A stretch of 64,000 nucleotides of DNA from Cellulomonas xylanilytica (lineage in GTDB: Bacteria; Actinomycetota; Actinomycetes; Actinomycetales; Cellulomonadaceae). Below, piece after piece: positions 1-64,000 of this stretch (within the stretch, counting starts at the first letter, position 1; each line of letters starts with the position of its first letter). Below the pieces are notes generated by a model. The model saw only the letters and a list, made by a program, of their open reading frames with translations. It had not been told where the DNA came from and made no database searches. Where the stretch lies: assembly GCF_007989805.1 (NCBI RefSeq), contig NZ_BJUB01000004.1, forward strand, positions 124,001 to 188,000. The letters run 5' to 3'. A program made the position numbers and the translations under genes.

Positions 1-290
1 GCGTGGCCGGAGCGTGGCTGGCGCTGCCCTTCGCCTGGGTGGCAACCGTGGGCAGGGGGTACCTGCCTGCCGTCGGCGCTCTCCTCGGCATCGTCATGGT
101 CAGCCAGGTCGTCGTGCTGCTCGGCGGCGGCTCGTGGTTCCCCTGGGCGGTGCCCTCGCTCCTCGTCGGGGCGGGCGGGGCCGAGGCGGCCGCCGACGTC
201 AGTGGGCTCGGCGTCGCGCTCGTCGTCAGCGTCGGGGCCGCGGCCTGGGCATCCACCGTCAGAACCTGGTCGCGGTTGCAGCTGGACTGA
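1..290 (+). CDS. ABC-2 type transporter permease, C-terminal fragment (5' cut by window edge)
   Basis: An open frame enters from the left edge and stops at 290, leaving the last 95 or so residues. The fragment is strongly hydrophobic, with at least two membrane segments (about residues 20-40 and 65-85) separated by a short loop reading GGGSWFPWAVPSLLVG. This loop and the preceding GYLPAVGALLG resemble the C-terminal end of BcrB/YhaP-like ABC-2 permeases, which partner an ATPase in drug or antimicrobial-peptide export. The partner ATPase would lie outside the window. The assignment rests on this short motif and hydropathy only; another polytopic membrane protein cannot be excluded. Confidence 0.55.
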   Translation, partial: VAGAWLALPFAWVATVGRGYLPAVGALLGIVMVSQVVVLLGGGSWFPWAVPSLLVGAGGAEAAADVSGLGVALVVSVGAAAWASTVRTWSRLQLD

Positions 291-999
291 TGATGCTGCC
301 AGGCGGGCGCTCACCCCTCCGTAGCTCCGCGCGGTAGGTCAGTCGTCCCGCAGCCGCAGATCAGGGGTCCGCCGCCGACGGTAGGCATCGGGGATGCCGT
401 CACCACCCTCGTCAGCGAGCTCAGCCCGCCCCGATCCGTCGATACGCGCGGTGGCTGCTCAGCAGCTCAGCAGGACGCCACTGGCCGGGACCGCGGAGAT
501 CAGCGAGGGTTCGCGGCGGCATCCCTCGCCCCTGCTAGCCCGATCCGCCGCCGTGGCCGGATCTGCGGCGCGGAAGCCCGCACGTCGCTCCCGCCGTCGA
601 AGGTCAGCCGAGCACCGACGCGGACGAAGCTCGGGACGGGCGCGAACCGCCAGCAACGGGCATCTCCGCCTGGACGAGCGACGGCGACGGGGCGAGCATG
701 CCGGTGGGTGCGAATCCGAAGACCGCGGCCAGCTCACCGAGGTCACCGCGGGAGCTCATCCGCATGAGAGCGAGCTTGTCGCACCGCGACATCACCCGCG
801 GGTGGTCTTGGAAACCCAGGTCACGCGGCCATGTCCCCGCCCTCGACCGTGGCCGCTTCCTCTGTGGATCCCGCATCTTGCGTCCAGTCCCGCCTACCCG
901 CTCGTAGCGGATCGTTCACGACCCGGATGTCGGCCGCTGTGCGGTGGCGCTGCGCTCCGCACAAGACACCGGGTGGCGCTGCTTGGAAGGAGCCGGGCC

Positions 1000-1278
1000 A
1001 TGGGATGGAGCGCCCCTGTCTCGGAACTGCTCGAAGGGACTCAGTCGACGTGGGCCGTGCTGTGGTCTCTGCTGTACACGGCGGGCCACTCAGCTCTGCG
1101 GCTCAGTCTCGCTTCGCCGCTCGACTCTGGGGTCGAGCTCGCCTACGTGGCGATGGACCTGCGCGAGGCGCGCGACGAGCTGGAGCGGTTGCGCTTTCCC
1201 CCGACTTGTACGGTTGATCGCGAGGGACGTGGCGCGAGCAATGGAGCCAGCGATGTTTCTCTACAAACCCTGAGATGA
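1000..1278 (+). CDS. Small hypothetical protein (possible)
   Basis: A 92-residue frame starts at an ATG preceded at good spacing by AAGGAG (987-992), the best ribosome site in this gene-poor stretch. The N-terminal part (MGWSAPVSELLEGTQSTWAV) has a mildly hydrophobic segment, and a charged helix follows near residues 50-70 (DLREARDELERLRF). The last 20 residues look random. I recognise no family. It may be a genuine small accessory gene, the start of a gene broken by frameshift (a protein-like stretch continues in another frame just downstream), or chance. Confidence 0.3.
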   Translation: MGWSAPVSELLEGTQSTWAVLWSLLYTAGHSALRLSLASPLDSGVELAYVAMDLREARDELERLRFPPTCTVDREGRGASNGASDVSLQTLR

Positions 1279-1828
1279 CCTCGAGCCGGACCCGGCCGAC
1301 CTCTTCACCGTCGACCAACTGACGACTTGGCAGGTGGTCAACGACGAGAACACCGCGAACGCCCAGCGCCAGATGGACCCGCGCCGGGAAGGACCCCACG
1401 CCGGCGGCCGCCATCGATGTCGTTCACCGCACTAGCATGCGGGCGCGAGCCATACCGTCCGGCCCGTCATCTCGCTGTCGCCTGCGGTCGGGCAGCGCGC
1501 AGACCAGCTCCCACCAGGGGCCGCGACGTCGGGCGACAGAGCGCTGGAAGTGTGGTCCGGGCTCGCATGTGCGGGGGACGGTGTGCGGGGGTCCGCCGAC
1601 GCTAGTCGCCGGGTTCGCGCCTCACCATCCCGTTGCTGCCACCAACGCTTCGTCTGGCCGGTCGGCGCGTTTCCATCACCAGGCTCTGGCTGACCGTCGT
1701 CCTAGGGGCGCCGTGGTACTCGCTGCGGGTCCTCTCCCGCAGCGAGCGTGCCCGCCGTGGGTAGATTCCGACCGGTTCCCACTAGCGATGTATTGGAACT
1801 GCTCTTGCAGATCAAGAGCTTGGCCTGT

Positions 1829-1875
1829 CCAGTCTTCCAAACTGGCGACGCGGGGTGCGCGACTCCCGTTACCCC
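1829..1875 (+). pseudogene. Degenerate tRNA-Gly(TCC)-like 3' fragment
   Basis: A perfect 5-bp stem CCAGT/ACTGG encloses the seven-base loop CTTCCAA, which is the anticodon loop of tRNA-Gly with anticodon TCC at 1836-1838. A short variable stretch follows, then a second stem (CGGGG 1851-1855 with TCCCG 1864-1868) around an eight-base loop instead of a canonical TTCGANT loop, then TTACCCC. No 5' acceptor strand pairs with this end, and the upstream hairpin at 1801-1819 (GCTCTTG/CAAGAGC) is not a normal D arm. It reads like the decayed 3' half of a tRNA gene, the part often duplicated when an element integrates. Confidence 0.35.
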
Positions 1876-2001
1876 CTGACGGGCGGCCGCATGGCCGCGT
1901 GTCAGTCTTCCCCTCCCGCGGTGTCCGCGCGCCATGGTCTTGAGACCGCGCCTATGCGCGGCTACGGTGCAGATAGTTGCGGCTGACGCTCGATCAACTG
2001 A

Positions 2002-2023
2002 TTTGGCGCACGATTGCGCCAAA
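2002..2023. promoter_or_regulatory. Perfect inverted repeat ahead of the repeat-protein gene
   Basis: TTTGGCGCA and its exact complement TGCGCCAAA flank a 4-base spacer CGAT, giving a 22-bp dyad. It ends 15 bp before the ATG at 2039, in DNA noticeably richer in A and T than the surroundings. Position and symmetry suit an operator over the promoter or leader of the following gene. A transcript hairpin is also possible. The regulator is unknown. Confidence 0.4.
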
Positions 2024-2038
2024 GACTCAGGCGCAACC

Positions 2039-4276
2039 ATGCGCCTTCAGTGGAGTCGGTTCTTCGTCCGCTCAAGGGCGAACCGGATGATTGGCGGACC
2101 AGTGGCCGATCGTATTTTTACAGACGCAGAGTGGGGACAGGTTTCACCGAGCTCTGGATGGCAGTTCCGCTCCGGGGTGTTCGTCGGCTCTGGAAAGGCC
2201 GATCTCTTCGGCTATCACCCGATCAATGGCAGTCTGTGGGTCGGCACCAACGCCGGAGACGGCTTCGACTTCCAACACTGGGGTTCAGTGTCGCCGCCGG
2301 ACGACTGGTGGTTCGGGGTGGGGAACTTCACTGCAGGTCCTCGAGCCGATGTCGTCGGCTATCACCCCAGCAACGGCGGCTTGTGGGTCGGAAAGAACAC
2401 AGGCACCCACTTCGAGCTGGAGCAATGGGGTGCGGTGCAGCCGGCATCGAGCTGGAAATTCGGGGTCGGCCGCTTCACGGGTGGAGCCAAGGACGACCTG
2501 TTCGGCTATGACCCGAGCAACGGGAGCCTGTGGGTGGGCAAGAACACCGGAGCGGGGTTCTCGTTCGCCCAGTGGGGCACCGTGGCGACGACCAGCGTGT
2601 GGCAGTTCGTCGTCGGAGATTTCACCGGCAGCGGCCGCCCGGACGTGGTCGGGTACGACTCCAGCGACGGCTCGATCTGGGTGGGAGAGAACGAAGGAGG
2701 GAATTTCGTGCTGGCACAGCGCGGCATACTCCAGCCTGCAGCGGGGTGGCAGCTGTGCCCCGGATACTTCACGGCTCGAGCCAAGGCGGACCTTTTCGCG
2801 TTCCACCCGAGCAACGGCAGGATGTGGGTCGGCACCGATGATTCGACTGGATTCGCGTTCAAACAATGGGACACGGCCATCCCCGCGGCCGGCTGGGAGT
2901 TCTGTCCCGGGCAGTTCACCGAAGACACCTGGGTCGACCTGCTCGGATATCAGCCGGCCACAGGACAGCTGCGGCTGTGGCGTTCGACGGTGCGTCCCGT
3001 CGAGGGGTACTGCTGGCCGCTGTCAGCCGCGCCAGGACAGCGCATCTCCTTCATGACGTCAGGCGGCAACGCGTGCACGGCAACGATACGAAGGTATACA
3101 TCGACATCCGCGGACATCGAGTCGGAGACCGTGCAGCAGGTCGACTTCCAATCACCGGTGCAGCCGACCCCGGCCGAGCCGTGGCGCGTCGGGTGCGGTT
3201 GGAACGAGACGTTCGGGTTAGACGTGGGTGACACGTGGAGGTCGGGGATCTACGCTGCGGCGTGCGTCGACGCCGAGGGACTCGGTTCCGAAATACCCTT
3301 CGTGGTCAGACCGGATCAGTCGCAGCGATCACAGGTAGCGCTGCTCGCGAACACCAACACCTGGCTTGCCTACGACGGCTGGGGCGGAGCATCGAAATAC
3401 ACCGGCCTGGCACAGATCAGCCTCATGCGTCCCATGGTCAACGCCGCGCCCACGACCCCATTCCTTACGGACTGGCACCTCAGCCGAGGCGAGCTCTGGA
3501 TCCAGGGCTGGTTGGAGAGTGAAGGCTACCGCCCCGACATGTACACCGATCTCGACTTCCATGAGAACGGGTGCGACGCCGGGCAGTACCCCATCCTGGT
3601 GTGCGGAACCCACCCGGAGTACTGGACGCCGGAGATGTACGACAACCTCCTCGCCTATCTTGATGACGGCGGAAGCTTCGCCTACCTCGGCGGGAACGGC
3701 CTCTTCGAAACGTGTGTCTACGACGCCCAGGCCCGCGAGATGACCTACCTCGAAGGGGTCGAAGGTGGCGACCGCGTGCCCGCGTTGCTGCGGGCGCGTC
3801 AACCACTGCGTCCCGAGCGCGCGGTGATCGGTGTCGCCACCGAACGCTGTGGAGTGACAGGTTCGCCCTACGAAGTGCTCGACGCCGATCACCCCCTTTT
3901 CGACGGCATGAACGTGGCAAACGGGGACCGATTCGGTCAGGAGGGTCTCAATACGGGATTCGGCAACGGCAAGGCGAGCGCCTGGGAGGTCGACACTGCG
4001 CACGGTCTGGGGGCGATCTCGATTCCTTACGGCTGCGCCATGGAGTCGCCCGCCGTCATTCCCCCATCCGACGTGCCCGACGGTTTGGCCATCCTGGCTA
4101 CTGGCGTGTTCGACGGAGTCGGACCGGGCGCCGACATCGTCTGTTACGAACATCCAGGGGGCGGCTTCGTGTTCTCCGTCGGCTCGCTGACCTTTGGGGG
4201 CAGCCTCGTGGTGGACCCCACTCTCCAGCAGTTGATGCGCAACGTCCTGAGCAAGGCCGGGGTCGTGTCTGTGTAG
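2039..4276 (+). CDS. Six-repeat protein with N,N-dimethylformamidase large-subunit-like C-terminal domain
   Basis: From the ATG at 2039 the protein has about 745 residues; ATG 2087 and GTG 2101 are other starts, and none has a strong ribosome site. Residues about 25-315 hold six tandem repeats of about 49 residues, each with a WGxVxPxxxW opening, a GxFTGxxxxDLxGYxPSNG centre and a LWVGxN end, resembling FG-GAP/VCBS-type propeller blades. The C-terminal 400 residues include LVCGTHPEYWTPEMYDNLL, then a GGSFAYLGGNGLF stretch, which resemble the C-terminal domain of dimethylformamidase large subunits (a ThuA/glutamine-amidotransferase-like fold). No signal peptide is evident. Base composition is less GC-rich than neighbouring genes, suggesting transfer. 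Substrate and role are unknown. Confidence 0.65.
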   Translation: MRLQWSRFFVRSRANRMIGGPVADRIFTDAEWGQVSPSSGWQFRSGVFVGSGKADLFGYHPINGSLWVGTNAGDGFDFQHWGSVSPPDDWWFGVGNFTAGPRADVVGYHPSNGGLWVGKNTGTHFELEQWGAVQPASSWKFGVGRFTGGAKDDLFGYDPSNGSLWVGKNTGAGFSFAQWGTVATTSVWQFVVGDFTGSGRPDVVGYDSSDGSIWVGENEGGNFVLAQRGILQPAAGWQLCPGYFTARAKADLFAFHPSNGRMWVGTDDSTGFAFKQWDTAIPAAGWEFCPGQFTEDTWVDLLGYQPATGQLRLWRSTVRPVEGYCWPLSAAPGQRISFMTSGGNACTATIRRYTSTSADIESETVQQVDFQSPVQPTPAEPWRVGCGWNETFGLDVGDTWRSGIYAAACVDAEGLGSEIPFVVRPDQSQRSQVALLANTNTWLAYDGWGGASKYTGLAQISLMRPMVNAAPTTPFLTDWHLSRGELWIQGWLESEGYRPDMYTDLDFHENGCDAGQYPILVCGTHPEYWTPEMYDNLLAYLDDGGSFAYLGGNGLFETCVYDAQAREMTYLEGVEGGDRVPALLRARQPLRPERAVIGVATERCGVTGSPYEVLDADHPLFDGMNVANGDRFGQEGLNTGFGNGKASAWEVDTAHGLGAISIPYGCAMESPAVIPPSDVPDGLAILATGVFDGVGPGADIVCYEHPGGGFVFSVGSLTFGGSLVVDPTLQQLMRNVLSKAGVVSV

Positions 4277-4420
4277 GCGTTACCGCGCAAACTGGATCCG
4301 AGTGACTGACGACCCCATCGTGGCCGCGGCGCGCGGACCGACTTCCTCCGTTGGCAGCAGATCGAACGCGGATGCTGCCGCGCTTCCGCATCGGCCTTTG
4401 ATCCGCCTCGCCTCGAGACC

Positions 4421-4592
4421 CTGGGTCACGTTGCCGTTGCGCCGCCAGCCACGTCACGAATCCGGTTCCGGCGACGAGTCGGACCGTGAACGCCACAGAG
4501 AGCGGGAGGTCGAACGATGCCGCCCACGTGCCGAGATAGATCGCGGCGAGCCAGTTGACTGGCTTCCAGTGGGCGTCGGGCGACTTGGCCAT
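4421..4592 (-). pseudogene. Possible remnant of a small membrane protein gene
   Basis: Reading leftward from an ATG at 4592, the first 57 or so residues look like real protein: a tryptophan-containing start (MAKSPDAHWKPVNWLAAIYL), then two hydrophobic stretches. Beyond about 4421 the frame turns Arg-rich and runs into the end of the convergent repeat-protein gene, so the original 3' part is probably lost. I recognise no family. The rest of the 4277-4721 interval shows nothing else convincing. Confidence 0.25.
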
Positions 4593-4721
4593 CGAGCCTC
4601 GCGGCCACGCGATGGCCCGTGTCGGCGGCCGACGCTCCCGGCGAGCTCCCGGACCGGGTGATCGAGTCCGCGGCGGCTACCGGGACTTCGCCGAACGAGG
4701 GGCGGACGGCGGTCGAGACGC

Positions 4722-5522
4722 TCAGTCGGCGAACAGTGCCTCGACGTCGGGGAGGCGCTCGAACCGCGAGAACGTCCCCTGATCCGCGATCTCCCTGGCG
4801 GCCGACAGGACTCCGTCCCACGCAGTACGCGCGAGCGTGCCCCCCACGCTGATCCTGCGGACCCCGAGCTGTGCGGCCGCAGCAACGGTGGTGAACGGAG
4901 AGTTGATCAGGAGGTTCACGGGCTTCGGTGACACCGCGGCCACGATCGCGGACACGTGGTCCAGGTCGTCGATCCGCGGAGCGTAGAGGCAGTCAGCGCC
5001 TGCGTCCGCGTACGCACGGAGCCTCCTGATCGTCTCGTCGATGTCGGGACGGCCGCAGACGAACCCCTCGGAGCGGCCCGTCAGGACGATTCCCGTGCCG
5101 CTCTCGTCGATCGCCTGTCGTGCTGCGGCCACCCGCTCCACGGCCAGCTCGAAGTCGTACAGCGGGTGGGCGTCATCCCCCGACGAGTCCTCGATCGAGA
5201 GTCCGGCGATCCCGGTCGCCGCGGCCAGCGTGACGTTCGCCGCGACGCCGGTGGGATCCACCGCGTAGCCGTCCGTGAAGTCAGCGTTGACGGGCACCGA
5301 GACGGCCTCGGCGATCTGACGGAGGTGCTCGATCGTCTGGTCGCGGGTGACCTGGGCGTCCGGGAGGCCGAGCGACCAGGCCAGGCCGGCGCTCGTCGTG
5401 GCCAACGCCCTGAACCCGAGACTCTCCAGGAGCCGTGCGCTCCCGACATCCCACGGGTTCGGCATCACGAAACATCCCGAACGATGCAACCGATGGAACT
5501 CGGCGACCCGATCCTCGACCAT
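4722..5522 (-). CDS. Isocitrate lyase / PEP phosphonomutase family protein
   Basis: About 266 residues, the usual length for the small PEP-mutase/ICL-fold C-C lyases. Recognisable blocks are the N-terminal VMPNPWDVGSARLLESLGF, the metal-site region VNADFTDGY, the IEDSSG block, the LTGRSEGF block and the C-terminal RRISVGG. Family members cleave or rearrange 2-hydroxy or 2-oxo acids such as 2-methylisocitrate, oxaloacetate or phosphonopyruvate, using Mg2+ in a TIM barrel. The KKCGH-type catalytic loop of true isocitrate lyases is absent, so isocitrate lyase itself is unlikely and the substrate is undetermined. I chose the ATG at 5522 because family proteins begin shortly before the HRLH-type helix; a GTG at 5543 adds seven residues. 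It stands alone. Confidence 0.8.
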   Translation of the reverse strand: MVEDRVAEFHRLHRSGCFVMPNPWDVGSARLLESLGFRALATTSAGLAWSLGLPDAQVTRDQTIEHLRQIAEAVSVPVNADFTDGYAVDPTGVAANVTLAAATGIAGLSIEDSSGDDAHPLYDFELAVERVAAARQAIDESGTGIVLTGRSEGFVCGRPDIDETIRRLRAYADAGADCLYAPRIDDLDHVSAIVAAVSPKPVNLLINSPFTTVAAAAQLGVRRISVGGTLARTAWDGVLSAAREIADQGTFSRFERLPDVEALFAD

Positions 5523-5697
5523 GTCCGCACCACATTCCGTCACGCGTCAGGTCTCCGCACTCTATTCCGGTTCATTCGACCCGTGTGCGGTCAGGTGGGT
5601 CTGGGCACGGGCGCCTGCGACGCCCACACGGACCCGTCCTGTACTGGTGGTCATGAGCAGTCCGGGGTTCGAGCTTCGCGCAGGGTTGGCGGCTGGA

Positions 5698-5711
5698 TGC
5701 ATGCGCATGCA
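5698..5711. promoter_or_regulatory. 14-bp perfect palindrome upstream of the lipoprotein gene
   Basis: TGCATGCGCATGCA is its own complement and lies about 125 bp before the lipoprotein start, in the roughly 315-bp interval between two divergent genes. It could be an operator. The interval otherwise shows no gene and no clear -35/-10 pair. A chance palindrome of alternating purine/pyrimidine is also possible. Confidence 0.25.
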
Positions 5712-5837
5712 CGGGCAGAGCCAAGACCACGTCCCCACTCCACAGGAACGCGCGGATGATCTGGCATGGTCGAGTGTCGGGTCCTTGTCGCGTGGCGCCA
5801 ATGCGACTTAGCCTCGAACGGACGGCGGGGGCCCGAC

Positions 5838-6995
5838 ATGACATCCACGACCAGAGCGCAGCGTGCGAGCACAGGCGTCCTGCTCCTCGGGATCGCACTG
5901 CTGGTGTCAGCGTGCGCGCCGACCATCGACGCCGACTCACCGGACGCTCCCCAGGCGCTGCGGGCGGACGGCGCCCCGTTCGCTGGGCTCACCCAGTGCG
6001 AGGGCCAGCCGTTCGTGGCCGTCTTCCGTGGCTTCACGGCCGACGGTGAGCTGATGGAGAAGGCGGGGTCCTCACCGTCCTCCGACATCTACGGGGTCCG
6101 GCCGGACGGTTCCGTGGCACGGGTGACCACCGACCTCGGCTCCTACGAGTTCGGCATCGCTGACGATGCCGCGACCATCTATGCGTCGCCCGATCCCTCG
6201 CCTCCCGCCTCCCCGCCGCCGTCCACCGCCGACGCGACGACGGTGACGCCCTCGCCCCCCGCGGACCGGGTGCTGGCGATCGTCCCGGCGTCCGGGCAGC
6301 AGACCCTCGTGCTGGAAGCGCCGGACGTCGGTGGGGTCGCGCCCGCGCCGGACGGGTCCCGGCTCGGGCTGACCGTCTTCACCGCCGGCGAGCAGCCGGA
6401 CGTCGGGACCTCGGCACCCGCACTGGTGGACCTGCCCGCCGTGGCGGCCCCGCGCAGCCTGCCCCCGGCCGCTTCGGCAGCACGTCGCGCCGAGCCCGCC
6501 GCGGTGGCGACACGTGAGCTCACGTGGAGTTCCGACGGGCAGCGGCTGGCGTTCGTCGCGACACTGCCCGACGCGACCCAGGAGGTCCGGGTCGCGAACC
6601 CAGTGAACGGGGACAGCACCACGCTCCACCGGTCGGACGCGATGACCGCCCTGCTCTCGTTGGACTGGTCGCCCGACGGCACGACGCTCCTGACCGTGGA
6701 GGGTCGGGCGCCCACCGAGGCGGGGAGATCACGGGACCGGGTCGTCGAGATCGACGTCGCCACGGGGCGGTCGGCGATAGTGCTGCGGGGCGTGCGCGGT
6801 GACCTGGTGTACTCGGCCGCCGACGGCTCCCGTCTGACGATGTTCGACAACAGCGCCGAGTCGTCCACGGTTGCCCGCACCTGGTCGCGCAGCCGGGGCG
6901 GACGCTTCGTGGAGACGTCGATGGCCGAGATCGGGGCGGACGTCTCCCTGGTGAGCGGGGACCGGCTCGACATCCCACGGTGCGCCCTCCGATGA
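5838..6995 (+). CDS. Lipoprotein with TolB/WD40-like propeller segments
   Basis: The ATG at 5838 gives a textbook lipoprotein signal: basic MTSTTRAQR, a hydrophobic core and the lipobox LVSAC with the lipidated Cys at about residue 26. The protein is about 385 residues. A Pro/Ser/Thr-rich linker sits near residues 115-140. The rest contains repeated LTWSSDGQRLAFVA and LDWSPDGTTLLTVE units typical of TolB/PD40 propeller blades, found in exported proteins that bind partners or sense envelope components. The stop codon overlaps the ATG of the next gene (ATGA), so the two are co-translated. Function is otherwise unknown. An upstream in-frame start at 5766 would bury the signal and is rejected. 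Confidence 0.75.
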   Translation: MTSTTRAQRASTGVLLLGIALLVSACAPTIDADSPDAPQALRADGAPFAGLTQCEGQPFVAVFRGFTADGELMEKAGSSPSSDIYGVRPDGSVARVTTDLGSYEFGIADDAATIYASPDPSPPASPPPSTADATTVTPSPPADRVLAIVPASGQQTLVLEAPDVGGVAPAPDGSRLGLTVFTAGEQPDVGTSAPALVDLPAVAAPRSLPPAASAARRAEPAAVATRELTWSSDGQRLAFVATLPDATQEVRVANPVNGDSTTLHRSDAMTALLSLDWSPDGTTLLTVEGRAPTEAGRSRDRVVEIDVATGRSAIVLRGVRGDLVYSAADGSRLTMFDNSAESSTVARTWSRSRGGRFVETSMAEIGADVSLVSGDRLDIPRCALR

Positions 6996-7906
6996 GCGCC
7001 CGACGCCCCCGTCCGCGACACGTTCCCTGGCTCCTGGCACTGCTCGTGCTGGTCGTCGGGTCCCTGACCGGCCTGACCGCCCACTCCCCTGCACACGCCG
7101 CGACGCTGCGAACGAAGGTCTTCGAGTTCAACGCGTGCGACCGGTACGGGCGCAGCCCCGAGTGTGACGCCACCGCCGCCCAGCGTGCGGAGGCGATCGC
7201 GACCAGCGTGGTGAGCGGCGGCAGCAACGTCGTGACGCTGCAGGAGGTGTGTCGCTACACCTACGACCGGCTGCTCGCGCGGCTCGGTCCGTCCTGGAGC
7301 GGCACGTTCCTGCAGACCACCCCCGTCTGGGACGACCGGTGCGCGCCCGGTGCCCGCAGCTGGGGGATCGCGCTGCTGGTCCAGGCCGCGCCACCGACCA
7401 ACGTGACCGCGACCCAGCTGCCGAAGCCGTTCTGGGAGATCGAACGGCGGTACCTGCTGTGCGGGGACGTCGTCCTGGGTGCCGCGTTGCGGGTGTGCAG
7501 CTCCCACTTCTCCGTCCCCGCGTCGATGTCTGACGACCAGGCCGCTGCCGTCGGAAGCAGGCTGGCGACGCATGCGGCGAACGGCGGCGCCGCCATCCTC
7601 GGGGCGGACACCAACATCAACGTGCGCAGCTGCACCGCGGCCGTCGCACTGAAGCCTCTCTACGCGGGCGGGTTCGGGGGCACGTCGAGCACGCCCTGCC
7701 AGGTGGGCACCGGTGTCATGGTGGAGGCCGACCAGCCTCGCGCCGGCGGGGACGGGACCTACAACGCCCCCACGGTAGGGACCCGGAAGCTCGACTACGT
7801 GTTCTTCACCGCCCGGCGGTGGGCCCCCGACTTCGGCGGCGTGTCGACGTCCTCGTGGGTCTCCGACCACAACGTCCTCCGCGGGGAGGGCACGCTCACC
7901 TGGTAG
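6992..7906 (+). CDS. Secreted endonuclease/exonuclease/phosphatase-family protein
   Basis: 304 residues with a Sec signal peptide (basic MSARRPRPRH, long hydrophobic core, cleavage after AHA). The mature protein follows the DNase I-like metallophosphatase plan: an N-terminal FNACDRYG region, a metal-binding Glu in VVTLQEVC, ILGADTNIN (catalytic Asp/Asn), and C-terminal LDYVF and SDHNVL carrying the catalytic Asp and His. Such secreted enzymes cleave nucleic acid or phosphodiester bonds in sphingomyelin or inositol phosphates. Several Cys pairs suggest disulfides. The start overlaps the lipoprotein stop, so the two proteins probably act together outside the cell. The substrate cannot be read from sequence. 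Confidence 0.8.
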   Translation: MSARRPRPRHVPWLLALLVLVVGSLTGLTAHSPAHAATLRTKVFEFNACDRYGRSPECDATAAQRAEAIATSVVSGGSNVVTLQEVCRYTYDRLLARLGPSWSGTFLQTTPVWDDRCAPGARSWGIALLVQAAPPTNVTATQLPKPFWEIERRYLLCGDVVLGAALRVCSSHFSVPASMSDDQAAAVGSRLATHAANGGAAILGADTNINVRSCTAAVALKPLYAGGFGGTSSTPCQVGTGVMVEADQPRAGGDGTYNAPTVGTRKLDYVFFTARRWAPDFGGVSTSSWVSDHNVLRGEGTLTW

Positions 7907-7974
7907 ATCGACGACGGTCGGCCTCGGTGGGACGGTCCGGACGTCGTGAGACTGCATCCCACCCGCCGACCGGT

Positions 7975-7993
7975 GTGCGCGCCTGGCGCGCAC
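7975..7993. terminator. GC-rich hairpin between convergent genes
   Basis: GTGCGCGCC and its complement GGCGCGCAC are separated by a single T, folding as a 7-bp stem with a 5-base loop. It lies between the ends of the phosphodiesterase gene (7906) and the convergent gene ending at 8006, where a bidirectional terminator is expected. There is no U tract, as is common in actinobacteria. Confidence 0.45.
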
Positions 7994-8005
7994 GGGAGTG
8001 CGACG

Positions 8006-8602
8006 TCAGGTTCGGGTGCGCACGACCTCGCCCTGCTTCAGGATGCCGATCGCTGCGAACCCGAAGGCCACGTCGGGTTCACCCGTGGCGGTTGCCGAGC
8101 GTGACGTGCTTCGGTCGGTGAAGGTGTACGTCGTGCCACCGGTGGGGTCGGTCACGCTCTGGCGGAAGTGCGTACGGGTGGTCGCGCCGGTTCCGGTGAA
8201 CGTCAGGTCCAGCTCGACGGTCCCGGCCGAGCGCCCGTCGGGCGTCAGCAGCGGCACGCTGGCGACCAGGTGCGCAGACGACAGACTCGGGTGCACCTGC
8301 AGGAGGGTCGGGACCGCTGTTCCCTCGGCGAAGCTGCCGCCATTGCCGCCGCAGACGTCGACCCGCGAGTCGAGGACCAGGACGAGGGGTTGCCCGGTGC
8401 TGTCCTGCATGGCCTGGACGTACAGGTGCTGCTCGATGCATCCGTCGAGGACGTCCGCTTGGGCCTGGATGAGCGGGCCGCGGATGACTGTGCGCGTCAC
8501 GTGGGTCGCGGCGCTCGTGGGACTCGCGATCCCGAGCGTGGCGGATGCCGCGATGACGAGGACTGCAGCCACAGCTCTCAGCCGGTGCGTGACGGTCGTC
8601 AT
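8006..8602 (-). CDS. Secreted protein of unknown function
   Basis: 198 residues. An AGGAGGAACC ribosome site directly precedes the ATG. A signal peptide covers about residues 1-31, with cleavage after SPTSAA. The mature domain of about 165 residues is mostly beta-strand in character, with two cysteines (near DVLDGCIEQ and RVDVCGG) that could form one disulfide, and a Thr/Ser-rich C-terminal half. I do not recognise a family. It is monocistronic, with convergent genes on its 3' side. Confidence 0.65.
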   Translation of the reverse strand: MTTVTHRLRAVAAVLVIAASATLGIASPTSAATHVTRTVIRGPLIQAQADVLDGCIEQHLYVQAMQDSTGQPLVLVLDSRVDVCGGNGGSFAEGTAVPTLLQVHPSLSSAHLVASVPLLTPDGRSAGTVELDLTFTGTGATTRTHFRQSVTDPTGGTTYTFTDRSTSRSATATGEPDVAFGFAAIGILKQGEVVRTRT

Positions 8603-9122
8603 GGTTCCTCCTGCTCTCGATGTACGGCAGCGCGATGGCCGGGCGCGGCACTTGCCGCCCGGGTCGGCTGAGTGCCGTCCGGCGAGGTCCGCGGTGCTCG
8701 GACGACAAGCACGACGTCGCGCTTCGATGAGGGCCGCGGTCGGGCTGACGGGCTTCGGTCGGGACCGCAGCGTGGTGCCGCCGGGTGGTGCCCGGTGGAC
8801 GATGAGCGCGCCTTGCGCTCGATGGGCTCGGCGTGGTCCTGCGTGCAGCGACGCTGGCCGTCTCTGCCACGCTAGCGGCTACCGACCGACTCGGACCAGG
8901 CCGAGTCGGCGGCACCGACAACTGCCCGGACGGTCGCTGAGGTGGGCGTCGTGTCCATCGTCGCCCACTCAGAGTCGGGATCGCTTCCGGGGCGGGCCTA
9001 CCGGGACTGCGACCTGTTTCGCATCTCACTCGGGCCACCCGTCCGACCTGCGGAGACATGCTCCCGTGGTACCTGCGTCGTCCTGCAGGTGCGCGTGGAC
9101 GTGCTCGGCTGGATCTCGACCG
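8603..9122. other. Intergenic stretch without a supported gene
   Basis: About 520 bp hold the upstream region of the secreted protein gene and the downstream region of the RidA gene. Frames here give Arg/Pro-rich sequences without motifs. The only structure is the dyad CCGACTCGG/CCGAGTCGG at 8886-8909 with a 6-base loop. It could terminate leftward transcription from the RidA gene, although it lies more than 200 bp beyond its stop. Confidence 0.4.
8886..8909 (-). terminator. Possible hairpin terminator
   Basis: A 9-bp perfect stem (CCGACTCGG/CCGAGTCGG) encloses the loop ACCAGG. No U tract follows on either strand. It may end transcription arriving from the RidA gene on the minus strand; a role as a protein-binding dyad is equally possible. 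Confidence 0.3.
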
Positions 9123-9509
9123 TCAGGCCTCGGGCGCGAGAGCGACGGCCTCGATCGAGACCAGCAGACCGCGAGGCAGGACCACGTTCGCGGGCGCCGA
9201 CCGGGCCGGCGGCGGCGTCGGCATGTGGCGCGCGTACACGGCGTTGAGCGCGGCGAAGTCGGCGACGTCCGCGTAGAAGATCGTCGTCTTGACCAGGTGG
9301 TCCATCGACGACCCCGCCGCCTCCAGGATCGCGGCAAGGTTGCTCAGCGCGAGCTCCGTCTGCGCCTCGATCCCCTCGGCGACGGCGCCGGTCACCGGGT
9401 CGATGCCGACGGTGCCGGAGACGAAGACGAAGCCGCCCGCGACGATCGCCTGGCTGTAGGGGCCCAGCGCTGCCGGCGCCTGGTCGGTCTCCACGGACTG
9501 TCGGTCCAT
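9123..9509 (-). CDS. RidA / YjgF / UK114 family protein
   Basis: 128 residues, the normal length. Family blocks are ALGPYSQAIVAGGFVFVSG near the N-terminus, a central EAQTELALSNLAAILEAAGS helix and the C-terminal R-PANVVLPRGLLVSIEAVAL. RidA proteins are trimers that hydrolyse reactive enamines and imines formed by PLP enzymes. The ligand-binding Arg of archetypal RidA normally sits in an RxxV segment; here SAPANVVL follows PPAR, so one Arg is present nearby. Subfamilies differ in deaminase activity. The gene is isolated, and the neighbourhood does not indicate a pathway. Confidence 0.85.
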   Translation of the reverse strand: MDRQSVETDQAPAALGPYSQAIVAGGFVFVSGTVGIDPVTGAVAEGIEAQTELALSNLAAILEAAGSSMDHLVKTTIFYADVADFAALNAVYARHMPTPPPARSAPANVVLPRGLLVSIEAVALAPEA

Positions 9510-9623
9510 GGGACCTGCCTACCACTGCAGACCCCCACCGGACCACGGCCTGCCCTGCGCGTGAGGGGTCCGCGGCCTCCGGTGGACAGGAGGTAGCGAC
9601 TTCCTGGCCCCGATGGAACGTCC

Positions 9624-9664
9624 CCTCGGCTCCCGAGCGGCTGGACGCTGCTCGGGAGCCGGGG
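9624..9664 (-). terminator. Strong hairpin terminator of the molybdenum-enzyme operon
   Basis: GGCTCCCGAGC (9628-9638) pairs exactly with GCTCGGGAGCC (9650-9660), and the stem extends outward by about four more pairs including one G-U, around an 11-base loop. It lies 86 bp beyond the last gene of the leftward operon ending at 9750 and would stop that transcript. No U tract is present. Confidence 0.6.
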
Positions 9665-9749
9665 CAGGGCGCGGCGCTCGACCTCGTCGAGGAGGTCGTC
9701 GGACTCGTGCGTCCAGGACGACCGCGCTCGACCCCGGGTGGTGCTAGCC

Positions 9750-10436
9750 CTACAGCTGCTTGCGCACCCCGGCCTCGTGGACCACGTCCGCGAGCTCGCC
9801 CTCGATCGTTCCGCTCAGGGTGTCGGAGCCGGCGCCCCGGCGGCCGGTCGGGATCAGGGTCCGGTGCCGGGCGTCCTCGAGCTCGAAGCCGAGTGCCGCG
9901 TAGAGCGCCACCGCGGCGAGGACGAGCCCGGTCACGCCCGCCACCGTCGACCACAAGGGTTCGGCGGTGATCTGTGCGACACCCGTGAGCGCGAACCGCA
10001 CGGCCGACAGGCCCATGACGGCCGCCGCAGCGACCTTGGTCACGGCGGCCGCGGCGGGTACGAGCATCGCGACCCCGGCGGTGACGAGGAGGACTCCGAG
10101 CCCCGCGCTGGACGCACCGGGTGGGCTCGTGAGCGTGACGAGGCACGCAGCGGCCCACGACCCGGCGAGGACCCCCATGCCCGTCCCCGCGACCGGGTCC
10201 CGGGCGAGGAACCCGAAGACCGACGAGACGAGCTGCAGCGGGACGGTGAACGCCAGCACACCGAGCGCGACGGCATGCCCCTCCGACGGGGGGATCCACC
10301 CCAGCTGCAGGGAGCTGAACGCCGTCGTGGCGACGAGCAGGCCGAGGAAGCCGAGCGGCAGGGGCGTCCCGACAGGACGGACGACGATGCGGCTGATCGC
10401 GAGGTGCCGGTCGGTGCCGGAGTCGTCGGCAGTCAA
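9750..10436 (-). CDS. GPR1/FUN34/YaaH-family membrane protein (probable acetate/monocarboxylate transporter)
   Basis: About 228 residues with six hydrophobic segments. The N-terminal VRPVGTPLPLGFLGL matches the NPAPLGL signature of the YaaH/SatP acetate-succinate channel family. I place the start at TTG 10436 because it overlaps the preceding stop (TTGA), matching the coupling elsewhere in this operon, and it has AGGTG upstream. A GTG at 10514 would add a charged, non-homologous leader. The C-terminal 50 residues are soluble and extend beyond the usual family end. Being last in an operon with a molybdopterin oxidoreductase, it may move that enzyme's substrate or product, for instance formate or another small acid (inference). 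Confidence 0.75.
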   Translation of the reverse strand: MTADDSGTDRHLAISRIVVRPVGTPLPLGFLGLLVATTAFSSLQLGWIPPSEGHAVALGVLAFTVPLQLVSSVFGFLARDPVAGTGMGVLAGSWAAACLVTLTSPPGASSAGLGVLLVTAGVAMLVPAAAAVTKVAAAAVMGLSAVRFALTGVAQITAEPLWSTVAGVTGLVLAAVALYAALGFELEDARHRTLIPTGRRGAGSDTLSGTIEGELADVVHEAGVRKQL

Positions 10437-10915
10437 CTGACGAGCACCTGCGTGGACGACTCCTTGAGCTTCCCGTTGGCCCAGCGCACCTGTCGCAGGG
10501 TCTGCGGGTGGCACCGCGCGGTCACGTCCAGGAGGTCCGTGTGCTTGATACCCTGCGCCGCCTGCGCCAGCATCTCCCAGTCGACGGAGACGCCGGACGC
10601 CTTCACGTACACCTCCCGCAGGTCCCGCAGGAGCAGCAGACCGGGGATGCTCAGACGGCCGACGAGCTCGCTCGCCCTGTCCCTGACGGCGGTGGCGACA
10701 CCGCCTTCGCCGTCCGCGTCGGGGTCCAGCTCCTCGCCGTAGTCGCGGGCGACCTGGGCGATCTCGCGGACGTGGTCCTGGGACCAGGCGGCCAGGTCGC
10801 GTGCCACGTAGAAGATCTCGTGGTCCACCTTGTGCCGGTCGGAGACCTGGAGGAGCTCGTGCGCCAGGTCGCTCTCCGACCGGTGGAGCTCACGCAGCAC
10901 GAGCCCGATCTTCAT
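10433..10915 (-). CDS. Helical protein of unknown function coupled to the molybdopterin oxidoreductase
   Basis: 160 residues, predicted almost entirely alpha-helical, without signal or membrane segment. The first 60 residues (MKIGLVLRELHRSESDLAHE onward) look like a helical bundle with regularly spaced His and Glu (ELLQVSDRHKVDHEIFYVAR). This vaguely recalls four-helix carboxylate-bridged or Dps-like folds, but no ferritin motif is complete. I do not recognise the family. Its ATG overlaps the stop of the oxidoreductase (ATGA) and its stop overlaps the transporter start (TTGA), so all three are made together. A chaperone or electron-transfer accessory role is a guess from context. Confidence 0.6.
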   Translation of the reverse strand: MKIGLVLRELHRSESDLAHELLQVSDRHKVDHEIFYVARDLAAWSQDHVREIAQVARDYGEELDPDADGEGGVATAVRDRASELVGRLSIPGLLLLRDLREVYVKASGVSVDWEMLAQAAQGIKHTDLLDVTARCHPQTLRQVRWANGKLKESSTQVLVS

Positions 10916-13377
10916 CGTCCACCTCCCGTCGAGCCGGGCACGTCCTCCAGGACCGCGGCGGACGACCCGCCCCGGGTGGCGGGCACGTGGCCCCGGACCG
11001 GGGCTGACCCGGTGGTCGTCGGGGCTGCGGACGGGCGTCCGTCACCGCTCTCGACCCGGCGCAGCGCCGCTGCCGCCGTCTTGAAGATCGGCTGCTTCGA
11101 CGCCGGGTCCCACTCGGTGATGGTCAGCTCGTTGGCGGCACGCCCGTGCTCGGCCGGCTCGTGCCCGCCCGGGGTGTCCCAGTAGCCGTAGTGGAACGGC
11201 AGGAACAGCACGCCCGACCGGATGCCGCTGACGCGGACACGCGCACGCACCGTCCCCCGCGGCGTCGCGACCTCGGCGAGGTCCCCCTCGTCGACCCCGT
11301 GCAGATCAGCGTCGTGCGCCGAGACCTCGACCCACACCTCCGGAGCGGCGTCCCGCAGCTGCGGCACCCGTCCTGTCTTGGTGCGGGTGTGGAACTGGTA
11401 CAGCGTCCGCCCGGTGATCAGCTGGAGCGGGTACTGCTCGCTCGGCATCTCGTGCGGCCGTGTGTACTCCGCAGCCTTGAGGACGGCCTTGCCGGCCGGG
11501 TTCATCGCCTTGTACTCCGAGGGCTCGAGCGGCGCACCCGTCAGCAGGTCGCGTCCGTAGCTCTCGCAGTACTCGGGGTCGGACCAGAACCGGCCGTCGA
11601 CGTAGAGCCGCTCGGTCCCGTCCGGGTGCTCCTCGTTGCAGGGCCACTGGATCCCGCTGCCCCCGCGGAGCGTGTCGTAGCTCAGGCCCGTGTAGTCGCA
11701 CGGGCGCCCCCGGGTGCACTCCTTCCACGCCTCGAACGCGGACTCCGGGTCGTGCCACTTCACCAGGGGCTCGCCGTCCTTGTCCTTCAGCCCGAGCCGG
11801 TCCGCGAAGTCGACGAGGATGTCGAGGTCCGCCCGGGCGTCACCCGGGGGGTCCACGGCCTTCTCCGAGAGGTGGACCGTGCGGTCCGCGTTGGTGAACG
11901 TGCCCGTCTTCTCCCCCCACGTCGCGGCAGGCAGCACCACGTCCGCCAGCTGCGCGGTCTCGGTGAGGAAGAGGTCCTGCACGACGAGGAAGAGACGCTC
12001 CTGCGACAGGATCGAGCGGATGCGCCGGAGCTCGGGCAGCGACACGGCGGGGTTGGTCGCGGTGATCCACATCATCCGGATCGACCCGTCCTCGATGTAC
12101 CGCATCATCTGCATCACGTGGGTCGGTGGCGAGTAGTGCGGGATGTCCATCGGGTCGATGTTCCACACGCGTGCGAGGTCCTTGACGTGCGCGTCGTTGG
12201 ACCAGTTGCGGAACGCCGGCAGGTCCCCGTCAGCACCGCACTCGCGGGTGTTCTCGGCGGTCGGCTGGCCGTTCATCTGCAGGACGCCGCACCCCGGGCG
12301 ACCCAGCATCCCGCGGATGACGTGCAGGTTGTTGACCTGGACCGCCGCCGCGGTGGCCTGGTGGGACTGGTAGAAGCCCTGCAGCACCGTGGAGAGCAGC
12401 CGCTCCGCGGTCCCCAGCAGCCGCGCACCCGCCCGGACCTGCTCCTCGGGCACGTCGCAGATCCGCGCCACGACGTCGGGCGGGTAGTCCGCGACCCTCG
12501 CCTCCAGCTCGGCGTAGCCGACCGCGTGCGCCTGCACGTAGTCGTGGTCCACCCAGTCGTGGGCGATGACCTCGTGCAGGAGGCCGTTCATGAGCGCGAC
12601 GTTGGTCCCCGGACGCGGAGCGAGGTGGACCGTCGCGGCGCGAGCCACGGGGGTCAGTCGAGGATCGACGCACAGGATGGCGGGCGGGTCGTCGCCTGCG
12701 AGTCGGTCCAGGATCCGCATCCACAGGACGGACTGCGTCTCGGCCATGTTGTTGCCGAACAGCGCGACGACGTCGGCGTGGTCGACGTCCGTGTACGAGC
12801 CGGGCTGGCCGTCGCAGCCGAAGGTCTCCTTGAGGGCCTCCGCCGCGGTCGCCGTGCACAGCCGGGTGTTGCCGTCGACGTGGTTGGTCCCGATACCCCC
12901 GTGCGCGACGATCCCGAGGGTGTAGTACTCCTCGGCGAAGAGCTGTCCGGTCGTGTAGAAGCCGATCGCGCTGGGGCCCTGCTCGTCGAGCAGCTCCTTG
13001 GTGCGCCCGACGACCCGGTCCATCGCCGTGTCCCAGTCCGTCTCGACGAGGACACCGTCCTGCCGGACCAGCGGACGGGTCAGGCGGTCCGGGGAGGCGT
13101 TGGCCTGCCAGCCGTACAGGTCCTTGACGCCGAGCCGGCCGTGGTTGACGCGGTCCTGCCCGCGGCCCCGCACCCCGACGATGCGCCCGTCCTTGACGGC
13201 GATGTCCATCGCGTCGCCGTTCGAGTGCAGGATCGACGCGGTCTGCACCCACCGGTCCACGTCCGGCGGCGACACTCCTGCGTCCAGGTACGTGTCGACG
13301 CGCACGGGCCACTGCTGTCCCCGCCCGTAGGGGGTCCGCGCACCCCACGGCTCGCCGATCCGGTCCGACGTGACCAT
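10912..13377 (-). CDS. Molybdopterin oxidoreductase (assimilatory nitrate reductase/formate dehydrogenase-like) without the N-terminal Fe-S cysteines
   Basis: From the ATG at 13377 (GGGAG ribosome site) the protein has about 821 residues. It carries the DMSO-reductase-family domains in order: N-terminal Fe4S4-like region, two molybdopterin-binding domains including the Mo-ligand block HVDGNTRLCTATA with Cys as probable metal ligand, LADVVLPAATWGEKTGTFTN, and the C-terminal molydopterin-dinucleotide-binding domain starting near YPLQLITGRTLYQFHT. Where relatives have a cysteine-bearing VLCSNGC segment that binds a [4Fe-4S] cluster, this reads SILHSNGDAMDI: Ser, His and Asp replace the cysteines. 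It would need electrons by another route, or represents a distinct subfamily. Oxidation or reduction of a small anion in the cytoplasm is inferred; no TAT signal is present. A GTG at 13503 would give a 42-residue low-complexity leader. Confidence 0.85.
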   Translation of the reverse strand: MVTSDRIGEPWGARTPYGRGQQWPVRVDTYLDAGVSPPDVDRWVQTASILHSNGDAMDIAVKDGRIVGVRGRGQDRVNHGRLGVKDLYGWQANASPDRLTRPLVRQDGVLVETDWDTAMDRVVGRTKELLDEQGPSAIGFYTTGQLFAEEYYTLGIVAHGGIGTNHVDGNTRLCTATAAEALKETFGCDGQPGSYTDVDHADVVALFGNNMAETQSVLWMRILDRLAGDDPPAILCVDPRLTPVARAATVHLAPRPGTNVALMNGLLHEVIAHDWVDHDYVQAHAVGYAELEARVADYPPDVVARICDVPEEQVRAGARLLGTAERLLSTVLQGFYQSHQATAAAVQVNNLHVIRGMLGRPGCGVLQMNGQPTAENTRECGADGDLPAFRNWSNDAHVKDLARVWNIDPMDIPHYSPPTHVMQMMRYIEDGSIRMMWITATNPAVSLPELRRIRSILSQERLFLVVQDLFLTETAQLADVVLPAATWGEKTGTFTNADRTVHLSEKAVDPPGDARADLDILVDFADRLGLKDKDGEPLVKWHDPESAFEAWKECTRGRPCDYTGLSYDTLRGGSGIQWPCNEEHPDGTERLYVDGRFWSDPEYCESYGRDLLTGAPLEPSEYKAMNPAGKAVLKAAEYTRPHEMPSEQYPLQLITGRTLYQFHTRTKTGRVPQLRDAAPEVWVEVSAHDADLHGVDEGDLAEVATPRGTVRARVRVSGIRSGVLFLPFHYGYWDTPGGHEPAEHGRAANELTITEWDPASKQPIFKTAAAALRRVESGDGRPSAAPTTTGSAPVRGHVPATRGGSSAAVLEDVPGSTGGGR

Positions 13378-13534
13378 GCGCAGGCTCCCTGCCGTCGCGG
13401 GTGTCGGGCGGACCTCTTCGCCAGGACCACCAAACCGCCGACGGGACCGCGCCGCAACAGCGGGCACTGTCGCCGGGACGCGCGCCGCCGCGTCGGTCAC
13501 CACCGGGGCGGGTCGCTGCCGGTCCCCTGCGCCG

Positions 13535-14257
13535 TCACGATGGCCCGCGAGAACGACGAGCCGGTCGCGCGAACCGCGGTCCGAGCCTCCCGACGTGGCC
13601 CACCGTCGGCGCCATCACGACGAGCGCGGCCGCCGCCAGCACGTGCCAGGCACCGTGCCCCTGCCAGGGCGACGAGGGGTCGCACCACGGCCACCCCGCT
13701 CGCGACATGGTCCCGATGCCTGCCCCGACCGCGAGCAGCGCGAGACCGACGGTGACGGGTCGCCGCAGGCGGGGCTGCGCGCGAGCCCGGAGCACGGTCA
13801 GGAGGACGGCGGCGGCGGCCAGCGCGACCTGCGCGACGTCGCCGGCGCGCGGTGCCAGGGCCACGACCGGCAGGACCACGGCGGTGGGAAGCGTCCACAT
13901 CCACCACGACCGGGTCCGGCCCGCCAGGTCGGCGGCGGCGTCCGCGCCGAGGAACGCGAGGGTCGCCAGCAGCGGCAGGTCGTGAGCGACGTCGGACCAC
14001 GCCGGGTCGGGGCCGTGCTCGACGAACGAGCCGATGCCGACCGCCGCGACCAGCACCGCGTAGGTGCGGACGCGGACCCACGAGGCACGCGTGTCGACCG
14101 TCGGCCGAGCAAGGGCGACGATGAGGACGGCACCGACGACGAACGACCAGCTGGTGAGCGCCGAGACGGGCTCGACCCACGGGCCCTCGGTCACTCCTTC
14201 GCACTGCGGGCCGCGCACGACCTCGGTGCCCCGCAGCCCCCAGGACGCGACGGTCAT
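13535..14257 (-). CDS. Seven-helix CREST/alkaline-ceramidase-like membrane protein
   Basis: 240 residues with about seven hydrophobic segments. Conserved polar residues fit the CREST hydrolase superfamily (alkaline ceramidases, PAQR, Per1): CEGVTEGPWVEPVSALTSWSF, then SFVEHGPDPAWSDVAHDLP with the metal-ligand-like His and Asp, and C-terminal QGHGAWHVLAAAAL with the paired histidines. Members are Zn-dependent amide or lipid hydrolases, or receptors. The start is ATG 14257; the last 20 residues are basic and cytoplasmic. It is followed at 157 bp by the molybdenum operon on the same strand but is not coupled to it. The exact substrate is unknown. Confidence 0.65.
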   Translation of the reverse strand: MTVASWGLRGTEVVRGPQCEGVTEGPWVEPVSALTSWSFVVGAVLIVALARPTVDTRASWVRVRTYAVLVAAVGIGSFVEHGPDPAWSDVAHDLPLLATLAFLGADAAADLAGRTRSWWMWTLPTAVVLPVVALAPRAGDVAQVALAAAAVLLTVLRARAQPRLRRPVTVGLALLAVGAGIGTMSRAGWPWCDPSSPWQGHGAWHVLAAAALVVMAPTVGHVGRLGPRFARPARRSRGPS

Positions 14258-14334
14258 CGCCTCACGATAAGCGGCCCGAGGACCCTGCGCCCCGCCGCCC
14301 CCGCGCCCTCCTCAGGGCCGAGAAAGCCCGGCGC

Positions 14335-14838
14335 TCAGTGCCCCGCGGCGTCGAACGCGCGCGCGAAGCGGAGCTCGCCGCGCGGCGAGGGACCCCCGAA
14401 GGTGACGTGCTGGACGGCGGTGGGGTCCAGGTCGAGGTGCGTCAGGGCCCCGTCGGCCGTGAACCCCATCCGGCGGTAGATCTCCGGGTCACCGATGAGC
14501 GCGCAGCCGCGGGCGCCCTGGTCCCGCAGCCGGCGCAAACCTTCAGTGACCATCGCCCGGCCGATCCCCCGCCGCTGCAGGTCGAGCCGGACGGAGATCG
14601 GCCCGAGCCCGAACCAGCCGTCGTGCGACCCGTCGATCGTCACGGGCGAGAACGCGACGTGCCCCACGACGCCGCCGTCGTCCTCCGCCACCAGCGAGAG
14701 CGTCAGATCCCCGGACGCCCGCAGCGCCCGGACGATCGGAGCCTCGGAGCCGTCGCTGAACGGCTGCGGCTCGAACGCGACGGTGGTCAGCCGATCGATG
14801 GCGTCGACGTCGTCGGGGCGTTCGGGTCGGATCAGCAT
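14335..14838 (-). CDS. GNAT-family N-acetyltransferase
   Basis: 167 residues from the ATG at 14838, which has GGGAG six bases upstream; the in-frame start at 14862 lacks one. The N-terminus LIRPERPDDVDAIDRLT is typical. Motif A is LGPISVRLDLQRRGIGRAMV, with the acetyl-CoA pyrophosphate loop (Q/R)xxGxG/A, and IYRRMGF closes the fold. It belongs to the small YhbS-like group that acetylates unknown small molecules or peptides. The gene is monocistronic. Confidence 0.85.
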   Translation of the reverse strand: MLIRPERPDDVDAIDRLTTVAFEPQPFSDGSEAPIVRALRASGDLTLSLVAEDDGGVVGHVAFSPVTIDGSHDGWFGLGPISVRLDLQRRGIGRAMVTEGLRRLRDQGARGCALIGDPEIYRRMGFTADGALTHLDLDPTAVQHVTFGGPSPRGELRFARAFDAAGH

Positions 14839-14933
14839 CGTCGTCTCCCGGGTCGCGGACACGCCCGGCCCGGGCGCGATCGCAGCGTAGGGCGGGGTGG
14901 TGCGGAGCCGAAGCGGATATGAGGACGCGGTTC

Positions 14934-15464
14934 CTACGTCGCCACACCGAGCCGATCACGGGCGAGGGCAGCGAGCGCGAGGTCCGCGACCTCGTGCGGG
15001 TCGTCCGGCGGGTCGGCGAGCAGGTGGCGGGCCTCGACGTCCGCGCGCGCGAACTCGTCGTGCATCAGGCGCGCCGCGTCCGGGTCCGTGAACCCGTGCC
15101 CCTGGCGCGAGCGGACCCGGTCCACACATCGGTGCACCGACGGCAGCAGGACGAGGTAGTCGAGCCGGCGCATACCGGTCGCGGCCGCGAACGTCGGGAG
15201 GAACCACGGACCGACGACGCCGTCGTAGACGGTCGCGTAGCCACCGGCCGCATACCGCCCGGCAGCCGCGGCCGCGGCCTGCGTCACGACGGTGTTCTGC
15301 GCGTCGGCCTCCGGGAGCCAGGGCGCGATCGCCCCGCGCGCCAGGAAGCTGAAGAACGAGTCACCGTCGACCAGCACGCTCCGCTCGAGGCGGTCGGCCA
15401 CGATCCTGGCCACCGTCGACTTGCCTGCTCCGGGTGGCCCGGTGATCACGAGGAGCTGCCCCAT
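14934..15464 (-). CDS. P-loop kinase / AAA-family ATPase (chloramphenicol phosphotransferase- or zeta-like)
   Basis: 176 residues opening directly with the Walker A loop GPPGAGKST at residues 9-17. LVDGDSFFSFL is probably the base/substrate site, TVYDGVVGPW lies at the position of the second acidic strand, and VRSRQGHGFTDPDAARLM is an Arg-containing lid region. The layout matches small metabolite or antibiotic kinases rather than true AAA+ machines. The gene is divergent from the PadR gene across a 91-bp interval containing repeated CCTAG elements, so its expression may also fall under PadR. The substrate is unknown, and it has no antitoxin-like partner. Confidence 0.7.
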   Translation of the reverse strand: MGQLLVITGPPGAGKSTVARIVADRLERSVLVDGDSFFSFLARGAIAPWLPEADAQNTVVTQAAAAAAGRYAAGGYATVYDGVVGPWFLPTFAAATGMRRLDYLVLLPSVHRCVDRVRSRQGHGFTDPDAARLMHDEFARADVEARHLLADPPDDPHEVADLALAALARDRLGVAT

Positions 15465-15502
15465 GGACGGATTGTGCCCGACCGCCGCCGTGGTTCGGCG
15501 AG

Positions 15503-15532
15503 ATACCTAGAGCCGCTAGGGTTCATACCTAG
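15503..15532. promoter_or_regulatory. Repeated ATACCTAG elements, probable PadR operator
   Basis: ATACCTAG occurs at 15503-15510 and again at 15525-15532, a 22-bp spacing of about two helical turns. CCTAG AGCCG CTAGG (15506-15520) forms an inverted repeat between them. The site sits 24 bp upstream of the PadR GTG start, in the divergent promoter region. PadR proteins commonly repress their own operon through such dyads. Confidence 0.55.
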
Positions 15533-15555
15533 CAGCACAAGGTAGAGGAGACATC

Positions 15556-15918
15556 GTGCGCATCGACAAGGACCTGGTCGCCGCCTCGGCGACACCGCTC
15601 GTGCTGGGGATCCTGGCGGACGGCGACCTCTACGGGTACGCGATCCTCAAGCGCGTGGGCGAGCTGTCCGGCGGGCGCATGCAGTGGACGGACGGCATGC
15701 TCTACCCGCTCCTGCACCGCCTGGAGCGGCTCGGCCACGTCTCGTCGTCGTGGGGCACGTCCGAGGCGGGCCGGCGACGCAAGCACTACGCGATCACGGC
15801 GACCGGCCGGGCGGCGCTCGCCGACCGGCACGCACAGTGGAGCGTCGTCGCGGACACGCTCCGGCAGGTCTGGGAGTCGGCGCCGCGGCCCGCCACCGTC
15901 GCGGAGGTGTGGGCGTGA
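15556..15918 (+). CDS. PadR-family transcriptional regulator
   Basis: 120 residues, GTG start with GAGGAG five bases upstream. The winged-helix PadR domain fills the protein: LVLGILADGDLYGYAILKRV, the recognition region MQWTDGMLYPLLHRLERLG, and the beta-wing segment GRRRKHYAITATGRAAL. It is the short single-domain type (PadR-s1), usually a repressor of a downstream membrane protein or transporter gene. Its TGA overlaps the ATG of the next gene, which starts with a permease-prefix-like domain; this pair is a standard actinobacterial arrangement. Confidence 0.9.
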   Translation: MRIDKDLVAASATPLVLGILADGDLYGYAILKRVGELSGGRMQWTDGMLYPLLHRLERLGHVSSSWGTSEAGRRRKHYAITATGRAALADRHAQWSVVADTLRQVWESAPRPATVAEVWA

Positions 15919-17267
15919 TGACGCACGACGACGAGCTCGAGGCCCAGATCGACCGGTGGCGTGGCTACGTGCACCGACGGCAGGTGATCTCGGCGGCCGA
16001 CGTCGACGAGCTCGAGGACCACCTGCGTGGCCAGGTGACGGACCTGCGCGCCACCGGGCTCGACGACGACGAGGCGTTCCTCGTCGCGATCAAGCGACTC
16101 GGCAACCTGGACGCCGTCTCCCGCGAGTACGCCCGTGAGCACTCGGACCGGCTGTGGAAGCAGCTCGCCCTCGTCCCGGACGACTCCCCCGGCTCACCGG
16201 CGCCGCGGTGGCGCGAGCTCGCGGTCGTCATCGGGCTCGCGGTCGGTGCGGGCGTCGCCGTGCGGGCCGGCATCGCGTGGTTCGACGACGAGCTCGCGCT
16301 CGTGCGCAACGTCGCCCTGCTCGTGGTGCCCTTCCTCGCCGCGTACCTCGGGTGGAAGCGCCAGGCCGGCCTGCGGACCGTCGCGGCGATCGCCGTCCCG
16401 TTCGTCGTGCTCGCCGTCGTGCTCAACGTGTACCCGTTCGTGCCCGAGGGGTCGACCGAGGTGCTGGCGATCCTGCACGCGCCCGTCGTCCTGTGGCTGC
16501 TGGTGGGGCTCGCCTACGTCACCGCCTCGTGGCGCTCGGACGCCCGGCGCATGGACTTCGTGCGGTTCACGGGTGAGCTCGCGATCTACTACACGCTGCT
16601 CGCACTCGGCGGCGGCGTCCTCGTCGGCCTCACCGCCGGCGTGCTGCAGCTCGTCGGCGTGGACCCCGAGCCGGTCATCACGGGCTGGGTGCTGCCGTTC
16701 GCGGTCCCCGGCGCCCTCGTCGTCGCCGCCTGGCTCGTCGAGGCCAAGCAGGACGTCGTCGAGAACATCGCCCCCGTCCTGACCCGGATCTTCACGCCCC
16801 TGACCATCGCCATGCTCCTGGCCGTCCTCGTCGCACTGATCACGTCCGGGGGCCTGGTCCAGGTCGACCGCGAGCTGCTCATCCTCATGGACGCGATCCT
16901 CGTGCTGGTCCTCGCGCTCCTCCTCTACTCGATCTCGGCGCGGGACCCGCTCGCGCCACCCGGGCTGACCGACTGGCTCCAGCTCGTCCTGGTGGGCACC
17001 GCCCTCGCGGTCGACGCGGTGATGCTGACCGCGATGCTCACCCGGATCGCGCAGTTCGGCACGAGCCCCAACAAGATCGCCGCCCTCGGTCTGAACCTGC
17101 TCCTGCTCGTGCACCTCGGGGTCTCGGCCTGGCGGAGCGCCCGGTTCCTGCGGGGCCATGGCACGTTCTCGGAGCTCGAGCGGTGGCAGACGCGGTACCT
17201 GCCGGTCTACGCCGCCTGGGCCGCGGTCATCGTGATCGTCTTCCCGCCGCTGTTCGCCTTCGCCTGA
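15918..17267 (+). CDS. Permease-prefix-domain multipass membrane protein
   Basis: 449 residues beginning at the ATG that overlaps the PadR stop. The first 90 residues are soluble and helical: WRGYVHRRQVISAADVDELE followed by HLRGQVTDLRATGLDDDEAF. This is the 'permease prefix domain' found at the front of PadR-controlled membrane proteins. About ten hydrophobic segments follow from residue 100 to the end, with no ABC-type permease motif or catalytic signature. It probably lies in the cytoplasmic membrane; the function is unknown, and the cargo or stress sensed by its PadR partner is not evident. Confidence 0.75.
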   Translation: MTHDDELEAQIDRWRGYVHRRQVISAADVDELEDHLRGQVTDLRATGLDDDEAFLVAIKRLGNLDAVSREYAREHSDRLWKQLALVPDDSPGSPAPRWRELAVVIGLAVGAGVAVRAGIAWFDDELALVRNVALLVVPFLAAYLGWKRQAGLRTVAAIAVPFVVLAVVLNVYPFVPEGSTEVLAILHAPVVLWLLVGLAYVTASWRSDARRMDFVRFTGELAIYYTLLALGGGVLVGLTAGVLQLVGVDPEPVITGWVLPFAVPGALVVAAWLVEAKQDVVENIAPVLTRIFTPLTIAMLLAVLVALITSGGLVQVDRELLILMDAILVLVLALLLYSISARDPLAPPGLTDWLQLVLVGTALAVDAVMLTAMLTRIAQFGTSPNKIAALGLNLLLLVHLGVSAWRSARFLRGHGTFSELERWQTRYLPVYAAWAAVIVIVFPPLFAFA

Positions 17268-17348
17268 ACCGCTCGCCGGTGGGCTCCACGAGCGTGCTCG
17301 GCGTCGGCTCGACTGGCGGCTGCCGATCGGCCTGGTCACAGTGGGCCC

Positions 17349-18239
17349 ATGTTCGATGGCTTCACCGAGGACCTGCTGCCGGTCAACGGGACGACGTCGT
17401 TCGTGCGCCATGCCGGCTCCGGGCCCGCCGTCGTGCTGCTGCACGGCCACCCACGGACCTCGGCGACGTGGCACCGGGTGGCGCCCGCGCTGGTCGACGC
17501 CGGCCTCAGTGTGGTGTGCCCGGACCTGCGGGGCTACGGCCGGTCGGGCAAGCCTGCCACCGACGCGGAGCACACGCCCTACTCGAAGCGAGCCGTCGCC
17601 TCGGACGTCGCGGCGGTCATGGAGCACCTGGGCCACGACCGGTACGCCGTGGTGGGGCACGACCGCGGCAGCTACGTCGCCCTGCGCCTGGCTCTGGACC
17701 AGCCCCAGCGGGTCGAGCGCCTGGTCGTGCTCGACGGCGTGCCGATCAGCGAAGCCGTCGAGCGGGCCGGCGTGGACTTCGCGACGGCCTGGTGGCACTG
17801 GTTCTTCTACGCCCAGCCGGACGTGCCCGAACGCGTGATCGGCGCCGATCCCGACGCCTGGTACCACGTCGACCCCGCGCGGCTGTCGGATCCCGCCTAC
17901 GCGGAGTGGGTGCACGCGGTACGCGACCCGGCGACCGTGCACGCCATGCTCGAGGACTACCGAGCAGGTCTCGGGGTCGACGTCCGGGACGAGCTGGCCG
18001 ACCGTGCCCGCGGGGTCCACTGCCCGACCCTGCACCTGTGGGCACGTCGCGACGACCTGGCGGACCTCTACGGAGACCCCCTCGCCGTCTGGCGTGGGTG
18101 GGCGCCCGACCTGCGGGGGCACGACATCGACTCCGGCCACCACATGGCCGAGGAGGCCCCGGAGGAGCTGGCCCGCGCGCTGCTGTCGTTCGTGCTGCCG
18201 GACGGCACGGAGAGTGACGGATCCGCCGCTACGGTGTGA
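17349..18239 (+). CDS. Alpha/beta hydrolase, fluoroacetate/haloacetate dehalogenase-like
   Basis: 296 residues. The oxyanion region is LHGHPRTSATWHRV and the nucleophile elbow is VVGHDRGSYVALRLALD, with Asp as nucleophile as in haloalkane and haloacetate dehalogenases. WWHWFFYAQPDVPERVI carries the His-Trp pair that, with the Tyr of EDYRAG, binds halide in fluoroacetate dehalogenases. SGHHMAEEAPEEL holds the catalytic His. One difference stands out: the second Arg that holds the substrate carboxylate (GHDRGxR) is Tyr here. The substrate may therefore not be a haloacetate; an epoxide is also possible. The gene ends 24 bp before the LacI gene. Confidence 0.75.
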   Translation: MFDGFTEDLLPVNGTTSFVRHAGSGPAVVLLHGHPRTSATWHRVAPALVDAGLSVVCPDLRGYGRSGKPATDAEHTPYSKRAVASDVAAVMEHLGHDRYAVVGHDRGSYVALRLALDQPQRVERLVVLDGVPISEAVERAGVDFATAWWHWFFYAQPDVPERVIGADPDAWYHVDPARLSDPAYAEWVHAVRDPATVHAMLEDYRAGLGVDVRDELADRARGVHCPTLHLWARRDDLADLYGDPLAVWRGWAPDLRGHDIDSGHHMAEEAPEELARALLSFVLPDGTESDGSAATV

Positions 18240-18263
18240 CCCCAACGTGCGGTGGAGGGGGTC

Positions 18264-19322
18264 GTGGACGTGGCGGTGGACATCCGGGAGGTCGCGCGCC
18301 GCAGCGGGGTCTCCGTCGCCACCGTGTCCCGCGCTCTCAACGACCGTCCCGGCGTGAGCGCCGACACCCGGGCGCGGGTCGCCCGGGTCGCGCGCGAGCT
18401 CGGCTACCTGCCCAACCTGCAGGCACGGTCGCTGGTCCGCCGACGGTCCGACACCGTGGGGCTGATCTGGGAGACCGGCTACGCGGCTGCGGGCCGCCGG
18501 GTGCTGTTCCTGCAGGACCTGCTCATCGGGTTGAAGCTGGCCCTCGCGGAGACTGGCTACCACCTGATGCTGGTGTCGCCGGAGCCGGCCGACGAGGACG
18601 TGCACGCGTTCGAACGGACGGCCGCGCAGCACAGCCTCGACGGGGTGGTGCTCATGGGCGTGGACGAGCACCTGCCCGCAGTCGACGCCCTCATCCGCTC
18701 GGGCCTGCCGGTCGTCGGGCTCGACCTGCCGGTGCGCGGCGACCGCGCGAGCTATGTCAGCACCGACAACAGGGCCGGTGCGGCCGTCGCGGTGCGGCAC
18801 CTCGCCGCTCTCGGGCACCGACGCATCGCGACCATCGCCGGTCCGGCGGACCAGCTCCCCGCCATGGAGCGGCTGGCGGGTTATCACGACGCCATGGCCG
18901 ACCTGGGGCTGGCCGTGCCGGACGGGTACGTCGCGCACGGTGACTACTTCCTGGACACGGGGCACGCCGTGATGCGCGGCCTGCTCGCGCTGGACGAGGC
19001 GCCGACCGCCGTCTTCGTCGCCGGCGACAGCATGGCGGTGGGCGCGTGCCGCGCGATCAGCGAGGCCGGGCTGCAGGTTCCCCGCGACGTCTCGGTCGTC
19101 GGCTTCGACGACGTCGAGATCGCCGCGATCGTCCAGCCGTCGTTGTCGACGATCAAGCAGGACCACCTGGCGATGGGCGCGGCCGCAGCCGAGCTGCTGG
19201 TGGACCTGATCACCGCCCGGCACGCAGGTGGGTCGGACGGGGACGGTAGGACCCTGCCGCGCCTGGTCCCGGCGGCACTGGTCGCCCGGGAGTCGTCGGG
19301 CCCTGCACCTACCGCCAGGTAA
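18264..19322 (+). CDS. LacI/GalR-family transcriptional regulator
   Basis: About 352 residues. GTG 18264 follows GGAGGGG by a few bases; GTG 18252 and 18270 are alternatives. The N-terminal helix-turn-helix (IREVARRSGVSVATVSRALN, then hinge LPNLQARSLVRRRS) precedes a periplasmic-binding-protein-like ligand domain with YVSTDNRAGAAVAVRHLAAL and VPRDVSVVGFDDVEIA. Such proteins repress sugar-use genes until a sugar binds. The next gene downstream starts after a region holding GGAAACGTTTCC, a symmetric LacI-type site, so that gene is the likely target. Confidence 0.9.
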   Translation: MDVAVDIREVARRSGVSVATVSRALNDRPGVSADTRARVARVARELGYLPNLQARSLVRRRSDTVGLIWETGYAAAGRRVLFLQDLLIGLKLALAETGYHLMLVSPEPADEDVHAFERTAAQHSLDGVVLMGVDEHLPAVDALIRSGLPVVGLDLPVRGDRASYVSTDNRAGAAVAVRHLAALGHRRIATIAGPADQLPAMERLAGYHDAMADLGLAVPDGYVAHGDYFLDTGHAVMRGLLALDEAPTAVFVAGDSMAVGACRAISEAGLQVPRDVSVVGFDDVEIAAIVQPSLSTIKQDHLAMGAAAAELLVDLITARHAGGSDGDGRTLPRLVPAALVARESSGPAPTAR

Positions 19323-19401
19323 CGGCGCGGCTCCCTCGCTCCGCTGCGTCGCGGCGTGCCCGAATCGTCGCGATTGACTCGACTTGGCACCCTGTCGCAC
19401 C

Positions 19402-19429
19402 TATATTGCGACCGACCGGAAACGTTTCC
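19402..19429 (+). promoter_or_regulatory. Promoter -10 with overlapping LacI-type operator
   Basis: TATATT at 19402-19407 is a good -10 element; possible -35 matches (TTGACT 19374-19379, TTGGCA 19384-19389) have poor spacing. Directly downstream, GGAAACGTTTCC (19418-19429) is a perfect 12-bp dyad with the central CG of LacI-family operators, flanked by ACCGA and TCGGT. A repressor bound here would cover the transcription start of the beta-helix gene. Confidence 0.6.
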
Positions 19430-19464
19430 ATCGGTCCCCTCATCCGACAGAAGGTAGGACGACG

Positions 19465-21462
19465 ATGTCCGTGCCCATGCACTCCCCCGGCGCGCGCCGA
19501 CGGCTCCGCCAGGTGCTGATCGGCGTGACCGCCGTGTCGCTCGGCCTCGCGGGAGCCTCCGCCGCGGCCGCGCACCCGAAGCCGGGACCGGGCGGGACGA
19601 ATCCCGACCTCGGGCCGAACGTCACGATCTTCGACCCGAGCATGTCGACCAGCGAGATCAAGGCGACGTTCGACGCCATCACCGCAGAGCAGTTCGACAA
19701 CGAGTTCGGTCCTCGTCGGGACGCCGTCTACTTCCTCCCGGGCACCTACGGGACCCCGGAGGCCCCGCTCAACGTCCAGGTCGGCTACTACACGGAGGTC
19801 GCCGGCCTCGGCGCCTCACCGACGGACGTGGTCATCAACGGGACGATCAACGTCTACAACCGCTGCCTGGAGGCCGAGCAGACGAGCAACTGCATCGCCC
19901 TGACCAACTTCTGGCGCTCGATGTCCAACCTGACGATCAACGTCAAGGGCGGGCTGACCGACGTGCTGGGAGAGGCCGCACCGCGTCCCTCCTGGTGCAC
20001 GGACACCCAGTTCTGGGCCGTCTCCCAGGCCGCTCCCCTGCGCCGCGTGAACGTCAACGGCGGCTTCTCCTTCATGGACTACTGCTCCAACGGCCCGCAC
20101 TTCGCCAGCGGTGGGTTCATGGCGGACTCCCGCAGCAACGCGGCCGAGGTCGTCAACGGCTCGCAGCAGCAGTGGTACACCCGCAACAGCGAGATCACGG
20201 GCTGGTCGAACGCGGTGTGGAACGCCGTCTTCTCCGGTGTGGTCGGGGCGCCTGCGGAGACCTTCCCCACGCCCAACCCCTACACGGTGCTGGACACCAC
20301 ACCGGTCAGCCGGGAGAAGCCGTACCTGTTCGTCGACGCGGCGGGCAAGTACAACGTCCGGGTCCCCTCGGCGAAGACGGACAGCCGAGGCGTCAGCTGG
20401 GCGACCGGCCTGACACCGGGTCGCACGGTCCGCATCAAGGACTTCTTCGTCGCGAAGCCCGGTGACTCGGTGCAGAAGATCAACGCTGCGCTCGCCCAGG
20501 GCAAGAACCTGCTCCTGACGCCGGGCGTCTACGACATCGCGAAGACCATCCAGGTCAAGCGTGCCGACACGGTCGTCCTCGGGCTCGGCTACGCCACCCT
20601 GCACTCGGTCCGCGGTGCGGTCCCGCTCGAGGTCGCTGACGTGCCCGGCGTCGTCATCGCCGGCGTCACGCTCGACGCCGGCGAGGTCAACTCCCCGGCT
20701 CTCCTCCGGGTGGGCAAGAAGCACGGGCACGGGCACGGCCACGGCCACGGCCGCTCGCACCACTCCGGCGCCACGAACCCGACCACCCTCAGCGACGTCT
20801 TCTTCCGCGTCGGCGGCCCGTACATCGGCCGCACGGACGTGGCCCTCGAGGTCAACAGCGACGACGTCCTGCTCGACCACGCGTGGGTGTGGCGCGCCGA
20901 CCACGGCGACGAGGGCTTCCCGAAGGACACCGTCGTGCGGTCCGACATCGACCGTCAGCGCACCGCGGACGGCCTGCCCCTGCTCAACGACGACGACACG
21001 CGCTGGGTGACGAACACGTCGGCCAACGGCGTCATCGTCAACGGTGACGACGTCACGGCGACCGGCCTGTTCGTCGAGCACTTCCAGGAGTACAACACCA
21101 TCTGGAACGGCGAGAACGGCACCACGATCTTCTACCAGAACGAGCTGCCGTACGACCCGCGCACGCAGGCGGACTGGATGGCCGGCGAGACGCTCGGCTG
21201 GGCCGCCTACAAGGTCGACGACGACGTGACGACGCACCACCTCTACGGCGCAGGTGCGTACGCCTACAACCAGAACGACCCGTCGGTGGTCACCGAGAAC
21301 GGCTTCGAGGTGCCGACCACCCCGGGCGTCCAGGTCCACCACGCGCTGACCGTGAACCTCAGCCAGGGCACGATCCGCCACGTCGTCGACGGCGTGGGCA
21401 CCCAGGCCGACAACACCAACACGGGCACGCCCCAGTTCGTCACCCACTACCCCGTGCCGTGA
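19465..21462 (+). CDS. Secreted right-handed beta-helix protein (pectate-lyase/GH55-like superfamily)
   Basis: 665 residues from the ATG at 19465. A Sec signal peptide covers residues 1-34 (cleavage near ASAAAA). The mature protein has two beta-helix-like halves with repeated short blocks: YTEVAGLGASPTDVVINGTI and ALTNFWRSMSNLTINV in the first, then PGVYDIAKTIQVKRADTVVL, DVFFRVGGPYIGR and NGVIVNGDDVTATGLFVEHF in the second. Relatives in actinobacteria are often automatically labelled 'adenylyl cyclase', which the sequence does not support. A polysaccharide-degrading or binding role fits the fold, the LacI operator ahead and the secreted glycosidases nearby. An inserted run of alternating His-Gly sits near residue 425. 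A leading open frame from 19384 lies over the operator and is not used. Confidence 0.75.
   Translation: MSVPMHSPGARRRLRQVLIGVTAVSLGLAGASAAAAHPKPGPGGTNPDLGPNVTIFDPSMSTSEIKATFDAITAEQFDNEFGPRRDAVYFLPGTYGTPEAPLNVQVGYYTEVAGLGASPTDVVINGTINVYNRCLEAEQTSNCIALTNFWRSMSNLTINVKGGLTDVLGEAAPRPSWCTDTQFWAVSQAAPLRRVNVNGGFSFMDYCSNGPHFASGGFMADSRSNAAEVVNGSQQQWYTRNSEITGWSNAVWNAVFSGVVGAPAETFPTPNPYTVLDTTPVSREKPYLFVDAAGKYNVRVPSAKTDSRGVSWATGLTPGRTVRIKDFFVAKPGDSVQKINAALAQGKNLLLTPGVYDIAKTIQVKRADTVVLGLGYATLHSVRGAVPLEVADVPGVVIAGVTLDAGEVNSPALLRVGKKHGHGHGHGHGRSHHSGATNPTTLSDVFFRVGGPYIGRTDVALEVNSDDVLLDHAWVWRADHGDEGFPKDTVVRSDIDRQRTADGLPLLNDDDTRWVTNTSANGVIVNGDDVTATGLFVEHFQEYNTIWNGENGTTIFYQNELPYDPRTQADWMAGETLGWAAYKVDDDVTTHHLYGAGAYAYNQNDPSVVTENGFEVPTTPGVQVHHALTVNLSQGTIRHVVDGVGTQADNTNTGTPQFVTHYPVP
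20722..20763 (+). repeat. His-Gly coding microrepeat
   Basis: Near-perfect six-base units of the type GGGCAC/GGCCAC repeat in frame, encoding KHGHGHGHGHGRSHHSG within the beta-helix protein. The run inserts between VNSPALLRVG and NPTTLSDVFF, a turn position in relatives. Histidine-rich loops often bind Ni, Zn or Cu. Slippage on the six-base unit would change its length between strains. Confidence 0.7.
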
Positions 21463-21491
21463 CGGGCGTCGGGTAGTCAGTCAGGCCGGTC

Positions 21492-21532
21492 CGGCGCCGG
21501 TGCGTCCGAGTCCCTCGGTCGCACCGGCGCCG
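21492..21532 (+). terminator. Hairpin terminator after the beta-helix gene
   Basis: CGGCGCCGGTGCG and CGCACCGGCGCCG form a perfect 13-bp stem around a 15-base loop, 30 bp after the beta-helix stop. It is a strong GC-rich stem without a U tract. Confidence 0.6.
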
Positions 21533-21591
21533 TTGCCGTGCCCCCTCTCGTCGGCCGCGACGGAGCGACGGCCCGGTGCGACGATCGGACC

Positions 21592-22449
21592 ATGGCGCAG
21601 CGCGCGCGTGGCCGTCGGGTGCTGGTCCGGGGCGCGGTCGTCGTGACGGTCGGGCTGCTGGTCGTCGTCGGCCTCGTCGTCGCCTTCTCGCGCTCGCTCG
21701 TGTTCGTGCCGGACCGCAGCTCGCCTCCGCCGGTGTCGGACGCGCTGCCCGGTGCGCAGGAGGTCGCGTTCCGGACCTCCGACGGTCTGACGCTCGCGGC
21801 CTGGTACCTGCCTGCGCCGACCGGCTGCACGGCCACCGTCCTGGTGGCGCCCGGCAACGGCGGTCATCGCGGCTCGCGGGCGCCGCTCGCGGCAGCGCTC
21901 GGCGAGGCGGGCTTCGGGGTGCTGCTGCTGGAGTACCGCGGCTACGGCGGCAACCCCGGAGCGGCGTCGGAGACGGGGCTCCTCCGCGACGCCCGCGCCG
22001 CCCGGGCGTACCTCGTCGGGTCCGGCGTCCCCGCGACGGCCATCGTGTACCTCGGGGAGAGCCTCGGCGCGGCGGTCGCGGCCGGGCTGGCCGCCGAGCA
22101 CCCCCCGGCAGCGCTGGTGCTGCGCTCCCCGTTCACGACGCTCGCCGACGCCGCGCGCGCCGCGTACCGCGTGCCCGTGGGCCCGCTGCTGCGGGACCGG
22201 TTCGACGTCGTCGCGGCCGTCCGCCGGACGACGGTGCCCGTGGCCGTCGTCCTGGGCGACCGGGACGCGACCGTGCCGCCGCGCCTGAGCCGGGCCGTCG
22301 CCGACGCGGCGCGCGAGTCGCCCCGGTCCGTCGCCGAGGTCGTGGTGCCCGGGGCGGACCACAACGACGCGGCACTCACCTCCGGCCGGGACCTCGTCGA
22401 CGCCGTGGTGGACGTCGCGATCGTCGGGGGTGCCGAGCCGTGCCCGTGA
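21592..22449 (+). CDS. Membrane-anchored alpha/beta hydrolase
   Basis: 285 residues from ATG 21592. One N-terminal membrane segment (about residues 9-33) with basic residues on the cytoplasmic side is followed by an extracytoplasmic alpha/beta hydrolase domain. VLVAPGNGGHRGSR is the oxyanion block, YRGYGGNPG follows, and the nucleophile elbow is YLGESLGAA (Ser in GESLG). LGDRDATVPP carries the acidic residue and PGADHND the catalytic His. The plan matches the BEM46/ABHD13 group of serine hydrolases; the substrate is unknown. It has its own transcription unit, bounded by hairpin terminators on both sides. Confidence 0.8.
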   Translation: MAQRARGRRVLVRGAVVVTVGLLVVVGLVVAFSRSLVFVPDRSSPPPVSDALPGAQEVAFRTSDGLTLAAWYLPAPTGCTATVLVAPGNGGHRGSRAPLAAALGEAGFGVLLLEYRGYGGNPGAASETGLLRDARAARAYLVGSGVPATAIVYLGESLGAAVAAGLAAEHPPAALVLRSPFTTLADAARAAYRVPVGPLLRDRFDVVAAVRRTTVPVAVVLGDRDATVPPRLSRAVADAARESPRSVAEVVVPGADHNDAALTSGRDLVDAVVDVAIVGGAEPCP

Positions 22450-22497
22450 CCAGCCGGTCCGGGGCGACGGTCTGCACACCGTCGCCCCGGGCTGGTC
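22448..22497. terminator. Large bidirectional hairpin terminator between convergent genes
   Basis: CCGGGGCGACGGT pairs exactly with ACCGTCGCCCCGG around CTGCAC. The stem continues, after a 4-base bulge CGGT on one side, with GACCAGC/GCTGGTC. In total about 20 pairs lie between the hydrolase gene and the convergent GH43 gene, ideal for stopping transcription from both sides. Confidence 0.7.
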
Positions 22498-22509
22498 AGC
22501 GGTCCCGTC

Positions 22510-24306
22510 TCAGGACCGGGTCCACTGCATGCTCGTCGCCCCGCTGCAGGTCCGCTGCTCCAGCGCCGCCCCGGCAGCGGTGGAGCCGTTGACCACGGTG
22601 AGGCACTTGGCGCTGTTGAGGTTCACCAGCTGCGCGTAGCCGTCGCCGGTCGAGCGCCAGGTGAAGACCTGGTTGGGACGGTCGTGGCAGGTGTACTGGA
22701 TGACCGCCGCGCCGTCGGCCGTGGAGGCGCCGGTGACGTCGACGCACTTCCCGCTGTGCACGCTCTGCAGCCGCACGGTGCCGTTGCCGGCGTCGAGGAA
22801 GCGCCACTGCTGCCAGGCCGAGCCGTTGCTGCTCCACTGGCCGATCACCGCGAGGTCGGCGGTGTTGGGCTGCTGGACGTCCATCACCTGCCCGCTGTTG
22901 CGGTTGGTCACCCGGTACGCCGTCGGGGTGCTGCCGCCCCGACCGAAGTGCCACCAGCCCACGTTGAACAGGTTGCCGCTGCCCCCGGCGAAGCGCAGGT
23001 AGAGGTCGTGCGTGCCCGTGGCCCCGGTGACCGGGCACGTGGTGGTCGTCCAGGTCTGCCACCCGCCGGTCCCCCCGACTGTGCACGTGCCGACGACCGG
23101 GCCACCGGCGCCGTCCAGCCGCAGCTCGATCCTGCCGCCGCTGGTCGCGGAGGCCACGCGTGCAGAGAACGTGGTGGCGCCGGTACCGAACGCGACACCC
23201 TTGACCTTGACGTAGTCACCGTTCTCGATCCAGCCGAGGTTCATGCCGCCCTCGCTGGACGGCTCCGTCTCGATGCCGGAGCCCCACGCGATCGTCTCGG
23301 CCTCCTGCCGGACGAACGGGTCGAGGGTGCCCACCTGGGGCGCACCCGCCGAGGTCATGGAGATCGTCGGGATGCTGCCGTCGGCGTTGTAGCTGAACTT
23401 CTCGACCGCGACGGAGCGCGTGAAGCCGCCACCTCCTGGCAGCGCACCGTTGTGGTAGAAGAAGTACGACCCACCGTTGAAGTCGACGATGCCGGCGTGG
23501 TTGGTGAAGCTGCTGCCCTGCGTGGGCATGATCGTCCCGCGGTACGTCCACGGCCCGGTCGGGCCGGGCGCCGTGGAGTAGCCGAGGAACTCCGAGCAGC
23601 ACCGGGCGGCGAAGACGTTGTAGTAGAGCCCGCCACGCTTGTAGACCCACGGCCCTTCCTCGTAGAGGGTCGGGCGGCTCGCGTTGCCGGTGCGCGCGCC
23701 GAACCCCGCGGTGGTGAGGGGGATCTGCGTCGGGCTGCCGGAGAACGAGATCATGTCGGCGTTCAGCCGGACGTACCAGAGGTTGGGGTTGCCCCAGTAG
23801 AGGTACGCCTGACCGCCGTCGTCGATGAGGACGGTCGGGTCGATCTCGTTGTTGCCGACGAGAGGACGGCCGATCGCGTCCCGGAACGGGCCCGTCGGGC
23901 TGTCCCCCACGCCCACGCCGATCACCATCTGCCCGGTCGACCGCTGGCGCACCGGGACGTACCAGTAGAACGTCCCGTTGCGCTCGACGACCTGCCCCGC
24001 CCACGCGTTCGCGTCCGCCCAGGAGAACGTCGCGAGCGACATGGGCGAGCCGTGGTCGGTCCAGTTGACCATGTCGGCCGACGAGAAGACCCGCCACTCC
24101 CGCATGGTGAAGTACGTCGACGCGTCCTCGTCGTGACCCGTGTAGAGGTAGACCCGGCCGTCGTGCACCAGCGGCGCCGGGTCGGCCGTGTAGAGGTGCT
24201 GGACGATCGGGTTGTCCGCCTGCGCCGGGGCCGCCAGGAGGGTCAGCCCGCAGACCAGCGAGGCGAGCAGCGCGACGGCCGACCGGAGCCTCGTCGCGGC
24301 GGTCAC
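22510..24306 (-). CDS. Secreted GH43 glycosidase with CBM6 and ricin-type lectin domains
   Basis: 598 residues. GTG 24306 overlaps the stop of the GH27 gene (GTGA) and has GGAG upstream. The signal peptide ends near AQA (residue 30). The GH43 five-bladed domain (about 31-335) shows all three catalytic acids: Asp42 in ADPAPLVHDG (base), Asp in NEIDPTVLIDDGG (modulator) and Glu in LYEEGPWVYKRGG (acid). A CBM6-like module (QEAETIAWGSGIE, about 337-465) and a ricin-B/CBM13 module with QxW repeats (about 466-598) follow. GH43 enzymes release arabinose or xylose from arabinan, arabinoxylan or xylan. It is extracellular and co-translated with the GH27 enzyme, so the two probably act on one branched polymer. 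The exact specificity cannot be read. Confidence 0.88.
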   Translation of the reverse strand: MTAATRLRSAVALLASLVCGLTLLAAPAQADNPIVQHLYTADPAPLVHDGRVYLYTGHDEDASTYFTMREWRVFSSADMVNWTDHGSPMSLATFSWADANAWAGQVVERNGTFYWYVPVRQRSTGQMVIGVGVGDSPTGPFRDAIGRPLVGNNEIDPTVLIDDGGQAYLYWGNPNLWYVRLNADMISFSGSPTQIPLTTAGFGARTGNASRPTLYEEGPWVYKRGGLYYNVFAARCCSEFLGYSTAPGPTGPWTYRGTIMPTQGSSFTNHAGIVDFNGGSYFFYHNGALPGGGGFTRSVAVEKFSYNADGSIPTISMTSAGAPQVGTLDPFVRQEAETIAWGSGIETEPSSEGGMNLGWIENGDYVKVKGVAFGTGATTFSARVASATSGGRIELRLDGAGGPVVGTCTVGGTGGWQTWTTTTCPVTGATGTHDLYLRFAGGSGNLFNVGWWHFGRGGSTPTAYRVTNRNSGQVMDVQQPNTADLAVIGQWSSNGSAWQQWRFLDAGNGTVRLQSVHSGKCVDVTGASTADGAAVIQYTCHDRPNQVFTWRSTGDGYAQLVNLNSAKCLTVVNGSTAAGAALEQRTCSGATSMQWTRS

Positions 24307-25955
24307 GACCGGCTCCAGCGCTGGTTGGGGCTGCCGTGGCAGGACCAGAGGATCACCGGCGTGCCGTTCGCCGCCCCGCCGCTGCTGACGTCCAGGCACA
24401 GGGACGGGAAGCGGACGTTGCTCACGGTGCCGGTGCTGTTCAGGGTCCACTGCTGGTTGGTGCCGCCGTTGCAGTCCCAGACCTGCACCCGGGTGCCGCT
24501 GACGGCGTTCAGCGGGACGTCGAGGCACTTGCCGAGGATCCGCAGCGTCCGGCCGTCCTGCGTGACCTGCTGGTTGGCGTTCGTGTGGCAGTCCCAGACC
24601 AGCGTGCCCGTGCCGTTCGCGCTGTTGCCGCGGTCGACGTCGACGCAGCGCCCGGCCGACACGCTGCGCAGCCGGAAGGTGCTGGGCGTGGACGGGTCGG
24701 TCGTCGTCCCTCCGCTGACCCGGTAGACGACCGTGCCGTGCGCCGGGACCGTGGCGGAGATGGTCCCGGTCGTGGTCGAGGTGCCGTGGGTCCACGCGTC
24801 GCGCAGCGTGAACGAGGTGCCGCTCTTGCCGATGGCCGCGGCCGTGGTGGAGATCGTCGTGGCCGAGCTCCCCTGGTTGAACAGCGCGACCGCGACGTCG
24901 CCGTCGGCCAGCCGCTTGGCCAGCACCCGGCGGGTTCCGTCGTGCGACACCTGGACCGCCTGCCGGCCGAGGGTGTCCTGGTTGATCGCGATGAGGTTGG
25001 CGTTGCGCAGGATGTCCAGCGTGCCGGTGCTGGCCGAGCGCACGTCGTTGCCCATCATGAGCGGCGCGGCGAGCATGGCCCAGAGGGCGAAGTGGCTGCG
25101 CATCTCCGTGTCGTTCATGCCGCTGTTGCCGACCTCGAGCATGTCGGGGTCGTTGAACCCGCCCGGCCCGGCGTGGCCCGCCAGGGGCACGGTGACGTCG
25201 ACGATGTTCTGGATGCCCATCGGGTAGCCGTTGGTCTGGCCGGAGTTCCACGTGTTGGTGATGTCCTCGGTGGTCCGCCAGAGGTTGGCGACGTCGCTCC
25301 AGCTGCGCTCGGGGCCGGTCTTGGAGTGGATGCTGTTCGAGTTGATGCTGTAGACGATGGGCCGACCCGTGGCCGCGAGCGCGTCCCGCATGATGGCGAA
25401 GCGCGAGACCTGCTCTGCGATGGTGCCGGTGGGAGAGCACCAGTCGTACTTGAGGTAGTCCACGCCCCACGCGGCGAACTGCCGGGCGTCCTGGTACTCG
25501 TGGCCGAGGCTGCCCGTCGAGCCCGGGTAGCTGTCGAAGTACTGCGCGCACGTCTGGTCCAGTGGGCCCTGGTAGATGCCGAACAGCAGCCCGCGCGCGT
25601 GCAGGTAGTCGCCGAGCGCCTTCATCCCGCTCGGGAACCGCTGCGGGTCACCCTGGAGGTTGCCCTGCGCGTCCCGGTTCGGGTTGAACCAGCAGTCGTC
25701 CACGACGACGTACCTGTAACCGAGGTCCCGCAGGCCGCTGCTCACCATGGAGTCGGCCATCTGCCGGATGAGCGTCTCGTTGATGTTGCATCCGAACGTG
25801 TTCCAGGTGTTCCAGCCCATCGGGGGCGTCCGTGCGACGCCGTTGTCCAGTGCCCGGGCGGGGCTCGGCGCGACGAGCGTCTCGGTCGCCACGTGGGCGA
25901 GCGTCAGGGTCAGGACGCCCAGGACGGCCGCGAGCCATCTGTGCGGTCTGCGCAT
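24303..25955 (-). CDS. Secreted GH27 alpha-galactosidase (or beta-L-arabinopyranosidase) with ricin-type domain
   Basis: 550 residues. ATG 25955 has GAGGAG eight bases upstream, and the signal peptide ends near SPARA (residue 35). The GH27 barrel begins ARTPPMGWNTWNTFGC, continues with VVDDCWF, has its nucleophile Asp171 in VDYLKYDWC, and its acid/base Asp in GGFNDPDMLEVGN. A C-terminal beta domain and a ricin-B/CBM13 module (about 420-550, three QQW-type repeats) follow. In the substrate loop GIYQGPLDQTC replaces the GIYSDAG-type sequence of ordinary alpha-galactosidases, so another substrate such as beta-L-arabinopyranoside is possible. First gene of a two-gene operon with GH43; a palindromic site lies 226 bp upstream. 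Confidence 0.88.
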   Translation of the reverse strand: MRRPHRWLAAVLGVLTLTLAHVATETLVAPSPARALDNGVARTPPMGWNTWNTFGCNINETLIRQMADSMVSSGLRDLGYRYVVVDDCWFNPNRDAQGNLQGDPQRFPSGMKALGDYLHARGLLFGIYQGPLDQTCAQYFDSYPGSTGSLGHEYQDARQFAAWGVDYLKYDWCSPTGTIAEQVSRFAIMRDALAATGRPIVYSINSNSIHSKTGPERSWSDVANLWRTTEDITNTWNSGQTNGYPMGIQNIVDVTVPLAGHAGPGGFNDPDMLEVGNSGMNDTEMRSHFALWAMLAAPLMMGNDVRSASTGTLDILRNANLIAINQDTLGRQAVQVSHDGTRRVLAKRLADGDVAVALFNQGSSATTISTTAAAIGKSGTSFTLRDAWTHGTSTTTGTISATVPAHGTVVYRVSGGTTTDPSTPSTFRLRSVSAGRCVDVDRGNSANGTGTLVWDCHTNANQQVTQDGRTLRILGKCLDVPLNAVSGTRVQVWDCNGGTNQQWTLNSTGTVSNVRFPSLCLDVSSGGAANGTPVILWSCHGSPNQRWSRS

Positions 25956-26180
25956 GTCTGCATCTCCTCGTTCCGGGACGCGGACGAGACCGGCGGCGGC
26001 CGGCACTCGGCGTCCGTCGTGGGCGGACGCCGGTCACGACCGGCGCGTCCGCCCGACTGGCGTACGGGGCGTACTCCAGGGAGGTGCAGCCCTTCCCCGG
26101 CGACGGGACGCCGGGTCGCGGCGTCGTCGTCGTCGCGCTCCGGGAGCTCCGGTCCGGCGTCGTTGCCAGCGCGACGGCGC

Positions 26181-26198
26181 GATGTTATCGCTAACATC
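26181..26198 (-). promoter_or_regulatory. LacI-type operator upstream of the GH27-GH43 operon
   Basis: GATGTTATCGCTAACATC has perfect 7-bp arms around TCGC and resembles the TGTTANCGNTAACA sites of actinobacterial LacI repressors of glycosidase genes. It differs from the GGAAACGTTTCC site at 19418, so a different regulator is implied. It is the only structure seen in the 365-bp interval between the GH27 start and the convergent end of the surface-protein gene. Confidence 0.5.
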
Positions 26199-26320
26199 CG
26201 GCCGAGAATCCTTTAGGTCGGGCAAGTTCCCGAGGTCGACGGCGACGATGCCCCGGCGGGGCACCGCCTCGGCATCCTGGGCACTCGCGGTGCGACGGGC
26301 CGCTCAGGTGCCGGCGCCGG

Positions 26321-28846
26321 TCACCAGCCGATCACGTCCGGAGGGGGCGGGTCGTCCCGGGAGAAGAGGTAGTGGACGGTGTAGTCCGTGCGCCCGTCCG
26401 CGGCGGTGAAGTCGCCGACGAGGGTCACCCGCAGACCCGCTCCCTCGCGCGTGATCGTCACGATGTGGACGGCGAACCCGTGGTCCCAGGACGCGGTCAT
26501 CGATCCCCCCGAGACGGTGCCGGGCGCGGGGCCCCACTCGCAGTGGTCGGGCGAGCACGAGGCCGAGAAGTCCATCGTGCCGGAGGTCGCGCCGGAGGCG
26601 TCGACGACGACGCGCTGGTCGCCGCCGCCGTCGCTCTGCGTCCACGACCCCGCGAAGACCCCGATCGGGTAGTCCGCGTAGGTGGCGCCGACCGCGGGAT
26701 CCGCGTCGATCGTGAGGTCGCACGTCGCGGAGCCGCCGGCGCAGTCGCCCGTCCACCCGGTGAACTGCCTGTCCTCGAACCGGCGCGCCGTCAGCGTCAG
26801 CGTCGACCCGACCGGGAGGAGCTCCTCGCAGTCGACCGGGCAGTCGATGCCCGCGCCCGTGATGCGTCCTCCGTCGGGCGGCGCGACCTGCAGGGTGGCG
26901 AAGTCGGTGAACGTGGCGGTCACCCCCACGCCCGGGGCGACCAGCAGCGCGCACGGCCCCGTGCCCGCGCAGCTCCCGCTCCACGCGACCTCGCCGGAGT
27001 CGGCGTCCCCGTGCCCGGTGAGCGTGACCGCGCTGCCCGCCGCGAAGCTCGCCTCGCAGGGGCTGGAGGCGGCGTCGCACGACAGGCCCGCCGGCTCGCT
27101 CTCGACCGTGCCGCCGCCGACGACGGTCACGGCGACCGGCACCTGCTCGGGCGCCTCCGCGAACGCCGCACCCACCTCGAGCGCACCGGTGACGACGAGC
27201 ACGCAGCCGTTCGCGGCCATCGCTCCGCTGCACGCCCGGGACCAGCCCAGGAGCGTCGACGACTCCCCCGGACGTGCCGTGAGCGTGACGTCGGCGCCGG
27301 CCTCGAAGGCGGCCGTGCACGTGCCGGGGCAGTCGATGCCGGCGGGCGAGCTCGTGACCTGCCCATCGCCTCCCACGACCACGGTGATGCTGCCCGGGCT
27401 CGGCGACGACGTGGGCTCCGGCCTGCTCGTGCTCGGCGGGGTCGGGGCACGGGTCGGCTCGGTCCCGGTGGCCGGGTCCGGCGCGGGGTCGGGTGTCTCC
27501 GGCGGGACCTCCGCCGGGTCGGGCGGGGCCGGCGGGTCGACCGCCGGAGCTGGCGGCGCGGGCTCCGTCGCGGGCGGCCCTGCGTCCGGCGCGCTGCCGG
27601 CGACCGGGCCGGAGCCCGGGGCGTCGTCCGCGGTGGGTGGAGTCAGGACCTCGGCCGGCGTCCCGTCGGCCGGGTCGTACTTGGCCAGCGACTCCCCCTT
27701 GACCCAGGTCGCGCCGTCGAACTGCAGGACCCCGGCCTCGTGTCCGTCGAGGTCGTTGTAGAACACGAGGCGGTCCTCGCCGATGAGCTGGACCCTGTTG
27801 CCCGCGGGCGCCAGGTCGAACGTCCCGGCGACCGTGTCGTCGGCGGTGTCGATCACGACGGTCTGACCCGTGGCCTCGTTGGGGACGAACACGAACCTGC
27901 CGGACTGCGCGAGGGGCCCGAAGTCGACCTCCGTGCCGGGCGCGACGACGGACACGACCCGTCCGCAGTCGTCCTTGCCCACCCGGGCGATGACGAGGGT
28001 GCCGGTCTCGGCGATGGCCGCGTAGACCTCGTCGCGGTCCGTCGACCCGAGCAGCTCCACGGCGTCCTCGGCGCGCACCTCGAGGCACGACCGGGCGTCG
28101 ACCGCACCCCCGTCGGTCAGCGACGTCAGCGTCCTGTCGGACTGGCTGACCAGCACCGGCCGACCCCGGACCAGGACGAGCTGGTCGTCGGCGGACGCCC
28201 GGTCGCGCGCGACGTGGTGGGCGCCGTCGAACCAGGTGAGACCGCCGCGCTCGGCGTCGACCACCCAGAGGCGGCCGGCGTCGTCGACGACGGCCTGCCC
28301 CGGACCGGGCTGCGCGTCGAGCGAGACCACCTGCTGGCCGGCCAGCGTGACCGGGTCCACGACGGTCGCGGTCCGACGGGTCGCGTCGAGCACGTAGACG
28401 TGGTCGACGCCCTGCAGCACGGAGAGCGACCCGTCCGGGGCCCCGAAGGCGATCGGCTGCGTGGCCTCCCACGTCGCTCCGTCGATGCGCGCCACCGTCC
28501 CGGCCGCATCGTCCACGACGAACGCCGACGCGCCCGACTGCTCGACGTCGACGGAGGCCGCCGCGGTGACCCGGACGGTCGTGGCCACCGCGTCGGACGG
28601 CCCGTCGATGAGGGACACGATGCCCCGCTCGGGCGAGGCGACCCAGGCGCTCCCGCTCGACTGTGCGAGCTCCTGGACGTCGTTGCCCTCACCGAGGACG
28701 GCGGCGAGGACCACGGGCAGGGCGACGGCGGACGCCACCGCGGCAGCGGCCCACGGACCCGGGGACCGCACCAGTCGTGTCCGGACGCGGTCCAGCGCCG
28801 ATCGCGCGACGCCGACCGGTCGTGGCTGGAACCCTCCTGTGAACAC
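26321..28846 (-). CDS. Membrane-anchored surface protein: propeller, Pro-rich stalk, three InlB-like repeats
   Basis: About 841 residues from GTG 28846 (AGGGGGAAC upstream; GTG 28903 is an alternative). One N-terminal membrane segment (about 31-52) is followed by GEGNDVQELAQSSGSAWVAS, the hallmark start of a family of actinobacterial extracytoplasmic propeller proteins often annotated as fibronectin type III. Residues to about 410 form a beta-propeller-like region. A Pro/Ala/Asp-rich stalk (about 420-510) leads to three roughly 75-residue divergent InlB B-repeats, each with paired cysteines (for example IDCPGTCTAAFEAG and IDCPVDCEELLPVG). A final beta domain of about 100 residues is unrecognised. 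It is probably an adhesin or envelope protein. No LPXTG motif is seen. Confidence 0.7.
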   Translation of the reverse strand: MFTGGFQPRPVGVARSALDRVRTRLVRSPGPWAAAAVASAVALPVVLAAVLGEGNDVQELAQSSGSAWVASPERGIVSLIDGPSDAVATTVRVTAAASVDVEQSGASAFVVDDAAGTVARIDGATWEATQPIAFGAPDGSLSVLQGVDHVYVLDATRRTATVVDPVTLAGQQVVSLDAQPGPGQAVVDDAGRLWVVDAERGGLTWFDGAHHVARDRASADDQLVLVRGRPVLVSQSDRTLTSLTDGGAVDARSCLEVRAEDAVELLGSTDRDEVYAAIAETGTLVIARVGKDDCGRVVSVVAPGTEVDFGPLAQSGRFVFVPNEATGQTVVIDTADDTVAGTFDLAPAGNRVQLIGEDRLVFYNDLDGHEAGVLQFDGATWVKGESLAKYDPADGTPAEVLTPPTADDAPGSGPVAGSAPDAGPPATEPAPPAPAVDPPAPPDPAEVPPETPDPAPDPATGTEPTRAPTPPSTSRPEPTSSPSPGSITVVVGGDGQVTSSPAGIDCPGTCTAAFEAGADVTLTARPGESSTLLGWSRACSGAMAANGCVLVVTGALEVGAAFAEAPEQVPVAVTVVGGGTVESEPAGLSCDAASSPCEASFAAGSAVTLTGHGDADSGEVAWSGSCAGTGPCALLVAPGVGVTATFTDFATLQVAPPDGGRITGAGIDCPVDCEELLPVGSTLTLTARRFEDRQFTGWTGDCAGGSATCDLTIDADPAVGATYADYPIGVFAGSWTQSDGGGDQRVVVDASGATSGTMDFSASCSPDHCEWGPAPGTVSGGSMTASWDHGFAVHIVTITREGAGLRVTLVGDFTAADGRTDYTVHYLFSRDDPPPPDVIGW

Positions 28847-28981
28847 CGTTCCCCCTGTGCGCAGCCCCGACGTGGCCGGGCCGGCTGCCCCACCACTGAA
28901 CACCCGGGGCCGGTAGCGGTGGAAGGGCGCACCGGAAAGTTCGCCCGTCGAGGCGGAGACCGGTCGCCGCTGCTGTCACAG

Positions 28982-28999
28982 TTACTTGCCAGTCAGTAA
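28982..28999. promoter_or_regulatory. Imperfect dyad, possible operator
   Basis: TTACT at 28982-28986 and AGTAA at 28995-28999 are inverted around TGCCAGTC, 126 bp before the GH16 start. It overlaps a possible -35 (TTGCCA) for the GH16 promoter. The symmetry resembles TetR-type sites, but the arms are only 5 bp. Confidence 0.3.
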
Positions 29000-29056
29000 G
29001 CCATCGCGTTACTGTCGCGCAAAACGGACAGGCCGCCCCCACACGTGCGCAGCGTC

Positions 29057-29070
29057 GTGACACGTGTCAC
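29057..29070. promoter_or_regulatory. Perfect 14-bp palindrome upstream of the GH16 gene
   Basis: GTGACACGTGTCAC is exactly self-complementary and lies 54 bp before the GH16 ATG, within the expected leader or promoter. It is a good candidate operator for the glucanase gene. The regulator is unknown. Confidence 0.45.
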
Positions 29071-29124
29071 CGGGTGGCGCCGACCCCCGGCCCCGTCCGT
29101 TCGCCGAGGTTCCAGGAGGCAACG

Positions 29125-30396
29125 ATGCATCCCGCACACCCACGCACCCCCACCCGCCGAGCGCACGGCCTCGCCGCAGTCCTCGGGGCCGCGGCCCTCG
29201 TCGCCGCAGGCCTCGTGGCATCGACGTCGACCCCCGCCGAGGCCGCGATCGGCGACGTCCTGTGGTCCCAGGAGTTCAACGGGTCCGCCGGCAGCGCCCC
29301 CGACCCCGCCGTCTGGAGCTACGACACGGGGGCCGGCGGGTGGGGCAACGCCGAGCTGCAGAGCTACACGACGTCCCGCAACAACTCCGCGCTCGACGGG
29401 CAGGGCAACCTCGTCATCACCGCCCGCCGCGAGGCCGACGGCTCGTACACGTCCGCACGTCTGCAGAGCAACAACAAGGTCGAGCTGACGTACGGCCGCA
29501 TCGAGGCACGCATGCAGATCCCCCGCGGCCAGGGCATCTGGCCGGCGTTCTGGATGCTCGGCGCCGACTTCCCCCAGACGTCGTGGCCGTCCTCGGGCGA
29601 GATCGACATCATGGAGAACGTCGGCAAGGAGCCGCACCGCATCTACGGCACGGTGCACGGCCCCGGGTACTCCGGCGGCAGCGGCATCACCGGCATGTAC
29701 CAGCACCCGCAGAACTGGTCGTTCGCCGACGCCTTCCACACGTACGCCGTGGACTGGAAGCCGGGCTCCATCACGTGGTCCGTCGACGGGAACGTGTACC
29801 ACCAGGTCACGCGGGCCAGCGTCGGCGGCAACGCGTGGGTGTTCGACAAGGCCTACTTCCTCATCCTCAACGTCGCCGTCGGCGGCCAGTGGCCCGGCTA
29901 CCCCGACGGCTCGACCGTGCTCCCGCAGCAGATGAAGGTCGACTACGTCCGCGTCTACGACAACGGCTCCGGGTCCGGCGGCGGGGGCGGTGGTGGCGGC
30001 GCCCTGCCGACCGGCACCGGGACCCTGCGCGTCGCGAACACGCTGTGCCTCGACGTGCCCTGGGCGCAGACGCACGACGGCAACCCCATCCAGGTGGTCG
30101 GCTGCAACGGCAACGCCGCCCAGCAGTGGACCCGTGGCTCCGACGGCACCGTCCGCTCGCTCGGCAAGTGCCTCGACGTGAGCGGGGGCGGGACCGCCAA
30201 CGGGACCGTCGTGCAGCTGTGGACGTGCAACGGCACCGGCGCCCAGAAGTGGGCGTACGACTCCGGGACCCGCGCGCTGCGGAACCCGCAGTCGGGCCGC
30301 TGCCTCGACACCGTGGGCGGCACCCCGCTGCACGACGGGCAGCGCGTGCACCTGTGGGACTGCCACCGCGGGTCCAGCCAGCAGTGGTACCTCTGA
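29125..30396 (+). CDS. Secreted GH16 endo-beta-glucanase with ricin-type domain
   Basis: 423 residues, AGGAGG six bases before the ATG. The signal peptide ends near TPAEA (about residue 40). The GH16 jelly-roll domain (41-277) contains the catalytic signature GEIDIMEN with Glu159, Asp161 and Glu164, preceded by GRIEARMQIPRGQGIWPAFW. The extra Met in the EIDIME signature is typical of laminarinase-type (endo-1,3(4)-beta-glucanase) enzymes. A poly-Gly linker (about 282-290) leads to a ricin-B/CBM13 lectin domain with three repeats and QQW motifs to the end. The enzyme would hydrolyse beta-1,3-glucans of fungi, algae or plants outside the cell. It has its own promoter region with a 14-bp palindrome and a strong terminator. 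Confidence 0.9.
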   Translation: MHPAHPRTPTRRAHGLAAVLGAAALVAAGLVASTSTPAEAAIGDVLWSQEFNGSAGSAPDPAVWSYDTGAGGWGNAELQSYTTSRNNSALDGQGNLVITARREADGSYTSARLQSNNKVELTYGRIEARMQIPRGQGIWPAFWMLGADFPQTSWPSSGEIDIMENVGKEPHRIYGTVHGPGYSGGSGITGMYQHPQNWSFADAFHTYAVDWKPGSITWSVDGNVYHQVTRASVGGNAWVFDKAYFLILNVAVGGQWPGYPDGSTVLPQQMKVDYVRVYDNGSGSGGGGGGGGALPTGTGTLRVANTLCLDVPWAQTHDGNPIQVVGCNGNAAQQWTRGSDGTVRSLGKCLDVSGGGTANGTVVQLWTCNGTGAQKWAYDSGTRALRNPQSGRCLDTVGGTPLHDGQRVHLWDCHRGSSQQWYL

Positions 30397-30407
30397 CGCA
30401 CTGAGCC

Positions 30408-30443
30408 GTCCGGCAGCCCGGGTCCCGGCCCGGGCTGCCGGAC
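30408..30443 (+). terminator. Strong hairpin terminator after the GH16 gene
   Basis: A perfect 15-bp stem (GTCCGGCAGCCCGGG/CCCGGGCTGCCGGAC) closes the 6-base loop TCCCGG, 12 bp after the GH16 stop. Confidence 0.7.
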
Positions 30444-30497
30444 GAGACAGCCGATCGGGGGATGCGTCGGGCCGACTTCAGGCGTAGAACGGATCGT

Positions 30498-31385
30498 ATG
30501 TTCGACGAAGGACAGCTGTATGCCCCCGTCACCGCCGACGAGGACGGCAAGGCCACCGTGCACCTGGCCGACGACCACCCCGGCGCGAACGACGACGCGT
30601 ACCGTCGCCGCCGCAACGAGATCGCCGCACCGGCGCTCGCCTGGCAGCCCGGCGAGCCGGTGCCCCAGGTCGACTACACGGACTCCGAGAACGCGATCTG
30701 GGAGACGGTGTGCCGCGAGCTCGCGCCCAAGCACGAGCGGCTGGCGATCCGCGGCTACCTGGAGGGCAAGGAGTCCCTCGCCCTGCCGACGGACCGCGTG
30801 CCGCAGCTCGACGAGGTGAGTGCGGGTCTCGGTCCGCTCAGCGGCTTCCGGCTGCACCCGGCCGCGGGGCTCGTCCCGCTGGACGTCTTCTACGGGTCGC
30901 TGGCGGACGGGGTGTTCCACTCCACCCAGTACCTGCGGCACCCGTCGCAGCCGCTGTACACGCCGGAGCCGGACATCCTGCACGAGGTGGTCGGGCACTG
31001 CAACCTGCTGGCGAACCCGGCGATCGCCGAGGTCAAGCGCCGGGCCGGCGAGGCCGCGCGACGCTGCGAGACGGCCGCGGGCCTGCAGTACGTGGCCGAC
31101 GTCTTCTGGTTCACCATCGAGTTCGGGGTCATGTACGAGGACGGCGAGCTGCGCGCGTACGGCGCCGGTCTGCTGTCCTCCTACGGCGAGATCGAGGAGT
31201 TCCGCGGGGCCGACATCCGCCCGGTGGACTTCGACCAGATGGCCACGCTGGCGTACGACATCAGCCACTACCAGCCGATCCTCTTCGCGTGCGACGGCAT
31301 GGGCGAGCTGACCGACCGGGTGGCCGGGTTCTTCGCCGACTTCGACGACGAGGTGGCCGCCCGGCTCGCGCGGAGCTCCGCCTAG
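30498..31385 (+). CDS. phhA: Aromatic amino acid hydroxylase (phenylalanine 4-monooxygenase)
   Basis: 295 residues, the size of bacterial pterin-dependent phenylalanine hydroxylases. The iron ligands are His162 and His167 in PEPDILHEVVGH and Glu208 in VFWFTIEFG; the pterin/substrate regions FRLHPAAGLVPLDVF and LRHPSQPLYTPEP are also typical. It converts phenylalanine to tyrosine with tetrahydropterin and O2. A tryptophan hydroxylase is a less likely alternative. The ATG at 30498 lies in the sequence GGATCGTATGTT, which matches 11 of 12 bases of the dyad in the divergent promoter at 33269. Its TAG stop overlaps the stop of the convergent flavin hydroxylase in CTAG. Feeding Phe-derived carbon toward the adjacent catabolic cluster is an inference. 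Confidence 0.85.
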   Translation: MFDEGQLYAPVTADEDGKATVHLADDHPGANDDAYRRRRNEIAAPALAWQPGEPVPQVDYTDSENAIWETVCRELAPKHERLAIRGYLEGKESLALPTDRVPQLDEVSAGLGPLSGFRLHPAAGLVPLDVFYGSLADGVFHSTQYLRHPSQPLYTPEPDILHEVVGHCNLLANPAIAEVKRRAGEAARRCETAAGLQYVADVFWFTIEFGVMYEDGELRAYGAGLLSSYGEIEEFRGADIRPVDFDQMATLAYDISHYQPILFACDGMGELTDRVAGFFADFDDEVAARLARSSA

Positions 31386-33232
31386 ACCATCAGGTGCTGC
31401 CGGCAGAACGCGGCGAGCTCGTCGGTCGCATCCAGCGGCAGGACGGCCGCGACGTACTGGTCGGGTCGCACGACGACGACGCACCCCGCACGGTCCACGC
31501 CGCGCAGGTCGAAGATGTCGTCGTCGGGGTGCGTCGCGAAGACGTTCTCGTAGTCGACGAGCTCGAACCGTCCGGTGCGGGGCAGGAAGACCGCCGGGAC
31601 GCTCGCGATGTCCACGTCGACGTGCCGCTGCTGGTAGACGACCTTGACGTCGAAGATCTCGCGCGGGTGCACCACCAGCGGGGAGCCGGGCGAGCCGGCC
31701 ATCCAGCCGGCCCAGGCCGTCAGCGCGGGGGTGTCCCCGGCATCGGCGAACGCGTACAGGCGCCAACGGCCGTCGGCGCGGTGCTGGTGCCCGAGGTGCA
31801 GGGGGTTGGCGTCGGCGACGCGGACGACGGGCACCGACTTGAACCTCTTGCCGACCGGGAACCCCGTGGCCAGGGCCTGGTGGGCCGGCTCGGCGACGAC
31901 CATCGACGGCGGGTACTGCGTCATGAACCCGAAGAGGAACTCGGTGGTCCGCACGTAGAACTCGGCGAGCCGGCCGGGATCGCCCAGCTCCTCGGGCGGC
32001 GTGGCCATGAGCGTCGACCACTCCTTGTCGAAGTCGATGAGGTTCTGCGCGACCACCTGGCGCTCGGCGGAGTACGTGGCGAGCAGGCTCGCGGGGCTGC
32101 GGCCGGTGAGGACGTAGCCGAGCTTCCAGGCGAGGTTGAACCCGTCCTGCATGGAGACGTTCATGCCCTGGCCGGCCTTGGCGCTGTGGGTGTGGCACGC
32201 GTCGCCGGCGATGAAGACCCGCGGGGTCCGCGTCCCCGAGTCCTCCGGGGCGACGTCGTCGAACCGGTCGGTGAGCCGGTGCCCCACCTCGTAGACGCTG
32301 TGCCAGGCGACGTCGCGCACGTCGAGCGTGTACGGGTGCAGGATCTCGTTCGCCCGGGCGATGATCTGCTCGACCGTCGTGCTGCGCACCTCGTGGTGGG
32401 CGTCCGGGTCGGTCTCGCCGAGGTCCACGTACATGCGGAAGAGGTGGCCGCCCTCGCGCGGGATGAGCAGGATGCTGCCGCCCGCCCCCGACTGGATCGC
32501 GCACTTGAGCCGGATGTCCGGGAAGTCGGTGACGGCGAGGACGTCCATGACGCCCCACGCGTGGAACGCCGAGTCGCCCTGCATGGTGCAGCCGATCGCG
32601 GTCCGCACCCGGCTGCGTGCACCGTCGGCGCCCAGGACGTACTTCGCCCGCACGACCTTCTCCTCGCCGGCCCGCTCCCCCGCCGTGCGCACGAGGGTGA
32701 CGGTCACGTGGTCGTCGGCCCGCTCGAGACCCCGGAACTCGTACCCGTAGTCCGGCTCCATGCGGCTGGGTGAGCACGCCATGTACTCGGCGAAGTAGTC
32801 GAGCACACGCGCCTGGTTCACGATCAGGTGCGGGAACTCGCTGATGCCGCCCGGGTCGTCGGCCGGCCGCTCGCCGCGGACGATGCGCGACGGGTCGGCC
32901 GGGTCCGGGTGCCAGAAGCACATCTCGGTGATGCGGTAGGCCTCCTCGGCGATCCGGCCGGCGAACCCGAACGCCTGGAACGTCTCGACGCTGCGAGCCT
33001 GGATGCCGTCCGCCTGCCCGATCGGGAGCCGCCCGGCACGGCGTTCGACGATGCGCGTGTTCACCTCGGGGAACTGCGAGAGCTGGGCGGCCGCGATCAT
33101 CCCCGCCGGGCCGGTGCCGACGATGAGCACGTCGACCTCGTCGGGGAGCTCGGCCGGTCGGTCGAGGCCGACGCCTGCCGCGGGCTGCACGCGCGGGTCG
33201 CCCGAGACGTAGCCGTGATGGTGGAACTGCAT
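31382..33232 (-). CDS. FAD-dependent phenol-type monooxygenase (3-hydroxybenzoate 4-monooxygenase-like)
   Basis: 616 residues, start ATG 33232 with GGGGAG upstream. The N-terminal Rossmann GxGxxG is VLIVGTGPAGM (residues 39-44), then VERRAGRLPIGQADGIQARS, the DG motif GADGARSRVR, and the GD motif IAGDACHTHSAKAGQGMN. A C-terminal thioredoxin-like dimerisation domain follows. Length and N-terminus (MQFHHHGYVSGDPRVQ) match the 3-hydroxybenzoate 4-monooxygenase/phenol 2-monooxygenase group, which hydroxylates an aromatic ring with NAD(P)H and O2. It is divergent from the Hpa cluster across a shared 100-bp promoter. Next to a homoprotocatechuate dioxygenase, the substrate could be a hydroxyphenylacetate rather than hydroxybenzoate. 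Confidence 0.8.
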   Translation of the reverse strand: MQFHHHGYVSGDPRVQPAAGVGLDRPAELPDEVDVLIVGTGPAGMIAAAQLSQFPEVNTRIVERRAGRLPIGQADGIQARSVETFQAFGFAGRIAEEAYRITEMCFWHPDPADPSRIVRGERPADDPGGISEFPHLIVNQARVLDYFAEYMACSPSRMEPDYGYEFRGLERADDHVTVTLVRTAGERAGEEKVVRAKYVLGADGARSRVRTAIGCTMQGDSAFHAWGVMDVLAVTDFPDIRLKCAIQSGAGGSILLIPREGGHLFRMYVDLGETDPDAHHEVRSTTVEQIIARANEILHPYTLDVRDVAWHSVYEVGHRLTDRFDDVAPEDSGTRTPRVFIAGDACHTHSAKAGQGMNVSMQDGFNLAWKLGYVLTGRSPASLLATYSAERQVVAQNLIDFDKEWSTLMATPPEELGDPGRLAEFYVRTTEFLFGFMTQYPPSMVVAEPAHQALATGFPVGKRFKSVPVVRVADANPLHLGHQHRADGRWRLYAFADAGDTPALTAWAGWMAGSPGSPLVVHPREIFDVKVVYQQRHVDVDIASVPAVFLPRTGRFELVDYENVFATHPDDDIFDLRGVDRAGCVVVVRPDQYVAAVLPLDATDELAAFCRQHLMV

Positions 33233-33268
33233 GGACCGACTCCCCTGACGCCGCTGTCGAGGTGGTGC

Positions 33269-33284
33269 GGATCGTATATTATCC
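33269..33284. promoter_or_regulatory. Operator candidate in the divergent catabolic promoter
   Basis: GGATCGTATATTATCC has the symmetric form GGATnnTATAnnATCC (12 of 16 positions) and contains the TATATT/TATTAT of probable -10 boxes for both directions. It lies between the flavin hydroxylase (start 33232) and the ThDP-enzyme gene (start 33333), where the GntR/FCD repressor encoded at 36466 could control both units. Confidence 0.5.
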
Positions 33285-33332
33285 CTACCGAGCCGCGACG
33301 ACGCGGTCGCCCCGGAGCAGGAGGGCCACGTC

Positions 33333-34979
33333 ATGCCGACGGTCTCCGCGCACGTCGCCATCACGCTCGCCGCGCACGTCGACCACGTCTTCGGGGTCAT
33401 GGGCAACGGCAACGCCTACTTCCTCGACGCGCTGACGTCCCAGACCGCCGCCCGCTTCACCCCCGTCCGGCACGAGGCCGGTGCGGTCGTCGCCGCCGAC
33501 GCGTTCCACCGTTCCTCCGGACGGCTCGCCGCGGCGACGACGACCTACGGGGCGGGGTTCACCAACACGCTCACCGCCCTGGCCGAGGCCGTGCAGGCGC
33601 ACGTCCCCCTCGTCCTCGTCGTCGGCGACGAGCCCACGTCGGGCCCGCGACCCTGGGACGTCGACCAGATCGCGATGGCCTCCGCCGTGGGCGCCCGGAC
33701 CTACACCGTGGGCCGCGCGGACGCCGCCGCCACCACCGTCATCGCCGTCGAGCACGCGCTCACCTACCGGGTGCCCACGGTGCTCGCGATCCCCTACGAC
33801 GTCGCGGTGCTGGACACGGGGCCCGTCCCCGAGACGCCCGCCCCCCGCCTGCCCGCGCCGCTCGGCGTGCGCGGCGCGTTCGCCGACGGGGTCGTCCGGG
33901 AGATCGCCGCCGCCCTGGCCGCCGCCCGCCGGCCGCTGCTGCTCGCGGGACGCGGCGCGTGGGTCGCCGGCGCGGGCGAGGCCCTCGGCGCCCTGGCCGA
34001 CGCCACGGGTGCCCTGACCGTGACGACGGCCCTCGGCCGCGGGATCTTCCCCCGGCCCGAGTTCGACCTGGGGGTCGCCGGCGGGTTCGGCGCGAAGGAC
34101 GCGATGGAGCTCGTCCGCGAGGCCGACGTCGCGGTCGTCGTGGGCGCCGCCCTCAACCAGTTCACGATGCGGTTCGGCGAGCTGTTCGCGCCCGGGTGCC
34201 GGGTCTTCCAGGTCGACATCGCCCCCGCGGCGACCCACCCGCACGTCGGCGGGTACGTCCGGGGGGACGCGGCGGTGGTCGCAGAGCAGATCCTCAAGGA
34301 GCTCGACGACGCTGCCTCCAGCGGCTGGCGCGAGTCCGTCGACGTGGCCGCCGCGCGACGGCAGGAGCCCGGGGACGGGACCGCCGCGGACGGGCGTCTC
34401 GACCCGCGCTCGGCGGCGGCACGCCTGGCGGAGCTGCTCCCCGAGGACCGGGTGGTCGTCTCCGACGGCGGGCACTTCCTCGGCTGGTCGAACATGTACT
34501 GGCCCGTGTCGGCCCCGGACCGGGCCGTCATGGTGGGCACCGCGTTCCAGGCCATCGGGCTCGGGTTCCCGAGCGTTGTCGGGGCGGCGCTCGCCCGGCC
34601 CGAGTCCACCGTGGTGCTGACCACCGGCGACGGCGGCGGGCTCATGGCGCTGTCCGACCTGGAGTCGGCCGTGCGGGTCGCGGGCGGTCGTGGGATCGCG
34701 GTCGTGTGGAACGACGGGGCGTACAGCGCCGAGATGCACCTCTACGGCCGCAAGGGTCTGGCGCAGGAGCCGATGCTGATCCCCGACGTCGACTTCGCCG
34801 GGGTGGCGACCGCGCTGGGCGCCCACGGCGTCGCCGTCCGGTCGGTGGAGGACCTCGACGCCCTGACGGCGTGGCGCGCGCGGCCGGTGACCGAGCGACC
34901 GTTCCTGCTGCTCGACCTGCGCGTCTCCGGCACGGTGGTCGCCCCGTTCTGGGAGGAGATCGCCCGCGCGAGCGGCTGA
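33333..34979 (+). CDS. ThDP-dependent enzyme (acetolactate synthase/2-oxo-acid decarboxylase family)
   Basis: 548 residues with the three-domain plan of the POX/ALS family. The pyrimidine-binding domain carries the catalytic Glu48 in FTPVRHEAGAVVAADAF. A central domain follows (about 185-320), then a pyrophosphate-binding domain with the GDG...N motif in VLTTGDGGGLMALSDLE and VVWNDGAYSAE. No FAD-site signature or lid of true acetolactate synthases stands out, so a decarboxylase or lyase role is plausible. It opens the catabolic operon, with GGAG ribosome sites and the GntR-type dyad upstream. The canonical Hpa pathway has no ThDP enzyme; decarboxylation of an arylpyruvate to an arylacetaldehyde would fit a peripheral route, but this is inference. 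Confidence 0.8.
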   Translation: MPTVSAHVAITLAAHVDHVFGVMGNGNAYFLDALTSQTAARFTPVRHEAGAVVAADAFHRSSGRLAAATTTYGAGFTNTLTALAEAVQAHVPLVLVVGDEPTSGPRPWDVDQIAMASAVGARTYTVGRADAAATTVIAVEHALTYRVPTVLAIPYDVAVLDTGPVPETPAPRLPAPLGVRGAFADGVVREIAAALAAARRPLLLAGRGAWVAGAGEALGALADATGALTVTTALGRGIFPRPEFDLGVAGGFGAKDAMELVREADVAVVVGAALNQFTMRFGELFAPGCRVFQVDIAPAATHPHVGGYVRGDAAVVAEQILKELDDAASSGWRESVDVAAARRQEPGDGTAADGRLDPRSAAARLAELLPEDRVVVSDGGHFLGWSNMYWPVSAPDRAVMVGTAFQAIGLGFPSVVGAALARPESTVVLTTGDGGGLMALSDLESAVRVAGGRGIAVVWNDGAYSAEMHLYGRKGLAQEPMLIPDVDFAGVATALGAHGVAVRSVEDLDALTAWRARPVTERPFLLLDLRVSGTVVAPFWEEIARASG

Positions 34980-35020
34980 CCCGACCGACGACCACCGACC
35001 ACCAGACGGGCGAGGAGCAC

Positions 35021-36484
35021 ATGACCGACAGCACAGGCGCAGACCCCCGGTTCTCCGCCCTGCCCGGCCGTCCCGGCAAGATCGTCGCGATCCACCTGAG
35101 CTACGCGTCGCGCGCCGACCAGCGGGGCCGCCGCCCCGCGCACCCCTCGTACTTTCTCAAGCCCTCCAGCTCGGTGGCACCGTCGGGCGGCACGGTCGAG
35201 CGTCCGCACGGCACGGAGCTCCTGGCCTTCGAGGGTGAGATCGCCCTCGTCATCGGCACCACGGCGCGGCGCGTCCCGCTCGAGCGCGCGTGGGAACACG
35301 TCGCGTGGGTCACGGCGGCGAACGACCTCGGGTTGTACGACCTGCGCGCGAACGACAAGGGCTCCAACGTCCGGTCCAAGGGCGGGGACGGGTTCACGCC
35401 CCTCGGCCCGGGCCTCGTCGACGCCCGGACGGTCGACCCCGGAGCCCTGCGCGTGCGGGCGTGGGTCAACGGCGAGCTCCGCCAGGACGACACCACGGCC
35501 GGGCTCCTGTTCACGCTCCCCCGGCTCGTCGCCGACCTCTCGCAGCACCTGACGCTCGAGCCGGGCGACGTCATCCTCACCGGCACCCCCGCCGGCTCGT
35601 CCGTCGTCGGACCCGGGGACGTCGTCGAGGTCGAGGTCGACGCGCCCGAGGCCGCCGGCACGCCGACCTCGGGCCGGCTCGTCACGACCGTCGTCCAGGG
35701 TGAGCACCCGTTCGACGGCACGCTCGGTTCCCTGCCCGCCGTCGACGACCTCCAGCGCGCCGAGGCGTGGGGCACACCGCCGGCACCACACCTGACGGCG
35801 GAGCTGCGCGAGAAGCTGCTGCGGGCACCGGTGGCCGGTCTCACCGCGCAGCTGCGCAGGCGCGGGCTCGACCGGACGACGGTCGACGGCGTGCGGCCGA
35901 TGCATCCCGACGCGAAGCTCGTCGGCACCGCCCGGACCCTGCGGTTCGTGCCGGGCCGCGAGGACCTGGTCGCCCGCCACGGCGGCGGCCACAACGCCCA
36001 GAAGCGCGCGTTCGACACGGTCGCCGAGGGCGAGGTCATCGTCATCGAGGCGCGCGGCGAGACCGGGTCCGGCACGCTCGGCGACATCCTCGCCCTGCGG
36101 GCCCACGTGCGCGGCGCCGCCGGCATCGTCACCGACGGCGGCGTCCGCGACCACGCCGCCGTCGCCGCCGTGGGGATCCCCGTCTACTCGGCGGGCGCGC
36201 ACCCTGCCGTCCTCGGCCGCCTGCACGTGCCCTGGGAGGTCGACGTCGCCGTCGCGTGCGGCGGGACGACCGTCGAGCCCGGCGACGTGGTGGTGGGTGA
36301 CGGGGACGGCGTCGTCGTCATCCCGCCCGGCCTGGTCGAGGAGGTCGTCGACGCCACCCTCGCCCAGGAGGAGGAGGACGGCTGGGTCGCCGAGCAGGTC
36401 GCCGCCGGTCACGCCGTCGACGGCCTCTTCCCCATGGACGCACGGTGGAGAGCGAGGTACGACGCATGGCGCGCGAGCCGGTGA
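35021..36484 (+). CDS. FAH-family / RraA-family fusion enzyme (HpaG-like decarboxylase/isomerase candidate)
   Basis: 487 residues, GAGGAG before the ATG. Residues about 10-235 form a fumarylacetoacetate-hydrolase fold: metal-binding Glu in LLAFEGEIALVIG, Asp in TAANDLGLYDLR, KGGDGFTPLGPGLV and GDVILTGTPAGS. Residues about 255-480 form an RraA/HMG-aldolase-like domain, with GDILALRAHVRGAAG and the Arg-Asp motif GIVTDGGVRDHAAV. In E. coli, HpaG (5-oxopent-3-ene-1,2,5-tricarboxylate decarboxylase and isomerase) is two FAH domains in tandem; here the second is replaced by RraA, a fold whose known members are oxo-acid aldolases/decarboxylases. The operon context (hpaE, hpaD, hpaH, hpaI downstream) supports this pathway step. 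It overlaps the GntR gene by 19 bp. Confidence 0.8.
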   Translation: MTDSTGADPRFSALPGRPGKIVAIHLSYASRADQRGRRPAHPSYFLKPSSSVAPSGGTVERPHGTELLAFEGEIALVIGTTARRVPLERAWEHVAWVTAANDLGLYDLRANDKGSNVRSKGGDGFTPLGPGLVDARTVDPGALRVRAWVNGELRQDDTTAGLLFTLPRLVADLSQHLTLEPGDVILTGTPAGSSVVGPGDVVEVEVDAPEAAGTPTSGRLVTTVVQGEHPFDGTLGSLPAVDDLQRAEAWGTPPAPHLTAELREKLLRAPVAGLTAQLRRRGLDRTTVDGVRPMHPDAKLVGTARTLRFVPGREDLVARHGGGHNAQKRAFDTVAEGEVIVIEARGETGSGTLGDILALRAHVRGAAGIVTDGGVRDHAAVAAVGIPVYSAGAHPAVLGRLHVPWEVDVAVACGGTTVEPGDVVVGDGDGVVVIPPGLVEEVVDATLAQEEEDGWVAEQVAAGHAVDGLFPMDARWRARYDAWRASR

Positions 36485-37155
36485 GCGACACGGCGGCACG
36501 GAGCAAGTCGCAGCACGCGTACCACTCCCTCAAGGAGCGGATCGCGACCGAGGAGCTCATCCCCGGGCACCGCCTCGTGCTCGCGTCCGTCGCGAGCGAG
36601 CTCGGCATGAGCGTGGTGCCGGTGCGGGAGGCGATCCGCCGGCTCGAGGCCGAGGGCCTGGTGACCTTCGAGCGGAACGTCGGCGCCCGGGTGTCGATGA
36701 TCGACGACTCCCAGTACCGGCACAGCATGGAGACGCTGGCGATCCTCGAGGGAGCGGCCACCGCGCTCGCGGCCCGGCACCTGACCGCCGGTGACGTCCG
36801 GCAGGCCCGCGAGCTGAACCGCAGCCTCGTCGAGTCGCTCGACCACTTCGACCCGCGACTGTTCACCTCGATGAACCAGCGGTTCCACGCGGTGCTCTTC
36901 GCCGCCTGCGCGAACCCGCGCCTGCTCGCGCTGGTGGAGTCGGAGTGGGTCCGCCTGGGCCACCTGCGCGACTCGACGTTCAGCTTCGTGCCCGGCCGCG
37001 CGCAGGAGTCGGTGCGTGAGCACGAGACCCTCCTCGACCTCATCGAGTCCGGTGCGCCCCTGGCCGACATCGAGCACGCGGCCCGCTCGCACCGCTCCGG
37101 CACGCTCGCCGCCTACCTGAGCCACCAGCACCCCGACGAGACGACCGCACCGTGA
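36466..37155 (+). CDS. GntR-family (FCD/FadR-type) regulator of the catabolic cluster
   Basis: 229 residues from ATG 36466, inside the end of the preceding gene, with GAGG eight bases upstream. The winged helix covers residues 15-80 (AYHSLKERIATEELIPGHRL, then SVVPVREAIRRLEAEGLV). The FCD ligand domain follows, with metal-binding His in FHAVLFAACAN and VREHETLLDLIESG and in a final ARSHRSG. FCD proteins usually bind a carboxylic acid intermediate and release DNA. The gene lies inside the operon it probably controls, through the dyad at 33269. Confidence 0.85.
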   Translation: MAREPVSDTAARSKSQHAYHSLKERIATEELIPGHRLVLASVASELGMSVVPVREAIRRLEAEGLVTFERNVGARVSMIDDSQYRHSMETLAILEGAATALAARHLTAGDVRQARELNRSLVESLDHFDPRLFTSMNQRFHAVLFAACANPRLLALVESEWVRLGHLRDSTFSFVPGRAQESVREHETLLDLIESGAPLADIEHAARSHRSGTLAAYLSHQHPDETTAP

Positions 37156-37166
37156 GAGGCGACCCC

Positions 37167-38690
37167 ATGCCTGCCGACCTTCCCGAGCACGTCCAGCACT
37201 ACATCGGCGGTGAGCACGTCGACTCCGCGGACGGTGCGACGTTCGCCGTGCTCGACCCGGTGTCGAACGAGACGTACCTGCACGCCGCGGCGGGCAAGGC
37301 CGCGGACGTCGACCGTGCGGTCGCCGCGGCCCGGCACGCCTTCGACGAGGGCCCCTGGCCGCGGATGCTGCCGCGCGAGCGCTCGCGGGTCCTGCACCGC
37401 GTCGCCGACATCGTCGAGTCGCGGGACGCCCGGCTGGCCGAGCTAGAGAGCTTCGACTCCGGGCTGCCGATCACCCAGGCGCTGGGCCAGGCGCGCCGTG
37501 CCGCGGAGAACTTCCGGTTCTTCGCCGACCTGGTGGTCGCCCAGACCGACGACGCGTTCAAGGTGCCCGGCAAGCAGCTCAACTACGTCAACCGCAAGCC
37601 GATCGGCGTCGCCGGCCTCATCACGCCGTGGAACACGCCGTTCATGCTCGAGTCGTGGAAGCTGGGCCCCGCGCTGGCCACGGGCAACACCGTCGTCCTC
37701 AAGCCGGCGGAGTTCACGCCGCTGTCGGCGTCCCTGTGGCCCGGGATCTTCGAGGAGGCGGGACTGCCCGTCGGCGTGTTCAACCTGGTCCACGGGATCG
37801 GCGAGGAGGCGGGCGACGCGCTGGTGAGGCACCCGGGCGTCCCGCTCATCTCCTTCACCGGGGAGAGCCGGACGGGCCAGCTGATCTTCGCGAACGCGGC
37901 GCCGCACCTGAAGGGCCTGTCGATGGAGCTCGGGGGCAAGTCCCCCGCGGTGGTGTTCGCGGACGCCGACCTGGACGCCGCCGTCGACGCGACGATCTTC
38001 GGGGTGTTCTCGCTCAACGGGGAGCGGTGCACGGCGGGCAGCCGGATCCTCGTGCAGCGGGAGATCTACGACGAGTTCGTCGAGCGCTACGCCGCGCAGG
38101 CGAGGCGCGTCGTCGTCGGTCCCCCGCACGAGGCACGGACGGAGGTCGGCGCGCTCGTGCACCCGGAGCACTACGACAAGGTCATGCGCTACATCGAGAT
38201 CGGCCGGACCGAGGGGCGCCTCGTCGCCGGCGGCGGACGGCCGGACGGCTTCCCGACGGGCAACTACGTGGCGCCCACCGTCTTCGCCGACGTCCCGCCG
38301 GACGCCCGGATCTTCCAGGAGGAGATCTTCGGCCCGGTGGTGGCCATCACGCCGTTCGACACCGACGAGGAGGCCCTCGCGCTCGCCAACGGTGTCGCGT
38401 ACGGGCTCGCCGCGTACGTGTGGACCACCGACCTGCGCCGGGCGCACACCTTCGCGCAGGCGGTCGAGGCCGGGATGGTGTGGCTCAACAGCAACAACGT
38501 CCGGGACCTGCGCACGCCGTTCGGCGGGGTCAAGGCGTCCGGCCTCGGCCACGAGGGCGGGTACCGCTCGATCGACTTCTACACGCACCAGCAGGCCGTG
38601 CACATCACGCTCGGCGGGGCGCACAACCCGACCTTCGGCAAGGCCGAGGTGCACCCGCCGACCGACCTGGACGACCCGGACCCCCGCTGA
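37167..38690 (+). CDS. hpaE: 5-carboxymethyl-2-hydroxymuconate semialdehyde dehydrogenase
   Basis: 507 residues from ATG 37167 (AGAGG upstream; GTG 37152 overlapping the GntR stop is an alternative). It is a standard NAD(P)-dependent aldehyde dehydrogenase: cofactor block TPWNTPFMLESWKLGPALA, GESRTGQLIF, catalytic Glu in SMELGGKSPAVVF, and catalytic Cys in NGERCTAGSRILVQ. HpaE oxidises the semialdehyde made by HpaD to 5-carboxymethyl-2-hydroxymuconate. The name rests on its place directly before hpaD, and on the NYVNRKPIGVAGLITPWN region typical of the HpaE/betaine-aldehyde group. Confidence 0.85.
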   Translation: MPADLPEHVQHYIGGEHVDSADGATFAVLDPVSNETYLHAAAGKAADVDRAVAAARHAFDEGPWPRMLPRERSRVLHRVADIVESRDARLAELESFDSGLPITQALGQARRAAENFRFFADLVVAQTDDAFKVPGKQLNYVNRKPIGVAGLITPWNTPFMLESWKLGPALATGNTVVLKPAEFTPLSASLWPGIFEEAGLPVGVFNLVHGIGEEAGDALVRHPGVPLISFTGESRTGQLIFANAAPHLKGLSMELGGKSPAVVFADADLDAAVDATIFGVFSLNGERCTAGSRILVQREIYDEFVERYAAQARRVVVGPPHEARTEVGALVHPEHYDKVMRYIEIGRTEGRLVAGGGRPDGFPTGNYVAPTVFADVPPDARIFQEEIFGPVVAITPFDTDEEALALANGVAYGLAAYVWTTDLRRAHTFAQAVEAGMVWLNSNNVRDLRTPFGGVKASGLGHEGGYRSIDFYTHQQAVHITLGGAHNPTFGKAEVHPPTDLDDPDPR

Positions 38691-38720
38691 CCCTGCGGCA
38701 CGAGAGGCAAGGACGCTGAC

Positions 38721-39884
38721 GTGAGCGCGACACCCATCACCCCCGCCGGGCCCGAGCCCGTCGTGACGGCCGACGACCCGATCCGGAGCGGCGACCCGAT
38801 CCCGACGCCGTCGTCCCCGCCGCCCGACATCCTGCGCGCCGCCTCCATGGAGCTCGTCGTCACCGACCTCGCGGCCTCGCGCCACTTCTACGTCGACGTC
38901 CTCGGCCTCGTGGTGACGCAGGAGGACGACACCTGCGTCTACCTGCGCAGCTTCGAGGAGTTCATCCACCACAACCTCGTCCTGCGCGCCGGTCCCGTCG
39001 CGGCGGTGGCCGCCCTGTCCTACCGGGTGCGCTCGCCGGCGGACCTCGACCGGGCGGTCGCGTTCTACGGCGAGCTCGGGTGCCGCGTCGAGCGGCGGCC
39101 CGAGGGGTTCGTCGCCGGCGTCGGGGACACGGTGCGCGTCCAGGACCCGCTCGGGTTCCCGTACGAGCTCTTCCACGACGTCCAGCACGTCGAGCGGCTG
39201 GCGTGGCGCTACGACCTGTACACCCCGGGCACGCTCGTGCGCCTCGACCACTTCAACCAGGTCACGCCCGACGTGCCGCGGGCCGTGGCCCACCTGGAGG
39301 ACCTCGGGTTCCGGGTGACCGAGGACATCCAGGACGAGGCCGGCACCACCTACGCCGCGTGGATGCGTCGCAAGCCCACGGTGCACGACACCGCCCTGAC
39401 CGGCGGCGACGGCCCCCGCCTGCACCACGTGGCGTTCGCCACCCACGAGAAGCACAACATCCTGGCGATCTGCGACAAGCTCGGCGCGCTGCGGCTCTCC
39501 GACCGGATCGAGCGGGGGCCGGGGCGCCACGGGGTGTCCAACGCGTTCTACCTGTATCTGCGCGACCCCGACGGCCACCGCATCGAGATCTACACGCAGG
39601 ACTACTACACGGGCGACCCGGACAACCCCGTGGTCACGTGGGACGTGCACGACAACCAGCGCCGGGACTGGTGGGGCAACCCGGTGGTCCCCTCCTGGTA
39701 CACCGAGGCGTCCCTCGTCCTCGACCTCGACGGCGTCCCGCAGCCGGTCCGTGCCCGCACGGACACCAGCGAGATGGAGGTCACGATCGGAGCCGACGGG
39801 TTCTCCTACACCCGCAAGGGCGACTCCCCCGAGGAGCTGCCGAGCTGGAAGCAGCGCGAGTACAAGCTGGGGCACCAGCTGTGA
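38721..39884 (+). CDS. hpaD: Homoprotocatechuate (3,4-dihydroxyphenylacetate) 2,3-dioxygenase
   Basis: 387 residues from GTG 38721. It closely resembles the well-studied Brevibacterium/Arthrobacter enzymes of the vicinal-oxygen-chelate fold, with a 22-residue longer Pro-rich N-terminus. With that offset all key residues are present: metal ligands His177 (VRLDHFNQ), His236 (RLHHVAFATHEKH) and Glu289 (HRIEIYTQD), acid/base His222 (TVHDTALTGG), Asn179 and Tyr279 (AFYLYLRD). It opens the catechol ring of homoprotocatechuate with O2 and Fe(II) or Mn(II), giving 5-carboxymethyl-2-hydroxymuconate semialdehyde. Its stop overlaps the hpaH start (GTGA). The metal cannot be read from the sequence. Confidence 0.93.
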   Translation: MSATPITPAGPEPVVTADDPIRSGDPIPTPSSPPPDILRAASMELVVTDLAASRHFYVDVLGLVVTQEDDTCVYLRSFEEFIHHNLVLRAGPVAAVAALSYRVRSPADLDRAVAFYGELGCRVERRPEGFVAGVGDTVRVQDPLGFPYELFHDVQHVERLAWRYDLYTPGTLVRLDHFNQVTPDVPRAVAHLEDLGFRVTEDIQDEAGTTYAAWMRRKPTVHDTALTGGDGPRLHHVAFATHEKHNILAICDKLGALRLSDRIERGPGRHGVSNAFYLYLRDPDGHRIEIYTQDYYTGDPDNPVVTWDVHDNQRRDWWGNPVVPSWYTEASLVLDLDGVPQPVRARTDTSEMEVTIGADGFSYTRKGDSPEELPSWKQREYKLGHQL

Positions 39885-40672
39885 GCCCGCTCCCGCCCGA
39901 CACGCTCACGGCGATCGCCGACGAGCTCGCCGTCGCGGAACGGGACCGGACCACGGTGCCGCTGCTGACGGCACGCCACCCGGGCATGACCGTCGACGAC
40001 GCGTACGCGGTGCAGCGCGAGTGGCGGCGCCGGGGCGTGGCCGCCGGGCGGCGGCCGGTCGGGCGCAAGATCGGCCTCACCTCGAAGGTCATGCAGGCGG
40101 CCACCGGGATCGACGAGCCCGACTACGGCGCGATCTTCGCGGACATGGTCTATCCGAGCGGCTCGGTGATCGAGCACGGGCGGTTCTCCAACGTCCGCAT
40201 CGAGGTCGAGCTCGCGTTCCGGCTGGCCGAGCCCGTCGACGGCCCCGGCGCGACGCTCGACGACGTCCTGCGCGCGACCGAGCACGTGGTGCCCGCCCTC
40301 GAGATCCTGTCGTCACGCATCGCGCTGGAGGGCCGCACGATCGTCGACACCATCAGCGACAACGCCGCGATGGGCGCCATGGTCCTCGGGGACACCCCCG
40401 TCGCGCCCGAGGACGTCGACCTGCGCTGGGTCGCCGCGCTGCTGTACCGCAACGGCACCGTCGAGGAGTCGGGCGTCGCGGCGGCTGTGCTCGACCACCC
40501 CGCGCGGGGCGTCGCCTGGCTGGCCAACAAGCTGGCCCAGCACGGCGACCGCCTCGAGGCCGGCGAGCTCGTGCTCGCAGGCTCGTTCACCCGCCCGATC
40601 TGGGTGCACCCCGACGACACCGTGCTGGCCGACTACCGCGACCTGGGGACGATCACGTGCCGCTTCATCTGA
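39881..40672 (+). CDS. hpaH: 2-oxo-hept-4-ene-1,7-dioate (2-hydroxyhepta-2,4-diene-1,7-dioate) hydratase
   Basis: 263 residues from a GTG that overlaps the hpaD stop. The sequence runs parallel to E. coli HpaH: DDAYAVQREWRRRGVAAG, GRKIGLTSKVMQAATGIDEP, metal-binding Glu108 and Glu110 in RIEVELAF and Glu141 in VPALEILSSR, DTISDNAAMGAMVLG and GVAWLANKLAQHG. It adds water to the dienoate, giving 4-hydroxy-2-oxoheptanedioate. The start is set by the GTGA overlap; earlier in-frame starts lie inside hpaD. It is translationally coupled on both sides. Confidence 0.92.
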   Translation: MSPLPPDTLTAIADELAVAERDRTTVPLLTARHPGMTVDDAYAVQREWRRRGVAAGRRPVGRKIGLTSKVMQAATGIDEPDYGAIFADMVYPSGSVIEHGRFSNVRIEVELAFRLAEPVDGPGATLDDVLRATEHVVPALEILSSRIALEGRTIVDTISDNAAMGAMVLGDTPVAPEDVDLRWVAALLYRNGTVEESGVAAAVLDHPARGVAWLANKLAQHGDRLEAGELVLAGSFTRPIWVHPDDTVLADYRDLGTITCRFI

Positions 40673-41433
40673 TGCCGACGTTCGGCGCCGCCCTTGCCGC
40701 GGCCGAGGCTCCGCTCACCGGCATGTGGGTGTGCACCGGCAGCCCGCTCGTCGCGGAGATCTGCGCGGGCTCCGGGCTGGACCTGCTCATGATCGACATG
40801 GAGCACTCGCCCAACGGGCTGCAGTCGGTGCTCGCGCAGCTCCAGGCGGTCGCCGCCTACCCGATCACCCCGGTCGTGCGCGTACCCGCCGCCGACGTCG
40901 TGACGATCAAGCAGGTCCTGGACCTCGGCGCCCAGAACCTGCTGGTGCCCCTGGTCTCCTCGGCGGCCGAGGCGGAGGCGGCCGTCGAGGCCGTGCGCTA
41001 CCCGCCGCGGGGGCGACGCGGCGTCGGTTCGGCGCTCGCCCGCTCGGCCCGGTGGAACCGGGTCGAGGGCTACCTGGCGGACGCCGACGAGCACGTGTCC
41101 CTGGTCGTGCAGGTCGAGACGGTCGAGGGCGTGGACGCCGCCGGGGCGATCGCGGCGGTGGACGGCGTCGACGGCGTCTTCGTCGGGCCGGCCGACCTCG
41201 CCGCCTCGATGGGGCTGCTGGGCCAGCAGGGTCACCCCGACGTCGTCGCCGCCGTCCACCGCACGGTCGAGGCCGTGCGCGCGGCCGGCAAGCCGGTCGG
41301 CGTCAACGCGTTCGACCCGGCCCTGGCGCGCTCGTACGCCGACGCCGGCGCCTCGTTCCTGCTGCTCGAGGCGGACGTGACGCTCCTGGCGCGCGGGTCG
41401 GAAGCGCTCGTCGGGCGGCTCGCCGGCTCCTGA
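40672..41433 (+). CDS. hpaI: 4-hydroxy-2-oxoheptane-1,7-dioate (HKHD) aldolase
   Basis: 253 residues. The ATG shares one base with the hpaH stop (TGATG). The numbering matches E. coli HpaI without gaps at the active site: His45 in LMIDMEHSPN, Arg70 in PVVRVP, Glu149 in VVQVETVEG and Asp175 in VFVGPADLAASMG. This class II, metal-dependent aldolase splits its substrate into pyruvate and succinate semialdehyde, ending the pathway. It is the last gene of the operon. Its TGA lies in the palindrome TGACGCGTCA shared with the stop of the convergent CBS gene. Confidence 0.93.
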   Translation: MPTFGAALAAAEAPLTGMWVCTGSPLVAEICAGSGLDLLMIDMEHSPNGLQSVLAQLQAVAAYPITPVVRVPAADVVTIKQVLDLGAQNLLVPLVSSAAEAEAAVEAVRYPPRGRRGVGSALARSARWNRVEGYLADADEHVSLVVQVETVEGVDAAGAIAAVDGVDGVFVGPADLAASMGLLGQQGHPDVVAAVHRTVEAVRAAGKPVGVNAFDPALARSYADAGASFLLLEADVTLLARGSEALVGRLAGS

Positions 41434-41437
41434 CGCG

Positions 41438-41854
41438 TCAGTCGTTCGGCGGCGCGGCGGAGATGTCGGCGAGCGCCGAGTCGGAGTCGAGCGCCACGGC
41501 GAGGTCACCGATCGAGACGATGCCGACCGCGACGTCGCCCTCGACGACCGGGACCCGTCGGACCGCGTTGTCCCGCATGAGCTGGACGACCTCCGCCACG
41601 CCGTCGTCGGGGCCGACGGTGACGAGCGCGCCCGTGGTGAGCTGCCCGACCGGGGCGTCGAGACCGACCCCGGTCGCCAGACCGCGGACCACGAGGTCGC
41701 GGTCGGTGATGATCCCGGTGACCGCGCCGTTCTCCGCCACGACGAGGGCTCCGACGTCCTGGCTCGCCATGGTCTCCGCGACGGAGCGCAGCGTGTCGGT
41801 CACCTCGACGACGGTCGGGTGCGCGGTCATGTAGTCGGACACTGTGTGGGCCAT
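41438..41854 (-). CDS. CBS-domain pair protein
   Basis: 138 residues from ATG 41854 (AGGAGG upstream; earlier in-frame starts give an Arg-rich non-homologous leader). Two CBS motifs fill the protein: residues 5-60 (VSDYMTAHPTVVEVTDTLRS, then GIITDRDLVVRGLA) and 70-125 (GALVTVGPDDGVAEVVQLMR, then VGIVSIGDLAVAL). Stand-alone CBS pairs bind adenine nucleotides and act as energy or stress sensors. It is a single gene, convergent with hpaI and unrelated to it. Confidence 0.9.
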   Translation of the reverse strand: MAHTVSDYMTAHPTVVEVTDTLRSVAETMASQDVGALVVAENGAVTGIITDRDLVVRGLATGVGLDAPVGQLTTGALVTVGPDDGVAEVVQLMRDNAVRRVPVVEGDVAVGIVSIGDLAVALDSDSALADISAAPPND

Positions 41855-42013
41855 GACAGTCCTCCTGGGGCCGTACCGAGGACCGACGGGCGGGGCACCC
41901 TCGGTCCGGCGGCACCTCCTTGACCGCCTGACCACTGTCGGCCAGGACGCAGGTCTCCGCATCCGGACCGGCCGCGGTGGCGGCTCCTCCCGGGCGGGTC
42001 GATGCTCGGAGGG

Positions 42014-42625
42014 ATGAGCGACACGTCCGCACCCGGCGCCGCCCGGTGGGTCCCGCCGACCGCCGGGCTCGAGGACCTGCGCGCCGCCGCGCCGGCCTGC
42101 CGCGGGTGCGAGCTGTGGCGCCCGGCGACGCAGGTGGTGTTCTCCCGCGGCCCGGCCGCGGCCCGGGTGGTGCTCGTCGGCGAGCAGCCCGGGGACCGGG
42201 AGGACCTGGAGGGCGAGCCGTTCGTGGGACCGGCGGGACGCCTACTGAGCGACGCGCTGCGCGAGGCGGGGATCGACGAGGACGCGGTGTACCTGACCAA
42301 CGCCGTGAAGCACTTCCGGTTCGAGCAGCGCGGGAAGCGCCGCCTGCACAAGACCCCGACCGTCACGCACCTGCGCGCGTGCGCGCCGTGGCTGGAGGCC
42401 GAGCTCGCCGTGCTCGACCCGCAGGTCGTGGTGGCGCTCGGCGCGACAGCAGGTCACGCGGTGCTCGGCCGGCCGGTCAAGGTGGCGCAGGAACGCGGCC
42501 GGCTCCTCGAGGGCCGCTACGTGCTCACGGCCCACCCCTCGGCGGTGGTCCGGCTGCGGGGCCGGGACGGCTTCGACGAGGCGTTCGCGGAGCTGGTGAG
42601 CGACCTGCGGCTCGCCGCGAGCTGA
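42014..42625 (+). CDS. udgX: UdgX-type uracil-DNA glycosylase
   Basis: About 203 residues (ATG 42002 would add four). Family-4-like UDG motifs are CRGCELWRPATQVVFSRG (cysteines of the Fe-S site), LVGEQPGDREDLEGEPFVGP and TAHPSAVVRLR. The decisive feature is the extra loop QRGKRRLHKTP with His112: the R-loop and reactive histidine by which UdgX becomes covalently linked to DNA at a removed uracil. It would act in uracil repair in this high-GC genome. The likely ribosome site GGAGGG abuts ATG 42014, so ATG 42002 remains possible. It is followed after 7 bp by the arginase-fold gene. Confidence 0.85.
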   Translation: MSDTSAPGAARWVPPTAGLEDLRAAAPACRGCELWRPATQVVFSRGPAAARVVLVGEQPGDREDLEGEPFVGPAGRLLSDALREAGIDEDAVYLTNAVKHFRFEQRGKRRLHKTPTVTHLRACAPWLEAELAVLDPQVVVALGATAGHAVLGRPVKVAQERGRLLEGRYVLTAHPSAVVRLRGRDGFDEAFAELVSDLRLAAS

Positions 42626-42632
42626 GCACCGG

Positions 42633-43502
42633 ATGGCCGCACCGACACCTTCCCTGCGCCTGATCACCGTCCCGTACGACTCCGGCCGGCGCGGCGTACG
42701 GCACGGCGCCGGCCCGGACGCCCTCGTCGCGGGGGGCGCCGTCGCACGCCTGGCACGCGCGGGCCGCCCCGTCGACCGGCGCGAGGTCACCTGCGGTCCG
42801 CTCGCCGCCGGCGAGGCCGCGGCGGACGTCGAGGTGATGCGGGCGGTCCGGGCGCTCGTGGCCGACGCGGTCGAGGACCGTGCCGCGCCTGTCGTCCTGG
42901 CCGGGAACTGCGGTGCGACCCTCGGGGTCGTCGCTGGGCTCCCGGCCCCGCGCGTCGGCGTCCTGTGGCTCGACGCGCACGGCGACCTGAACGACCCGCG
43001 GACCTCGGCGAGCGGGTTCGTCGACGGGATGTCCCTCTCGATGCTGACCGGCCGCAGCTGGACCGGGCTCACGCAGCGCGTGCCCGGGTTCGCGCCGGTC
43101 GCCGACGCGGACGTGCTGCTCGTCGGCGCCCACGAGCTCGATCCCGCCGAGCGGGAGCTCCTCGACCGGTCCCGGATCGGGCTCCTCACCGTCGACGCCC
43201 TCCGGGACGACCCGGCAGCGGTGACCCGAGCGGTCACCGCCCTGGTCGACGGCGTCGACGCCGTGCACGTGCACGTCGACCTCGACGTGCACGACCTCGA
43301 CGTCGGGCGGGCGAACTCCTGGTCGGCCCCGGGGGGCCTGCGGCCCGAGGAGGTGCGCGCGGTGATCCGTGCCGCCGCGGACCGTGCGCCGGTCCGCTCG
43401 GCGACCCTCGCCTCGTGGGACCCCGCGCTCGACGACGACCACCGGATGCGTGACGTGGCGCTCGACCTGGTCGAGCTGCTCGGAGCCGCCCTGACGCACT
43501 GA
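42633..43502 (+). CDS. Arginase/agmatinase/ureohydrolase-fold protein with an altered metal site
   Basis: 289 residues, starting 7 bp after udgX. Ureohydrolase motifs are VGVLWLDAHGDLNDPRTSAS (the DAHxD metal ligands) and VHVHVDLDVHDLD (second Asp pair), followed by GGLRPEEV. The first metal-ligand motif, normally GGDHS, reads LAGNCGATLG, so the His ligand is Cys. Variants with GN(C/H) occur in poorly characterised ureohydrolase relatives. Activity on arginine is therefore uncertain; a formimino- or guanidino-substrate is possible. The operon may be shared with udgX only by proximity. It is followed by the hairpin and repeats ahead of the tail-like cluster. Confidence 0.75.
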   Translation: MAAPTPSLRLITVPYDSGRRGVRHGAGPDALVAGGAVARLARAGRPVDRREVTCGPLAAGEAAADVEVMRAVRALVADAVEDRAAPVVLAGNCGATLGVVAGLPAPRVGVLWLDAHGDLNDPRTSASGFVDGMSLSMLTGRSWTGLTQRVPGFAPVADADVLLVGAHELDPAERELLDRSRIGLLTVDALRDDPAAVTRAVTALVDGVDAVHVHVDLDVHDLDVGRANSWSAPGGLRPEEVRAVIRAAADRAPVRSATLASWDPALDDDHRMRDVALDLVELLGAALTH

Positions 43503-43518
43503 GGGCCCCGCGGGCGCC

Positions 43519-43538
43519 GTGACGCGGGCGTGACGCGG
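43519..43538. promoter_or_regulatory. 11-bp-spaced direct repeat upstream of the tail-like cluster
   Basis: GTGACGCGG occurs at 43519-43527 and again at 43530-43538, one helical turn apart, about 105 bp before the sheath gene start. Tandem half-sites on the same DNA face are typical of response-regulator or activator binding. No clear -35/-10 pair is visible in the interval. Confidence 0.35.
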
Positions 43539-43593
43539 CTGAGGCGCCGACCGGCGGATGCTCCCGGACGGGGGCGTTCTGCTGGTTCCCCGG

Positions 43594-43616
43594 GGTCGCC
43601 GCAAGCCGCGGCGACC
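43594..43616 (+). terminator. Hairpin between the arginase-fold gene and the sheath gene
   Basis: GGTCGCCGC and GCGGCGACC form a perfect 9-bp stem with loop AAGCC, ending 27 bp before the sheath ATG. It could terminate the upstream unit or be a 5'-leader structure controlling translation of the tail-like operon. Confidence 0.4.
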
Positions 43617-43643
43617 GGTCGTTGCGTGAGACCGGAGGATGCC

Positions 43644-45338
43644 ATGGCGACGCTCGTCGTACCCGGGGTTCAGGTCGAGACGAGGTTCGACGTCCTGCCA
43701 CCGCTGCCGGCGTCGTCGGGCGTGGTCGGCATCGCCGCGATCGTCGACCGACCACCGACGCCGACGGCCCTCGTGGGCCTCAGCCGGGCTGCCGAGATCC
43801 ACGGCAACCTCGGACCCGGCACGGTGGCCTCGGCTCCCGAGATCGTGCACGCGCTCGGCAACGGGGCGTCGGAGGTGCTCGTCGCGCCCGTCGGCGGCGG
43901 CGGGGCCGCCTCGCTCGTCCTGCGCAACGCGGTGTCCACCGACGCGGTGCTGCTGCGGGCGCGGTCCGTGGGCACGTGGGCCCACCAGGTCGCGGTCGAC
44001 GTGCGCACCGTGCTCAACGCCGCGGGCGAGACCGTCCGGGTCAGCCTGCGGGTGTTCCGCGCCGGCCAGGTGGTCGAGGAGTTCGCCGACCTCGTGGTGG
44101 AGCCGGGCTCGCACCAGGACCTGTTCAACACCCTCAACACCCGCTCGCTCTACCTCGTCGCGCTCGACCCGTCGCTCGCCGACGGCCTGCCGACCGCGGG
44201 GACGTACGTGCTCCCGGCCGACGGCACCGGGGTGGCCGTCCAGCGCAGCGGTGTCGCGCAGACGCTGTTCACGCTGCTGCCCGAGCCCGAGGTCGATCCC
44301 ACCGGGCTGACCGTGGAGATCCTGTCGCCCTCGGCGGACAACGTGCGCGTGCGGGTGTTCCGCGACGGTGCGCAGGAGGAGGAGTTCACGCGCCTGACCA
44401 TGAACCCCGACTCGGCGAACTACCTGCCTGCGGTGATCCTGCGCGAGAGCGCCCTCATCCACGTGGTCCAGGCGTCGTCGCTCGCGGCGGCGGACCGGCT
44501 CCCCGTCGCCATCAGCCCGACGCTGCTCAGCGGCGGCACGTCCCCGTCGGCGGCCGACTACCAGGACGCCATCAACCTCCTCGGCGAGGACCCGCGCATC
44601 AGCCTCGTGCTGGCCGCCCTCGAGCCGACGCGCACCGAGGCGTTCGTGCAGACCGTGCACCAGGCGCTCGTGGCGCACGCCGTCGCACAGTCCGACGCGG
44701 GCGCCCCGCGCATCGCGTTCGGGTCCGTCACCGCCGTCGAGCAGCCGAGCCTCGACCGCATCCGCGACCACGCCGCGGGCGTGCGCAACCGGCGCTTCGT
44801 GCTCGTCAGCCCGGCCGGTGCCGCAGGCGCGGTGCTCGGCGCGATCGCCCGCACGGGTCCGTCCGTCTCGCCGACGTTCAAGCCGGTCCCCCTGTTCGGG
44901 CTCACGCCGGCCAAGTACTCCGACAGCGAGCTGAACCGTCTCCTCGGGCCGACGCACAACGTCGTGGTCGTCGCGGCGCGGGCGGGCCGGGGCGTGATCG
45001 TGCTGCGCGGCCTGGACACGAGCGGCGACCAGATCTCGGTCACCCGCGTGGCCGACGCGTGCGTGCGCGAGGTCAAGGCCATCGCGGAGAACTTCATCGG
45101 CCAGCTCAACACCGTCGACGCCCGCACGGCGCTGCGCCAGCAGATCGTCGCGACGTTCACCCGCATGGAACGCGCGGGCGAGCTGGTGCCGTCGACCGAC
45201 GGGACCGACCCGGCCTTCCTGGTCGACGTGTACTCGACCCAGCTCGACTTCGCCCAGGGCAACGTCCGCATCGACATCGCCGTGCGCCCCGTCCGGGCCA
45301 TCGACTTCGTGTACGCCACCATCCGCGTGAAGAACTGA
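43644..45338 (+). CDS. Contractile tail sheath protein
   Basis: 564 residues, GGAGG five bases before the ATG. The N-terminus (MATLVVPGVQVETRFDVLPP) and the C-terminal 200 residues match phage/eCIS sheaths. The C-terminal arm contains GRGVIVLRGLDTSGDQISV, KAIAENFIGQLNTVDARTAL with a following helix, and the closing FAQGNVRIDIAVRPVRAIDF strand that links neighbouring subunits. The sheath surrounds the tube and contracts to drive it through a target envelope. It is the first gene of the cluster and single copy; many eCIS carry two or three sheath paralogues, myophages one. Confidence 0.85.
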   Translation: MATLVVPGVQVETRFDVLPPLPASSGVVGIAAIVDRPPTPTALVGLSRAAEIHGNLGPGTVASAPEIVHALGNGASEVLVAPVGGGGAASLVLRNAVSTDAVLLRARSVGTWAHQVAVDVRTVLNAAGETVRVSLRVFRAGQVVEEFADLVVEPGSHQDLFNTLNTRSLYLVALDPSLADGLPTAGTYVLPADGTGVAVQRSGVAQTLFTLLPEPEVDPTGLTVEILSPSADNVRVRVFRDGAQEEEFTRLTMNPDSANYLPAVILRESALIHVVQASSLAAADRLPVAISPTLLSGGTSPSAADYQDAINLLGEDPRISLVLAALEPTRTEAFVQTVHQALVAHAVAQSDAGAPRIAFGSVTAVEQPSLDRIRDHAAGVRNRRFVLVSPAGAAGAVLGAIARTGPSVSPTFKPVPLFGLTPAKYSDSELNRLLGPTHNVVVVAARAGRGVIVLRGLDTSGDQISVTRVADACVREVKAIAENFIGQLNTVDARTALRQQIVATFTRMERAGELVPSTDGTDPAFLVDVYSTQLDFAQGNVRIDIAVRPVRAIDFVYATIRVKN

Positions 45339-45348
45339 GAGGCACGCC

Positions 45349-45729
45349 ATGCCCACCGTGTACGCAGCCAACGAGAGCTCCGTCCTGGTCAACGGCACCG
45401 CCGTCGAGGGGGTGCGCTCCGTCGAGCACCGCTCCACGACCGTCCGTCAGGACCTCTACGCGCTCGGCTCGTCCGAGCGGATCGGGGTGGTCACCGGCCC
45501 GCGCAACGTCGAGGGCCGCATCCGCGTGGCCTCGTCGGCACCCGACCTGGACGGGCTGGTCGGCGACGACTTCTTCCAGATCACCGCGCCGCTGCGGCAG
45601 GGCGGCACCACCGTGACGGTCAGCTTCGACGAGTGCCTGCTCACCGAGAAGTCGTTCACGATGAGCGCGGGCGGCCACGGCGAGACCGTGTACGCGTTCA
45701 CCGCGACGCGCGTGCGCGAAGAGCGGTGA
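45349..45729 (+). CDS. Tail tube protein (probable)
   Basis: 126 residues, 10 bp after the sheath gene with GAGAGGC upstream. It is all-beta in character: ANESSVLVNGTAVEGVRSVE at the start, IRVASSAPDLDGLVGDDFFQ in the middle, and SFTMSAGGHGETVYAFTATR at the end. Size, position directly after the sheath, and strand pattern fit the small inner-tube subunit that stacks as hexameric rings. It is rather shorter than Mu-type or Afp1-type tubes. The call depends mainly on context. Confidence 0.65.
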   Translation: MPTVYAANESSVLVNGTAVEGVRSVEHRSTTVRQDLYALGSSERIGVVTGPRNVEGRIRVASSAPDLDGLVGDDFFQITAPLRQGGTTVTVSFDECLLTEKSFTMSAGGHGETVYAFTATRVREER

Positions 45730-45741
45730 GGTCACCCCACC

Positions 45742-47043
45742 ATGAGCGGTCCGGTCAGGCTCCTCGCGGGTGACGGGCACGTGCGCGTCGGCGCCGCGAC
45801 GTTCCCTGGTGGGCCCCTGCCCGACGGGCGCGTCGGGCTGCTCGGCGTGGCGCTGCGCAGGCTGGCGCTCGCCGAGCGTGACCAGCTGGTCGCGCTCGCG
45901 GAGGACGACCCGCGCGCGCTCGGCCGGCTGGTCGGTGGCGCCGCGAGCGACACCGAGCTCCCGGACGACGACCAGGCGGTGGCGGCGATCGAGGCCGTCG
46001 CGCTGGACCTCGCCGGGGCGTCGCACGACGGGCCGCTGGCCCGGACCCGCGTGCTGACGGCCCGCGCCGTGGGGCCGGGGGCCGACGGGCTCGCCGCCAC
46101 GGACGCGGACGACCTCGCGGCGGAGCTCGCCCGCGCCGTCGAGCAGGACGACGGGTGGACCCGGATCCCGCTCGGCGACCTGTGGGACGACGAGTCGGGC
46201 GAGCCGTCCGAGGTGCGCGACCGGCTCGCCCGGGCGCTGCTCGACCGCGCGCGGCAGCCGCTCGACGTGACCCTCGTCCGCCGGCTGCTGGTCGAGGGCG
46301 TCGGCCCGGAGCCGCAGAGCCCGGTCGCGGTCGGCCTCCCGCTTCCTCGGCCGGCAGCGACAGCCCCGACGACCCGCCCGTGGACCGCGCCGTCCGTGGA
46401 GCACGGGCAGTCCGGAGGGCCGACGACGACGCCTCCTGCCTCCTGGGTCCGCGCCGGCGGGACCGCGACAGCGACCGCCTCGGACCGCGCCGCGCCGGAC
46501 CCAGAGGCACTCACGACCGGGTCCCCAGGGACGCCGGGCGTGTCGGGCGCATCAGGCGCGTCGGGCGCGACCGGTGCGGCGGGACCGCTGGGGCCGGCCG
46601 GGATCGGGGGCGACTGGCCCCACCCGAGCGCGGCACAGCGCCTCGGCACGGGCGTCCAGCAGGTCTCCGCACCGACGCCCGGCGCGCTCGCCGGGCCGTG
46701 GGCCGCCGCGACACCGTCCGCGCCCACGGTCGGGTCCCCGTGGGTCGCGTCCGACCGATGGGGTGCGCCGGTCGCCGTCGGCGCGCGACCGTCCGCCCCG
46801 ACGGGCCCGGACGCGCGGTCGCCGTGGAGCACCGCGCCGCCGCTCGCGGCGACGACAGCGCCGGCCTGGTCACCCTCCTCGTCCCTGGACGCACTGGCTG
46901 CGACGACCGGCCCGGCGTCGGGTGCGCAGCCGGCCGCAGTCGCCGGGCGCGTGGCTCCGGCTGCCGTCGCGGCCCGCGGCTCCGTCGACGACGTGGCGCT
47001 CGCTCTGCACCGCGCGGCCGACCTGCGCGGGGTGCGGCGATGA
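45742..47043 (+). CDS. Tail-cluster protein with helical head, Ala/Pro/Ser-rich body and collagen-like run
   Basis: 433 residues, GAGG nine bases upstream. Residues 1-195 are compositionally normal: a small beta opening, then helices such as GVALRRLALAERDQLVALAE. Residues 196-410 are Ala/Pro/Thr/Ser-rich and probably disordered. Residues 260-290 contain ten consecutive Gly-X-Y triplets (GSPGTPGVSGASGASGATG onward), a collagen-like stretch. The final 25 residues form a helix. It sits between tube and hub genes where phages carry tape-measure chaperone and tape-measure genes, yet resembles neither by length or composition. It overlaps the next gene (ATGA). I do not recognise a family. Confidence 0.6.
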   Translation: MSGPVRLLAGDGHVRVGAATFPGGPLPDGRVGLLGVALRRLALAERDQLVALAEDDPRALGRLVGGAASDTELPDDDQAVAAIEAVALDLAGASHDGPLARTRVLTARAVGPGADGLAATDADDLAAELARAVEQDDGWTRIPLGDLWDDESGEPSEVRDRLARALLDRARQPLDVTLVRRLLVEGVGPEPQSPVAVGLPLPRPAATAPTTRPWTAPSVEHGQSGGPTTTPPASWVRAGGTATATASDRAAPDPEALTTGSPGTPGVSGASGASGATGAAGPLGPAGIGGDWPHPSAAQRLGTGVQQVSAPTPGALAGPWAAATPSAPTVGSPWVASDRWGAPVAVGARPSAPTGPDARSPWSTAPPLAATTAPAWSPSSSLDALAATTGPASGAQPAAVAGRVAPAAVAARGSVDDVALALHRAADLRGVRR

Positions 47044-47708
47044 GCGAGACCGCGGCGCGCCCGATGCCCGTCATCGGCGACGTCACCCTGACCGCCGCCC
47101 AGCGCGTCGACCACGCCCTCGATGCCGGGTTCGTCGACGTGCCGGTGCTGGGCCTGCAGGGTCACGCGCAGCAGCGCAGCGGACGCCCGAGCCACCGGGT
47201 GGCGATCGCCGCGCTGCTCACCGGTCCCGCCGCGCTGGACGACCTGGGAGCGCTGCAGACGCTCGCGGCGTCGGGTGAGGCGACGACCTTCACCGCGGAC
47301 ATCGTCACGGCCCTGGACCTCCAGCAGGTCGTCGTCACCCGTCTCGCCGCCCGCGAGGTGGCCGGTCGGCCCGGTGTCGTCGAGATCCACCTCGACCTCG
47401 CGGAGAGCCCTCCCCTGCCGCCGCCCGCGCAGCTGTCCGGGTTCGGCGGGCTCGACGACTTCGGTCTCGGCGACCTCGGCTTCGACACCGACCTGCTCGG
47501 CGACCTGGCCGACCTCGCGTCCGACGTCGCGGGAGCCGTGGAGGGTGCGCTCGCGGCCGTCGACGCGCTGTCCGCGCTCGCCGGTCTCGCCGACCTCGAC
47601 TTCGACGGCCTCCTCGCCCCGGTCCAGGACGTGACGCGCTCGATCGAGAGCGCGGGCGGGCAGCTGGGCACCGCGCTCGAGGCGCTCGGCGAGGTGTTCG
47701 GCACATGA
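47040..47708 (+). CDS. Tail hub-region protein with DNA-circularisation-N-like domain (Mu gp43-like)
   Basis: 222 residues; the ATG overlaps the previous stop. Residues 10-120 (FVDVPVLGLQGHAQQRSGRP, then HRVAIAALLTGPAALDDLGA, then VEIHLDLAESPPLPPP) follow the pattern of the N-terminal domain of Mu gp43-type proteins, which link the tube to the baseplate hub. The rest is Asp/Leu/Ala-rich and helical (LGDLADLASDVAGAVEGALA). Its place before a gpD-like hub gene matches the order in Mu-like phages. The homology is weak and the call is partly from synteny. Confidence 0.55.
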   Translation: MSETAARPMPVIGDVTLTAAQRVDHALDAGFVDVPVLGLQGHAQQRSGRPSHRVAIAALLTGPAALDDLGALQTLAASGEATTFTADIVTALDLQQVVVTRLAAREVAGRPGVVEIHLDLAESPPLPPPAQLSGFGGLDDFGLGDLGFDTDLLGDLADLASDVAGAVEGALAAVDALSALAGLADLDFDGLLAPVQDVTRSIESAGGQLGTALEALGEVFGT

Positions 47709-48727
47709 CGCTCACCACCAGCGCGACCGTCACGCTCGACGACCTGCGCTACACCGTCCAGGTCCGGTCGGTCGCGGCCGAGCTCACGCTCCTGCCCGGG
47801 GTCAACCGCGTCGAGGTCGCGATCGCCGCGGGCGTCGACGTCCCGGCGGCCGCGGGGTCCCGCGCGAGCGTCGAGCTGGACGGCGGGGACGGCGGGGCGG
47901 TCGTCGTCACCGGCGTCGTGGACCACCTCGAGCGCGCCACGACCGGCGCGGTCGTCGTCATCACCGACGCGGGTGCCGCCCTCGCCGCGGCGCGGCCCGC
48001 CGAGACCTACAACGGGCTGACCGGCGTGCAGGTCGTCGGCAGGCTCGCGGACCTGGCGTCGGCGGACACCGGCCTGATCGCGGCGCTCACCCAGACGGCC
48101 GCCTACGTGGCGGACCCGCGGCGGACCGCCGCCGAGCACGTCGCCGCCATCGCACGCCGCTCGGACGCGGTCGCCGCGGTCGACGCCGACGGGCGGCTCA
48201 CCGTGGTGGCGTGGCCGGTGGGGCTGCCGACGGCGGCGATGCGCCTCGACCGGGAGTTCACGTCGTTCACCACCTCGGCCCACCAGCCCGGGCACGACTT
48301 CGCGCCCGTCGGCGCGGGCGGGTCCGGGGCGGCGCTCGCGCCGGACGCCTGGGTGCCCAGCACGGACGCGGTCACCGGCGCCGACGACCCGGACGCGTCC
48401 CGCAGCTGGAGCCCCGACGCGGTGCTGCGCACCCGGACCGACGTCGACCTCGCGGCCCGCGGCGCGGCGAGCAGGCGTGCGGCGGCCACCATCCGCATGC
48501 GCGGCACGTGCTGGCTCCAGCCGGCGCGCCGGCCCGGCGACGTCGTCCGGATCGACGAGACGACGTCCGCGGACCAGGCCGGGCCGTGGCTGCTGGTCTC
48601 GGTCCGTCACGAGCTGGCCCCCGGTGTGGCGACGACCGTCCTGGAGGGTGTCGCCGCCGGCGCCGCCGACGACCTGCTGGGCGGGCTGCTCGGCGCGGCG
48701 CTGGGCGGAGTGGGAGGACTGCTGTGA
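47705..48727 (+). CDS. Baseplate hub protein (phage late control D / Mu gp44-like)
   Basis: 340 residues; ATG overlaps the previous stop. Beta-rich N-terminal half (VRSVAAELTLLPGVNRVEVA, VVTGVVDHLERATTGAVVVI), then TAAEHVAAIARRSDAVAAVD, a typical inner helix of gpD/gp27-like hubs, and a C-terminal WLQPARRPGDVVRIDETTS strand region. Gp27-like hubs form the trimeric adaptor between six-fold tube and three-fold spike. The next gene is the spike protein, consistent with phage and VgrG order. Confidence 0.7.
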   Translation: MTLTTSATVTLDDLRYTVQVRSVAAELTLLPGVNRVEVAIAAGVDVPAAAGSRASVELDGGDGGAVVVTGVVDHLERATTGAVVVITDAGAALAAARPAETYNGLTGVQVVGRLADLASADTGLIAALTQTAAYVADPRRTAAEHVAAIARRSDAVAAVDADGRLTVVAWPVGLPTAAMRLDREFTSFTTSAHQPGHDFAPVGAGGSGAALAPDAWVPSTDAVTGADDPDASRSWSPDAVLRTRTDVDLAARGAASRRAAATIRMRGTCWLQPARRPGDVVRIDETTSADQAGPWLLVSVRHELAPGVATTVLEGVAAGAADDLLGGLLGAALGGVGGLL

Positions 48728-49380
48728 CGGACCTGCTGTACGACGCGGTGGCGCGGATCGCGCGGCACGAGGCCGACGCGCGCTCCTGGGTCACGATCGG
48801 CACGGTGACCGAGGCGCACACCAGCGTCGCCGGCGGCCACGACCACGCGGTGAGCGTCGAGCTGCGCGACAGCGGCGTGGTGGTCCCCCGGCTGCCCGTG
48901 GCCGTCGGGGCGCTCGGCCTCGTCGCGATCCCGGCCGTCGGCGACCTCGTCGTCGTCGCGTTCGCGGACGGTGACCCGCACGCGGGCATCGTCGTCGGCT
49001 GCCTGTACCACCGCGACCTGCGCCCTCCGGAGCACACCACCGGCACGCTCGTGCTGCAGCTTCCCCCGGGCTCGGACGACCCGGCGATCGACCTCCAGGT
49101 CGACCCGGCCGCACCGGTCCTGACGCTCACCGTGGGAAAGACCGTCATCGAGCTGGCCGAGGACAAGGCCACCGTCACCATCGGCGACTGCGAGCTCGTC
49201 GTCGACGGCGCCTCGCCCGGCACGGTGACCGCCAAGGCCTCGGACAGCGTGCTGACGCTCGGCGGCAACGGCGAGGTCAGCATCGAGGCCTCGGCCAAGC
49301 TCACGCTCACGGCGCCCGAGATCGTCATCGACGGGTCGAGCAAGGTCAAGATCTCCGGCGCAGCGGTGGAGATGAACTGA
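48724..49380 (+). CDS. Baseplate spike protein (gpV/gp45, gp5-like OB fold)
   Basis: 218 residues from GTG overlapping the hub stop (GTGA). Residues 20-100 are an OB-fold with VVPRLPVAVGALGLVAIPAV followed by GDLVVVAFADGDPHAGIVVG, the signature of gp5/VgrG/gpV spikes. The remaining 100 residues are a repetitive beta stretch (VTIGDCELVVDG, LGGNGEVSIEASAKLTLTA, IVIDGSSKVKISGAAVEMN) that should wind as the triple-stranded needle. With the PAAR protein encoded next, it makes the puncturing tip. Confidence 0.88.
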   Translation: MTDLLYDAVARIARHEADARSWVTIGTVTEAHTSVAGGHDHAVSVELRDSGVVVPRLPVAVGALGLVAIPAVGDLVVVAFADGDPHAGIVVGCLYHRDLRPPEHTTGTLVLQLPPGSDDPAIDLQVDPAAPVLTLTVGKTVIELAEDKATVTIGDCELVVDGASPGTVTAKASDSVLTLGGNGEVSIEASAKLTLTAPEIVIDGSSKVKISGAAVEMN

Positions 49381-49781
49381 TGGGCACCCCCGTGGTCGGC
49401 AAGAACGCCAGCGTGGTCGCGGTCGACACGCACATCGTGCTCGTCCCCACGCCCGCGGGCAGCGTGCCGACGCCGCTGCCGCACCCGTTCGTCGGTGCGG
49501 TGACCAGCGCGACGGTGCCGACCGTCAAGGTCGGCGGCCAACCGGTCGCGACGCTCGACAGCGTGGCGAAGAACAACCCGCCGCACATCGCGATGCCGCC
49601 GGGCGTCTCGTTCCAGTCGCCGCCGTCCGACGAGGGGACCGTCACGCAGGCGTCGAGCACCGTGACGATCGGCGGCAAGGGCGTCGCGCGCGTCGGCGAC
49701 CAGGTGACGACGTGCAACGACCCGGCCGACCAGCCGGTGGGCACGATCGTCGGACCGGTCGGGACGGTGAGTGCCGGATGA
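49380..49781 (+). CDS. PAAR-type spike tip protein
   Basis: 133 residues; ATG shares its first base with the spike stop (TGATG). Pro- and Gly-rich beta sequence: VVLPTP-type turns, PLPHPFVGAVTSATVPTVKV, NNPPHIAMPPGVSFQSPPSD and GGKGVARVGDQVTTCNDPAD, with His and Cys residues suited to a tip metal site as in PAAR cones. Such proteins sharpen the spike and can attach effectors. Its size and single-domain form argue against a fused toxin. Confidence 0.75.
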   Translation: MGTPVVGKNASVVAVDTHIVLVPTPAGSVPTPLPHPFVGAVTSATVPTVKVGGQPVATLDSVAKNNPPHIAMPPGVSFQSPPSDEGTVTQASSTVTIGGKGVARVGDQVTTCNDPADQPVGTIVGPVGTVSAG

Positions 49782-50230
49782 GCGACGTCCTCGGCACCGA
49801 CCTGCGCGTGCTGCTCGGCCCCCCGGCGATGGGCGCCCACGACAGCGCCCCGCTGGACCTGCGCATCGGCGCCGGGGTGGTCGACCGCACGCTCGACGGA
49901 CCCCAGCTGCTCGACGGCCGGCACAACCTGGGCCAGGCCCTGGTCCTGCGCCTCCTCACCCCGCGCGGCGCGCTCGCCGACCTCGGCCACGGCGACTACG
50001 GCTCACGGCTGCACGAGCTGATCGGCGAACCCCGGAACGAGACGAACCGCGCCCGGTGCAAGGCGTTCGTCCTCGAGGCCGTCGCCGCCGAGCCCCGGGT
50101 CCTCGACACCGTGGTCGGGCTCGAGTTCGACCTCGGGTCCGAGGGGCCGTCCGAGCTGCGCTTCGTGCTCACCGTCCAGCCCGTCGAGGGCGGCGAGCCG
50201 CTCACCGTCGGACTGGGGGTGGACCTGTGA
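49778..50230 (+). CDS. gp25-like baseplate wedge protein (GPW/gp25 family)
   Basis: 150 residues; ATG overlaps the PAAR stop. Family features: GRHNLGQALVLRLLTPRGAL, then LGHGDYGSRLHELIGEPRNE, then NRARCKAFVLEAVAAEPRVL. These match the T4 gp25 / P2 gpW / Mu gp46 core, which joins the wedges to the sheath and triggers contraction. The equivalent of the conserved EPR motif appears as AAEPRVL. The strongest neighbour support is the gpJ-type gene directly downstream. Confidence 0.88.
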   Translation: MSDVLGTDLRVLLGPPAMGAHDSAPLDLRIGAGVVDRTLDGPQLLDGRHNLGQALVLRLLTPRGALADLGHGDYGSRLHELIGEPRNETNRARCKAFVLEAVAAEPRVLDTVVGLEFDLGSEGPSELRFVLTVQPVEGGEPLTVGLGVDL

Positions 50231-52014
50231 CCGGCCTGCCGGACGGCTTCTCGCCGCGCCCCTACCCGGAGATCGTGCGCGACACCCTGACGACCCTCAC
50301 GGGAGGCACGGTCCGCGAGGTGGTGACCGTCCCGGCCGGCGAGCTCGTGGTGCTCGACACCCTCGCCGACCGCCCGATCCGCCGGGTCAGCCACCTGCAG
50401 GGCGTCGTCGACGTGGTCCGGCCGCTGCGCGACGCCAACGGCGACGTCGTGCGCGACACCCAGGGCGCCGCCGTCAGCGAGACGGTCCCGGTGCCGTACC
50501 GGTTCACGGACGCCGACTTCGAGGTGGTCGCCACCGGCCAGAACGGCACCGAGCGGGACGCCATCCGGTTCCGCCCGACGGGTCGGCGCCCGCCCACGGG
50601 CTCGACGGTCGTCGTCAACTACTACCCGTCGCAGGCGCGGCCCGCCCCCGTCACGGACCTCAACGTCGGGTCGGTCGCGCGGACGCTGCTGGAGTCGGTG
50701 GCGCGCGAGCTGGCCCTCGTGGAGCTCCAGCTCGACGCGGTGTACCGCTCGGCCTACCTGGACACGGCGCAGGGCACCTCGCTGGACAAGGTGGTCGCGC
50801 TCGTTGGGGTGACGCGCCGGCCCGGCGGCGTGCCGACCGTCCGTGTGCGGTTCGCCCGCGCCGCCGGATCGACCGGCCGGGTCGCCGTCCCGGTCGGGAC
50901 CGTGGTGTCCGACGCGGACAGCAACCGCTACGCCACGACCGTGCCGCTGGTGCTCGAGCCGGGCGAGGACTCGCGCGAGGTGCTCGCCGCCGCTGTCTCC
51001 CCCGCGACGCCGGCCGCCGCGGCCGGTGCGCTGGACCGGCTGGAGGTGCTGATCGCCGGGGTCGGCACCGTGACCAACGAGTCCCCCGCCGCCGCCGCGG
51101 GCAGCGCCGAGACCGACGACGACCTGCGACGCCGGTCCCGCGGCGCGCTCGCCGTGGCCGCCCGGGGCACGCTCGACGCGCTGCGCCTCGGCGTGCAGAA
51201 CATCGAGGGCGTGCTCGACGTGACCGCGACGGAGTTCCCGCACGGGGTCCCCGGGGAGGTCGCCCTGTCGATCAGCTACGACGGCGAGCCGACGCCCGAG
51301 CTCCTCGCGCTCGTCCGCGAGCGCATCGACGACCTGCGCCCGGCCGGGATCCGGGTGAACCCGGTGAGCACGGCGCAGCAGCCGGTCCAGGTCACGGCGA
51401 CGGTGGTGCTGGCCGGGTCCGGGGTCGGCGGGGCGGAGCTGGTGTCGCTGCAGGAGGCGCTCGAGGAGCGGGTGTCCGCCGTGCTGCGCGACGTGCCGCC
51501 GGAGGGCACGGCCCGGCAGGGGCCGTTGTCGGCCGCGGCGCTGTCCGACCCGCGCGTCGTCGACGCGACCTTCACGCTCTCCCTCGGCGGTGACCCGCAG
51601 CCGAGCGTGACGGCACCGGCCGGCACCGTGCTGGCGCCGGTCCGGCCGTTCACCCTCCTGGTCACCACGGAGAGCGGCGCCGGGCCGAGCGCCGACGTCC
51701 TGGTCGACGCGCTCGTCCCGCTGCACCTGGCGCCGGGTGTCACGGCGGCGGACGCCGAGCAGGCCCTGAGCCTCGCGGCACGCTCGTGGGCGGCGACCCT
51801 CGGCGCCGGGACCGCGGTCACGGTCGACGGCTTCATCGCGGCGGTGCGGGACGACACGCGCTACGCGGTGGTGCGGGCGGACGTCGCGCTGACCACGGAG
51901 GCGGGTGAGCGCTTCCTGCGGCTCGGTGACGGTCTCGGGGCGCATCCGGTGGGCACCGACGACAAGGTCGAGATCCGTTCCGTCGCCCTGGACGTCCGGG
52001 AAGGCGGTGCGTGA
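50227..52014 (+). CDS. Baseplate J / gp47-like wedge protein
   Basis: 595 residues from GTG overlapping the gp25 stop. The central core is typical of Baseplate_J: VRFARAAGSTGRVAVPVGTV, AAAAGSAETDDDLRRRSRGA and LRLGVQNIEGVLDVTATEFP, then VALSISYDGEPTPELLALVR and RIDDLRPAGIRV. An N-terminal 200-residue extension and a C-terminal domain of about 120 residues are longer than in P2 gpJ, more like eCIS Afp11-type proteins. It forms the outer wedge of the baseplate. Confidence 0.85.
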   Translation: MTGLPDGFSPRPYPEIVRDTLTTLTGGTVREVVTVPAGELVVLDTLADRPIRRVSHLQGVVDVVRPLRDANGDVVRDTQGAAVSETVPVPYRFTDADFEVVATGQNGTERDAIRFRPTGRRPPTGSTVVVNYYPSQARPAPVTDLNVGSVARTLLESVARELALVELQLDAVYRSAYLDTAQGTSLDKVVALVGVTRRPGGVPTVRVRFARAAGSTGRVAVPVGTVVSDADSNRYATTVPLVLEPGEDSREVLAAAVSPATPAAAAGALDRLEVLIAGVGTVTNESPAAAAGSAETDDDLRRRSRGALAVAARGTLDALRLGVQNIEGVLDVTATEFPHGVPGEVALSISYDGEPTPELLALVRERIDDLRPAGIRVNPVSTAQQPVQVTATVVLAGSGVGGAELVSLQEALEERVSAVLRDVPPEGTARQGPLSAAALSDPRVVDATFTLSLGGDPQPSVTAPAGTVLAPVRPFTLLVTTESGAGPSADVLVDALVPLHLAPGVTAADAEQALSLAARSWAATLGAGTAVTVDGFIAAVRDDTRYAVVRADVALTTEAGERFLRLGDGLGAHPVGTDDKVEIRSVALDVREGGA

Positions 52015-53285
52015 TGCGGACGGACGCGGTCCTCTCGCACCTGCCCACGCTCTACCGCGAGGGGGAGGTCGTCGGCGCGTTCGCCGGCACGTGGGGCGTG
52101 CAGCTCGACGGCCTCGACGAGGCGGGCGTCAGCGTCCAGCGTGCGCACTGGTTCGACTCCACCCCGGACCTGGACGAGGCCGTCGCGCTCGCGGCGCTCC
52201 TGGACATCGGGCCGGAGGCGTTCCACGCCGGGCTCGGCGAGTTCCGGGCGTGGGTGCACGCTCTCGTGCGGGCGCGCCTGCAGCTGGGCGCGGTCACGCG
52301 GGAGGCGCTGCGGGTGCTGGTCGCGGACTACGCCGCCGGCTTCCAGCGCGCCGCGGGCATCGCGGCGGTCGCGCCGGTCGACGCCTGGGCGCCGGATGCG
52401 GCGGGGCCCCAGCTCCTCGACAACCCGCCCCGGTCGCGTGCCGCCCGGCTGCCGGGGGCCGGCGGCTGGGAGCCGCTCGCGCAGCTGGAGGTGGACAACG
52501 GCGGGATGGACCCCGCGCCCTGGGCCGTGGTGCTGCGGGGCGTCGGCGACGCGCCCGAGCACTCCCCCCTCGTCGTGAACCGGACCACCGGGCACGCGGT
52601 GCTGTTCCGGGGGTCGGTGGCGCTGGGGCAGCGCCTGACGATCGCGCCGTCCGCGGCCGACCGCTCCGTGCTGCACGCCGACCTGGACGGCGCCGACGTC
52701 ACCGAGCGGCTCACGGTATGGACCGACCTGGTGGCGGGGGCCGGCGGACCGGGCGAGCCGGCGCCGAGCCTCGCGGCGGGTGCGCTGGCCCGCGGACGGA
52801 ACACGCTCTGGTTCCTGCCGCTCGCGACGTACGACGCCCCGGGCCTGGGCCGGTACCTGCTCGCCATGGCGGACGACACGCTCGCGCAGGGCCGGTTCGA
52901 CACGACGACCTTCGACCGCTCGTTGTTCGCGCAGCCGGCGCAGATGGCGGCACGTGTGGCGTGGGTCGAGGCCCAGCCGGCGACGCTCGAGATCCGCCTG
53001 CCGGCGCACGCGCTGGTCACCGACCCGGGGCTGACCGAGGACGGCGTCCTCGCCCGTGGCCGCCTGGAGGCCGGGCTCGACGCCGCGGTCGACCGCACCG
53101 CGGGCGCCGGGGTGGGGACCGACGTCGTGCTGCGTGCCCTGACCGACCGTCAGCCGGGCGACGCGCGGCTCGTCGGCATCTGGCCGCGCACCTTCCGGTC
53201 GGCGGGGCCCACCGGCGCCGACTCCCTGCCCGACTCCGGCGCGTCGTTCGACGTGACCGACTTCGACAGCTCTGTTCTCACCTAG
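52014..53285 (+). CDS. gpI/gp48-position baseplate or tail protein
   Basis: 423 residues; ATG 52014 (or GTG 52011, overlapping gpJ's stop). The first 120 residues begin TDAVLSHLPTLYREGEVVGA, the LPxxYRE opening seen in tail proteins of the gpI/Mu gp48/Afp12 group that close the baseplate. The rest is beta-rich with an Ala/Gly/Pro-rich composition, possibly a binding or fibre-docking domain: WAVVLRGVGDAPEHSPLVVN and RNTLWFLPLATYDAPGLGRY. The call comes from the N-terminal motif and position. Confidence 0.6.
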   Translation: MRTDAVLSHLPTLYREGEVVGAFAGTWGVQLDGLDEAGVSVQRAHWFDSTPDLDEAVALAALLDIGPEAFHAGLGEFRAWVHALVRARLQLGAVTREALRVLVADYAAGFQRAAGIAAVAPVDAWAPDAAGPQLLDNPPRSRAARLPGAGGWEPLAQLEVDNGGMDPAPWAVVLRGVGDAPEHSPLVVNRTTGHAVLFRGSVALGQRLTIAPSAADRSVLHADLDGADVTERLTVWTDLVAGAGGPGEPAPSLAAGALARGRNTLWFLPLATYDAPGLGRYLLAMADDTLAQGRFDTTTFDRSLFAQPAQMAARVAWVEAQPATLEIRLPAHALVTDPGLTEDGVLARGRLEAGLDAAVDRTAGAGVGTDVVLRALTDRQPGDARLVGIWPRTFRSAGPTGADSLPDSGASFDVTDFDSSVLT

Positions 53286-53294
53286 GAGGACACG

Positions 53295-53792
53295 ATGAAG
53301 GCCCGACTGCACCTGCAGCTCACGGACCCCGGAGGACGGGTGGTCGACGAGCGCCGCGCGCACAACACGGTGATGGCCACCGGCGCGCAGCTCGTCGCCG
53401 ACCTGTTCGCCGGGACGGGGGCTCCCATCACGCACATGGGGGTGGGGACCAACGACGACACCCCGGACGACGTCGGCGTCACCGCGCTGACCAACGGCGG
53501 CGGGGACGACACGGCCCTGGTCGGCGAGACGCTGGCCGCGATCCCGGCGACGGCGTTCACCGCCACGGTCGACGAGGAGCGGCGCGTGGTGCAGGTGCGC
53601 GTCCGGGCGACGCTGCCCGACGACGCCGCCGTCGGACGGATCCGCGAGGCGGGCCTGGTGTCCCAGGGCGACGGCGATCCCGTGCTCTACAACCGGGTGG
53701 TCTTCGCACCCGTCGACAAGGGCGACGACCACGAGCTCACGCTCTTCTGGGAGGTCGAGTTCCCGTACGGCGACCTGCAGTGGCTGACATGA
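53295..53792 (+). CDS. Tail fibre-like / fibre-attachment protein (probable)
   Basis: 165 residues with an excellent AGGAGG ribosome site. Beta-rich: LHLQLTDPGGRVVDERRAHN, MGVGTNDDTPDDVGVTALTN, and a C-terminal VVFAPVDKGDDHELTLFWEV followed by EFPYGDLQWLT. This resembles short phage proteins that start tail fibres, where a GTGxxxTxPTxxxTxL loop is typical. It probably connects the baseplate to a receptor-binding structure; no long fibre gene follows directly. Confidence 0.5.
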   Translation: MKARLHLQLTDPGGRVVDERRAHNTVMATGAQLVADLFAGTGAPITHMGVGTNDDTPDDVGVTALTNGGGDDTALVGETLAAIPATAFTATVDEERRVVQVRVRATLPDDAAVGRIREAGLVSQGDGDPVLYNRVVFAPVDKGDDHELTLFWEVEFPYGDLQWLT

Positions 53793-53805
53793 AGGGGGCC
53801 TCCTG

Positions 53806-54753
53806 ATGGCCAGGGCATCGTTCGACATCCGCCTGCAGGGGTACACCCCGGCGAACCGCGACGCGGTGGTGAGGCTCGTCAACCAGTCCACCGGGCAGAA
53901 GGTGGAGCGCAAGCCGTTCCTCGACGGGTCGCTGCTGGTGCGCGACCTCGACCCGGGCGCCTGGGAGATGACGGTCACCCACCCGAACCTCATCAACGCG
54001 ATCGACAAGCGCATCGTGCGGCTGTTCCCGCAGGACATCCCGACGCGGGTGCCGGTGATCGTGCCGCCCGACCTGTTCCGGAACACGCCGATCCGCGACA
54101 TCGTCGACGCCGACCTCGGGCCGGTCCAGCAGCAGGCCGGCGCCATCACCGCCGGCGTCGGGCGGCTGGCGGACAAGGCGCCGGGCGAGGTCATCCGGGC
54201 GGAGGACTGGAACGTGCTCGCCGGGGCGGTCGCCGACCTGGCGCGCGCCGTGGGCGAGCTGACGCGGCTGGTCTCCCCCGTCGGGCACGACCACCCGGAG
54301 CTGGCCGAGAAGTTCGCGGAGGTGCAGGGCAACATCCTGCGCTTCAGCGAGTCGTTCGGCCGCAGCCTGCTGGAGCTGCGCCGCGAGGTGGAGAGCCGCA
54401 ACCTGCGGGGCCGGCTGACCTCGGTGCTGGACAAGGGGGCGGCCTCGACGGTCATCCGCGACCGGGTGCTGCGGCGGGTGACCGAGCTCGAGCAGTCGAC
54501 GCTCGTGACCACCGCGCAGTGGTCGCCGCTGATCGCCAACCACTCCAACGCCGTGATCCGCGAGGTCCTGGAGCTGGCGAACGAGCAGGGCGCGGGCGCG
54601 GACGACTTCCTGGCGGCACCGGAGGTCAGCGGCGCGCTCACGCTCCTGCAGAACTTCTCCGGAGCCGGCGGCCAGAGCAAGCCGGAGGACGAGCTCGAGA
54701 CCTACCGACGCGGCATCGCGGCCACCGGACCCGCGCTGTTCCGCACCCTGTGA
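53806..54753 (+). CDS. Tail-cluster protein with AEDWN...HDHPE module
   Basis: 315 residues, GGGGGCC upstream of the ATG. Residues 1-90 are a beta domain (FDIRLQGYTPANRDAVVRLV). A module with GEVIRAEDWNVLAGAVADLA and, about 25 residues on, PVGHDHPELAEKFAEVQGN follows. The C-terminal half is helical. The same module opens the next protein (GELVAADDWNTVVAAIIEVG, then VPQHEHPD), so the two may assemble through it. I recognise no family for the whole protein. It is co-directional and 12 bp from the next gene. Confidence 0.55.
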   Translation: MARASFDIRLQGYTPANRDAVVRLVNQSTGQKVERKPFLDGSLLVRDLDPGAWEMTVTHPNLINAIDKRIVRLFPQDIPTRVPVIVPPDLFRNTPIRDIVDADLGPVQQQAGAITAGVGRLADKAPGEVIRAEDWNVLAGAVADLARAVGELTRLVSPVGHDHPELAEKFAEVQGNILRFSESFGRSLLELRREVESRNLRGRLTSVLDKGAASTVIRDRVLRRVTELEQSTLVTTAQWSPLIANHSNAVIREVLELANEQGAGADDFLAAPEVSGALTLLQNFSGAGGQSKPEDELETYRRGIAATGPALFRTL

Positions 54754-54765
54754 CGAGGAGTCGCC

Positions 54766-56448
54766 ATGCCCACCGCCGTCGAGATCGAGCAGCTGCAGGC
54801 CCTCATCGAGCGACTGGCACCGCTCGCCGCCAAGGCCCGTGGTGAGCTCGTCGCGGCCGACGACTGGAACACGGTCGTCGCCGCCATCATCGAGGTCGGT
54901 CGCGCCACCCTGGCGACCGGCACGCCGGAGGTGCCGCAGCACGAGCACCCGGACCAGGTGTCCCTCGGGTGGCTCGACCCGCAGCTGCGGCAGATCGTCA
55001 CGGGCGGCGGGCTCAAGGACCCTGCCCTCGACAGCGCGCTGATCAAGCTGCGCCGGGACGTCAGCGTGCTCGACACGCGACTCGGCCGGGTGGGCGAGGA
55101 CCTGACGTCGACCCGGTCGCGGCTCGACGTGGTGGCGACGAACGACGTGACGCGCTCCGCGACGCTCGACCGGCTCAACCGCAAGGTGCTGGGCGCCGCC
55201 GAGGGCCGCGGCGACATCGCCGACCTGCGCGTCACGCTGCGCACCCTGCAGACCGAGGTCGGCCGCGCGGTCGAGGTGGGCAGCCAGCTCGAGGTGGACG
55301 GGGAACCCCTCGACGTCGCGGGTCTGGTCCAGCGGGTGGGCGCCGTCGAGCAGCTGCGCGACCGCCTGACCCGGCCGGACGGCTCCCTGCTCGACGCGTC
55401 CGGCCTGGAGGTGCGGCTCACCGAGCTGCAGGCCGCGCTCGTCACCCAGGAGCAGCTCACCGAGGCGATCGACGAGGTGCGCACGGGACGGGGACCGCTG
55501 GACCTGGACCAGGTGCTGGACGCCGCGCGCGGTGCCGCGCGGGCCGAGGCCGGGTCCGCCGTCGAGACGCTCGGCACCGACCTGCGCTCGCAGCTGGCGA
55601 GCCGGTTCGCCCAGATCGGGCAGGTCGTCGACGACACGGTCCGGCGCGAGACCGCGGCCGTGGTCGAACAGGTCCTCACCACCACCCGCACGGAGCTCGC
55701 CGAGTCCCTGAAGACCGTGGACGGTGCCCTGCGCGAGCAGCTGACCGCGGACCTCGACGCCCGGCTCGCGGTGGCGACCGAGGAGACCCGCGCCGCGCTG
55801 GCGTCGTTCTCGGACTCGATCGGCGCGCAGGTGGAGCGGGCCGTCGACGGCAGGCTCGCGAACGCGCTCGGCGAGGTCACCGGCCGGCTGTCCGCGCTGG
55901 ACGAGCGTCAGGGCGCGCTCGACGCGCTCCTCAAGGACAACGGCGCTCGCCTGGACCAGCTGGACGAGCGCGTCGAGGTCAACCGCCGCGCCGAGCTCGA
56001 GCAGCGCGAGCAGCTGCGCAAGGACCTGCTCGAGCAGATCGGGCGCCTGGAGGTCCGGATCGACGACCGCGTCGGCCGCGGGATCCTCGACGCCCGGACG
56101 GCCCTCGCGCTCGACCTGGAGGCGGACGTGGCAGCCGCCCGGCGCGACCTGGAGGCGAGGCTCGGCGACGTCGCCCGGCAGGCGGCCGCGACCGAGGTGC
56201 AGGTGCTCGGCAACGGCCTGCGCGCCGACGTGCAGGGCGTGGTCCGCCAGCAGGTCGAGGCCGAGACGGCAGGCGTGAAGGACACCGTCGCGGGAGAGCT
56301 CGACGGGTTGCGCCAGCAGGTCGCCGGACTGGTCACCAACGAGGTCGCGCGGCAGACGGAGAACGTGCCGCAGCTCGTCGAGAAGCAGTTCGCGACGCTC
56401 CGCCCCGAGCTGGAGCGCCTGGTCGACACCCGCATCGGGCGGGGGTGA
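54766..56448 (+). CDS. Long coiled-coil tail-cluster protein
   Basis: 560 residues. After the N-terminal AADDWN...HEHPD module (residues about 25-60) nearly all the protein is predicted coiled coil with regular Leu/Val heptads: SALIKLRRDVSVLDTRLGRV, LVTQEQLTEAIDEVRTGRGP, QLDERVEVNRRAELEQREQL. It is rich in Arg/Glu/Ala and lacks Cys. It could be a rod-like fibre shaft or a length determinant; a 560-residue coil would span about 80 nm. Position after the fibre-like gene favours a fibre or trimeric stalk, but there is no receptor-binding tip domain at the C-terminus. Confidence 0.6.
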   Translation: MPTAVEIEQLQALIERLAPLAAKARGELVAADDWNTVVAAIIEVGRATLATGTPEVPQHEHPDQVSLGWLDPQLRQIVTGGGLKDPALDSALIKLRRDVSVLDTRLGRVGEDLTSTRSRLDVVATNDVTRSATLDRLNRKVLGAAEGRGDIADLRVTLRTLQTEVGRAVEVGSQLEVDGEPLDVAGLVQRVGAVEQLRDRLTRPDGSLLDASGLEVRLTELQAALVTQEQLTEAIDEVRTGRGPLDLDQVLDAARGAARAEAGSAVETLGTDLRSQLASRFAQIGQVVDDTVRRETAAVVEQVLTTTRTELAESLKTVDGALREQLTADLDARLAVATEETRAALASFSDSIGAQVERAVDGRLANALGEVTGRLSALDERQGALDALLKDNGARLDQLDERVEVNRRAELEQREQLRKDLLEQIGRLEVRIDDRVGRGILDARTALALDLEADVAAARRDLEARLGDVARQAAATEVQVLGNGLRADVQGVVRQQVEAETAGVKDTVAGELDGLRQQVAGLVTNEVARQTENVPQLVEKQFATLRPELERLVDTRIGRG

Positions 56449-56451
56449 CCC

Positions 56452-57336
56452 GTGCTGACGGAGCTCGAGTCCCGGCTCGCGGACGTGCTGGGGGCGGCAC
56501 TCCCGGCACCGTTCGGCGGCCGGGTGCGCCGCCTGGGTGCACCCGCACCGGCCGGGCCGGGACCCGTCGTGCGCCTCGGCGTGCAGGGCTGGACGCCGCT
56601 CGAGCCGGACGTCTTCTCGACCCGCCCCGAGCTCGGCGCCGGCGCCCCGACGCTGCGCCGCGTGGTGCGGCTCCGGGTGGACATCGGGCTCGACGTGGCC
56701 ACGGACCCACCGGGTGACCGGCTCGGCGAGCTCGCGGGCGCCGACGCGCTGCTGTACGCGCTCCAGGACCCGGGCGTCCGCACGGCGACCGCCCTGGTGG
56801 CGCCCGGAGACCAGGGGTTCCGGCTCGACAGCCTCGAGCTGGCGCCGGTCGGCGAGCAGGACGACGACCCCGACGTGCTGGTGCGTGCCGAGGGCTGGTT
56901 CTGGCCCGTGGGCGTGCCCGGTCAGGAGGGCCGCGAGATCGCCCGCGCGCTCGTCCGCGAGGTGCGCCTGCCCGTGCGGCTCCTGCTGGGCGCCGCCCTC
57001 GAGGCCGGCGGACCGGAGGTCACCTGCGACCTGGTGTTCGGGGCGACCGGCACGCTCGACGTGTCGGCCGGCCCGGCGGTGGCGGCGCCGTTCGGGGCGG
57101 TGGCGCTGCGGGTGCTCGACGCGGGCGGTGGCCCCGGGGTCGGCGTGCTGGGCGCCGACGGGTCCCCGTCCGGCTCGACGGTCGTCGCGGTTGTGGAGGG
57201 CGCCGGCACCACGTTCACCTACACACCCCCGGCCGCGGCGGCGCGCGAGCACCTCGTCGTCCTCGCGCACGCGGGCGACGGCGGCGACGCGCGGACCGGC
57301 ATGGAGCTGGCGCGGTTCGAGCTGGTGACGCCGTGA
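56452..57336 (+). CDS. Unrecognised tail-cluster protein with beta sandwich C-terminus
   Basis: 294 residues from GTG 56452, four bases after the previous stop. Residues 1-185 alternate strand and helix (VRLRVDIGLDVATDP, LYALQDPGVRTATAL, VLVRAEGWFWPVGVPGQEGR), a pattern like head-tail or tail-completion adaptors. The last 100 residues look like an Ig/fibronectin-like beta domain ending MELARFELVTP. I do not recognise a family. It overlaps the next gene (GTGA), so it belongs to the same operon. Confidence 0.5.
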   Translation: MLTELESRLADVLGAALPAPFGGRVRRLGAPAPAGPGPVVRLGVQGWTPLEPDVFSTRPELGAGAPTLRRVVRLRVDIGLDVATDPPGDRLGELAGADALLYALQDPGVRTATALVAPGDQGFRLDSLELAPVGEQDDDPDVLVRAEGWFWPVGVPGQEGREIARALVREVRLPVRLLLGAALEAGGPEVTCDLVFGATGTLDVSAGPAVAAPFGAVALRVLDAGGGPGVGVLGADGSPSGSTVVAVVEGAGTTFTYTPPAAAAREHLVVLAHAGDGGDARTGMELARFELVTP

Positions 57337-58772
57337 CCGCGCTCGCCGTCGGCACCGCGGCCGCAGTCAGCGTCACCCTCGACACCGTCGCGCTGCTGCC
57401 CGCCGTCGCGATCACCCCCTCGGGCCTGCAGCTCACCACCCCGTGGCGCGCGGTGACCGGAGCCACCGGGGCGCGCGTCGCGAGCGCCGTGCTCACGGTC
57501 GACCCCGTGACGCACGGCTCCGGCCGGGACGTCGGGACCGTCAGCCCGGGCGCGACCGGCGTCCAGACCCTCACCGTCCGGCCGCCGGACCCCGCAGTCC
57601 CGACCCGCGCGCTCACCATCCCGGGCCTGCCCGCCGTGCTCGACGCCAACCCGGCCCTGCGCGTCGTGGTGCAGCAGGGCGGGCAGCCGGTGGTCGCCGT
57701 CCCGCCCCTGCCGGGCAACGGACAGCTCCTCCCGGCGCAGCTCACCGGCGGGTCCCGGTCCGGGGCGCAGGTCACGGTGCCCGACCTGCTGGGCACCCTC
57801 ACGGTGAGCGTCGCGCTCGGCAGCACGCTCCAGGACCTGGTGAAGCAGCCGTTCACGCACCAGGACGTCCGCCTGCGCGTCGCCCCCATGCCCGTCGGGG
57901 TGCACGTGCTCGGCCCCGACGGCGACGAGCAGCTCGCGGTCCCCGGGCCGGTCCGCGCCCGGATCACCCACGACCTCGCCCCCGCGCTCCAGCGCCACCT
58001 CACCGCGGCGGTGACCGCCGCACCCGGCGGCACCGCGCCGATCACCGTGCGCAGCGACGCGCAGGGTGAGGCCCGGCTGCAGCTGCGCGTGGACGGGGTC
58101 GTGATCGAGCGCACGCTCGACGGACGCCTCACGGTCGAGTGCGACGGCGCCCCGACGACGGTCGCCCGACCGGGACCACCCCCCGGCCGCCCCCCGACGC
58201 GCACCGTCGCCGACGTCACGATCACGCACCACGGCGCCGCGATCCACCCGGCCTCCGACCCCGTGCCGGCGGTGGACGCGGACACCGCCGGTCTCGCCGT
58301 GCGCGACGCACCGGTGGTCCGCCGGATCGCGGCCGCGACGCTCGCGGGCGAACGGGTCGCGCGTGTGGCGGTCGTCGGCTGGCCCCACGGCGAGACGGAC
58401 CTCGCGCTCGTGGTGGCCGGGCGGAGCCTGACCCGCACGGCGCTGCCGGCGGCCGACGGACGCACTCCCGCACGGGTCGTGTGGTTCGACCTGGGCGAGC
58501 CCGCAGCCGTGGAGGGGCCGCTGGAGCTCTCGCTGCGGGCGACCCGCGGGGCGTTCCGGTGGCTCGCAGCGCCGGAGCCCGCCTGCCGGATCGCCGTCGC
58601 GACCGCGCCCGAGGGCACGCACGTCACCGTCGGCGGGACCACCGTGGCGCTGACCGGCGCCGAGACGCACGTGCCGGCGGCGGTGCTCGACGGCGTCGAC
58701 GGCTGGGTCGTCGCGACCGACCAGCTGTGCGCGGTCGCGCTGTCCGGCGCCGTCATGGAGTTCGCGCCGTGA
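57333..58772 (+). CDS. Unrecognised beta-rich tail-cluster protein
   Basis: 479 residues; GTG overlaps the previous stop. It is almost wholly beta in character with many Val/Thr/Ala strands (AVSVTLDTVALLPAVAITPS, VGVHVLGPDGDEQLAVPGPV, VLDGVDGWVVATDQLCAVAL) and a Pro-rich hinge near residue 275 (PGPPPGRPPTR). There is no signal peptide and no catalytic motif. Several Ig-like or carrier domains on a tail-like particle surface would fit. Function unknown. Confidence 0.5.
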   Translation: MTALAVGTAAAVSVTLDTVALLPAVAITPSGLQLTTPWRAVTGATGARVASAVLTVDPVTHGSGRDVGTVSPGATGVQTLTVRPPDPAVPTRALTIPGLPAVLDANPALRVVVQQGGQPVVAVPPLPGNGQLLPAQLTGGSRSGAQVTVPDLLGTLTVSVALGSTLQDLVKQPFTHQDVRLRVAPMPVGVHVLGPDGDEQLAVPGPVRARITHDLAPALQRHLTAAVTAAPGGTAPITVRSDAQGEARLQLRVDGVVIERTLDGRLTVECDGAPTTVARPGPPPGRPPTRTVADVTITHHGAAIHPASDPVPAVDADTAGLAVRDAPVVRRIAAATLAGERVARVAVVGWPHGETDLALVVAGRSLTRTALPAADGRTPARVVWFDLGEPAAVEGPLELSLRATRGAFRWLAAPEPACRIAVATAPEGTHVTVGGTTVALTGAETHVPAAVLDGVDGWVVATDQLCAVALSGAVMEFAP

Positions 58773-58782
58773 GGGGGCCGTC

Positions 58783-61700
58783 GTGACGCTGCTGGACGAC
58801 CTGTCCGCCCTGGACCTCTCGTCGATCCTCGACGCGAAGGTCGACATCGCCGTCGCGCTGGACACCGACGACCTGCAGGCGCTGCTCGGCGACGGTGCCG
58901 TGGCCGGGGTGCTGGGCGACCTGGGCACCGTCGTGCAGACCGCGCGCGCCGCGGTCGACGACCCCGCCGCGCTGGTCGAGCCTCTCGCGGAGGCCCTCAC
59001 CGGGCTGCTGGACGCGCTCGGTACCGACCTGCCCGTGACGCAGTACGCCGCCGCGGTCGCCGACGGAGCGCGGGTGATCGCGGCCCTCATCGGTGCGCTC
59101 TCCGGCGACCCGCTCCGCCTGAGCCTGCCGGGCTCGCTCGACGCGGGCGCCGCCCTGGGCAAGGTCGCCGACGGCCTGGGCGACCACGCGAGCGTCGTCT
59201 CCGGCGGTCTCGCGCGCGTCCAGTCGCTCGTCACGCAGGTGGACCAGGGCCTGCCGTCCGACCCGGGCGCGCTGGTCGGGATCGCGATGGAGATCCTGCT
59301 GCCCTTCGGCGCGTCGGTCGTCGACCCGGTGCGGTCGTGGTCGACCACCCTCGACGCGCAGCTCGCCCGCGTCCGGATCGACCCGCGGCTCGGCGACGGG
59401 CTCGTGGTCGCGCTCGGGCGCCTGCGGGTGGCCGCCGACGCCGGCGACGTCGAGGCCGTCCGCACCGCGCTGACGACGCTCGACCAGGTGCGCACCGCGA
59501 CGGTCGCGCAGCTCGCGTCGGCGCTGCGGACCGCGACCGGCGTCCTGTCCACCACGCGGGTCGGCGACCTGGCCGCGCCCGTGCGCGCGCTGCGCGGCGC
59601 CCTGTCGACGGTCGAGCAGGGCGCGCTCGACGTGCTCGACGACTGGCGCGGGATGGTCGCCGACGCCCGGGGCTTCGTCGACGGCCTGGATGCCCAGCAG
59701 GCGATGGACGCGGCCCGGGACCTCATGGACCAGGTCGAGCAGGCCGCGCGCGAGATCGTCCTGGGCGCGGTCGACGGCTCGGTCGAGGTGGTCAAGGGCT
59801 GGCTGCGCGACCTGCTGCGCGAGCTGCCCCTGCGGCCGCTGCGCCAGGCGCTCTCGGACGCGATCGCCCGGCTGGCCCGCACGATCGACGACGCCGACCT
59901 CGACGCCCCCGTCGTCGCGGTGCGCGCGACGCTCGCGGAGGTGGCTCAGACGCTCGCGGCCGCCGACCCCGCCGCGCTCGTCGCCGCCGCGGTGGACAAG
60001 CTCGAGCAGGTCGTGCGCGACCTCCTCGACACGCTCGAGGGAGCGCTCGGGCAGATCACGGCGGGGGTCGAGGCGGTCGCCGGAGAGGCCCAGGTCGTCC
60101 TCGAGCGCGCCGTCGCGGGCCTGCGCGCGTTCTCGGAGGCGGCGACGGCGATCGCCGCCGCGGTCGGTGGCACCCAGATCACGGACGCCGCGGCGGCCGT
60201 GACCGCCCAGCTCCGCGAGCTGCGCGAGGAGGTCAGCGCGGTGCTGTCGACGGCCGAGCTGCCCGAGCCGTTGCGTGCCGGGGTGGACCAGCTCGTCTCG
60301 CTGCTGGAGTCCATCGACCTCGACGACGCCGTCCGCCGGCCGCTCGAGGGGGCCGCCGCCGAGCTCCGGGTGCCCGACGGGGTGGGCGCCACCGTGCGTG
60401 ACGGCCTGCAGGCGGTGAGCGACGCCATCTCGTCGCTGGTGCCGACCGACCTCGTCGCGGACCTCGACGCGATGCTCGCGGACGCGCTCGCCGAGCTGGG
60501 CTCGCTCGACATCTCGTCGCTGACCGCCGGCGTCACCGAGGTGCTCGACGACGCGGCGTCGGCGCTCGAGCAGGTGCACGTCGCCGAGCTCGTGGCGCCG
60601 GTCAGCGCGGTGTTCGCCCAGGTGGTGGGCGCGGTGGACCGGGTGCACCCCCGGGTGCTGCTGGCCCCGGCGATCGACCTGTACCGGCAGATCACCGGCG
60701 CCATCCCGGTGCCCAGCCCGGACGTGATCAGCACCCGCGTGGGCACCGTGGCGTCGCAGGCGGGCGAGGCGGCGGCGCGTGCGGCCGTCGAGCCGACCCT
60801 GGGGGCCGTCGGGGTCGGCGGGTCCAACGCGTCCCCCGACCGCCCGCAGCCCGCTCCCCCGACCGACCTGCGCCTCGGCGACATCGTGCGCCTCGTCGGC
60901 TACCTGCCGGCCCGGCTGCGCGAGGCGCTGGCCGACCTCGGCGACGGACCCGTGGGCGAGGTCCTGGCGAGCCTCGAGTCGGCGACGGCCGGCACGGCAC
61001 GGACGCTGCGGGCGACCCGCGACCGGCTGCTCGGTCTGCAGGCCGAGATCGACCGGGCGCTGGACGTCGCACTCGCGCCCGTCGCGGCCGCCCAGCTGGA
61101 CGCCCAGCTGGCGCTGCGCGGCTCGGCCGCTCTGACCGCGGGCGGCCTGGACGTGTCGGTCTCCGTGGACCTGGTCGGGGCGGCGTCGCCCGGTGCGCTG
61201 CTGGGCGCGGTGCAGGGAGATCTCGCGCAGGTCGCCGCCGGCGCCCGCGGGCTGTCGTCGGCACTGACCGGGACGGTCGCGGACGACCTCGACACGGTCG
61301 CGGACCTGCTCGAGACTGCACTGCCGTCGGCGCTGCTCGCCGACGTCGACGGCCTGCTCGCGGCCCTCGACCCCGAGCCGCTCGCCCTCGAGCTGGACGC
61401 GTTCTTCGCGTCGCTGGTGGCCGCGATGCCCGCCTTCCTCGGTGCGGCGGGCGCCGCGCTCCAGGAGCTGGTCGCGCGGGTCCGGGCGCTCATCGACGAG
61501 TTCAACCCCGGCACCCTCGCGCAGCGCTACCTCGCGGTGATCGACGTGGTGCGCGAGGAGCTGGCCCTGCTGGACCCCGCCCGGCTGGCCGACGAGCTGG
61601 GCGAGGTGCACGCCGTGGTCCGCGCGACGATCGCCGCGTACGACCCGGCCGTGCTCGCCGGTGACCTCGACGGCCTGATCGCCCAGGTCGCGGCAGCCGT

Positions 61701-62016
61701 CCGAGGGTTCGACCCGGCCGGCCTCATGCCCGACCTGTCGGGGGTCGCCGCGCAGGTCGCCCGGGTGTCCGACCTGCTGCCGATCGCCGCGCTCGAAGGT
61801 GTCGGCACCCAGCTGGTCGCGGTGGGCGACGAGCTCCGCGAGCTCGACGTCGACGGGATGCTCGCGACCATCGACGCGATCCCGCCGCAGGTCGCCGACG
61901 CCGCCTCCACGCTGGTCGAGGCCGTGCGCGACGAGCTCGTCGCCCTGCTGGAGTCGATCAGGTACGCGGGCGCCGGGGCTTCCGGGTCCGTCTCCGTCTC
62001 GGGCTCCCTGGGGTGA
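58783..62016 (+). CDS. Giant helical protein, tape-measure candidate
   Basis: 1077 residues from GTG 58783 with GAGGGGG upstream. It is nearly all helix, Ala/Leu/Asp/Val-rich, built from loosely repeated 30-50-residue units such as LVEPLAEALTGLLDALGTDL, VRDLLDTLEGALGQITAGVE and LADELGEVHAVVRATIAAYD. A Ser/Pro-rich break falls near residues 685-700 (GGSNASPDRPQPAPPTD). It ends with a Ser/Gly tail. Length, helicity and low complexity are those of tape-measure proteins; at 0.15 nm per residue it would set a tube of about 160 nm. Tape-measure genes normally follow the tube gene, whereas this one is next to the Rhs-like gene, so a chaperone or scaffold for that protein is an alternative. Confidence 0.55.
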   Translation: MTLLDDLSALDLSSILDAKVDIAVALDTDDLQALLGDGAVAGVLGDLGTVVQTARAAVDDPAALVEPLAEALTGLLDALGTDLPVTQYAAAVADGARVIAALIGALSGDPLRLSLPGSLDAGAALGKVADGLGDHASVVSGGLARVQSLVTQVDQGLPSDPGALVGIAMEILLPFGASVVDPVRSWSTTLDAQLARVRIDPRLGDGLVVALGRLRVAADAGDVEAVRTALTTLDQVRTATVAQLASALRTATGVLSTTRVGDLAAPVRALRGALSTVEQGALDVLDDWRGMVADARGFVDGLDAQQAMDAARDLMDQVEQAAREIVLGAVDGSVEVVKGWLRDLLRELPLRPLRQALSDAIARLARTIDDADLDAPVVAVRATLAEVAQTLAAADPAALVAAAVDKLEQVVRDLLDTLEGALGQITAGVEAVAGEAQVVLERAVAGLRAFSEAATAIAAAVGGTQITDAAAAVTAQLRELREEVSAVLSTAELPEPLRAGVDQLVSLLESIDLDDAVRRPLEGAAAELRVPDGVGATVRDGLQAVSDAISSLVPTDLVADLDAMLADALAELGSLDISSLTAGVTEVLDDAASALEQVHVAELVAPVSAVFAQVVGAVDRVHPRVLLAPAIDLYRQITGAIPVPSPDVISTRVGTVASQAGEAAARAAVEPTLGAVGVGGSNASPDRPQPAPPTDLRLGDIVRLVGYLPARLREALADLGDGPVGEVLASLESATAGTARTLRATRDRLLGLQAEIDRALDVALAPVAAAQLDAQLALRGSAALTAGGLDVSVSVDLVGAASPGALLGAVQGDLAQVAAGARGLSSALTGTVADDLDTVADLLETALPSALLADVDGLLAALDPEPLALELDAFFASLVAAMPAFLGAAGAALQELVARVRALIDEFNPGTLAQRYLAVIDVVREELALLDPARLADELGEVHAVVRATIAAYDPAVLAGDLDGLIAQVAAAVRGFDPAGLMPDLSGVAAQVARVSDLLPIAALEGVGTQLVAVGDELRELDVDGMLATIDAIPPQVADAASTLVEAVRDELVALLESIRYAGAGASGSVSVSGSLG

Positions 62017-62020
62017 CGCC

Positions 62021-64000
62021 ATGACGACGACCGACCTGCCCACCGGGCCCGCGCTCGGCACCGCCACCGAGACCCTCGTGCTGCCCGGCGCGGGCGTCCT
62101 CGAGCTCGAGCGCGACGGGTCCTCGGGCGTGCTGGTCGCGCTGCGCGGCGGGGGCCGCGACTACCTGACGGTGGCGCGCGACGGCGTGCGCACGTGGCAC
62201 GGCGTCTGCACGGTCGCGGACCGGATCGGTGAGGGCTCCCTGCTGCGGGACGTGCGACCCGTCACCGCGGCGTCGTTCACCGAGGAGTACCGCTGGACCG
62301 GGGACGACCTCACCCTCGTCGACGGCGTCGAGGTGCGCCGGGACGCGGTCGGCCGGGTGGTGGCGTGCCTGCCCGGCGGCGCCTCCCACGCGGACCGGGC
62401 GCCGTCCACCCACCGCTGGTTCTACACGCACGACGACCGCGGACTGGTCGAGGTGCGGGGGCCCGGCGTCGGACGTCGCCTGGCGCTCGGGCCGGACGGC
62501 CGCGTGCGCGCGGTCCTCACCGAGACGGGCACGACGGCACCGGCCTACGACGCGCGCGGCCACCGGACCGCCGCGACCCGGCCCGCGCGGGACCACGTGG
62601 ACGCCGAGGGACGCACGTGGGTGGTGCGGGACGGCTCCGGCGGCGTGCGCGCGGTCTACCTCTGGGACGGGATGCGCTGCCTGGCCCGCATCGACGGCCC
62701 CCTCGGCGCGCCCACCGCCGCCGTGTTCAGCCTCGACCCGTCCGGCACCCCCGTGCGCGTGGTCGGCCCGGGGGGCGTCACCCGGATCCCCCGCGACGCC
62801 TACGGCGAGGGTCTCCTGGCCCATCCCGGTGTCCCCGGCCTGTTCGGCGGCTTCGTGCACGCCGGTCTCGTGCACCTGCCGCTGCGGCGGCTGGACCCGG
62901 CGACGGGCACGTTCTGCGAGCCCGACCCGCTCGACGGGGGCGACGCCGACCCGCGCCGGCCGGACGGCTTCGAGGGTCCCCTGCCGGTCGAGAGGGAGCC
63001 GCGGTCGGCCTACGAGGTGTGCCGGGGCGACCCCGTGGGCCGCTCGGACCCGACGGGCGGTGTCTCCGCGGGCCTCGTGCTGTCCACGCTCACCTGGTCG
63101 TTCCAGAACAACATCCTGTCGTTCTTCGGGATCGACTGGTGGTTCAACCTGTTCCTCAGCCTGATCGTCGCCCCCTTCAAGGGCGTCGGCGGCGGCATCG
63201 ACTACGACTTCTTCAGCTCGACGGGCCTGTCGTCGACGGACCGGCTCGGCTCGTTCGGGGTGCGGCGCGACGGCTTCATGAACGTGATCACGGGCGGCCG
63301 CGCGTTCACCACGCAGCACATCGTCTGGAGCCCCGACAGCGAGTTCGCGCTGCTGGAGCGCGGGGAGGTCGTCGACCCGCGGGGCCGCTACGAGCCCACG
63401 CACTACGGCACCGTGCTGGCGCTGGCCCCCACCGGTGCCGCGACGTCGTTCCTGGCGTGCGGTCCGACCGACGCCCCGTGGCTACCGGGCACGCTGCCGG
63501 CGTGGTCCCGCCACGGCGGCCCCGGTGAGGCGGTGGCACCCGGCACCCTGACGCCGTGGTTCCCCTCCGGCGGGCTGCACCTGGATGCCCCGCGCATGGA
63601 CACGCGGCGCGACGTCCAGAGCACCCTGACCGAGCTGCGCGCCGGCGCGGTCGCGATCGGCGACTTCGAGGTGCGGACCGTCCTGGCGGCCTCCGCACCG
63701 ACCGGGCTGGCGGCGGGCGCGCTCGTGCTCGTCGACGACGGCACGGCGCTCGCCATGGCGACCGTCGTCGCGGTGGTGGCCTCCGGCGGCGGCGAACGCC
63801 TGCAGCTCGCCGAGAATCTGGCCCTGACCGGCACCCCGCTGCGCGTGACCCCGCTGGCCGCCGCGCCCGCGTCCTCGGAGCCGCGGCCGGCCGGCGGGCC
63901 CGCGGACTCGCTCGACGCCCGCGGGACGACCACGACGTACGCGGCGGGCGACCTCCTGCGCCTGACGGCCTCGACCGGCGAGGTCCTGGTCGCGCGCGTG
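62021..64000 (+). CDS. Rhs/YD-repeat-like protein, 3' end cut by window edge
   Basis: The frame from ATG 62021 stays open for 660 codons to the right edge with no stop. Residues 1-265 have YD-repeat-like beta units (GRDYLTVARDGVRTWHGVC, YDARGHRTAATRP, YLWDGMRCLARIDGPLG). Residues about 270-347 resemble the Rhs-associated core: PGLFGGFVHAGLVHLPLRRL, DPATGTFCEPDPLDGG, then a YEVCRGDPVGRSDPTGG ending like the DPxG boundary before Rhs toxin domains. After it comes an aromatic hydrophobic segment (about 358-387, NILSFFGIDWWFNLFLSLIV) and 270 or more residues of unfamiliar beta-rich sequence. Rhs proteins encapsulate or carry toxic C-termini. Being four bases after the tape-measure candidate, it may be the payload or tip of the contractile machine. 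The end, and so any toxin, is outside the window. Confidence 0.7.
   Translation, partial: MTTTDLPTGPALGTATETLVLPGAGVLELERDGSSGVLVALRGGGRDYLTVARDGVRTWHGVCTVADRIGEGSLLRDVRPVTAASFTEEYRWTGDDLTLVDGVEVRRDAVGRVVACLPGGASHADRAPSTHRWFYTHDDRGLVEVRGPGVGRRLALGPDGRVRAVLTETGTTAPAYDARGHRTAATRPARDHVDAEGRTWVVRDGSGGVRAVYLWDGMRCLARIDGPLGAPTAAVFSLDPSGTPVRVVGPGGVTRIPRDAYGEGLLAHPGVPGLFGGFVHAGLVHLPLRRLDPATGTFCEPDPLDGGDADPRRPDGFEGPLPVEREPRSAYEVCRGDPVGRSDPTGGVSAGLVLSTLTWSFQNNILSFFGIDWWFNLFLSLIVAPFKGVGGGIDYDFFSSTGLSSTDRLGSFGVRRDGFMNVITGGRAFTTQHIVWSPDSEFALLERGEVVDPRGRYEPTHYGTVLALAPTGAATSFLACGPTDAPWLPGTLPAWSRHGGPGEAVAPGTLTPWFPSGGLHLDAPRMDTRRDVQSTLTELRAGAVAIGDFEVRTVLAASAPTGLAAGALVLVDDGTALAMATVVAVVASGGGERLQLAENLALTGTPLRVTPLAAAPASSEPRPAGGPADSLDARGTTTTYAAGDLLRLTASTGEVLVARV

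What the first reader, a model, noticed from the sequence alone, without database searches (positions are those of the whole stretch)
43644..64000. Contractile tail-like machine without visible phage head or lysis genes
Sheath, tube, hub, OB-fold spike, PAAR tip, gp25, gpJ-type and gpI-type genes lie in Mu-like order with overlapping starts, followed by unfamiliar proteins and an Rhs-like protein. The window shows no portal, capsid, terminase, holin or integrase. The upstream neighbours are housekeeping-type genes (udgX, an arginase-fold gene). The gene set suggests a domesticated contractile injection system, in a form I cannot match to Afp/PVC or R-pyocin layouts: one sheath, one tube, PAAR separate from the spike, no LysM protein and no AAA+ ATPase seen so far.
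Basis: partly seen in the sequence, partly recalled or inferred. Interest (0 to 1): 0.8.

Follow-up and report, generated by a model that had tools for sequence, protein, structure and literature searches.

The report
Unusual headless phage-tail injection machine
A Cellulomonas bacterium carries a 17-gene block for a spring-loaded, phage-tail-like syringe with no phage head, built from a mix of phage-type and injection-system-type parts and ending in a giant Rhs/metallopeptidase-like protein that is probably its payload.

Summary
Seventeen co-directional genes (43644 to 67993, 4 kb past the window's end) encode sheath, tube, hub, OB spike, PAAR, gp25, J, I-like, fibre-like, cap-like and tape-measure-like proteins and a 1990-aa Rhs/HExxH protein; a convergent BTAD regulator follows. 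Neighbours are housekeeping genes; no head, packaging, integration or lysis gene was found among those scanned. All 17 genes are colinear in five Cellulomonas and Humibacillus, 14 of 17 by profile in an actinomycete of another order, part of them in two more genomes. dN/dS is below 1 for every gene. The genome also holds two canonical eCIS clusters. This third machine lacks their AAA+, LysM and fused VgrG; spike, PAAR, hub and gp25 score nearest to them, J and I nearest to a haloarchaeal virus. In C. uda it is the only sheath locus found, and no eCIS-type WHD ATPase was found. It meets some eCIS features and fails others, so I call it a new variant of contractile injection system, not a classified eCIS. 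Payload, release and target are inferred.

The parts
43644..45338 (+). g1 contractile sheath (564 aa)
   Evidence: phrog_279 tail sheath 3.4e-22; Pfam Phage_sheath_1 4.5e-6 and 1C 2.6e-5, both under cut-off; 76-91% identity in five relatives
45349..45729 (+). g2 tube (126 aa)
   Evidence: position; 78-96% identity in five relatives, dN/dS 0.00-0.05; low-confidence AF2 model, top nine Foldseek hits are phage/GTA neck, tail or baseplate; profile scores to known tubes weak or absent
45742..47043 (+). g3, 433 aa, Pro/Gly-rich (collagen-like trace), fastest-evolving, function unknown
   Evidence: Pfam Collagen 0.0013, under cut-off; dN/dS 0.44-0.58
47040..47708 (+). g4, 222 aa, in the tube-to-hub position where LysM/CIS_tube or gpN/gpU proteins sit; LysM absent
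   Evidence: 50-87% identity in six relatives; no database or hhalign support for any homology
47705..48727 (+). g5 hub (GPD-like), separate from the spike
   Evidence: Pfam Phage_GPD 6.5e-6, under cut-off; profile 25.4 bits to the C5 VgrG of the own genome, columns 53-173 to its residues 65-186
48724..49380 (+). g6 OB-fold spike
   Evidence: Pfam Phage_base_V 3.3e-7; 53.2 bits to the C1 eCIS VgrG
49380..49781 (+). g7 PAAR tip
   Evidence: Pfam PAAR 2.6e-9; 40% identity over 103 aa to the C1 eCIS PAAR
49778..50230 (+). g8 gp25-like wedge
   Evidence: phrog_975 2.4e-12; Pfam 0.0011, under cut-off
50227..52014 (+). g9 baseplate J (595 aa)
   Evidence: Pfam Baseplate_J 1.6e-20; phrog_6 5e-36; 107.5 bits to halovirus J
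52014..53285 (+). g10 gpI-like wedge/adaptor (423 aa)
   Evidence: 16.7 bits to halovirus I, columns 4-85 aligned; no Pfam/PHROG hit
53295..53792 (+). g11, 165 aa, PHROG family of unknown function
   Evidence: phrog_5417 2.2e-19
53806..54753 (+). g12, 315 aa, fibre/collar candidate, used as family marker
   Evidence: 51-88% identity in six relatives; segment shared with g13
54766..56448 (+). g13, 560 aa, fibre candidate, repeats the g12 segment; coiled coil judged by eye
   Evidence: no Pfam match over cut-off; the g12 profile hits its N-terminus at 2.9e-4
56452..57336 (+). g14 cap/terminator candidate with C-terminal Ig-like domain (294 aa)
   Evidence: AF2 pLDDT 68.3; Foldseek hits include S. 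coelicolor CIS cap 9gts (E 3.2e-3) and PVC cap 9qgn (E 7.0e-3), both prob 1.00, TM 0.30-0.31 over the query, among many Ig/FnIII/nanobody hits
57333..58772 (+). g15, 479 aa, unknown
   Evidence: 34-67% identity in six relatives
58783..62016 (+). g16 tape-measure candidate (1077 aa)
   Evidence: length 1077 in 5 of 5 Cellulomonas, 1084 Humibacillus, 1101 G232, 1100 G1154, identity down to 25%; no hit to a known tape measure
62021..64000 (+). g17 Rhs-core + HExxH giant protein, likely payload (continues to 67993)
   Evidence: Rhs-core trace at residues 281-346; eCIS_core 22.2 bits (cut-off 22); HELxHxxQxxxWGP in 8 of 8 homologues read

Best explanation
The block encodes a complete headless contractile particle. 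Inferred working order: the baseplate (g4-g10) assembles on the spike (g6) with its PAAR tip (g7); tube (g2) and sheath (g1) polymerise to a length set by g16; g14 caps the end; g11-g13 form fibres or a collar that trigger firing. Sheath contraction drives tube and spike through an envelope and delivers g17, an Rhs/metallopeptidase-like protein, as cargo. A BTAD (SARP-type) regulator probably controls the operon. Shown: gene content, order, conservation, selection, absence of head genes among the neighbours scanned, and that in C. uda no other sheath and no eCIS-type WHD ATPase was found by the Pfam models used. Inferred: assembly, length control, cargo, release, target. The machine is a distinct actinomycete lineage of contractile injection system with a mosaic baseplate.
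For: Tail-module HMM hits in order; scanned neighbours free of head/lysis genes; 17 of 17 genes colinear and open in own, four further Cellulomonas and Humibacillus, 14 of 17 by profile plus 3 by position in G1154, 14 of 14 in truncated G232; dN/dS below 1 in 51 of 51 comparisons; cap-like fold hits; g16 length constancy; HExxH in 8 of 8 g17 read; BTAD beside it in 6 of 9 clusters; C. uda carries it alone as far as the models used can see.
Against: No particle or expression data. Tube, I, cap and tape measure rest on weak or positional evidence: the tube model is poor and the tube profile's best hit in Mu/P2 is P2 J (7.8 bits), not a tube; the g16 profile scores 13.2 bits to Mu gpN and nothing to the Mu or P2 tape measures. 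g17's eCIS_core hit is marginal, below cut-off in Humibacillus (11 bits) and absent in G232 and G1154. The payload may be an unlinked DUF4157 protein instead: the own genome has four strong ones elsewhere. No lysis gene and no predicted membrane anchor leave release unexplained. In the 20 kb of its 30-kb contig that I read, G1109 shows no recognisable g16/g17.
Confidence: 0.75

Rival explanations
1. It is an ordinary member of an already catalogued eCIS subtype that simply diverged.
For: PAAR, spike, hub, gp25 and sheath profiles score better against canonical eCIS proteins of the same genome (67, 53, 25, 23, 22 bits) than against HSTV-4; the canonical C1 J also belongs to phrog_6 (4.8e-19) and the C1 sheath touches phrog_279 (1.8e-5); marginal eCIS_core in g17, BTAD neighbour and cap-like g14 are eCIS-associated features (PMC8213781 passages).
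Against: No AAA+, no LysM/CIS_tube, no gp19 tube hit, hub and spike split, Pfam sheath domains under cut-off; J scores 107.5 bits to halovirus J but 11.4 bits at best to canonical proteins, and that best hit is the gene in the P2_I position.
Confidence: 0.3
2. It is a tailocin (R-type bacteriocin) or the remnant tail of a recently lost prophage.
For: Phage-like order hub-V-PAAR-gp25-J-I-fibre as in HSTV-4; J has partial matches in 146 of 50,697 phage records; transposase- and recombinase-like genes read by eye around the Humibacillus copy.
Against: All genes open and under purifying selection; no lysis gene found; giant Rhs/HExxH gene present in 8 of 9 clusters read; g12 has no phage match at E 0.01 and the sheath none at 0.001; none confirmed in viral contigs, though those pattern scans reach close relatives only.
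Confidence: 0.12
3. It is a cell-anchored (T6SS-like) or purely intracellular machine, like haloarchaeal T6SS or Streptomyces CIS.
For: No lysis genes found; Streptomyces CIS act inside the producer (PMC12237407 passages); haloarchaeal CIS anchor to the membrane (PMC11566945 sections 6, 10, 12).
Against: None of the 17 proteins has a convincing transmembrane helix by hydropathy; fibre-like g11-g13 suggest outside targets (inference).
Confidence: 0.3

Closest known systems
Canonical actinomycete eCIS (two copies in this genome, C1 ~359-382 kb and C5 ~212-240 kb)
   Same: Headless contractile tail; PAAR, spike, gp25 and hub related; cap-like g14; marginal eCIS_core in last gene; BTAD is listed as an eCIS shell domain (PMC8213781 passage)
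   Different: No AAA+, no LysM/CIS_tube, no gp19-type tube hit, split hub and spike, sheath best in phrog_279 rather than phrog_23, J nearer to phage J
Haloarchaeal tailed virus tail module (HSTV-4)
   Same: Order hub - V - PAAR - gp25 - J - I - fibre; J clearly homologous (107.5 bits)
   Different: The virus has terminase, portal, capsid and integrase; tape measure lies before the hub; g3, g4, g11-g17 have no convincing counterpart
Haloarchaeal CIS / archaeal T6SS (Halogeometricum borinquense)
   Same: Headless CIS with DUF4157-type cargo (paper)
   Different: Has a six-helix membrane protein gene associated and most of cis1-16 (paper; that this includes the ATPase is from a figure-legend abbreviation and recall); no sequence comparison was made here
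R-type tailocins / P2
   Same: Headless tail concept; gp25 20.7 bits to P2 W, J 24.7 bits to P2 J
   Different: P2 has holin/endolysin genes and no PAAR or Rhs gene is annotated in the 24 of 33.6 kb that I viewed; tailocin gene content is recalled, not compared

Membership tests
Contractile injection system (headless contractile tail) | Sheath, tube, hub/spike, wedge genes together without head/packaging genes | tested here: met
   tube by position and weak fold only
Contractile injection system (headless contractile tail) | Assembles contractile particles | not testable with these tools
   needs electron microscopy
eCIS (Afp/PVC/Streptomyces type) | AAA+ ATPase in the cluster | tested here: not met
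   no AAA among g1-g17 at E up to 0.1; no PF22977 match in the C. uda genome, though that model also misses the C1 ATPase of the own genome
eCIS (Afp/PVC/Streptomyces type) | LysM/CIS_tube protein between tube and spike | tested here: not met
   g3 and g4 have no such hit; positive control: C1 gene hits CIS_tube 1.4e-20
eCIS (Afp/PVC/Streptomyces type) | Fused VgrG-type hub-spike (Afp8) | tested here: not met
   hub and OB spike are separate genes; C1 and C5 loci have one 572/587-aa protein; the C5 one matches both hub and spike profiles, the C1 one the spike profile
eCIS (Afp/PVC/Streptomyces type) | DUF4157 (eCIS_core) protein | tested here: inconclusive
   own 22.2 bits vs cut-off 22; over cut-off in 5 of 5 Cellulomonas; Humibacillus 11 bits; G232 and G1154 g17 no hit; HExxH in 8 of 8
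eCIS (Afp/PVC/Streptomyces type) | Cap/terminator with DUF4255/Pvc16 relation | tested here: inconclusive
   no sequence hit; fold hits to CIS caps among many Ig hits, none with E below 0.001
eCIS (Afp/PVC/Streptomyces type) | Placement in Afp8/Afp11 tree | not tested
   eCIStem sequences not available here
Type VI secretion system | Two-protein sheath, ClpV, TssJLM membrane complex (recalled definition) | tested here: not met
   single sheath gene, no ATPase, no convincing transmembrane protein in the cluster
Prophage | Capsid, portal, terminase, integrase linked | tested here: not met
   Pfam/PHROGs on neighbours; translations read by eye to about 17.6 kb past the cluster; genes beyond were called but not identified

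The most novel reading that the evidence does not exclude
An independent or deeply separate domestication of a contractile tail in Actinomycetota: a self-sufficient injection machine that works without the AAA+ ATPase and LysM protein of eCIS and delivers a single giant Rhs-metallopeptidase built into nearly every cluster, alongside two canonical eCIS in the same cell.
Probability: 0.45. Interest if true: 0.72.

Novelty: new variant of a known kind. Interest (0 to 1): 0.55.

Why it matters
Of its 17 proteins only four pass a Pfam cut-off, so surveys that demand many recognised core genes could miss this lineage (inference); real counts of such machines may be too low. It offers a natural test of which eCIS parts are dispensable (ATPase, LysM, fused VgrG), and C. 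uda, where no other sheath locus was found, would be a clean strain for it.

Tried and rejected
Intact prophage: rejected, no head or integration genes found among the neighbours scanned. T6SS: rejected on gene content. PAAR separate from spike as a novelty: rejected. g4 as a LysM or gpN/gpU homologue: no support; only its position suggests it. Solved-structure sequence search gave nothing useful for sheath (two hits, E 0.51 and 0.63, the second a protein of entry 7b5h, the cyanobacterial tCIS), tube, g4 or g14; J matched phage wedge proteins (best 3.8e-11). Tube tblastn in phages: listed hits all at E above 1. Plasmids: no sheath match. g11 tblastn in phages: none at 0.01. Two weak g12 hits (G1021, G1253) share only a short segment, and no protein called in the ~20 kb around them matched any family profile; dropped from the counts of clusters. 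Repeats found in the region look to me like GC-rich codon background.
Full report
Place. I fetched 38 kb beyond the window's end; translations were printed and read by eye to about 85.6 kb in window coordinates, beyond that only gene coordinates were called.

Gene content. My simple gene caller gives 17 co-directional, mostly abutting or overlapping genes from 43644 to 67993, then a convergent BTAD regulator overlapping the last gene by 14 bases (BTAD 3.6e-14). Pfam hits over cut-off: Phage_base_V, PAAR, Baseplate_J and (22.2 vs 22 bits) eCIS_core; below cut-off: both sheath domains, GPD, gp25. PHROGs add tail sheath 3.4e-22, gp25-like 2.4e-12, J 5e-36 and g11 in phrog_5417 2.2e-19. Flanks are ordinary: UDG, arginase, CBS, HpcH and others to the left; LPG-synthase-type, dodecin, GH3, Hsp20, DJ-1, APH-family, IMS polymerase and GGT to the right. 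PHROGs on ten neighbours gave no head, packaging or lysis family at 1e-5; three matched PHROGs of kind 'other' or 'unknown function'.

Conservation. The sheath is found in 5 of 221 family genomes, all in one genus. The one genome-contig scan with J gave four loci: C. persica, C. gelida, C. uda and Humibacillus xanthopallidus. All 17 genes are present, open and in order in own, four further Cellulomonas and Humibacillus. A g12 profile found 2 of 396 order genomes (own, G232), 1 of 396 phylum genomes (own), 1 of 24 in G232's family (G232 itself) and 6 of 394 class genomes (own, G232, G1154, G1109 and two weak partial hits). So it is rare. G1154 (same class only) has 14 of 17 genes by profile and three more by position. 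G232's contig begins at g4 and has g4-g17, 14 of 14. G1109's contig begins at g4, matches g4-g13 and shows no recognisable g16/g17 in the 20 of 30 kb read. Flanks differ between own, the other four Cellulomonas (which look alike by eye), Humibacillus, G232 and G1154, so the block has probably moved as a unit. BTAD lies beside it in 6 of 9 clusters: five Cellulomonas (right end) and G1154 (left end); none was seen beside Humibacillus, G232 (left side off the contig) or G1109. dN/dS was below 1 in all 51 comparisons (17 genes, 3 pairs; maximum 0.58 for g3, 0.00-0.05 for the tube).

Relation to known machines. The same genome has two canonical eCIS clusters: the C1 locus has a Pfam sheath (3e-21), AAA (6e-25), CIS_tube/LysM (1.4e-20) and gp19 (1.4e-32); C5 was identified by its sheath and J matches and by eye. 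Their sheaths score best with phrog_23 (6.3e-79 and 4.8e-77), the window-type sheaths with phrog_279 (3.4e-22; G1154 4.2e-17), though the own sheath also touches phrog_23 (8.6e-8) and the C1 sheath phrog_279 (1.8e-5). Family profiles score canonical proteins: PAAR 67.3, spike 53.2, hub 25.4, gp25 23.2, sheath 22.1 bits, J only 11.4 bits, to the gene in the P2_I position. Against the halovirus HSTV-4: J 107.5, spike 17.2, I 16.7, sheath 12.5, PAAR 10.7, tube 4.8, gp25 3.2 bits. Against Mu and P2: J 24.7 (P2), gp25 20.7 (P2), hub 8.4 (Mu) bits. These are small-set scores, so bits are compared. Against a stark reading: the canonical C1 J also hits phrog_6 (4.8e-19; C5 J, given from an internal start, none). 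In the phage collection J matched 146 of 50,697 records, in none over 80% or more of its length; 124 are Pseudomonas phages and 18 Halorubrum viruses, and only the haloviruses, which head the list, were compared further. HSTV-4 has the same order hub-V-PAAR-gp25-J-I-fibre next to a full head module. I read the baseplate as a mosaic: spike side eCIS-like, J and I phage-like.

Self-sufficiency. C. uda (listed as 100% complete, ~100 contigs) has no Pfam Phage_sheath_1 match, no PF22977 (WHD, of the eCIS-type ATPase) match, and one eCIS_core match, which is g17. The other seven genomes searched ring for PF22977, but the model misses the own C1 ATPase, so this absence is supportive, not proof. The sheath model also misses the window-type sheath itself, so another divergent sheath in C. 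uda is excluded only for sheaths alike enough to this one or to Pfam's.

Individual proteins. g14: AF2 model (pLDDT 68.3, pTM 0.48) hits, among many Ig/FnIII and nanobody chains, the S. coelicolor CIS cap (rank 3, prob 1.00, E 3.2e-3, TM 0.30), the PVC cap (rank 17, prob 1.00, TM 0.31) and phage connector/neck entries; no hit has E below 0.001. g2: poor model (pLDDT 50.5), top nine hits phage or GTA neck/tail/baseplate, prob 0.93 at best. g16: 1077 aa in 5 of 5 Cellulomonas, 1084 in Humibacillus, 1101 in G232 (1060 with the alternative start), 1100 in G1154, with identity down to about 25%; constant length with drifting sequence is what a ruler would show, but its only notable phage score is 13.2 bits to Mu gpN. 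g17: Rhs-core trace 0.0027, under cut-off, Pfam RHS_repeat 2.4e-13 in the G1154 homologue, HELxHxxQxxxWGP in 8 of 8 homologues; eCIS_core marginal. Hydropathy shows no convincing transmembrane segment in the 17 proteins (one stretch in g6 lies in the OB region, two others score 1.91 and 1.94).

Literature, seen as passages unless said. PMC8213781: DUF4157 is a core eCIS domain with HExxH, often with toxins at the 3' end of operons; BTAD is a shell domain; operons needed at least ten core genes. PMC11566945 (outline, sections 6, 10, 12 and passages): DUF4157 proteins are secreted by a haloarchaeal CIS. PMC13277306 and PMC12237407: Streptomyces CIS cargo and membrane factor. PMC12923769: names a fibre from Cellulomonas sp000688475; I cannot tell whether it comes from this kind of cluster. 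PMC9230969: lists a 523-aa C. fimi sheath, a length nearer the canonical 521-522 than 564. Searches for Cellulomonas with contractile injection system, for eCIS with Actinobacteria and Rhs, for the named species with contractile/tailocin terms, and for Rhs, DUF4157 and BTAD listed, among the rows shown (20 of 106), no title that describes this cluster; subscription papers and supplements were not searched.

Verdict. A real, conserved, headless contractile machine by gene content; a new variant of contractile injection system. Payload, release and target remain inference.

Noticed in passing
G000 C1 ~359-382 kb and C5 ~212-240 kb (L043, L046-L048): Two further, canonical eCIS clusters in the same genome, so three contractile machines in one 4.4-Mb genome.
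   Followed up: partly
L042 (G000:C12:92263-96418): An AAA+ ATPase gene next to a strong eCIS_core protein, with no sheath gene found on that contig; two more eCIS_core genes, at C1:183240 and C9:170678, also lie apart from any sheath found.
   Followed up: partly
window 29215-41433: An aromatic-catabolism-like set (biopterin hydroxylase, phenol-hydroxylase-type, TPP enzyme, FAA hydrolases, aldehyde dehydrogenase, glyoxalase/dioxygenase-type, HpcH) next to a GH16 enzyme with ricin-type lectin.
   Followed up: no
window 54133-54300 and 54790-54954: g12 residues 110-165 recur near the N-terminus of g13, with HxH motifs seen by eye (GHDHP, QHEHP), suggesting duplicated trimer or collar modules.
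   Followed up: no
L018, L067, L068 (G967:C1:858001-906000): The Humibacillus copy is flanked by transposase- and recombinase-like genes (read by eye from translations) and has no BTAD gene called beside it.
   Followed up: no
L076 (G1109) 11929-15156: A 1075-aa gene at the tape-measure place but on the opposite strand, followed by a 706-aa gene that matches no family profile: possible rearranged or differently armed cluster.
   Followed up: no
window 42014-42625: The UDG has KRRLH where UdgX is recalled to have KRRIH.
   Followed up: no
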